Part shown: positions 1 to 23,440 of the stretch, piece by piece
Numbering within the stretch: the first letter of the stretch is position 1
Layout of the letters: each line of letters begins with the position of its first letter
Virus record (IMG/VR): IMGVR_UViG_3300037672_000685
Coordinates: 1 to 23,440 of that record
DNA length: 23,440 nt
Reading direction: 5' to 3' (one strand)
DNA from: a virus
Program-made: the position numbers and the translations under genes
Notes under the pieces: generated by a model
What the model saw: the letters and a program-made list of their open reading frames with translations, nothing else
What the model was told of the DNA's origin: nothing
The model's database searches: none

Positions 1-2
1 AC

Positions 3-140
3 CCGTTGGTTAAAATGTTAGTTAGGTTGAGAATGTGGTATGCTGATATCCGAGGACACCATGGTAAAAAATGGGATTACGAGCCAGGAGATCATTACAT
101 GGGCATGAAGAGACATAAAAGACATGGTAAAAACGATTGA
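3..140 (+). CDS. Small or 5'-truncated unknown protein upstream of bL12
   Basis: This reading frame is open from the window edge to a TGA at 138-140. It has an ATG at 15, so it is either a complete 41-residue protein or the end of a longer one. The product is basic and rich in His, Trp and Tyr, with the segment MWYADIRGHHGKKWDYEPGD followed by a Lys/Arg/His-rich tail. It overlaps the bL12 start at 124 by 17 bases in another frame, which fits translational coupling. I do not recognise the family. The composition suggests nucleic-acid or ribosome contact, but that is only a guess. Sequence upstream of base 1 is needed to fix the start. Confidence 0.5.
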   Translation, partial: PLVKMLVRLRMWYADIRGHHGKKWDYEPGDHYMGMKRHKRHGKND

Positions 141-489
141 AACATTAGTAGAAGAATTAGGAAAACTCACAGTTGTAGAAGCACTAGAACTGTCTAAAAG
201 ATTAGAAAAAGAGTGGGGAGTCACTGCAATAGCAGGAGCACCGCCAGTAGCGGCAGAACCAGAGAAGCCAGCAGATGCACCAGTCACAGTCACATTGACA
301 GGGTTTGCAGATGGCAAAAAAATTACTGTAATAAAGAAGATTAGAGAATACACTGAACTAGGATTGCTAGAAGCAAAGAAATTTGTAGAAGCATTGCCTA
401 ACACAGTTAAAGAAGATATCGATAAAGAAGAAGCAGAAAAAATCAAAGCGGCCTTAGAAGCAGAAGGCGGCACAGTATCAATAAAATAA
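124..489 (+). CDS. rplL: Ribosomal protein bL12 (L7/L12), phage-encoded
   Basis: The product is a full-length bL12 homologue of 121 residues, the normal size. Residues 1-33 match the N-terminal dimerisation domain that binds the L10 stalk (LTVVEALELSKRLEKEWGV). Residues about 34-53 form an Ala/Pro/Glu-rich hinge. Residues 54-121 are the C-terminal domain that recruits translation GTPases, with the hallmark helix pattern VIKKIREYTELGLLEAKKFVE and the ending GGTVSIK. In bacteria this protein forms the ribosomal stalk that activates EF-Tu and EF-G. Phage copies of bL12 are known from marine viral surveys and are presumed to enter host ribosomes. The N-terminal half resembles alphaproteobacterial bL12. 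The gene lies on the + strand and meets the next gene tail-to-tail with no spacer. Confidence 0.95.
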   Translation: MVKTIETLVEELGKLTVVEALELSKRLEKEWGVTAIAGAPPVAAEPEKPADAPVTVTLTGFADGKKITVIKKIREYTELGLLEAKKFVEALPNTVKEDIDKEEAEKIKAALEAEGGTVSIK

Positions 490-1713
490 TTAACTAAAAG
501 TTGTACCTGTGGTGTTTAAGGTAATACTATCCTTGACCACCTGTATATCATATTCATTCAAGAAAGTTAGTAGTTTCTCAGATTGACTGTAAAAGGTCAA
601 GTTCTGTGTGGATATTGATAGTTGGTCACATATAATAGGGATCAACTGTTCGTTAGTATATACGTCAAATCCTTTTGTGTCTACTTTAGGATGTTTCTTT
701 GCTTTCTCTACTATCCGGTCAGTGTCCATAAAGTCAAGCACATCAGGTAGGTTTCTTTCAGCAAGTCTTTGTTTTACCAGCAGATCCAAATTCTGATCAT
801 CTACATCATACAAAGGATTGATATATTTTTGTCTCTCGTCATAATTCTCATAGTAGTCTTGCCATAACTTGTTTTGAGCAACTTTGCTCAATACATTTGC
901 TATCTCTCTATTGGAACCTAGTCCTTGTAGTTGTATTGTGTCGGCAATCATTGTACTGTAATTTCGTAAAGTATTGTTGTTATCTTTTTCTCTTGTTATT
1001 TGGTTTAAGATATCTTCTCTGTCTGCGAGTAATATCTTCCTGTAAGTCAACTGTGGTTCGGAACCAATATTGTTAAAGAACGCCACTCCTGTGCTTGAAA
1101 CCAATGCGGCTCTGCTGTCTAGTGATTGTTGAAAGTCCGTTGAATCATCTCTCATATCTTGTACGAAAGCCTTGAGGTCATTGATAGCATTCACATAGGT
1201 TGTTTCAGTTCCATGATTGCTACCTGATATAAATTTTACTGCATCTATCATACTGATAAGTGGAGGTCGAGAACTGTCTGACGTTTCCAACAGTATGCCA
1301 CGTAGTATTCCAAGGTGTTCGTCTACACTTCTGTTCTTGTCCACAGCAGATACACCAAGTGCCTCTGGTATGATGGATTGCAGTCCTGCTATAAGCATCA
1401 CACCGTGATTAAAATTAATTGCAAGTTCACCTTCACCTGTTTGAAATTGTGTGCCATCTATAATTGCGGCACAGTGTCTTCTTAGGTCACCAAGTAGTCT
1501 ACCTAAATTGATTTGATGATCTATTGTATCCTTAAGATCGGTCTTTTGTGATGATGTCATCACAGTGTCTTCTTCTATTGCAAGGTCGAGAGCATATGAG
1601 GCCGCTGTCCAACCACCCATGTCTGTGATATTCTTGATTGCGTTTTCTACGCCCTGTGTTGAAAAATTTGGTTGTGTTTCTGCGAGTGCTTTCTTGCCTT
1701 GTCTGAGGGACAT
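490..1713 (-). CDS. Unknown 407-aa late protein downstream of PAAR
   Basis: This is a complete 407-residue ORF whose ATG shares a base with the stop of the PAAR gene (TAATG), so the two are translationally coupled and should lie on one late transcript from the box at 2066-2073. The sequence is soluble-looking and acidic to neutral, with no signal peptide or membrane segment. Residues 1-250 look mostly helical. The C-terminal 60 residues (from about QLSISTQNLTFYSQSEKLL) look richer in beta strand. I do not recognise a family. Its position behind a spike-tip gene suggests a baseplate, tail or virion-associated role, but that rests only on context. It ends exactly at the bL12 stop on the other strand. 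Confidence 0.82.
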   Translation of the reverse strand: MSLRQGKKALAETQPNFSTQGVENAIKNITDMGGWTAASYALDLAIEEDTVMTSSQKTDLKDTIDHQINLGRLLGDLRRHCAAIIDGTQFQTGEGELAINFNHGVMLIAGLQSIIPEALGVSAVDKNRSVDEHLGILRGILLETSDSSRPPLISMIDAVKFISGSNHGTETTYVNAINDLKAFVQDMRDDSTDFQQSLDSRAALVSSTGVAFFNNIGSEPQLTYRKILLADREDILNQITREKDNNNTLRNYSTMIADTIQLQGLGSNREIANVLSKVAQNKLWQDYYENYDERQKYINPLYDVDDQNLDLLVKQRLAERNLPDVLDFMDTDRIVEKAKKHPKVDTKGFDVYTNEQLIPIICDQLSISTQNLTFYSQSEKLLTFLNEYDIQVVKDSITLNTTGTTFS

Positions 1714-2060
1714 TATAGTCCTCCGCCTGACAATACTCCTGCGTCCGGAGAAGCACCTACACTGCCTCCGCCAGCCATTACATTTGGAGAACCTTGCACC
1801 ATGGCGCCAAAGTCAAATGAGTCACCAACCCTTGCAATTGGTATACCCTCTGCAAATACTGTGGGAGAACCTTGATTGATCATTGCTCCATGTCCTACAC
1901 AAAATTTACCAAATTTGATCAAGTGAGGGAATGCCGGATCGCCCATTCTGTTTACCGGAATACCATTTGCAAATACACTACCTTGTGTAGCCTTTGCAGG
2001 TATCATGGGAGTACAGAGATGTCCTGTCTTTCCCATATCTCCTAATCTACATACTAACAT
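1713..2060 (-). CDS. PAAR-domain spike-tip protein (T4 gp5.4-like)
   Basis: This 115-residue protein matches the PAAR family, which forms the sharp tip of the central spike in contractile tails and type VI secretion systems. The sequence shows the repeated short beta motif typical of the family: MLVCRLGDMGKTGH at the start, then QGSVFANGIPVNRMGDPAFPH and QGSPTVFAEGIPIARVGDSF (PAAR-like blocks at about residues 26-46 and 63-83), with His and Cys residues available for the usual metal site. The C-terminus is Gly/Ser-rich. In T4 the equivalent is gp5.4 on the gp5 needle. A perfect TATAAATA late box sits five bases before the ATG, consistent with late virion expression. The 407-aa gene follows with overlapping codons. 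Confidence 0.9.
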   Translation of the reverse strand: MLVCRLGDMGKTGHLCTPMIPAKATQGSVFANGIPVNRMGDPAFPHLIKFGKFCVGHGAMINQGSPTVFAEGIPIARVGDSFDFGAMVQGSPNVMAGGGSVGASPDAGVLSGGGL

Positions 2061-2065
2061 ACAAG

Positions 2066-2073
2066 TATTTATA
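2066..2073 (-). promoter_or_regulatory. T4-type late promoter box TATAAATA before the PAAR gene
   Basis: On the - strand the sequence reads TATAAATA, then CTTGT, then the ATG of the PAAR gene. This is an exact match to the T4 late consensus, which centres near -10. The spacing would put the transcript start at or next to the A of the ATG, giving a leaderless message. Confidence 0.75.
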
Positions 2074-2093
2074 GAGTGAGTAAAGTACTACTA

Positions 2094-3194
2094 TTATAAT
2101 TTAAATTTAGAGAACTGGCCTTGTTTAACGTCTTGCTTGATACCACCAACAATGTATGATTCCACTTCTGTTTCCTGTGGTGCTACTTGTACACCCTTAG
2201 AACTCAACCAGTGTTGTGTCCATGGTAGTGGATTCTGATTTGCTGGCACATCGTATATAGGATCTAACCCTAGTGCTCTCATTCTCTTGTTGGCAATCCA
2301 TTCAACGTAGTTGCCCAACAGTTTCTCATTAAGTCCTATGATAGAACCGTCTTTGAATAGGTATTTGGCCCATGCCTTTTCTTCTTCAACACAGTCTTTG
2401 AACATCTGTATAACTGTCTTCTCTGTGCCTTTCATTGCCTTGGTCATCTCAGCGTCATCACCTTTTTGCCATGCTTTGATCACGTGTGTGGACAAGTTCA
2501 AGTGTGTTGCTTCATCTCTTGCTATGAGTGAAAGTATTTTTGCTGATCCTTCCATGAGTTTAAGTTCACCAAATGCGAATGTACAGGCGAAAGATATATA
2601 AAATCTCAATCCTTCTAACAGGTTAACAGTGACCATTGCAAGGTATAATTGTTTCTTAAGATCAATGATATCACCTTTGCCTTTGACTGTGTAGTCTAGT
2701 GCCATTCTGTTGAACTTGTCGTACTCGCTTGTTACTGATTTTGCTCTCTTTAGTATTTCTTTGTCATCTAGTATGGTATCAAAAACTTCTGCAGGATCTG
2801 AATACACGTTCTTCATGATCTGTGTGTATGCTCTCGAATGGATAGTTTCAAAGAAGTCCCAAGTAACTATGCAACCTTCTAGTTCTGGATTTGAACAATA
2901 CGGTAAAAATGCTAGTGACGGGCCTCTGCCTTGTACACTGTCTAGCAGTGTTTGATATTTTAGGTTTGATGTAAAAATATGTTTCTGTTCAGGTCTGAAC
3001 GTTTGAAAATCTGCTCTGTCTTTTTGTAGACTTACTTCTTCTGCTCTCCAGAAGTAACCCAACATGGTTTGATTCAACTTGTCAAACTGTGGATATTTGA
3101 TGTCGTCGTATCTTTGAATAGCCATGTCTTCTCCGAAGAACATTGGTTGCTTCATCCAGTCTACCTTATTCTGATTAAAAATTGTTTTTGCCAT
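2094..3194 (-). CDS. nrdB: Class Ia ribonucleotide reductase, small (beta) subunit
   Basis: NrdB carries the di-iron tyrosyl radical that starts reduction of ribonucleotides by NrdA. All metal ligands are visible: D85 (LLDSVQGR), E116 and H119 (FETIHSRAY), E194 (LLEGLRFY), and E228 and H231 (ARDEATH). The radical tyrosine is Y123, in the same ETIHSR-Y setting as E. coli Y122. The C-terminus GQFSKFKL is the expected tail that docks on NrdA. The length of 366 residues is close to the E. coli protein. The ATG lies 8 bases after the nrdA stop, so the two genes form an operon. The T4-like order nrdA-nrdB is kept, and the enzyme supplies dNTPs for phage replication. Confidence 0.98.
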   Translation of the reverse strand: MAKTIFNQNKVDWMKQPMFFGEDMAIQRYDDIKYPQFDKLNQTMLGYFWRAEEVSLQKDRADFQTFRPEQKHIFTSNLKYQTLLDSVQGRGPSLAFLPYCSNPELEGCIVTWDFFETIHSRAYTQIMKNVYSDPAEVFDTILDDKEILKRAKSVTSEYDKFNRMALDYTVKGKGDIIDLKKQLYLAMVTVNLLEGLRFYISFACTFAFGELKLMEGSAKILSLIARDEATHLNLSTHVIKAWQKGDDAEMTKAMKGTEKTVIQMFKDCVEEEKAWAKYLFKDGSIIGLNEKLLGNYVEWIANKRMRALGLDPIYDVPANQNPLPWTQHWLSSKGVQVAPQETEVESYIVGGIKQDVKQGQFSKFKL

Positions 3195-3202
3195 GTTATC
3201 TC

Positions 3203-5653
3203 TTAAATTGTGCAGGCGTCACAGTTTTCATCATCTGTGTCCGGCTGGGTACTTATCGTTTGTTCAGATTTTTTAACCTGTCCGTTTACGTGACCGTTAA
3301 CGTGACCGTTTACGCTCTCTGGCAACAATACGTCCTCACCTTCCTCTTCTTGTGATACTGCGTCCAACCCTGCTGGTTGAAGTTCTTCTTCCTCTCCTTT
3401 GAAGTCATACGTGTTCTGATAGTACGACGTCTTCCAACCCATTTTGTATGCACTTAACATATCTTGGGCCATTACTGATAATGGCACTTCGTTCTTTTCA
3501 TACTGTAATGGATTGTATGACCAGTTGCCTGATATGGCTTGGTCAAAATACTTCTGCATCATTGCAACAATATTGATGTAACCTTCGTTGCTCGTCATAT
3601 CCCATAGTAGGGTGTAATTGTTTCTCAGTTTAGGGAATTCTGGAACGATTTGTTTCAGCGGTCCTTTTTTACTTTTCTTGATCGACAGTAACGCTCTCGG
3701 CGGTTCGATACCGTTCGTTTCGTTACTAACAACGGAAGAACTTTCCGAAGGCATCTGTGCGGACAATGTCGAATGCCTTAGTCCGTGCTTGGCTATGTCT
3801 TTTCTCAAGGCTTCCCACGCCATTCTCTGTTTGTGTGGTACAATCTTATCTACATCTTTTTTGTAGTGATCAATTGGCAGTAAGCCATCTGCGTATTTTG
3901 TTCTTTCAAATCCTTCACACTTGCCTTTTTCTTCTGCAACGGCACAACTTGCTCTCAACAAGTTATACTGGAATGCTTCTGAAAGTCTGTCCACCAATTC
4001 CCATGCTTTTGGATCAGTGTACTTGACCCCATTCTTTGCTAGGTAGTGTGCAAGTCCAATATATCCTATTCCTAGACTTCTTCTTCTCTTTGTGCTAACT
4101 TCTGCCGCCTTCACTGGATAGTCTTGATAGTCAATTATCTCGTCCAATGCTCTCACACTTAGGTCACATAAGTTTTCTAGTTCGCTTAATTCTTTTATTG
4201 CACCAACGTTCACTGCTGAAAGAATACACAATGCAATCTCTCCCTTGTCATCGTCTATGTGTTGTATTGGTGTTGTGGGTAATGTTATCTCTTGGCATAG
4301 GTTAGACATCTTGACTTGGTCCTTAAACGAAGAGTGGCTGTTGCAGTGATCTATGTTCATGATATAGATACGACCTGTTTCTGCTCTCTCTTTTAAAAGA
4401 TCAAAAAATATGTCCTGTGCTGAAACTACTTTCTTTGGTATTGATTTATCTTTTTCATACTTCAAATAAAGTTCGTCAAACTTGTCTGTTCCGAAAGCGT
4501 CATACAAACCAGGAGCAAGGTGAGGACTGATCAAACTGATTGTTTCATCGTGCATGAATCTCTCATAGAACAATTTAGACAGTTGTATGGAGTAATCCAT
4601 TCTTCTAACTCTGTTGTCTTCTGTGCCTTTGTTGTTCTTTAGAACTAATATGTCTTCAATCTCAGGATGCCAAATAGGAAAATGGACAGTTGCGTTTCCG
4701 CCACGTACACCATTCTGTGTGCAACATCTCACAGTCGATTCGAATTTTTTTAGGAATGGAATGACTCCTGTGTGTGCTACTTCACCACCTCTGATTTTAG
4801 AATTGATTCCTCTGATACGTCCTGCATTTATTCCTATGCCTGCTCTTCTGGCAACATACAATCCAATCGCCATGTCACTTGAAAAAATACTAGGCAATGA
4901 ATCATCACTGTCTACTAGAACGCAAGAAGCAAATTGTCTTATAGGTGTTCTTACACCAGACATAACTGGAGTTGGAATATTAATTTTGTGTAATGAGATT
5001 GCGTCATAATACTTTTTAACATAACTCATTCTTGTTTTTGTTGGATAGTTTGCAAACAGTGTGGCAGATATCATCATATACATATCTTGAGGAGTTTCGT
5101 ATAGTGTACCTGAACTTCTGTCCTGTACAAGATACTTGTCTACTACCTGTCTGATGCCTGCGTAGGTAAACTTGAGGTCTCTGGATCTGTTGATCCATGT
5201 GTTTAGTCTTTTTATATCTGAGGTTGTGTACTGTTCTAGTATTGCAGGGTCATACACACCCAGGTCAATGTTTCTTTTTATCAATGCTCCCAACGGCGTG
5301 TACTCATACTGACCGTGTGCTTCTTTACGTACATCATATAAAAGTAGTCTTGCCGCGGCATATTGATAATTTGGTTGTTCCAGAGAGATTAAATCGTTTG
5401 CTGATCTTACTAGAACGTTCTGTATGTCCTTGGTAGTCATACCATCATAGAACTGTATGTTAGAATTCATTTCTATCTGCGACGAAGATACTCCTAGGAG
5501 TCCGTCACAGGCTTCTTCAACCACAAAATGAATCTTGTTAATGTCTAAAGGCTCTAACCTTCCATCTCTTTTCTTGACGAGAATATTATTTGGGTTAGTT
5601 GACATTGATTTTTTTATTTTATTTCCTGAATTTTTTACTTGTGTAATAGACAT
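3203..5653 (-). CDS. nrdA: Class Ia ribonucleotide reductase, large (alpha) subunit
   Basis: NrdA reduces ribonucleoside diphosphates. An ATP-cone (about residues 24-110, beginning ILVKKRDGRLEPLDINKI) indicates allosteric control of activity. Catalytic residues are present: C244 (FASCVLVDS) and C476 (ALCILSAVN) as the redox pair, N451, C453 and E455 (NLCQEITLPT) at the active site, and the Y744-Y745 radical-transfer pair (KTSYYQNT). The C-terminal CDACTI holds C811 and C814, which thioredoxin or glutaredoxin would reduce. Just before it is an unusual flexible arm with three VNG(H/Q) units. At 816 residues it is longer than E. coli NrdA, mainly through that arm and the N-terminus. A second Met (M17, at 5605) is a possible alternative start and keeps the ATP-cone whole. 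Confidence 0.98.
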   Translation of the reverse strand: MSITQVKNSGNKIKKSMSTNPNNILVKKRDGRLEPLDINKIHFVVEEACDGLLGVSSSQIEMNSNIQFYDGMTTKDIQNVLVRSANDLISLEQPNYQYAAARLLLYDVRKEAHGQYEYTPLGALIKRNIDLGVYDPAILEQYTTSDIKRLNTWINRSRDLKFTYAGIRQVVDKYLVQDRSSGTLYETPQDMYMMISATLFANYPTKTRMSYVKKYYDAISLHKINIPTPVMSGVRTPIRQFASCVLVDSDDSLPSIFSSDMAIGLYVARRAGIGINAGRIRGINSKIRGGEVAHTGVIPFLKKFESTVRCCTQNGVRGGNATVHFPIWHPEIEDILVLKNNKGTEDNRVRRMDYSIQLSKLFYERFMHDETISLISPHLAPGLYDAFGTDKFDELYLKYEKDKSIPKKVVSAQDIFFDLLKERAETGRIYIMNIDHCNSHSSFKDQVKMSNLCQEITLPTTPIQHIDDDKGEIALCILSAVNVGAIKELSELENLCDLSVRALDEIIDYQDYPVKAAEVSTKRRRSLGIGYIGLAHYLAKNGVKYTDPKAWELVDRLSEAFQYNLLRASCAVAEEKGKCEGFERTKYADGLLPIDHYKKDVDKIVPHKQRMAWEALRKDIAKHGLRHSTLSAQMPSESSSVVSNETNGIEPPRALLSIKKSKKGPLKQIVPEFPKLRNNYTLLWDMTSNEGYINIVAMMQKYFDQAISGNWSYNPLQYEKNEVPLSVMAQDMLSAYKMGWKTSYYQNTYDFKGEEEELQPAGLDAVSQEEEGEDVLLPESVNGHVNGHVNGQVKKSEQTISTQPDTDDENCDACTI
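3275..3313 (-). repeat. In-frame 12-base repeat coding VNGH in the nrdA tail
   Basis: Three near-identical 12-base units of the form GT(A/T)AACGGTCAC/CAG encode VNGH-VNGH-VNGQ followed by V (residues 781-793). They sit in the flexible linker between the reductase core and the C-terminal CxxC pair. The unit number could change by slippage without breaking the frame. Confidence 0.85.
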
Positions 5654-5817
5654 ATTTATCGGATCTTCTGTTTCTGTTTGAGTTTATGAATTCTTCATTG
5701 TTTCGTTTTGTGCATTTGAAAACGTCGCTGTGCATTTTTTATTATGTACTAATATTACGACATAAAAATATTTTTGTCTACTGAAAAACGTGGACAACTT
5801 ACGATTTTATAGAACTA
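5653..5817 (-). promoter_or_regulatory. nrdA upstream region with GATAAATA box overlapping the ATG
   Basis: This is an AT-rich stretch of about 165 bases between the fibre gene and nrdA. The - strand reads GATAAATATG, so a late-type box shares its last base with the annotated nrdA ATG. If used, that box would start transcription inside codons 2-3 and favour the second Met at 5605. A delayed-early or middle promoter further upstream is more usual for nrd genes. I see AT-rich runs but no clear -35/-10 pair, and no obvious terminator hairpin here. Confidence 0.3.
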
Positions 5818-7485
5818 TTATGCGAAATGTGTAACTTGGTAATCCATTGTAGCGGCCGAACCAAGGCTGGTTGTTGTGAACTTGATGATGACTGTTTCAT
5901 TTCCTGCAGTCGAATCAAGGTTATCCATCACAGCAGTTAGGGTAACCCCTGTGTCGCCGTTGCTGTCATTGAAAGTGTCGTCATGTGATACAAAACTTCC
6001 TGAGGCATTCACAATCAATTGTCCAACTCTGAACCGTGTACCTCTGTTAATTTTGTAATTTACAATTACGGACTTGCCGTTTAGTGCTGGCAGACGAATA
6101 CCTGTTGTGGTGGCCGTAGATGTGTTGTCTGCCAAAGTAACCTGTCTAGTTGTTTCTGTCTGTACACCTATACCTTGTATTGTTGGTAAAGGATTTAGTG
6201 TTGTTGCTCTAAGTTGTGAACCTTCGAAATAGTCTGCAATCGATTGGCATTCATCTGTTTCAAAGTTTAATATCGGTGATTCCGCAATGGCCGAACTTGC
6301 TGGTTGGAAATTTGTACTAACATCTGAGGCAAAGTAGTTGCCAAAACTTACAAAGTTTCTCACGTCGCCTGTGCCTGCGTCTGCACCTGCTGAACTTCCC
6401 ATCACTTTGATAGCATTGTTGCCTATTGTTGCGAAGTGTGAATTTAATACTTTTACATTTTTCGGTCCAACTGTTAATCCTGCTGTGGATCCATCCACTT
6501 GTTCTCCAACTATGACTCCATGATATGCCACACTGAAATGACACTGGTTCATCGTTACCCCTGTCACATCGTACGACACATCAACAAGTCTAGCAAATTT
6601 TGTGAATTCACATCTGTTAAAGTGAACGTTAGAACATTTCAGAGCATTTGTACTTCTAACTGTGATTCCTTTTGATGTCGAAGCGTCTGCACCATTCGAT
6701 GCATAAGTTCCTTGGAACTTGCAGTTATCAAAATACACATTGGCCGCGGTGTCTATGGACACACCACCATATGCTTCTGCGTTTTGGAATGTTATTCCCC
6801 TAATAAAAATATTTCGTGGAGTCGTTGCACTGCCGTTTAGTGTTCCACCTTCCTTACCGTACTGCGTAGCACCATCAAGGTTTCTACCCAGAGCGTCTTG
6901 GAATCTCGCGACAACATTATTTGATCCGATTTGTCTGATAACTGTTTTGTCCATTCCTTCGCCTTCTAGTTCTGCGTAAGGTGGAATTTCTAATGTCATT
7001 ATTGTTGAACCATCTCTAGTATCTGTCCCACCTACTTTGTACTCACCTGCAGGAAAGAATAATACTCTTCTTGATCGTTCGTCTGTTTTATCTGTGTCTA
7101 TGTAAACTTCGTCTATGGCTCTTTGTATCGCCGCTGTGTCGTTGGTTGTACCATCACCAATTGCACCAAAATCTTTTACTGATACTTTGTCATCTAATTT
7201 CTTTTGTATAGTTCTCTTGAAAGCACCTGCTGTGCCGGTCACTATCGGTGTGCCATCTCCTAGGTATCCTTTGTAGACATATTGCAGTGCGGCGCTGAAA
7301 GCCGTTGATCCAGTTGTTACAACTTCTGTATTTCCCACTGCTGGTGCACCGTCGGCCACTGTGCCGTTTCCGATGTATAATCTTTGTTCGTCTACTACCC
7401 AACCAAGTTCTCCAGCCGCTAATTGCGGTAGATCAGTTGCTTTTCCACGTCTGTGTTGTATTCTTGATATCTGTACTATTGCCAT
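5818..7485 (-). CDS. Tail fibre/tailspike with pectate-lyase-like beta-helix
   Basis: This 555-residue protein begins with a short head of the kind found on marine T4-like tail proteins (ISRIQHRRGKATDLPQLAAG, then ELGWVVDEQRLYIGNG; about residues 6-41). Residues about 101-127 carry the pectate-lyase-3/glycoside hydrolase hallmark VSVKDFGAIGDGTTNDTAAI. Repeated short strand-turn segments with Asn, Cys and Phe ladders then suggest a right-handed beta-helix to about residue 400. The last 130 residues look like a beta-rich tip or trimerisation region. Such proteins bind, and sometimes cut, host surface polysaccharide. I cannot point to a confirmed catalytic pair, so a binding-only role is possible. 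It has its own AT-rich promoter region, divergent from the SGNH-like gene. Confidence 0.87.
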   Translation of the reverse strand: MAIVQISRIQHRRGKATDLPQLAAGELGWVVDEQRLYIGNGTVADGAPAVGNTEVVTTGSTAFSAALQYVYKGYLGDGTPIVTGTAGAFKRTIQKKLDDKVSVKDFGAIGDGTTNDTAAIQRAIDEVYIDTDKTDERSRRVLFFPAGEYKVGGTDTRDGSTIMTLEIPPYAELEGEGMDKTVIRQIGSNNVVARFQDALGRNLDGATQYGKEGGTLNGSATTPRNIFIRGITFQNAEAYGGVSIDTAANVYFDNCKFQGTYASNGADASTSKGITVRSTNALKCSNVHFNRCEFTKFARLVDVSYDVTGVTMNQCHFSVAYHGVIVGEQVDGSTAGLTVGPKNVKVLNSHFATIGNNAIKVMGSSAGADAGTGDVRNFVSFGNYFASDVSTNFQPASSAIAESPILNFETDECQSIADYFEGSQLRATTLNPLPTIQGIGVQTETTRQVTLADNTSTATTTGIRLPALNGKSVIVNYKINRGTRFRVGQLIVNASGSFVSHDDTFNDSNGDTGVTLTAVMDNLDSTAGNETVIIKFTTTSLGSAATMDYQVTHFA

Positions 7486-7493
7486 GTTAATGT

Positions 7494-7501
7494 TATTTAT
7501 T
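7494..7501 (-). promoter_or_regulatory. Late-type box AATAAATA before the tail fibre gene
   Basis: The - strand reads TATAATAAATA, so both a TATAAT hexamer and an NNTAAATA box are present. Eight bases separate the box from the fibre ATG, giving at most a leader of a few bases. Confidence 0.4.
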
Positions 7502-7517
7502 ATAGGCAGTTGCAGTT

Positions 7518-7525
7518 GTTAAATA
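7518..7525 (+). promoter_or_regulatory. Late-type box GTTAAATA before the SGNH-like gene
   Basis: GTTAAATA is followed by six bases (GGTTTA) and then the ATG at 7532. This is the same compact geometry seen at several - strand genes, here on the + strand. No Shine-Dalgarno sequence fits in the spacer. Confidence 0.45.
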
Positions 7526-7531
7526 GGTTTA

Positions 7532-8221
7532 ATGCCAAATATAATAGTATCAAACGGATGCTCTTACACAGAAGAAGCATACCTAGGGCCACAGGATAGA
7601 TGGACTACTAAATGTGGCATAAGCACTAATCTTGCACACGGCGGCGGGTCTAATGAACGTATCTTTCACACAACAATTGAACACCTTAACAATCACACAG
7701 TTGACACCTTAATTATAGGGTGGACCAGTCCAGATAGATTCATGTTGCCTAATGCTAATGGCAGTAGAATAGTTGGCACACCAATACACACATTTGATGA
7801 AAACTTAGGCGGAGATTATAGCGACTACTCAAAATTTTATTACAAGAACTGCCATAACAGTTATACTAGTCTAGAAAGAACTTTGAATTATATGTTACAT
7901 CTACAAGATTATTGTAAGCAGAAAAGAATAAAATTATGGTACTTCAACGCACTCTTGCCAGATATCGATGACAAGTCTTTAGAAAATTACTCAAAAGATG
8001 CATTCATGTCAAAAGAAACAGAAGACATGATGCGAATGGGTGTGGTCTTCAATAAAAACAAATTACTGAAATTGATAGACAAACTAGACAAAGATATTTG
8101 GATAGAAAAGTTTTGGTATTCCATGCAGTCACACTGTAAAGATTTTCCTTTAGAGAAGGAAGGACACCCTGATATAGATGGTAGTGACCATTGGGCAAAT
8201 CTTGTTAAGAAATATCTATAG
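7532..8221 (+). CDS. SGNH/GDSL-hydrolase-like protein (GCSYT type)
   Basis: This 229-residue protein starts IIVSNGCSYTEEAY, the N-terminal block of a phage and bacterial group related to SGNH hydrolases in which GCS(Y/F)T stands where GDS would be. A second block near residues 34-41 (LAHGGGSN) fits the Gly/Asn oxyanion loops, and the C-terminus has GHPDIDGSDHWANLV, a HP..G..HWA pattern like the catalytic His block. The family acts on esters or acyl groups, often on polysaccharides. With Cys in place of the nucleophile context, activity is not assured. A second GCSxT protein is encoded at 20385-21122. The stop codon shares the palindrome CTATAG with the nuclease stop on the other strand. Confidence 0.6.
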   Translation: MPNIIVSNGCSYTEEAYLGPQDRWTTKCGISTNLAHGGGSNERIFHTTIEHLNNHTVDTLIIGWTSPDRFMLPNANGSRIVGTPIHTFDENLGGDYSDYSKFYYKNCHNSYTSLERTLNYMLHLQDYCKQKRIKLWYFNALLPDIDDKSLENYSKDAFMSKETEDMMRMGVVFNKNKLLKLIDKLDKDIWIEKFWYSMQSHCKDFPLEKEGHPDIDGSDHWANLVKKYL

Positions 8222-8938
8222 AATTTTCTTGTAATACTCTTCTAGTTTAGCATACCATTTACCAACCCATTGATCATAGTTGTCTATCTCAAATGTTTGA
8301 TATTCGTTGGCCTGCGTACAGATGAACATACGTCCATTCTTTATCTGTGTGCCGTACTGTTTGTTGTGTGCTTCTGAGTATGCTACCAATTGGAGGTAGT
8401 AATCGTCCACCCACTCTTTCTTTTTCAATCTACGTGATTGTTTGAAATCCATTATGGCCGGTTCTCCCTTGTAAACACCAACCAAGTCTGTTGTGCCTGC
8501 ATACAATTCTGGATAGTACAAAGAAACTTCTGATCCCCATACTTCACTGACATCGTTTAATCCGTTGTCTATTATGACATTGGCCATTGCGTGTGCCTTT
8601 TGATGTATGAGATTTGATCCAGGTTTTCTTTCTTTGCCTTTCACGTGCTTCTCTAACGAGTTGTGCATCACTGTTCCAATGTTTGCCGACTCTGTCGTGA
8701 TCTGTTGTGCCTTTTCCGCACCTATTCTCTTACGCCATGCGTGTAGGTGTGTCATGTCCTTGGTTGTTGACAACACCGTTGTCACACTGGGCACCTGTCT
8801 TCCGTCTGGTGTCTCATAGTGTCGCTTGTGATTTTTTGTCACCCTCGACAATTCTCCGTACGGGTACTTTTGGTAATAGGTTATTCCCTTGCTCTTTAAA
8901 ACGTCTTCGGATATGTTCATAAGCATAATTATACACAT
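8216..8938 (-). CDS. PD-(D/E)XK exonuclease, RecB/Cas4-like fold
   Basis: The protein is up to 240 residues and shows the ordered motifs of RecB-type nucleases: GTVMHNSLEKH (H92), an acidic residue in GSEVSL (E137), AGTTDLVG (D151), IMDFKQSRR (D164 and K166 of the D-x-K core), and YLQLVAY (Q183, Y187). These bind a metal and cut DNA, and marine T4-like phages commonly carry such a nuclease for DNA processing or host genome degradation. The first Met at 8938 touches the ATG of the divergent radical SAM gene. Met-5 (8926) and Met-7 (8920) are better candidates, since a TATAAT hexamer at 8928-8933 would start RNA near Met-7. I do not see the Cys cluster of Cas4/AddB iron-sulphur nucleases. Confidence 0.88.
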   Translation of the reverse strand: MCIIMLMNISEDVLKSKGITYYQKYPYGELSRVTKNHKRHYETPDGRQVPSVTTVLSTTKDMTHLHAWRKRIGAEKAQQITTESANIGTVMHNSLEKHVKGKERKPGSNLIHQKAHAMANVIIDNGLNDVSEVWGSEVSLYYPELYAGTTDLVGVYKGEPAIMDFKQSRRLKKKEWVDDYYLQLVAYSEAHNKQYGTQIKNGRMFICTQANEYQTFEIDNYDQWVGKWYAKLEEYYKKIL

Positions 8939-8956
8939 ATGGGCATCTCAAAGCAA
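8928..8956 (-). promoter_or_regulatory. Possible sigma70-like promoter for the nuclease gene
   Basis: On the - strand TTGCTT (8951-8956) and TATAAT (8928-8933) are 17 bases apart, and TATAAT is seven bases from the Met-7 ATG. The -35 match is weak (three of six), so this is tentative. The -35 element would lie inside the coding start of the radical SAM gene. Confidence 0.35.
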
Positions 8957-10237
8957 CCTCCAATTCCCTTTCCTATAAAGAAAGGATTACCATGTCAATT
9001 GAAGTGGACACATTCCACAGTCTACCTGACTGACGGAGTGTCTGCGAGTTGTCATAGGGTCATGGGTGATCCGGTAGAGGTAAGAAACGGAGAATTAAAT
9101 TTCCATAACATACCTGCCAAACTAGAGGCGAGAAGAAAAATGTTGCGTGGTGAATGGCCAGGCAAAGGGTGTGAACACTGCAAACACATAGAAGAAGCAG
9201 GTGGTAAGTCAGATAGACAGGTGCATCTACATCTAGAGGGAACCACAGCACCGCCAGAACTTGACACAGACCTAGAAGCAGTTGATGTCACACCAAGACA
9301 GTTAGAAGTATATTGGGGCAACACCTGTCAACAGTCCTGTATATACTGTGATGCTCATTACAGTTCAACAATACAACAGGAAGAAAAAAGATTTGGAGAC
9401 TTCAACATAGAAGGTGTTGAGATATCAGACCAATGGAAAAAGAATCCAAAGATAGAGGAACACACAGAATTGCTGTTCAAATGGTTTGAAAACCATTTAC
9501 ACAAACTACACAAAATATTTGTAATGGGAGGTGAACCATTCCTCCAGAAAGAAACATTTAGATTTATCGAATTTTTAGAGAAAGGATCTTATCCTGATCT
9601 TACATTAGTATTTTTCAGCAACCATAACATAGAACATGAACGTTTTAAGAAGTGGATGGACAGACTAGAAGTATTGCAGAAGTCAGGTAGATTAGATAAG
9701 ATACAGATATTTTTCAGTTGCGATGCACTAGGCAAAGAAGGAGAATATGTGCGTACTGGTCTAGACTTGGGTGTTGCAATTAAAAACTTTGAATACATTT
9801 TACACAACACATCATTTGATCAAGGCATCAACAGTGCGTTGACTGTCACAGCAGTGCCAGGTATGCCTGCCATGGTCAGATACATAAACGAATGTAACAA
9901 AATTAAACCTATCTACTGGAGCATGATGAAAGCCAACCAACACGAGATAGGACCAAGAGAATATATGTACCCTGGAATATTTGGAGACAAGATAAACGAT
10001 TGGGGACTGCGAGAAGCAATTGAATCTTTTGATACAACCTCTCATGGACACCCTGATTCAGTAAAAGAAACTTACAAAACTTATATGCAGGGAATTATGG
10101 CAGAGTTTGATAAGAGAGAACCTAGTATACTTAGACAAAAACAATTTAAGATATATCTAAACGAATTGGATCGTAGACGTGACACTGATTGGAAATCAGT
10201 ATATCCCCAAATTTGGGAACTAGTAAAAGATCTTTAA
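8939..10237 (+). CDS. Twitch-domain radical SAM protein
   Basis: This 432-residue protein has the radical SAM cluster motif CQQSCIYC (C130, C134, C137), which binds a [4Fe-4S] cluster and S-adenosylmethionine, followed by MGGEPFL (about 196-202), the GGE motif that contacts SAM. Four N-terminal cysteines (C19, C38, C78, C81, the last two in GCEHCKHIEEAG) look like ligands for a second cluster, the twitch/SPASM-like feature placed before the radical core. Proteins of this layout occur in marine T4-like phages; their substrate is unknown. It starts at the base next to the nuclease start and ends exactly against the gene on the other strand. No precursor peptide gene is evident beside it. Confidence 0.93.
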   Translation: MGISKQPPIPFPIKKGLPCQLKWTHSTVYLTDGVSASCHRVMGDPVEVRNGELNFHNIPAKLEARRKMLRGEWPGKGCEHCKHIEEAGGKSDRQVHLHLEGTTAPPELDTDLEAVDVTPRQLEVYWGNTCQQSCIYCDAHYSSTIQQEEKRFGDFNIEGVEISDQWKKNPKIEEHTELLFKWFENHLHKLHKIFVMGGEPFLQKETFRFIEFLEKGSYPDLTLVFFSNHNIEHERFKKWMDRLEVLQKSGRLDKIQIFFSCDALGKEGEYVRTGLDLGVAIKNFEYILHNTSFDQGINSALTVTAVPGMPAMVRYINECNKIKPIYWSMMKANQHEIGPREYMYPGIFGDKINDWGLREAIESFDTTSHGHPDSVKETYKTYMQGIMAEFDKREPSILRQKQFKIYLNELDRRRDTDWKSVYPQIWELVKDL

Positions 10238-10594
10238 TTATTTTCTTTTGTTCATTGCAGACTTGGCCATCTGCTTAACTTTATCTGTAGAACCTTGATC
10301 GTCAAAATCCATAGTAGGATCTGCTTCAGCGTCTTTCTCAGTTCTCACAATAAGTTTCTCTTGATCAAAATCTTTGACAACATTCTTTAATGCTTCACTG
10401 TTATCGTATATTGTTTTGAAAAGATCGTAATTGAATGTAGGGTAACCTGTGTTCTTCATCAACTGATCCAACGCATCAAAACTTATCTCTCCTGATATGT
10501 TCCTATCATTGCTGTCGCCACGTAGGTTCACAAGTGTGTTGACCAATGCTGATTCTAACTCTTTATTTGCTGATTGAAATTCGAAGAATCTCAT
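10238..10594 (-). CDS. Unknown 118-aa phage protein
   Basis: This is a small acidic protein, predicted mostly helical in the first 85 residues (FEFQSANKELESALVNTLVN at the start), with a Lys-rich end (KQMAKSAMNKRK). It has no signal or membrane segment and I do not recognise the family. It follows the 290-aa gene by four bases, so the two share a transcript from the box at 11477-11484. The 3' end touches the radical SAM stop (TAATTA). The context of small late-type genes makes a virion or assembly role possible but unproven. Confidence 0.8.
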   Translation of the reverse strand: MRFFEFQSANKELESALVNTLVNLRGDSNDRNISGEISFDALDQLMKNTGYPTFNYDLFKTIYDNSEALKNVVKDFDQEKLIVRTEKDAEADPTMDFDDQGSTDKVKQMAKSAMNKRK

Positions 10595-10598
10595 AGGA

Positions 10599-11471
10599 CT
10601 ACTTGCCTGCTAATTTACTGAACAATCTGTTTGATGTTTCAAAAACTTCTTTGGATTCTCTTTGCTCTCTGCCTTCGGGTTCTGTTCCACCTGCCTCGGC
10701 ATCAACTGCACCAAACTCGTCACTTACTGGATCTTGTTCTAAAGAATCAAGTTCATCGGAGTCAGTGTTCATTGTGTCATCTGATCCCATTGTGTCTGTT
10801 GCTGTTTCTTCACCTGTCAATAATCTAACACCCTTGTCTAACGATTCTCTTGTTTGACCTAGTGTTGCTTCTGCTTGTTCTATTGCAGGTTTGATAGTGC
10901 TTATAAATGCGTCTGCTTTTTCAACGCCCATTTCATCTCTGATTCTGTCTGCTAGTTCTAACATACCTTCTGTCTTCATTGATGCTAGATCTTCTAAGAA
11001 AGCAGTTACCTTGTCCATCATATCTTTTGATGCCAGTATAAGTTCTGACTGCTCTTCAACACCTTCTTTGACTCCCATCATAGTGCCTGTACCTTTTGGC
11101 ATCTGTTTCATTGCCATAAGTTTAGCCGCCGCTTCTCTTTCATCATTGCTTAATGCTTGTCCTTTTGATAGTTTGTCTTTGATTGGTGCTTTTGCTTTGT
11201 CAAGTATTGGATTTGGTTCTTGATATTCTTTGATTGCTTGATTTACTATGTCAAGCATCGACTGGCTCTTTTGATAGTTGCTGTCTTTAAGTTCATGCCC
11301 GAAATGTGTATTTTGGGTGATCTCATGAATTTTTGTTCTAATTTTGTTAGCCATGTCTTCTAGATCTTCTTTAGTGAAACTTTTAAGATCCATTGTTTGA
11401 TTGAATCTTGATTCAAATTCGTTCAAAAGAGACTCTGTGGTTACTGGCTTTGTAAGTTCTATACTCTGCAT
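10599..11471 (-). CDS. Unknown 290-aa helical protein with acidic C-terminal tail
   Basis: The first 195 residues are helical and charged, with Met-rich stretches (AAAKLMAMKQMPKGTGTMMG near 120-140). Residues about 215-265 form a highly acidic, low-complexity segment rich in Asp, Glu, Ser and Thr, followed by a short basic-amphipathic end (SNRLFSKLAGK). There are no membrane segments. Acidic tails of this kind occur in phage scaffold and internal head proteins, but I see no diagnostic motif, so I leave the function open. An ACTAAATA box lies five bases before the ATG and points to late expression. The 118-aa gene follows immediately. Confidence 0.85.
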   Translation of the reverse strand: MQSIELTKPVTTESLLNEFESRFNQTMDLKSFTKEDLEDMANKIRTKIHEITQNTHFGHELKDSNYQKSQSMLDIVNQAIKEYQEPNPILDKAKAPIKDKLSKGQALSNDEREAAAKLMAMKQMPKGTGTMMGVKEGVEEQSELILASKDMMDKVTAFLEDLASMKTEGMLELADRIRDEMGVEKADAFISTIKPAIEQAEATLGQTRESLDKGVRLLTGEETATDTMGSDDTMNTDSDELDSLEQDPVSDEFGAVDAEAGGTEPEGREQRESKEVFETSNRLFSKLAGK

Positions 11472-11476
11472 AAACT

Positions 11477-11484
11477 TATTTAGT
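11477..11484 (-). promoter_or_regulatory. Late-type box ACTAAATA before the 290-aa gene
   Basis: ACTAAATA is followed by AGTTT and the ATG at 11471, the same five-base spacing as the perfect TATAAATA copies. The box lies in the short gap after the upstream gene's stop. Confidence 0.5.
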
Positions 11485-11486
11485 CA

Positions 11487-12014
11487 TTATGTTCTAAAGG
11501 TACTTGCAAAAATTTGCTGTATTGCGGCTTTGCTATGGTCCGCTAAATTGTTCGCTTCGTTCAAACGATCCTCTTGTATTGCTACCACATCTTCATCACC
11601 CTGTTTATGTGCTAATTTCATCATACGTTTTGCGTTTGTTATATTGAATAACTGTGATGCAAAATGATTATCCATTTCAATAACATTGTATGGTGGTGTT
11701 AGATTGTCTGCCAGTGCGTGTGCCACAAGTATCGCAGTTTGTTTTAGGCTTATGTGATGATACAGTATCTTTGCCTCCATCATGTCAGCAATAATATACA
11801 CGTACCTGGTGCCCGAATCTTTTTTTGGTACAATGGCAATGTGTCCTATCAAGATGCCTTTGCTGAACTGTTTGGGTAGGTGCTTGAACGGCCTACGTTT
11901 TTCCTGCTTGACTGCGATGTCATGCAGTTTTTCTTTGAGGCCATAGGACTCTATCTGCCGAACTAGTTCTGCGAATGAGTTATTTTTGTTTTTTCTTGAA
12001 GCCATACTTTGCAA
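11487..12014 (-). CDS. Unknown basic 175-aa protein
   Basis: The N-terminus is strongly basic and low in hydrophobics (MQSMASRKNKNNSFAELVRQ). A likely alpha/beta core follows (ILIGHIAIVPKKDSGTRYVY, then HISLKQTAILVAHALADNL), and the C-terminus is helical (about 125-170). Two start codons are possible, at 12014 and 12005, both inside the upstream 81-aa gene, so translation is probably coupled. No family is recognised. The length and position are typical of conserved unknown late genes of marine T4-like phages, so a virion role is possible but not shown. Confidence 0.78.
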   Translation of the reverse strand: MQSMASRKNKNNSFAELVRQIESYGLKEKLHDIAVKQEKRRPFKHLPKQFSKGILIGHIAIVPKKDSGTRYVYIIADMMEAKILYHHISLKQTAILVAHALADNLTPPYNVIEMDNHFASQLFNITNAKRMMKLAHKQGDEDVVAIQEDRLNEANNLADHSKAAIQQIFASTFRT

Positions 12015-12225
12015 ACCTTATTCTTTTATTTAAAGCATATTGAACGTCTGTGTCAAGTTTTTTCCTGACCAGTATGCTTTTGTCAGCCAAAAGTTTGGCC
12101 AAATGAATCTCTTCTGGTTGTAAAGTGGTGTTTCTAAAGTATGGTAAATCAAACACCTTCTTGAGTAGAGCGATCTCTGGATCGGTCATGAATACTCTAA
12201 CTCCTGGTAATATCTGTATTAACAT
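11980..12225 (-). CDS. Unknown 81-aa protein, overlaps the next gene
   Basis: This small protein has a basic helical end (KRIRFAKYGFKKKQK). It overlaps the following 175-aa gene by 35 bases in another frame. There is no clear Shine-Dalgarno and no NNTAAATA box at the usual distance, so it may depend on read-through from the 101-aa gene 22 bases upstream. The product starts MLIQILPGVRVFMTDPEIAL; a second Met (M13) would give a shorter protein beginning MTDPEIALLKKVF. No family is recognised. Confidence 0.65.
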   Translation of the reverse strand: MLIQILPGVRVFMTDPEIALLKKVFDLPYFRNTTLQPEEIHLAKLLADKSILVRKKLDTDVQYALNKRIRFAKYGFKKKQK

Positions 12226-12247
12226 TTTTTGGTAAAGTTATTTGTGC

Positions 12248-12553
12248 CTAACCGGGCATTTTCATCAACAACACTACCATCGTAGATAGTAGTCCTGCTA
12301 TCACTGTTCCTGCTGTTGCGATTATTGTAGTTCTAGATGACTTCTGTCCAACCAACATATCTTCATTCATCCTGGACAGTCGTATCTCGATCGCAGACAG
12401 CCTGTCGTGTAATCCTTTGTATCTTTCTGAACAAAGGTCCACGTGTGCTTCTAGGTTCTGTTTTTCTAAATCTGTTGTACTCATATATCTTTTTAAATCT
12501 CTTTTGAGGATTCGTACCTCCGTAATTAGAGCCTGTAGATGAGCCTGAGTCAT
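12248..12553 (-). CDS. Coiled-coil protein with C-terminal membrane anchor
   Basis: In this 101-residue protein, residues about 3-66 carry a heptad-like pattern with many charged residues (for example HDRLSAIEIRLSRMNEDM), and residues about 75-97 form one membrane helix (TTIIATAGTVIAGLLSTMVV) ending in KMPG. The layout resembles XhlA-type holin-associated proteins and other phage small membrane proteins that act in lysis. T4-like phages normally use a different holin, so the lysis role is only a suggestion. Cys41 lies in the coiled coil. The leader is about 50 bases to the neighbouring gene and contains TATAAA on the - strand, but no clean late box. Confidence 0.75.
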   Translation of the reverse strand: MTQAHLQALITEVRILKRDLKRYMSTTDLEKQNLEAHVDLCSERYKGLHDRLSAIEIRLSRMNEDMLVGQKSSRTTIIATAGTVIAGLLSTMVVLLMKMPG

Positions 12554-12602
12554 TGCCTGTGTGTGCCTTTGTGCGTTTTAGTTCTTGTGCCTTTATATGC
12601 TT

Positions 12603-13073
12603 TTATTTATTCTGAAAACCTGAATATGTAAAGTATGTGTTTTTTAATTTTGCTTGTATTGTAAGAAATGTGTTTGTTGGATTTGTAGCAGTTTCCTTGC
12701 AGAAACTAACAACAGGCACCAGATCAAAATCACTGATCAGTGAGCCTACTTTGTTGTCCATGGTTGCGTACACCTCCTGTTGCTCTGTGAAGAAATTGAA
12801 AGTCCAGTGGCTCTGTTTGCCCTCATAGAACTCGCCAAAGTGTGTGTTTGCAATGACCTCATCTTTCCTTACGGGTGAGTCCTTGTAAATTATGTTACCA
12901 CGCATCTGTAAAAGTTGTATCAGTGTGGTAAAGTTGGAGTTCTGATTTCTTGCCACGGCAAGTGTCTGTTTGTCATGCACCACATCACCAGACAAGGTCT
13001 TGAACGGAAACTTTTGATTCAAAGGACCGTTTTGTGTTATGTCTACCAGTGTGTGAATACGATATAGGTACAT
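12603..13073 (-). CDS. Unknown 156-aa phage protein
   Basis: The protein begins MYLYRIHTLVDITQNGPLNQ and has a mixed alpha/beta make-up with several Phe/Tyr-rich strands (GEFYEGKQSHWTFNFFTEQQ). Proteins with a similar 'YRIHTLVDIT' opening are common unknown genes in marine T4-like phages; I recall no function. I chose ATG at 13073 over the in-frame TTG three bases upstream because it sits six bases after a CTTAAATA box, matching the spacing used by neighbouring genes. No signal peptide is evident. The transcript would start right at the ATG and is separated from the upstream gene by a terminator. Confidence 0.8.
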   Translation of the reverse strand: MYLYRIHTLVDITQNGPLNQKFPFKTLSGDVVHDKQTLAVARNQNSNFTTLIQLLQMRGNIIYKDSPVRKDEVIANTHFGEFYEGKQSHWTFNFFTEQQEVYATMDNKVGSLISDFDLVPVVSFCKETATNPTNTFLTIQAKLKNTYFTYSGFQNK

Positions 13074-13076
13074 CAA

Positions 13077-13101
13077 AGATATTTAAGTCGTAAAAAAAGG
13101 G
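13077..13101 (-). repeat. Copy 1 of a 25-base promoter-terminator repeat
   Basis: These 25 bases match 21787-21811 with one mismatch. The block joins a CTTAAATA box to the U-tract of a leftward terminator. Sequence on both sides differs, so the block looks copied or jointly selected. Confidence 0.8.
13080..13087 (-). promoter_or_regulatory. Late-type box CTTAAATA before the 156-aa gene
   Basis: CTTAAATA is followed by TCTTTG and the ATG at 13073. It directly follows the U-tract of the terminator, forming a compact stop-then-start cassette. Confidence 0.55.
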
Positions 13102-13127
13102 TGAACAAATTAATGCCCACCCTTTTT
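13092..13127 (-). terminator. Rho-independent terminator after the 119-aa gene
   Basis: On the - strand AAAAAGGGTG pairs with CACCCTTTTT across a 14-base loop (stem arms at 13118-13127 and 13094-13103), and the RNA ends in a run of seven U. It would stop leftward transcription coming from the 119-aa gene. Confidence 0.82.
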
Positions 13128-13148
13128 CGTTTACTGTTGAAACAGTTA

Positions 13149-13508
13149 TTATGATACTAACGCAGTATCTAAGATACCAAGTTTAGTTGCATGAACTTCT
13201 GTTGAACCTAAGTTCACACCGTCCACTGTTCCTAATGCTCTAAGAGATGCCTGCATAGTTGTTGCGTCAACTGAGTCACCACCTTCGAATGCAACAGTTT
13301 GTTGCGTGTTAGAGTCCAATAATGGTCCCATAGCAACTATTGTGCCTTCTGTCATTAGTGTGTTTCTGATTGCGTTCTGAGCACCTAGTGGTCCTGCAGA
13401 TCCGTTTACTGCTACTGTGTAGTCAATTGTTAAAAATTGGATATCTCTTCCAAAACTTTCAAAATTGTTTGTTACCGCAGTAGGGTTTACTTTTGTTTGT
13501 CCAGCCAT
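13149..13508 (-). CDS. Small, probably abundant late protein (119 aa)
   Basis: The protein is neutral and rich in Ala, Gly, Thr and Val, with no membrane segment and a composition like small virion proteins (AVNGSAGPLGAQNAIRNTLM in the middle). The expression signals are the strongest in the window: a perfect TATAAATA box, a 5' leader with an 8-bp hairpin, an AAGGAGGA ribosome-binding site six bases before the ATG, and a strong terminator behind it. This single-gene, high-output unit suits a structural or decoration protein made in many copies. I do not recognise the family, so that role is inferred from the signals and composition alone. Confidence 0.88.
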   Translation of the reverse strand: MAGQTKVNPTAVTNNFESFGRDIQFLTIDYTVAVNGSAGPLGAQNAIRNTLMTEGTIVAMGPLLDSNTQQTVAFEGGDSVDATTMQASLRALGTVDGVNLGSTEVHATKLGILDTALVS

Positions 13509-13570
13509 TTTAAATCCTCCTTGTTTCTGATTAAATTGGCATTGTCACCGCTCAGGTGACAACTTGCATT
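13509..13570 (-). promoter_or_regulatory. Structured 5' leader with strong Shine-Dalgarno
   Basis: The leader of the 119-aa gene holds a perfect hairpin at 13542-13562 (TTGTCACC/GGTGACAA, five-base loop) and AAGGAGGA at 13515-13522, six bases from the ATG. A 5' hairpin near the transcript start often protects mRNA from decay, as known for T4 gene 32 and other phage messages. Confidence 0.75.
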
Positions 13571-13578
13571 TATTTATA
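13571..13578 (-). promoter_or_regulatory. T4-type late promoter box TATAAATA, 119-aa gene
   Basis: This is an exact late consensus on the - strand, 62 bases before the ATG. Unlike most boxes here it leaves room for a leader of roughly 57 bases. Confidence 0.75.
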
Positions 13579-13606
13579 TGTTGATCTGGTAAATTATGCT
13601 GTAATA

Positions 13607-14320
13607 TTACTTTTTTGACTGTAAAATGTAATCTGTGTGTATATTATTGGTTTCATACTTGAATATTTGTGTGTATCCATGCTGTTCGAGGTAGGCAACA
13701 CCCCCATGGTTGATACGTCCATTGGGCATGATCAATTCTTCTATAACTACCACTGGCCTGTATTCTTTGATGGTGTCTATTGCTCCCTCAAGCACTTCAA
13801 GTTCCATTCCATCAACATCGATCTTGATCAAGTCAACGTCTTCGAGATTAAACTTGTCCAATGGCATGATGATATCAGTTGTGGAGTTATTTTTCATCCT
13901 TTGCCAGTATGGTACATCAAAGACAGGATTCCGGAAGTTGTTCCGACCACTGCCTACTTCTTGTGTGTACTCCCTGCCCAACGCAACCTTATAATGGGTT
14001 ACGTTTTTGACATCAACATTCCTTGCAAAGAAAGGAGAGTATTGATAATCAAAACAATACACATGGTCAAAATTCCAAGTCAGATACCTTGACCATTCGC
14101 CATCTTTGCAACCTACATCTACTGCATTGATTTTTGAAGGCATAGATTCTAGTGCTTTGTTACAGAGTTGAAAGTTAGGATTCTGATCTGTGTGGTCTAT
14201 CCACTGGTACTCTTTGGTACGTTTCTCCAGAAGATAGAACTCGTGTTCTTTGTGTTTACTGAAATCGTCTATTGCGTAGTCGGAAGGGTCAAATTGTGTT
14301 CGACTAACTGCATCAGCCAT
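13607..14320 (-). CDS. FkbM-family SAM-dependent methyltransferase
   Basis: This 237-residue protein has methyltransferase motif I as INAVDVGCKDGEWSRYL (about 64-80), which binds S-adenosylmethionine, and the FkbM-type block DVDLIKIDVDGMELEVLEGA (about 161-180) followed by RPVVVIEEL. FkbM enzymes put methyl groups on hydroxyls of sugars and small molecules and are common in surface-glycan clusters and marine phages. The N-terminal 60 residues are charged and not part of the core fold. It starts six bases after the 281-aa gene and should share its late transcript. The substrate cannot be read from sequence; a glycan is the likeliest guess given the neighbouring glycosyltransferase-like gene. 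Confidence 0.9.
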   Translation of the reverse strand: MADAVSRTQFDPSDYAIDDFSKHKEHEFYLLEKRTKEYQWIDHTDQNPNFQLCNKALESMPSKINAVDVGCKDGEWSRYLTWNFDHVYCFDYQYSPFFARNVDVKNVTHYKVALGREYTQEVGSGRNNFRNPVFDVPYWQRMKNNSTTDIIMPLDKFNLEDVDLIKIDVDGMELEVLEGAIDTIKEYRPVVVIEELIMPNGRINHGGVAYLEQHGYTQIFKYETNNIHTDYILQSKK

Positions 14321-14326
14321 TGGGCG

Positions 14327-15172
14327 TTACTTTTTCGCTCTGTCACGTATGGACTGTAACAATCTCACGTATGTCATGCCACCTTTGGCAATGTCATCTA
14401 TCAGTTCTACGATAGGCGTGTATGCGGCCATTATTGGTGCCGGCACTGCCTTGCCCTGTTTGATCATGTCAACTGCCACCTTGGCTCTTCTCACGTTCGA
14501 TGAGCCAACTAATATCCTATAGGCAGTCAGTTCATCTGGTGTTAGGTCTTTGCCTGGCACACCTTTTCTTTCAGCGTCTATGACATTGTCTAATTCCAGT
14601 TTCTGTTTGTCAGCGAACTCCTGTACTTTCCTTTGTAGGTCCGTCCCGGATAGTTTTGCCCTTAGTGCCTGTAGCAATCTAGTGACTGTTGCCGATTTAG
14701 ATCTTGTGTCTAGATTAGGATAGTCTCCCAGTGCTCTGCGTAAATTCCTATAGGCACTGTTGGTCACTCCCAATCCTCTTTCAAGTTCAGTTAAAAATTT
14801 GTAGTCATCACTGAGTGTTCTGAGATATCTTCTTATTGCCATCTCTGGTGCCACTTGTCTTTGTCTCTGTGCCTGTGCCTGTTGTTTGTTTGCCAACTTC
14901 ATGAGTATGTCAGTCTTGCCCAACACAACAGCCAACATATTGGCCAAGTCATTTGATGTTGTTCTGACCCTATCAAAATTACCACTTGCCACTGTCTGAG
15001 TCGCATAAGACTTGGCAAATCCTACTGTCTGTGAATAGTTCTTTAGCAGGGACAGTGAAAGGAAACTGAGATATATTCTCTCACAGATCTCGTTGAATGT
15101 GTACCTCTCCAAGTCGCTTTGTCTTCTTACGACCCGACCCTCTGCTACATACTGTATAAATGGTGTTAACAT
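14327..15172 (-). CDS. Unknown 281-aa helical protein
   Basis: The protein is almost entirely helical and basic, with a Gln/Arg-rich stretch (NKQQAQAQRQRQ near residue 95) and no membrane segment or signal. The C-terminal third (from about PDELTAYRILVGSSNVRRAK) is also helical. I recognise no family. A perfect TATAAATA lies five bases before the ATG, so expression is likely late, and the FkbM gene follows. A virion-associated or nucleic-acid-binding role would fit the charge, but nothing decides it. The promoter box is shared with the divergent + strand gene 20 bases away. Confidence 0.82.
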   Translation of the reverse strand: MLTPFIQYVAEGRVVRRQSDLERYTFNEICERIYLSFLSLSLLKNYSQTVGFAKSYATQTVASGNFDRVRTTSNDLANMLAVVLGKTDILMKLANKQQAQAQRQRQVAPEMAIRRYLRTLSDDYKFLTELERGLGVTNSAYRNLRRALGDYPNLDTRSKSATVTRLLQALRAKLSGTDLQRKVQEFADKQKLELDNVIDAERKGVPGKDLTPDELTAYRILVGSSNVRRAKVAVDMIKQGKAVPAPIMAAYTPIVELIDDIAKGGMTYVRLLQSIRDRAKK

Positions 15173-15177
15173 ATAGG

Positions 15178-15185
15178 TATTTATA
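15178..15185 (-). promoter_or_regulatory. T4-type late promoter box TATAAATA, 281-aa gene
   Basis: TATAAATA is followed by CCTAT and the ATG at 15172. The whole divergent gap is 20 bases, so any promoter for the + strand gene at 15193 must overlap this box or lie within the 281-aa gene. Confidence 0.72.
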
Positions 15186-15192
15186 GAAACAT

Positions 15193-16230
15193 ATGCAACG
15201 AAATTTTATTCTAACCGATCTAATGAAAACAGGCGAGAATGATCTGTATGAAAAGTTTATCAATATGCATACTTTCAAGGATCAAACGTTTGAGTGTACC
15301 TCTGAATATTATATGCTACAACACTATGACCTAGATTCGTATGATAGAAAGTTTGCCATCATAGATAGATCAAAGGCGGGAGAACAACACCCGTCACACA
15401 ACGCAGAATACAGACAGGAGTTGGAACGTAGGAGAGGCTTATTACACAGTCAGGGATTTACTTTTATACTTGCAACACCATGGGAATCCAAAGCAAACAT
15501 AGACCAAATGCCATTGTATCCAAAGCACGTTTCAAAACAAGCAAATGAGATACTATGGTCGGGTGGAGTGTCATGGTTTTGGTTCTATATGTACAACAAA
15601 CACAAAGACAGCAAATTCAATTTTGATCATTCCAATAAAATTTACAACTTCCTTTATCTAAACAAGCAACCAAGATCTCACAGAGAAAAATTGTACAACA
15701 AGTTATTTGATAAAGGCATCCTTGATAATAGTTTGCACACCAAGTGGCCAGAAAGAAAACTGCCTGAGGAGTATGAACTGCCATGGGCACAGGACTATCC
15801 GCCATATGGCATGGATCAAGACATATATGAAAAGCCATACAACGACACTGCTTGTAGTATCGTTTCAGAAACCAATGACAACAATCACGAAGTGTTCATG
15901 ACAGAGAAAATATGGAAACCAATCATAGCACAACAACTTTTTATAGTGCATGGCAATCACTTGTATCTGCAAAGATTGAGAGAAATGGGTTTTAGGACTT
16001 TCAACAACTACTTCGAGGAAGCATACGACCTAGACAAAGATCCCGATATGCGAATTGATACTATTGTTGATGTGTGTGATAGGTTACGTGATGCACCGTG
16101 GCAAGACTTCTACCTACAGAGTAAGGCACTGAGGCAACACAATTATGATAAATTTTTTCACAAAGAAAATTTAGGAAATGAAATCAATAAAACTTTGAAT
16201 CTATTTCTGGAATTTGCTGACAGAAGTTAA
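15193..16230 (+). CDS. Glycosyltransferase-like protein
   Basis: In this 345-residue protein, residues 152-171 read NFLYLNKQPRSHREKLYNKL, and residues about 223-275 include SIVSETND, then VFMTEKIWKPIIAQQLFIVH and a GFRTF-N-Y-F stretch. This E-K block with a following hydrophobic strand resembles the nucleotide-sugar site of GT-B glycosyltransferases (fucosyltransferase/exostosin-like) and recurs in unknown proteins of marine phages. I rate this as a fold-level resemblance. The first ATG (15193) leaves a 20-base divergent gap; a second ATG at 15223 is possible. The 3' end overlaps the convergent 403-aa gene by 30 bases. Confidence 0.6.
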   Translation: MQRNFILTDLMKTGENDLYEKFINMHTFKDQTFECTSEYYMLQHYDLDSYDRKFAIIDRSKAGEQHPSHNAEYRQELERRRGLLHSQGFTFILATPWESKANIDQMPLYPKHVSKQANEILWSGGVSWFWFYMYNKHKDSKFNFDHSNKIYNFLYLNKQPRSHREKLYNKLFDKGILDNSLHTKWPERKLPEEYELPWAQDYPPYGMDQDIYEKPYNDTACSIVSETNDNNHEVFMTEKIWKPIIAQQLFIVHGNHLYLQRLREMGFRTFNNYFEEAYDLDKDPDMRIDTIVDVCDRLRDAPWQDFYLQSKALRQHNYDKFFHKENLGNEINKTLNLFLEFADRS

Positions 16231-17412
16231 ATTTCTTCTAGAAAATCCTAGTCTATCTACAAGTTTAACAGCATTACCCGATCTATCAACAGCAACGAAT
16301 CCCTCTGGATCTGTCACTTGTAGGCCATTGTCTGTTTGTTGGAATGATCCAATTGCCATTGCTTGATTCATTTTTTTCAAAACAATAGATTTCATCTTCT
16401 GTGCCGCTTTGTAGAAAGTAAGCATGGCTTGTAATGGTCTTTTCATTCTCGCTAGAATATTTTGCATATCAGACATCTTGCTCTTTCTCATATCAATTGC
16501 TTTATCTGTTTTAAGTCCTGCTATCTGTCCCTGCATTCTTTCCATGTAAAACTTTTGGAAGCCTTGCAAGAATTGGTTTACATTGCCGGGCAGTATGCCT
16601 GCCTTGACCTGTGCGTTGATATACAATTTAAAGAAGTCCACGAAGTCACTGTTGCCTAGGCTTGTTGCTAGATCTCTAGGGACATTTTCAAGTAGGCTTT
16701 CCATTTTGTCTATTCCGGCCATAAATGATTTTGTCTCTTCTGCAGTGAAGTTGGCAGTGCCAGATACATCCTTGTATACAGCATTGTCAAAAAATACGTC
16801 TGATGACGTTGTGAATGCACTGATATCTGCTCCACCTTTTGCAGTCATGTCCGCCAGTGTGTTTCCTACGTATGTTGTGTGGAATATGATTCCTACCTTT
16901 GCCGCGGCAATCTGTTTGGCAAGTCCTGTGTCTTCTGGAACAGCATAAGTGATTTCATTTGGTCTGAAAGTGAGATGAGGTTTACCTCCGATGTTGTTGC
17001 GAGATACGTCATCTGTAAAAAGAAGGTCACCTTGGTACACACCTTGCATATTAAGTTTGCTTAAATGCACTAGACATTTCAATAATTTTTGTCCTAGTGT
17101 GTCAGTGCCATGATTCTTTGCAATATCTTGTTTTGTGTAATTTATTTTAACATCTTTCTTGTTGAACACTGCCTTTGTTCCTACAAAGAACTTTCCTGTT
17201 TCAGGATGTGTGCCACAGACCACTGCTGGTGCTCCGTCCCATTTGACAGATACTTCCATTGCTTCTGATGATGTGCCTTTAAGAGTAAACAACAATCCTT
17301 TGTAATATTCTATGATTGCTTTACCACCCTCGTACCCATCGGTGACCACAAGATCCTCAATGTGTTCTAAGTGTGTTCTTTTAAATTCTGTTAAAACTTC
17401 TTCAATAAGCAT
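16201..17412 (-). CDS. DUF6267-like protein with ligase-type KxDG motif
   Basis: This 403-residue protein resembles a family frequent in marine T4-like phages (DUF6267, by memory of its 'HLEHIEDL...VKWDGAPA' pattern). Residues 55-63 read SVKWDGAPA, matching motif I (K-x-D-G) of DNA/RNA ligases and mRNA-capping nucleotidyltransferases, with K57 as the possible AMP-linked lysine. Further resemblances are FFVGTKAVFNKK (about 75-86), GVYQGDLLF (124-132, like motif III), HLTFRPNEITYAV (146-158, like motif IIIa) and KVGIIFHTTY (172-181, near motif IV). A Lys-rich helical domain fills residues 290-360. A nucleotidyltransferase function is my inference. Its CATAAATA box lies five bases before the ATG. 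Confidence 0.7.
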   Translation of the reverse strand: MLIEEVLTEFKRTHLEHIEDLVVTDGYEGGKAIIEYYKGLLFTLKGTSSEAMEVSVKWDGAPAVVCGTHPETGKFFVGTKAVFNKKDVKINYTKQDIAKNHGTDTLGQKLLKCLVHLSKLNMQGVYQGDLLFTDDVSRNNIGGKPHLTFRPNEITYAVPEDTGLAKQIAAAKVGIIFHTTYVGNTLADMTAKGGADISAFTTSSDVFFDNAVYKDVSGTANFTAEETKSFMAGIDKMESLLENVPRDLATSLGNSDFVDFFKLYINAQVKAGILPGNVNQFLQGFQKFYMERMQGQIAGLKTDKAIDMRKSKMSDMQNILARMKRPLQAMLTFYKAAQKMKSIVLKKMNQAMAIGSFQQTDNGLQVTDPEGFVAVDRSGNAVKLVDRLGFSRRNLTSVSKFQK

Positions 17413-17417
17413 GACAA

Positions 17418-17425
17418 TATTTATG
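17418..17425 (-). promoter_or_regulatory. Late-type box CATAAATA before the 403-aa gene
   Basis: CATAAATA is followed by TTGTC and the ATG at 17412. The box overlaps the stop codon of the upstream 246-aa gene. Confidence 0.6.
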
Positions 17426-18161
17426 GGGTTAGTTTATAGTTGGCTTCTACCTCAAGGCGGCTTAGACCTGCTTGTAGACCGTTTAAACCTAGTGCTATAC
17501 CCTTATGTACATCGTCTGCTAGATCTAAAGGACTGTCTATGTTATTCTTAATGTTAAGCCAATGTGCCAATATAGTTTCCTGACTTTCAAGCCATCTGTT
17601 ATGATCTTCTATACTGTAAGTGTACCCTATCTTTTGAAATTCGTCAACCGTTGCCTGCGGTGAATCATACATCACTGACCAATTGAACACCTTTTCTATT
17701 TCTGGTATTCGTTTGATATCTTTGAAGTTGTCATCTGATAGTTTATATAACCATTCTGCTACCGCCGATGCTATAGGATTCTTACTTGACTTGCTCCATA
17801 GTTCTTTCTGCCATGATATCCACGAGTCTTTCCAGCCGTATTTTACAACAGGTTCATTGCCGAGGGCCTGTAAGTTTTTGTGGAACCAATTCAACAATAA
17901 CATTTCTCTATGCTTGTCAATGTAGTTCTGTATTACTGTGTCTTGATCTCGTACAAGATGTTTAATAGCATTGTAGTCCTCACTGATGACAAGTTTAGTA
18001 CCAGGAGTTCTATCTGCATAATGTAAAATGTTTATGATTTGTTTTTCATCAGAGTGAGATCCAGCATCATGATAAGTCGTAGTGCTACCAGATGTTTTGC
18101 CAATGAGTTTCATGCTGATGTAACTGTTGTTGCCACCACTAGGTGCAATTAAAAATATCAT
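17421..18161 (-). CDS. Unknown 246-aa protein coupled to the amidinotransferase
   Basis: The ATG overlaps the amidinotransferase stop (ATGA), so the two genes are translated as a pair. The protein opens MIFLIAPSGGNNSYISMKLI, a hydrophobic strand followed by a Gly/Asn/Ser loop, placed where a P-loop would be but lacking the usual GK(S/T). This resembles degenerate P-loops of some sulfotransferase-like phage proteins and the GPQGSGNH loop of the gene at 19786. The rest is rich in Trp and Tyr and mostly helical (for example KYGWKDSWISWQKELW). I do not assign a function; partnership with the amidinotransferase is suggested by the coupling alone. Confidence 0.78.
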   Translation of the reverse strand: MIFLIAPSGGNNSYISMKLIGKTSGSTTTYHDAGSHSDEKQIINILHYADRTPGTKLVISEDYNAIKHLVRDQDTVIQNYIDKHREMLLLNWFHKNLQALGNEPVVKYGWKDSWISWQKELWSKSSKNPIASAVAEWLYKLSDDNFKDIKRIPEIEKVFNWSVMYDSPQATVDEFQKIGYTYSIEDHNRWLESQETILAHWLNIKNNIDSPLDLADDVHKGIALGLNGLQAGLSRLEVEANYKLTP

Positions 18162-19225
18162 GAAATGTAATCCTCTCTACCACCTTCACGGACAAGATCC
18201 AGAGAACAACAGTGTAATCCGCCATCCCAAAAGTATCTGTGCCTCAATGGAACAATGATTGGTTCTACTTGGTGTTTCTTAAGGAAGTCAAATACCTCTT
18301 TGTTGTAAGATGATACCAGCATACATTCCTCAGATACGCCTAGTGTGTTTATGTCAAATACAGTTTCAGCACAATAGCCAACCCAATGGTCACACCACTC
18401 ATTTATAAATTTGTGAAGTTGTTCGTTGTCTTGTTCACCTTCTATCCACCATCTGCCATTTACAAGATTCTTCTCTTGTATCCAGTCTTTCATTTGAGGG
18501 TGCATCCAGCCTTGTTCACCAAGTTCTAGCCTATCCCATTTAGCAAGTAATTCTTTTTCTTGTGTTGGAGATTCTCCAACTCTCATGAATGCTCCTGGTT
18601 TGATAAAACTTATGATTCCGTCTGTGTGTCCTACCTCATCTGTTTGTACGATCTCATACCCTTGCTGTTTCCATTTGTCCACAATATGATTGAACATGGG
18701 TCTGTCAGGATGTACGAAACCTTCTTCTCCGTCAGCAGGCATAATGATGTGTTTGCCCAGTTTAACACTGTTGGCTCCCGATATCAGTTCGTGTCCTTCG
18801 AAGGACGCACCACCCGGACCATACACCTCATTGAATAAGTCCACCAAACAATCTTCATGTACTATGTCTTTCATGTAGTCATAGACTTCATGAGTGTTTT
18901 GTTGGTAACAGGTATCACCCATTGTTAAAAATATATCTCGAGGTTGTAAAGGAACGTGAGGTATTTGTTTTTTGTTACTTAAAATATGCTTCTGTAATGG
19001 TGCAGGTTGGAACACTTGCACTCCTAGGCCTTCTAGCACTCTTTTAAACTCTGCCATATCTTCGTTTGTCTCTCGAAGTATCTTCTGCATAGGTCCTTTT
19101 ATCTTTTCATTTGTTATCCAGTCAAAGGTATCCTCCGCGAGGCCTTGTCCTATTACTACCGATTTAAGTTTTTGAAATGGGGAGTGTGTGCTGATTCTGA
19201 TCTTGTTAGTCGTCAATAAAGTCAC
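18158..19225 (-). CDS. Amidinotransferase, pentein fold (AGAT-like)
   Basis: This 355-residue protein fits the glycine/inosamine amidinotransferase branch of the guanidine-modifying pentein superfamily, which moves an amidino group from arginine to an amine through a Cys adduct. Seen motifs are LQPRDIFLTMGDTCY (93-107), EVGHTDGIISF (197-207, catalytic H200 and D202 candidates) and YFWDGGLHCCSLDLVREG (331-348), where C339 aligns with the nucleophile of human AGAT (IHCSTLD). The start is GTG at 19225, overlapping the 99-aa gene by 20 bases. The product might be a guanidino compound or a modified metabolite; the acceptor cannot be told from sequence. Arginine deiminase or dihydrolase activity remains possible. 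Confidence 0.85.
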   Translation of the reverse strand: MTLLTTNKIRISTHSPFQKLKSVVIGQGLAEDTFDWITNEKIKGPMQKILRETNEDMAEFKRVLEGLGVQVFQPAPLQKHILSNKKQIPHVPLQPRDIFLTMGDTCYQQNTHEVYDYMKDIVHEDCLVDLFNEVYGPGGASFEGHELISGANSVKLGKHIIMPADGEEGFVHPDRPMFNHIVDKWKQQGYEIVQTDEVGHTDGIISFIKPGAFMRVGESPTQEKELLAKWDRLELGEQGWMHPQMKDWIQEKNLVNGRWWIEGEQDNEQLHKFINEWCDHWVGYCAETVFDINTLGVSEECMLVSSYNKEVFDFLKKHQVEPIIVPLRHRYFWDGGLHCCSLDLVREGGREDYIS

Positions 19226-19505
19226 CGTCCTTGATCTTGAGAACGTTGTTTTTTATATGCTGATTTTCTTTTATCCTTGCTACACCCTTAGAAAATTTAC
19301 TAGAGTCCATATTCTTAATTGAAGAGTGGAATCTTTTTTCCAGTTTATAAGCAGTCTCAGAATCAAAGTTCTCTCTAATGTATGTTAATAATCTAATAGC
19401 AGACTCAATGACGTGAGATGCACGACTCTCAACGATATTTTCCTTGTCTTTCGAAAAGGATACGTTGCTCAATTCTTCTAATAAACTGCGTGTGATCTTC
19501 TTCAT
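19206..19505 (-). CDS. Unknown 99-aa helical protein
   Basis: This is a small, charged, all-helical protein (EELSNVSFSKDKENIVESRA and further amphipathic helices) with no membrane segment or metal motif. It is the first gene of the transcript that continues into the amidinotransferase, which it overlaps by 20 bases. An AGTAAATA box lies five bases before the ATG, consistent with a leaderless late transcript. The C-terminus ends KIKDGDFIDD. I recognise no family. Confidence 0.78.
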   Translation of the reverse strand: MKKITRSLLEELSNVSFSKDKENIVESRASHVIESAIRLLTYIRENFDSETAYKLEKRFHSSIKNMDSSKFSKGVARIKENQHIKNNVLKIKDGDFIDD

Positions 19506-19510
19506 AATGC

Positions 19511-19518
19511 TATTTACT
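19511..19518 (-). promoter_or_regulatory. Late-type box AGTAAATA before the 99-aa gene
   Basis: AGTAAATA is followed by GCATT and the ATG at 19505. The six-base core and five-base spacing match the other compact promoters. Confidence 0.5.
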
Positions 19519-19573
19519 CTTATTGTATAGCATACTTACTGACTTTACAACACAGATAATGGTAAATTGGAAT

Positions 19574-19789
19574 TTAGTTATTTTTAACGCCGAACTTACT
19601 AAATTTATACCATGCCCTCTCATGAAAATAATATAAGAAAACTTTTGTGAGAACTTCTATGCCAGCAATCGAAGATGCCCAATCTAATTTTCCTGTGATA
19701 AGCCATGCTATCAGAAAAGTATCTGCACTTGCTATTATTCTCCAACTGATTGTTTTTGCGATATGTCTTTTTTTTTCAACTTGTTTCAT
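19574..19789 (-). CDS. DUF2061 membrane protein, distal copy
   Basis: This 71-residue protein matches the small DUF2061 family: a basic start (MKQVEKKRHIAKTISWRIIA), two membrane segments (about 18-32 and 39-53), and the signature FHERAWYKF near the end. Bacterial DUF2061 proteins are small inner-membrane proteins of unknown function, sometimes found beside sulphate-assimilation genes. The ATG overlaps the stop of the P-loop gene (ATGA). A second, different DUF2061 protein opens the same operon at 21584-21784, so the transcript starts and ends with this family. Confidence 0.8.
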   Translation of the reverse strand: MKQVEKKRHIAKTISWRIIASADTFLIAWLITGKLDWASSIAGIEVLTKVFLYYFHERAWYKFSKFGVKNN

Positions 19790-20409
19790 TTGTAATTGAT
19801 CTTGAATTGATATTTGTCAAACTGACCTCTCCTGGCAGGTTTCACGTACTTTTTGTTGGCATCTCCATCGTCAAGTAGTTTTTGGATGTAGGCACCTGTG
19901 TTTATAGGAAAATCTAATTGCTTTGATATGCTTTTCAAATAGTTTGTGCCATACATGAAAAACAGTTCTTGACTCAGATAGTATGGGTCTTGTAATAGAC
20001 TGAGATGTTGCAGTGCCGTTGGTGCTGTGTGCTTACCTCTGCGTACTCTGAGTTGCTGTTGCTTGACTATGTTTCTATCTCTGCCAATTATTGCGATCTT
20101 TACGTTTGCATATTTCTTTGCTTGTTTGATAAAAGTGTGATACTTTGGGATAGTGAATTTAGTGCCCAGGATGAATGGACAACTTATACTAGTCACGAAA
20201 TATTTTGATTGTGTCCAATCAAACTCGCTCATCTTCTTTGGGTTTAACCAGTACGGTTGAAACACTTCTTGGTCGTGCCCTACCCATTTGTGTTTGTATA
20301 ACTCTGACCAACCAAACACATCTTTGTGATAGGAAAATATCTTACTGAATAGATGATTGCCTGAACCTTGTGGTCCTGTTATTATTAAGAGTGTAGGTTT
20401 CTGTGCCAT
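19786..20409 (-). CDS. P-loop protein, sulfotransferase-like
   Basis: This 207-residue protein starts with a strand and phosphate-binding loop, LLIITGPQGSGNHLFSKIFS (7-26), in which GPQGSGNH replaces the usual GxxGxGK(S/T). That loop type is seen in sulfotransferases and related marine phage proteins, where it binds the phosphates of PAPS. A second block, KIAIIGRDRNIVKQQQLRVR (about 104-123), resembles the strand-loop-helix with basic residues that contacts the 3'-phosphate. The assignment to sulfotransferases is inferred; a nucleotide kinase is less likely because the Walker lysine is missing. Both ends overlap neighbouring genes, so it works within the DUF2061 operon. Confidence 0.68.
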   Translation of the reverse strand: MAQKPTLLIITGPQGSGNHLFSKIFSYHKDVFGWSELYKHKWVGHDQEVFQPYWLNPKKMSEFDWTQSKYFVTSISCPFILGTKFTIPKYHTFIKQAKKYANVKIAIIGRDRNIVKQQQLRVRRGKHTAPTALQHLSLLQDPYYLSQELFFMYGTNYLKSISKQLDFPINTGAYIQKLLDDGDANKKYVKPARRGQFDKYQFKINYK

Positions 20410-21122
20410 GCTGTTATGTAACTTTCTAATTCCAAATATTGTTTTGATTCGTGGTGTAAATTAAATTCTTGTGTTTTGTGTTCCATTGACTGCCACATAT
20501 GTTTGTTTCCACAAAATGAAAACAGGTCAATGATGTTATCGTTGCTCTTGATCAGATCAAGTTTTTTGAATCCTTTGAAACCATCTATGTGCTCGTGTTT
20601 AAAATCATTGCACATATCAAACATTACGTATTTGATCTTTCTATTTTCTAGGAATGAACTCAACATTATAATTTCATTGAATGTCTTATCCCAGTAAGTT
20701 CTTATGTTTGGATTACAACCATAGTACAAGTCCAGCAAGTCACCTAGTTTATCTTTGTCGACCGTGGGATCTAGTTTTCTGTTTGGGGTTGTGAGCAGTT
20801 CTTTTCTCTGCAATGGAAACCATGTGCCGTCAATGGCATGGTCCTCTTGTCCCACTGCCAATTCCCAACGATGGGCGTATGTAATTGGTATCACCACACA
20901 ATGGGGATTGCCATTTTGTGCTATCCATTCTATCGTTGACCTACAGGTTCTTTGAAAACTGGATGCCTCTATGGCTATGTTGATTGTCTCATCACAACCT
21001 AGTTGTCTGACGAATTGTTCTGTTGGTTGCCATATCTGGGTAAAACTGCAACCGTTCAGTAGTAATTTATTGTTTGATCCACTCTGCATATAATCTGTTT
21101 GGTGCGTCATCCTGTATGTCAT
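20385..21122 (-). CDS. SGNH-like protein (GCSFT type), second copy
   Basis: This protein of up to 245 residues carries KLLLNGCSFTQIWQ (about 19-32), equivalent to the SNGCSYTEE block of the protein at 7532-8221. An Asn/Glu-containing strand follows (TINIAIEASSFQR), then a hydrophobic strand CVVIPITYAHRW (75-86), and the C-terminus has LHHESKQYLELESYI in the position of the catalytic His block. Sequence outside the motifs differs strongly from the first copy. Met-1 (21122), Met-5 and Met-12 (21089) are all possible starts; each overlaps the methyltransferase gene. A hydrolase or acyl-transfer role on a small molecule or glycan is suggested by the fold only. Confidence 0.6.
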   Translation of the reverse strand: MTYRMTHQTDYMQSGSNNKLLLNGCSFTQIWQPTEQFVRQLGCDETINIAIEASSFQRTCRSTIEWIAQNGNPHCVVIPITYAHRWELAVGQEDHAIDGTWFPLQRKELLTTPNRKLDPTVDKDKLGDLLDLYYGCNPNIRTYWDKTFNEIIMLSSFLENRKIKYVMFDMCNDFKHEHIDGFKGFKKLDLIKSNDNIIDLFSFCGNKHMWQSMEHKTQEFNLHHESKQYLELESYITAWHRNLHS

Positions 21123-21591
21123 TTAGATTGTAGTTGTACTTGTCGCAGTACTGTTGGTTCTTTTCCCTGCTCCATGCAAAGAATCTAATTTTACTTGACT
21201 CTTCATGCCATGGATGGTCGTTTCCGTATGTGTTCTGTCTCCAGTATATCCTGTCACCGGTCTCCGTCATGCTTGTTATTTTTTCTAATTGTGTTTCAAT
21301 CTCTTCTGCGGTACCAAAGTTAATACTTCCTAGGCACAAGAATACATTGAATTTTTCTTTTGGTTCAAAGTCTTCTATCGATACTGCTTCGTCTGTACGC
21401 CCCAACCCTGTGGGATCGATTCCATAAACTCTATCGCCGAACTTCTCTTTCAATGGATTGTTTCCGCAACCTATGTCTAAGATATTGTCTGTTGGGTTAA
21501 GTTTTGTCAATAGTGCCCAGCCGGAATATTTCTTGTTGTCCCAACGAGGTTTCCAGTGTGTCTTAAAATATTCTAATTCTTGCTTATTCAT
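21067..21591 (-). CDS. Class I SAM-dependent methyltransferase
   Basis: This 174-residue protein is short for the class but complete in the core. Motif I is NILDIGCGNNPLKEKFGDRV (36-55), with GIDP as the acidic strand-2 end that holds SAM ribose. FNVFLCLGSINFGTAEEIE (about 80-98) matches the post-motif region seen in small-molecule methyltransferases. A Trp/Tyr-rich C-terminus probably shapes the acceptor site. It overlaps DUF2061 copy 1 by 8 bases at its start and the SGNH-like gene by up to 56 bases at its end, so production is tightly coupled. The acceptor is unknown; a DNA substrate is unlikely because no NPPY-type motif is seen. Confidence 0.88.
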   Translation of the reverse strand: MNKQELEYFKTHWKPRWDNKKYSGWALLTKLNPTDNILDIGCGNNPLKEKFGDRVYGIDPTGLGRTDEAVSIEDFEPKEKFNVFLCLGSINFGTAEEIETQLEKITSMTETGDRIYWRQNTYGNDHPWHEESSKIRFFAWSREKNQQYCDKYNYNLNDIQDDAPNRLYAEWIKQ

Positions 21592-21784
21592 TCCTACCCC
21601 AATTAATTTTATCCCACACTCTTTCGTGTATGTAATACATGAACGTCATGAAAATGAATGCACCTGTGAGAATACCTGTGTCTAACCAATTGCCTGTGAC
21701 CAAGTAACTTATTGTAGGCCAAAAAACAATTCCTATCAATCTCCAGGATATTACCTTTGCTAGAGATCTAGTTTTGTTGTCCAT
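21584..21784 (-). CDS. DUF2061 membrane protein, first gene of the operon
   Basis: This 66-residue protein shows the DUF2061 features clearly: NKTRSLAKVISWRLIGIVFW at the N-terminus, two membrane helices (about 12-29 and 36-51), and the ending YYIHERVWDKINWG. Its identity to the second copy is limited to these motifs, so the two are old paralogs or separate gains, not a recent duplication. It is the first gene after a CTTAAATA box placed five bases before the ATG, and its 3' end overlaps the methyltransferase gene. Its role may be to anchor or serve the soluble enzymes encoded with it, which is inference. Confidence 0.88.
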   Translation of the reverse strand: MDNKTRSLAKVISWRLIGIVFWPTISYLVTGNWLDTGILTGAFIFMTFMYYIHERVWDKINWGRNE

Positions 21785-21786
21785 GC

Positions 21787-21811
21787 AGATATTTAAGTCA
21801 TAAAAAAAGGG
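21787..21811 (-). repeat. Copy 2 of the 25-base promoter-terminator repeat
   Basis: These bases match 13077-13101 at 24 of 25 positions. The unit carries the late-type box and the U-tract of the preceding terminator in the same arrangement. Confidence 0.8.
21790..21797 (-). promoter_or_regulatory. Late-type box CTTAAATA before the DUF2061 operon
   Basis: CTTAAATA is followed by TCTGC and the ATG at 21784. It would drive the five-gene overlapping operon down to 19574. Confidence 0.6.
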
Positions 21812-21832
21812 CGATAAAATTTACCGCCCTTT
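21802..21832 (-). terminator. Rho-independent terminator after the di-iron protein gene
   Basis: On the - strand AAAGGGCG pairs with CGCCCTTT across an AT-rich loop of about 11 bases, followed by a U-run. It closes the strongly expressed di-iron protein unit and lies directly before the next late box. Confidence 0.82.
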
Positions 21833-21859
21833 GGTGTTAATAATTTAAATTATTAAGAA

Positions 21860-22555
21860 CTATGCGTATGCTTCGTCCATTATTTTTCTTGCTTCTGGAA
21901 GTTCTCCAGTTTTAGCAGAAGTAATCGCATATAAGTCTTGTCTGAAGTTACCGATTACAGAATTAACTCTGTCTTGTGCTTCTTGTGAACCACAAAGTTT
22001 TTCAAGTTCCATTCTACCGATCTCTGCATGGAACGACTCGTCTTTGGCAATTTCTGCGTATGTCTCAGACACAAATTTGTCTGTAATACATTTCGCCATC
22101 ATTCCCCAGTTTCTTGCCGCTCTGCCTTCTGCAAGACATTGATAAACTGCTAACATCAACTTATCGTTGTTGCAGTTGTATTTCGCGATAAGACTCGCAC
22201 CTTTTTGATGAATCTTGTCTTTATGAGATTCAACAGCGGCTTTGATATCAATTTTCCCTTTTGTAAGGTACTCAACAACATCTCTAACCATTCTAAAGTG
22301 TTTTGCTTCGTCTAGTGCTTGTTTTGAAAGTAACACTAATTTTTCTGGATCAGTGTCTTCTGGCATAGCCGCAACTTCTTTCGAAATTTCAACCATGTTC
22401 ATTCTTTCGTTGACCATTCGACCTACAAAGTTGTCAATCAACTCTGATCTGTCTTTGTTCTTGTCATAGAAATCTTTAGTCTGTAATTCACACGCTTGGA
22501 AGAGTGCTTCGTTTTCAGATTCAATTTTATCTACGAATTGTTTTCCTGTTAACAT
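21860..22555 (-). CDS. Ferritin-like di-iron protein, strongly expressed
   Basis: This 231-residue, mostly helical protein shows the carboxylate-bridged di-iron pattern of ferritin-like four-helix bundles: E50 (MVNERMNM), E83 and H86 (ALDEAKHFRMV), E143 (LAEGRAARN), and E173 and H176 (AKDESFHAEIG). The two E-x-x-H pairs plus two lone Glu on separate helices are the classic ligand set of rubrerythrin/ferritin, MiaE-type and oxygenase proteins. Which reaction it performs is not visible; oxygen or peroxide removal and a substrate hydroxylation are both possible. An AAGGAGAAA ribosome-binding site five bases before the ATG, a leader from a GGTAAATA box, and a terminator behind it suggest high output. 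Confidence 0.78.
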   Translation of the reverse strand: MLTGKQFVDKIESENEALFQACELQTKDFYDKNKDRSELIDNFVGRMVNERMNMVEISKEVAAMPEDTDPEKLVLLSKQALDEAKHFRMVRDVVEYLTKGKIDIKAAVESHKDKIHQKGASLIAKYNCNNDKLMLAVYQCLAEGRAARNWGMMAKCITDKFVSETYAEIAKDESFHAEIGRMELEKLCGSQEAQDRVNSVIGNFRQDLYAITSAKTGELPEARKIMDEAYA

Positions 22556-22560
22556 ATATG

Positions 22561-22569
22561 TTTCTCCTT
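22561..22569 (-). promoter_or_regulatory. Strong Shine-Dalgarno of the di-iron protein gene
   Basis: AAGGAGAAA lies five bases before the ATG at 22555 and fixes the start. Strong ribosome-binding sites are rare in this window; the 119-aa gene has the other clear one. Confidence 0.75.
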
Positions 22570-22609
22570 TTTCAAGTTAAAGTTTAAAGGCCTATTTTTA
22601 AACTGTAAT

Positions 22610-22617
22610 TATTTACC
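22610..22617 (-). promoter_or_regulatory. Possible late-type box GGTAAATA, di-iron protein gene
   Basis: GGTAAATA on the - strand lies 54 bases before the ATG and leaves a leader of about 50 bases, similar to the 119-aa gene. The first two bases depart from the T4 consensus. Confidence 0.4.
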
Positions 22618-22634
22618 ATACCCCCGACGTTATT

Positions 22635-22642
22635 ATTAAATA
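22635..22642 (+). promoter_or_regulatory. Possible late-type box ATTAAATA, glutamine amidotransferase
   Basis: ATTAAATA is nine bases before the ATG at 22652, leaving a leader of roughly four bases. An earlier ATG at 22644 hits a stop after two codons. Confidence 0.38.
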
Positions 22643-22651
22643 AATGGCAAA

Positions 22652-23197
22652 ATGAACATATTAATCAGTCAAATAGAATATATAAAGCCACCTCGAATGT
22701 TTGTGTTTGATGCACTAGAGCGTATCTATTACGACTTCTTAGCACCACACAACCTGATACCGGTGCCCAACGCAGTTAAAGTACCAGATATTGATTATGA
22801 CTGTCTAGTGTTGACTGGTGGTCCTGACAGCGTCAACAGGAATCGCACAGAGAACCTGTTGTATGATCATGCATTAAAGAATTCAAAACCCATCATAGGA
22901 ATATGTCACGGAGCATTTGTTATCAATGATGTCAATGGTGGAGTAAATGGACACATAGACGGACACGTTGACACCGAGCATCGAATCATGATGAATGATA
23001 AAGAATACAGAGTGAACAGTTATCATTCACAGTACATAGAAAGACTTGCTGATGGGTTTGTGACAGTTGCCACGGATCTAGAGGGCAATACTGAAGCATT
23101 CAAACACGAAACACTTCCTATATATGGAATGATTTGGCATCCTGAAAGGATGGATGAAACTATTGTTCTAGATGAAGTTAAAAAGTTACTGAATTAA
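22652..23197 (+). CDS. Class I glutamine amidotransferase (PuuD/C26-like)
   Basis: This 181-residue stand-alone class I amidotransferase domain has the nucleophile C85 in IIGICHGAF, the oxyanion stretch LVLTGGPDSVN (53-63), and the His/Glu pair H163 and E165 in MIWHPERMDE. The VNSYHSQYIERL block (121-132) is typical of the PuuD / gamma-glutamyl hydrolase group, which cleaves gamma-glutamyl amides. A Gly/Asn/His run (NDVNGGVNGHIDGHV, 92-106) follows the nucleophile elbow. No synthetase partner lies beside it in the window. It may remove a gamma-glutamyl group from an intermediate, as Campylobacter Cj1417 does in a capsule pathway (family knowledge), or supply ammonia; the substrate is unknown. 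Confidence 0.9.
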   Translation: MNILISQIEYIKPPRMFVFDALERIYYDFLAPHNLIPVPNAVKVPDIDYDCLVLTGGPDSVNRNRTENLLYDHALKNSKPIIGICHGAFVINDVNGGVNGHIDGHVDTEHRIMMNDKEYRVNSYHSQYIERLADGFVTVATDLEGNTEAFKHETLPIYGMIWHPERMDETIVLDEVKKLLN

Positions 23198-23287
23198 TTT
23201 TGTTTTAGGTTGCGGGAGTGGCCGACTCAATGACTGAAGCCAAAGACTTCGACCAATCCCATTCAAACTTTCCCAGGTGTTGTATCA
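23198..23287 (+). other. Structured intergenic region after the amidotransferase
   Basis: A long imperfect hairpin can form at 23214-23260: GGGA/TCCC, TGG/CCA and CGA/TCG pairs separated by two single mismatches. A competing inner hairpin GAAG/CTTC lies at 23236-23250. The first 14 bases (23212-23225, GCGGGAGTGGCCGA) read like the 5' end of a tRNA-Leu, but the rest does not fold as a tRNA. There is no U-run, so it is not a standard terminator. Confidence 0.4.
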
Positions 23288-23440
23288 CTAGTCGTTAACA
23301 ATCTCTGGTTTAAATTTGCTTTTAGTACCGTATGCTTCTCGATACCACTTAACCAATGTTGAGTAATTGTCTTGCTTAATCATCAAGTTAAGGTTATCTC
23401 GAATTTCATTGGCTTTGTCGCCAACTATCCATTCATACTT
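23288..23440 (-). CDS. C-terminal end of an unknown protein, cut by the window
   Basis: The - strand is open from the window edge to a TAG at 23288-23290, giving 50 residues: KYEWIVGDKANEIRDNLNLM, a helical stretch with KQDNYSTLVKWYREAYG, and the ending KSKFKPEIVND. The codon usage and amino-acid balance look like real coding sequence. The start lies beyond base 23440. I do not recognise the family from this tail. It converges with the amidotransferase gene across the structured 90-base gap. Confidence 0.72.
   Translation of the reverse strand, partial: KYEWIVGDKANEIRDNLNLMIKQDNYSTLVKWYREAYGTKSKFKPEIVND

Follow-up and report, generated by a model that had tools for sequence, protein, structure and literature searches.

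The window analysed here, positions 1 to 23,440 of IMG/VR virus record IMGVR_UViG_3300037672_000685, contains 15 TAAATA boxes, and a plausible gene start lies 5 to 62 nt downstream of every one of them (Table 1). Six boxes stand exactly five bases before an ATG (gap 5) and two stand six bases before one. These eight had been named in an earlier sequence-only reading, and their sequences and gaps were all verified in the window, although two further near-leaderless sites, at the starts 7485 (gap 8) and 22652 (gap 9), had been overlooked. The same reading placed the spacing on both strands, which is true of the relatives; within the window, however, every gap-5 site reads from the minus strand, and the sole plus-strand member of the eight is the gap-6 site at 7532. 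The remaining five boxes precede leadered genes, among them nrdA, whose box most likely serves a second ATG 47 bases downstream. The boxes are of the T4 late type, with the first two positions of TATAAATA relaxed among the window sites.

Table 1. TAAATA boxes of the window with the gene starts that follow them, and the phage bL12 gene.
Feature	Position	Strand	Gap (nt)	Gene start and remarks
Late box TATAAATA	2066..2073	-	5	ATG 2060, PAAR-domain protein (1713-2060)
Late box ACTAAATA	11477..11484	-	5	ATG 11471, virion structural protein phrog_14154
Late box TATAAATA	15178..15185	-	5	ATG 15172
Late box CATAAATA	17418..17425	-	5	ATG 17412, DUF6267
Late box AGTAAATA	19511..19518	-	5	ATG 19505, virion structural protein phrog_11854
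Late box CTTAAATA	21790..21797	-	5	ATG 21784, DUF2061 protein
Late box GTTAAATA	7518..7525	+	6	ATG 7532, DUF6071 protein
Late box CTTAAATA	13080..13087	-	6	ATG 13073
Late box AATAAATA	7494..7501	-	8	ATG 7485, tail spike; predicted 3-nt leader AAC
Late box ATTAAATA	22635..22642	+	9	ATG 22652
Leadered late box	12604..12611	-	50	ATG 12553; gaps of 43-52 in the orthologue family
Leadered late box TATAAATA	13571..13578	-	62	ATG 13508; Shine-Dalgarno AGGAGG, leader hairpin
Leadered late box	22610..22617	-	54	ATG 22555; Shine-Dalgarno AAGGAG
Leadered late box within upstream gene	12027..12034	-	21	ATG of gene 11487-12014
Box GATAAATA	5653..5660	-		overlaps first ATG (5653) of the nrdA frame
Phage bL12 (Ribosomal_L12)	124..489	+		gene named by the sequence-only reading

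The genes starting at 15172 and 15193 are divergent and 20 bp apart, and the tail spike gene is divergent from the gene starting at 7532. A terminator hairpin (21806-21832) immediately precedes the box at 21790..21797, and a hairpin with a T tract immediately precedes that at 13080..13087. The TAA of the box at 17418..17425 also terminates the preceding gene (17421-18161).

Neither gp55 nor any core gene is present in the window itself, and T4 core genes were not found in its nearest contigs, most likely because these contigs represent a different section of the genome; the genes were recovered from larger relatives. Two of these, G015 and G016, encode gp55, gp23, gp20, gp18, and gp17, with gp55 recovered at E values of 7e-47 and 1e-43 in a profile search whose HMM includes jumbo-phage gp55. 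No match to gp33 or gp45 was obtained in the relatives' fragments searched; HTVC008M has both. The window lineage appears to be distant from the pelagimyophages HTVC008M and Mosig (Kyanoviridae, cultured SAR11 phages): the gp23 and gp17 of its relatives show remote matches only, one of its marker genes matches the jumbo phages Atu_ph07 and Phosso, and its contigs carry DnaK and SufB.

Spacing between box and start codon

In the window, TAAATA-N5-ATG is seen 6 times against 0.55 expected, and none of 100 dinucleotide shuffles reaches 6, which agrees with the earlier view that the spacing is unlikely to arise by chance; TAAATA by itself is not enriched (15 versus 20 expected). The sequence-only reading had proposed plotting the distance from box to start. 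Because the record comprises only this fragment, the plot was made from relatives, pooling 1,674 boxes on related contigs and taking ratios against control motifs. The resulting distribution is not flat and has a sharp edge at gap 5: gaps 0 to 4 are depleted (ratio, 0.09 to 0.35), and the ratios then reach 20 at gap 5, 12 at gap 6, 3.4 at gap 7, and 8 at gap 8. Gap 5 is the modal gap in 22 of 87 families in one set and in 23 of 141 in a second, in which the gap-6 and gap-8 classes are mostly contributed by few families.

Genome compaction might by itself produce such an arrangement, with short intergenic space squeezing promoters against starts, expression relying mainly on translational coupling or read-through, and no meaning attaching to the spacing. 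Crowding is evident, as 25 of 62 gap-5 boxes abut or overlap upstream coding sequence and intergenic regions in HTCC1062, a SAR11 host, have a median of 3 bases (PMC2704228). Compaction alone, however, does not predict an edge at gap 5 with gaps 0 to 4 depleted, nor the divergent upstream neighbors of 15 of the 62 gap-5 genes, nor the more than 40 noncoding bases found upstream of about a third of them, nor the exact five-base gap of 79/79 orthologues of the 15172 gene, and we regard it as an improbable explanation.

Predicted transcription start and orthologue conservation

T4 late boxes cover positions -13 to -6 (PMC1524935), with A(-13) given in PMC2988020 and position -13 relaxed in other T4-like phages (PMC1524935); at gap 5, the A of the ATG would therefore be +1. 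Across 231 gap-5 sites, the base at -1 is T in 85% and C in 13%, and boxes with leaders of 15 to 60 nt show a pyrimidine-purine peak at the same distance (67%, versus 6 to 46% at other steps); this signature weakens if each family contributes one site. It suggests that transcription starts on the sixth base downstream of the box, in keeping with the proposal that the A of the ATG lies at or next to +1.

Apart from the 15172 gene, orthologues have a box at gap 5 to 8 for the gene starting at 19505 (69/69) and, as an exact TAAATA, for those at 11471 (48/48) and 22652 (6/8), while the tail spike at 7485 has gap 7 or 8 in 8 of 9 orthologues. Only two orthologues of the 2060 gene were found, with gaps of 5 and 8, and the box is absent from all four orthologues found for the DUF2061 gene at 21784. 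In the leadered 12014 family, gap 21 is present in 35 of 40 members.

We observe a Shine-Dalgarno motif in only 1 of 52 families at gap 5 to 8, compared with 16 of 43 leadered families. The DUF6267 family (17412) is a natural experiment in this respect, the box appearing to be swapped for a Shine-Dalgarno according to gene arrangement. Where DUF6267 directly follows its neighbor, it has a Shine-Dalgarno and no box (61/61 loci), and where the two are separated, it has a box at gap 4 to 6 and no Shine-Dalgarno (11/11 loci). None of the 13 box-bearing DUF6267 loci has a Shine-Dalgarno, box and motif being mutually exclusive across orthologues. Conversely, orthologues of the leadered window genes at 13508 and 22555 carry the motif in 16/16 and 10/10 cases, respectively, and Shine-Dalgarno leaders are retained by these two as well as by sheath (gp18), tube (gp19), and capsid (gp23) genes. 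At the sequence level, the earlier inference of T4-type late promoters giving leaderless late mRNAs has strong support from spacing, start signature, orthologues, and the box/Shine-Dalgarno swap; the reading as a whole holds in part, since the leaderless mode is not universal among late genes, some of which keep Shine-Dalgarno leaders.

A different reading of the same sites is that the annotated ATG is unused and translation begins at a downstream in-frame codon behind an ordinary leader. This holds for nrdA with its second ATG, and in gp13 of G015 it is the second ATG that stands at gap 5, the first one overlapping with the box. However, in the majority of the 10 gap-5 families examined, variation over codons 2 to 12 is greatest at the third position, most clearly in those with low overall divergence, so that coding periodicity is present already from codon 2; in addition, orthologues align from the first methionine, and many such ATGs are the annotated starts in HTVC008M. 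A downstream start is accordingly very improbable. Nothing distinctive was found in the downstream composition of the leaderless genes.

Comparison with known promoters and proposed mechanism

As at T4 late promoters (gp55/gp33/gp45), the window has box TATAAATA and boxes preceding late structural genes, with gp55 and virion genes encoded by its relatives. In T4, Syn9, P-HM1, Thanatos-2, and Atu_ph07, however, near-gene boxes lie mostly about 13 to 35 or more bases from the ATG, whereas many in the window lineage lie at 5 to 8. Closer to this arrangement, HTVC008M and Mosig have gap-5 boxes at gp2 and gp3, a gp25 box at gap 5 or 8, and bS21; 12 of 14 sites in HTVC008M are at annotated starts, those of gp2, gp4, gp25, and gp3 among them.

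Bacterial TA-led leaderless genes (Zheng et al. 2011, PMC3160421) resemble the sites described here in two respects: a -10-type box sits roughly one helical turn, about 10 to 12 bases, ahead of the start codon, and a Shine-Dalgarno is lacking, as in all but one of the 52 families at gap 5 to 8. The TA-led box is a sigma-70 -10 element, whereas that of the window is a phage late-sigma box whose class is tied to the late gene programme. Leaderless messages are also common in the alphaproteobacterium Caulobacter (375 mRNAs; PMC4117421) and are known from lambda cI (cited in PMC9031893), which likewise has a 5'-terminal AUG without a Shine-Dalgarno; cI is a single case, whereas the window lineage has a large late-gene class linked to a phage sigma box. 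Searches of the open-licence literature turned up no account of T4-type late promoters that are leaderless. Late-promoter prediction in pelagimyophages has been attempted without success (PMC7029224), which promoters ending five bases before the ATG may partly explain.

We propose, with a probability of roughly 0.87, that the late promoters of this lineage are T4-type and read by gp55, many of them being shifted such that the mRNAs of their genes are leaderless or nearly so, a proposal that draws on spacing, start-site signature, conservation, Shine-Dalgarno exclusivity, and the gp55 of relatives. The boxes would be read by host RNA polymerase with gp55, the phage sigma factor, bound to it, presumably in the window clade as well, and many promoters would have shifted until +1 coincides with the A of the ATG (gap 5) or precedes it by 1 to 3 bases (gaps 6 to 8), making the late mRNAs of these genes leaderless or nearly so. 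Ribosomes, probably as intact 70S, would then bind the 5'-terminal AUG without a Shine-Dalgarno. Sheath, tube, capsid, and within-operon genes would retain Shine-Dalgarno leaders, so that two initiation modes would coexist. Genes with a close-set box could also be expressed via read-through or from other promoters with leaders. For many late genes in a large group of T4-related ocean phages, the predicted mRNA 5' end falls on the start codon or no more than three bases away from it, and such starts should leave no room for a ribosome-binding site, unlike those of T4 and its best-studied relatives.

Ribosomal proteins and biological meaning

The sequence-only reading had suggested a link between phage bL12 and leaderless messages, which is not supported: neither HTVC008M nor Melnitz has bL12, though both show the arrangement. 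Found in G000, G001, and G004 only, it does not track the trait and was rejected as a cause. The closest bacterial matches to bL12 reach about 50% identity, many of them alphaproteobacterial, and indicate no close host. As to a possible leaderless habit of the host itself, a 400-kb stretch from a host-like alphaproteobacterial genome of 1.41 Mb, picked for its similarity in bS21, gave no clear peak.

The trait is fitted somewhat better by bS21, in a weak association. This protein is present in HTVC008M, Melnitz, Mosig, G002, G005, and weakly in G001, is described as core in pelagimyophages (PMC7029224), and was not found in T4, Syn9, P-HM1, or S-PM2. As a sufficient cause it was rejected, since Atu_ph07 carries bS21 yet has leadered late boxes; Phosso has bS21 and few gap-5 sites, and the comparison is confounded by shared ancestry. 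That phage bL12 or bS21 reprograms the host ribosome toward leaderless late messages, which would be an addition to the leaderless-promoter mechanism and not an alternative, is hence doubtful. We consider it similarly unlikely that a large marine branch of the T4 superfamily runs much of its late programme leaderless and has bS21 shift host ribosomes to it; if true, the bS21 effect would be a translational late switch atop the gp55 switch.

The phages that infect SAR11 and comparable marine bacteria occur in very large numbers, and in genomes of this kind the spacing rule serves both to find late promoters and to correct start codons. It also opens to test the idea of a lytic programme running in part on leaderless messages, as well as any involvement of bS21.

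Spacing of late boxes in the window and its relatives

Across the window, which spans the complete IMG/VR record (23,440 bases), we count 15 TAAATA late boxes, below the 20 that shuffled sequences predict. In six cases, the ATG that begins a gene follows after exactly five bases (gap 5). The expected number is 0.55, and six was not reached in any of 100 shuffles; if 15 promoters were simply scattered evenly over 0 to 60 bases upstream, a crude null, six boxes at one given gap would have p ~1e-7. This bears out the sequence-only reading, which had judged the five-base spacing unlikely by chance and had also listed two boxes at six bases, the number counted here. Single boxes lie at eight and at nine bases, and the last five of the 15 stand before leadered genes, with 16 to 57 bases from the predicted start site to the ATG. 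The gene nrdA was placed among the leadered genes by taking its second ATG: the frame's first ATG and a late box overlap, which makes the listed start doubtful. That start is probably wrong, the second ATG, 47 bases past the box, being likelier. On the minus strand, a hairpin and T tract end immediately before the late boxes of genes 21784 and 13073, so that a terminator and the following late promoter abut.

Features of the window and of a related contig
Feature	Position	Strand	Remarks
nrdA start region	5605-5660		Listed start, 5653
Tail spike	5818-7485		Mtd_N domain and pectate-lyase-like domain
Hairpin and T tract	just upstream of 13087	minus	Directly precedes late box of 13073; read from sequence
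Hairpin TTGTCACC...GGTGACAA	13542-13562		Within leader of SD-led gene 13508, near predicted mRNA 5' end; perhaps a stabiliser
Short protein	19574-19789		Resembles the protein at 21584-21784
Short protein	21584-21784		DUF2061 membrane protein
Hairpin and T tract	21806-21832	minus	Directly precedes late box of 21784; found by scan
DnaK-like gene	L150:5234-7132		Contig G001 of the window's lineage
SufB-like gene	L150:12079-13515		Contig G001 of the window's lineage

Two sets of related loci were assembled, the first (133 loci) retrieved with two window proteins and the second (80 loci) with a helicase from another genome part; larger contigs were added. The first yields 1, 1, 4, 2, and 1 boxes at gaps 0 to 4 and 231, 104, 30, and 40 at gaps 5 to 8; the largely separate second set repeats the pattern (44, 49, 16, and 43 at gaps 5 to 8, with gaps 0 to 4 near empty). 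The sequence-only reading had proposed plotting this distance, and the distribution in relatives is not flat: among 1,674 pooled boxes, compared with same-composition motifs, gaps 0 to 4 are depleted to 0.09 to 0.35, and gaps 5, 6, 7, and 8 are enriched 20-, 12-, 3.4-, and 8-fold. Sites were clustered by protein similarity to curb repeat counting of orthologues; gap 5 is the commonest value in 22/87 families of one grouping and 23/141 of the other. These two groupings were kept apart and never merged, which makes the probability at family level approximate.

Predicted start site and start codons

Counted from the start site, the T4 late consensus TATAAATA covers -13 to -6 (PMC1524935; A(-13) is given in PMC2988020), which places +1 five bases past the box, at the ATG of gap-5 sites. 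In the first set, 85% of gap-5 sites have T ahead of the ATG and 13% have C, putting a pyrimidine at -1. A pyrimidine-purine step, the highest of all steps tested, occurs at equal distance in 67% of boxes with 15- to 60-base leaders, where box position owes nothing to the start codon, although this signature weakens once one site per family is counted. Together these observations support the same +1 position in these phages.

Genome compaction alone, with expression by read-through or coupling, is an unlikely explanation of the spacing. Of 62 gap-5 genes in nine large contigs, 15 are preceded by a divergent neighbor, from which neither is possible, and roughly one in three has over 40 noncoding bases ahead of the box. 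In HTVC008M, a cultured SAR11 phage, the boxes of the divergent genes gp2 and gp4 both lie within one common 26-base spacer. Were the gap-5 ATGs instead wrong start codons, translation would not begin there; yet, of the 10 gap-5 families checked, most show their greatest variation across codons 2 to 12 at third positions, as expected if it does.

Conservation and exchange with Shine-Dalgarno sites

Orthologue upstream regions were taken without selecting for a box. Gene 15172 has an exact TAAATA at gap 5 in 79/79 orthologues, and exact boxes at gaps 5 to 8 precede the virion structural genes 19505 (69/69) and 11471 (48/48); gene 13073 gives a mixed picture. A Shine-Dalgarno (SD) site is kept in every orthologue of 13508 (16/16) and 22555 (10/10). 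The DUF6267 gene (17412) carries an SD and no box in all 61 distinct loci where it directly follows the 19505-type gene; where other genes separate the two, it has a box at gap 4 to 6 and no SD (11/11), as do two further loci of unknown context. Because the separated loci have upstream sequences and distances of several kinds, this change likely arose in more than one event.

Phage lineages and ribosomal proteins

Contigs G015 and G016 are tied to the window's lineage via their helicase genes, 87% and 62% identical, respectively, to that of contig G003, and encode gp55, gp23, gp20, gp18, gp17, gp13, and gp19, which places this lineage within the T4 superfamily; one marker gene matches the jumbo phages Atu_ph07 and Phosso. 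We observe 12 gap-5 starts in HTVC008M, six in the cultured SAR11 phage Mosig (gp2 and gp3 among them in both), and three in Melnitz. In all three, TATAAATA lies exactly five bases before the ATG of gp2, and the spacers differ. The gap-5 peak is absent in T4, Syn9, P-HM1, Thanatos-2, and Atu_ph07, where leaders are mainly longer.

The sequence-only reading had tentatively connected the arrangement with phage bL12. That protein is encoded by the window, G001, and G004 but was not found in HTVC008M or Melnitz, which leaves the link unsupported. A second ribosomal protein, bS21, is present in HTVC008M, Melnitz, Mosig, G002, and G005 and weakly in G001, as well as in Atu_ph07 and Phosso, and was not found in T4, Syn9, P-HM1, or S-PM2. 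Many contigs are fragments, in which gene absence carries little weight. A causal role of phage ribosomal proteins is possible, with support extending as far as co-occurrence.

Bacteria are known to have leaderless genes recognised by a -10-type box ~10 to 12 bases ahead of the start (PMC3160421), and messages of this kind are common in Caulobacter (PMC4117421). T4-type late boxes have been described in marine phages (PMC2984593), and late-promoter prediction was unsuccessful in one study of pelagimyophages (PMC7029224). We found no report in the open-licence literature joining leaderless genes with T4-type late boxes. Spacing and orthologues, both compared at the sequence level, support the proposal that many late mRNAs of these phages would be leaderless, beginning at the ATG; however, sheath, tube, and capsid genes carry SD-type leaders in the marine phages examined, so the predicted leaderless class would comprise only a subset of late genes.
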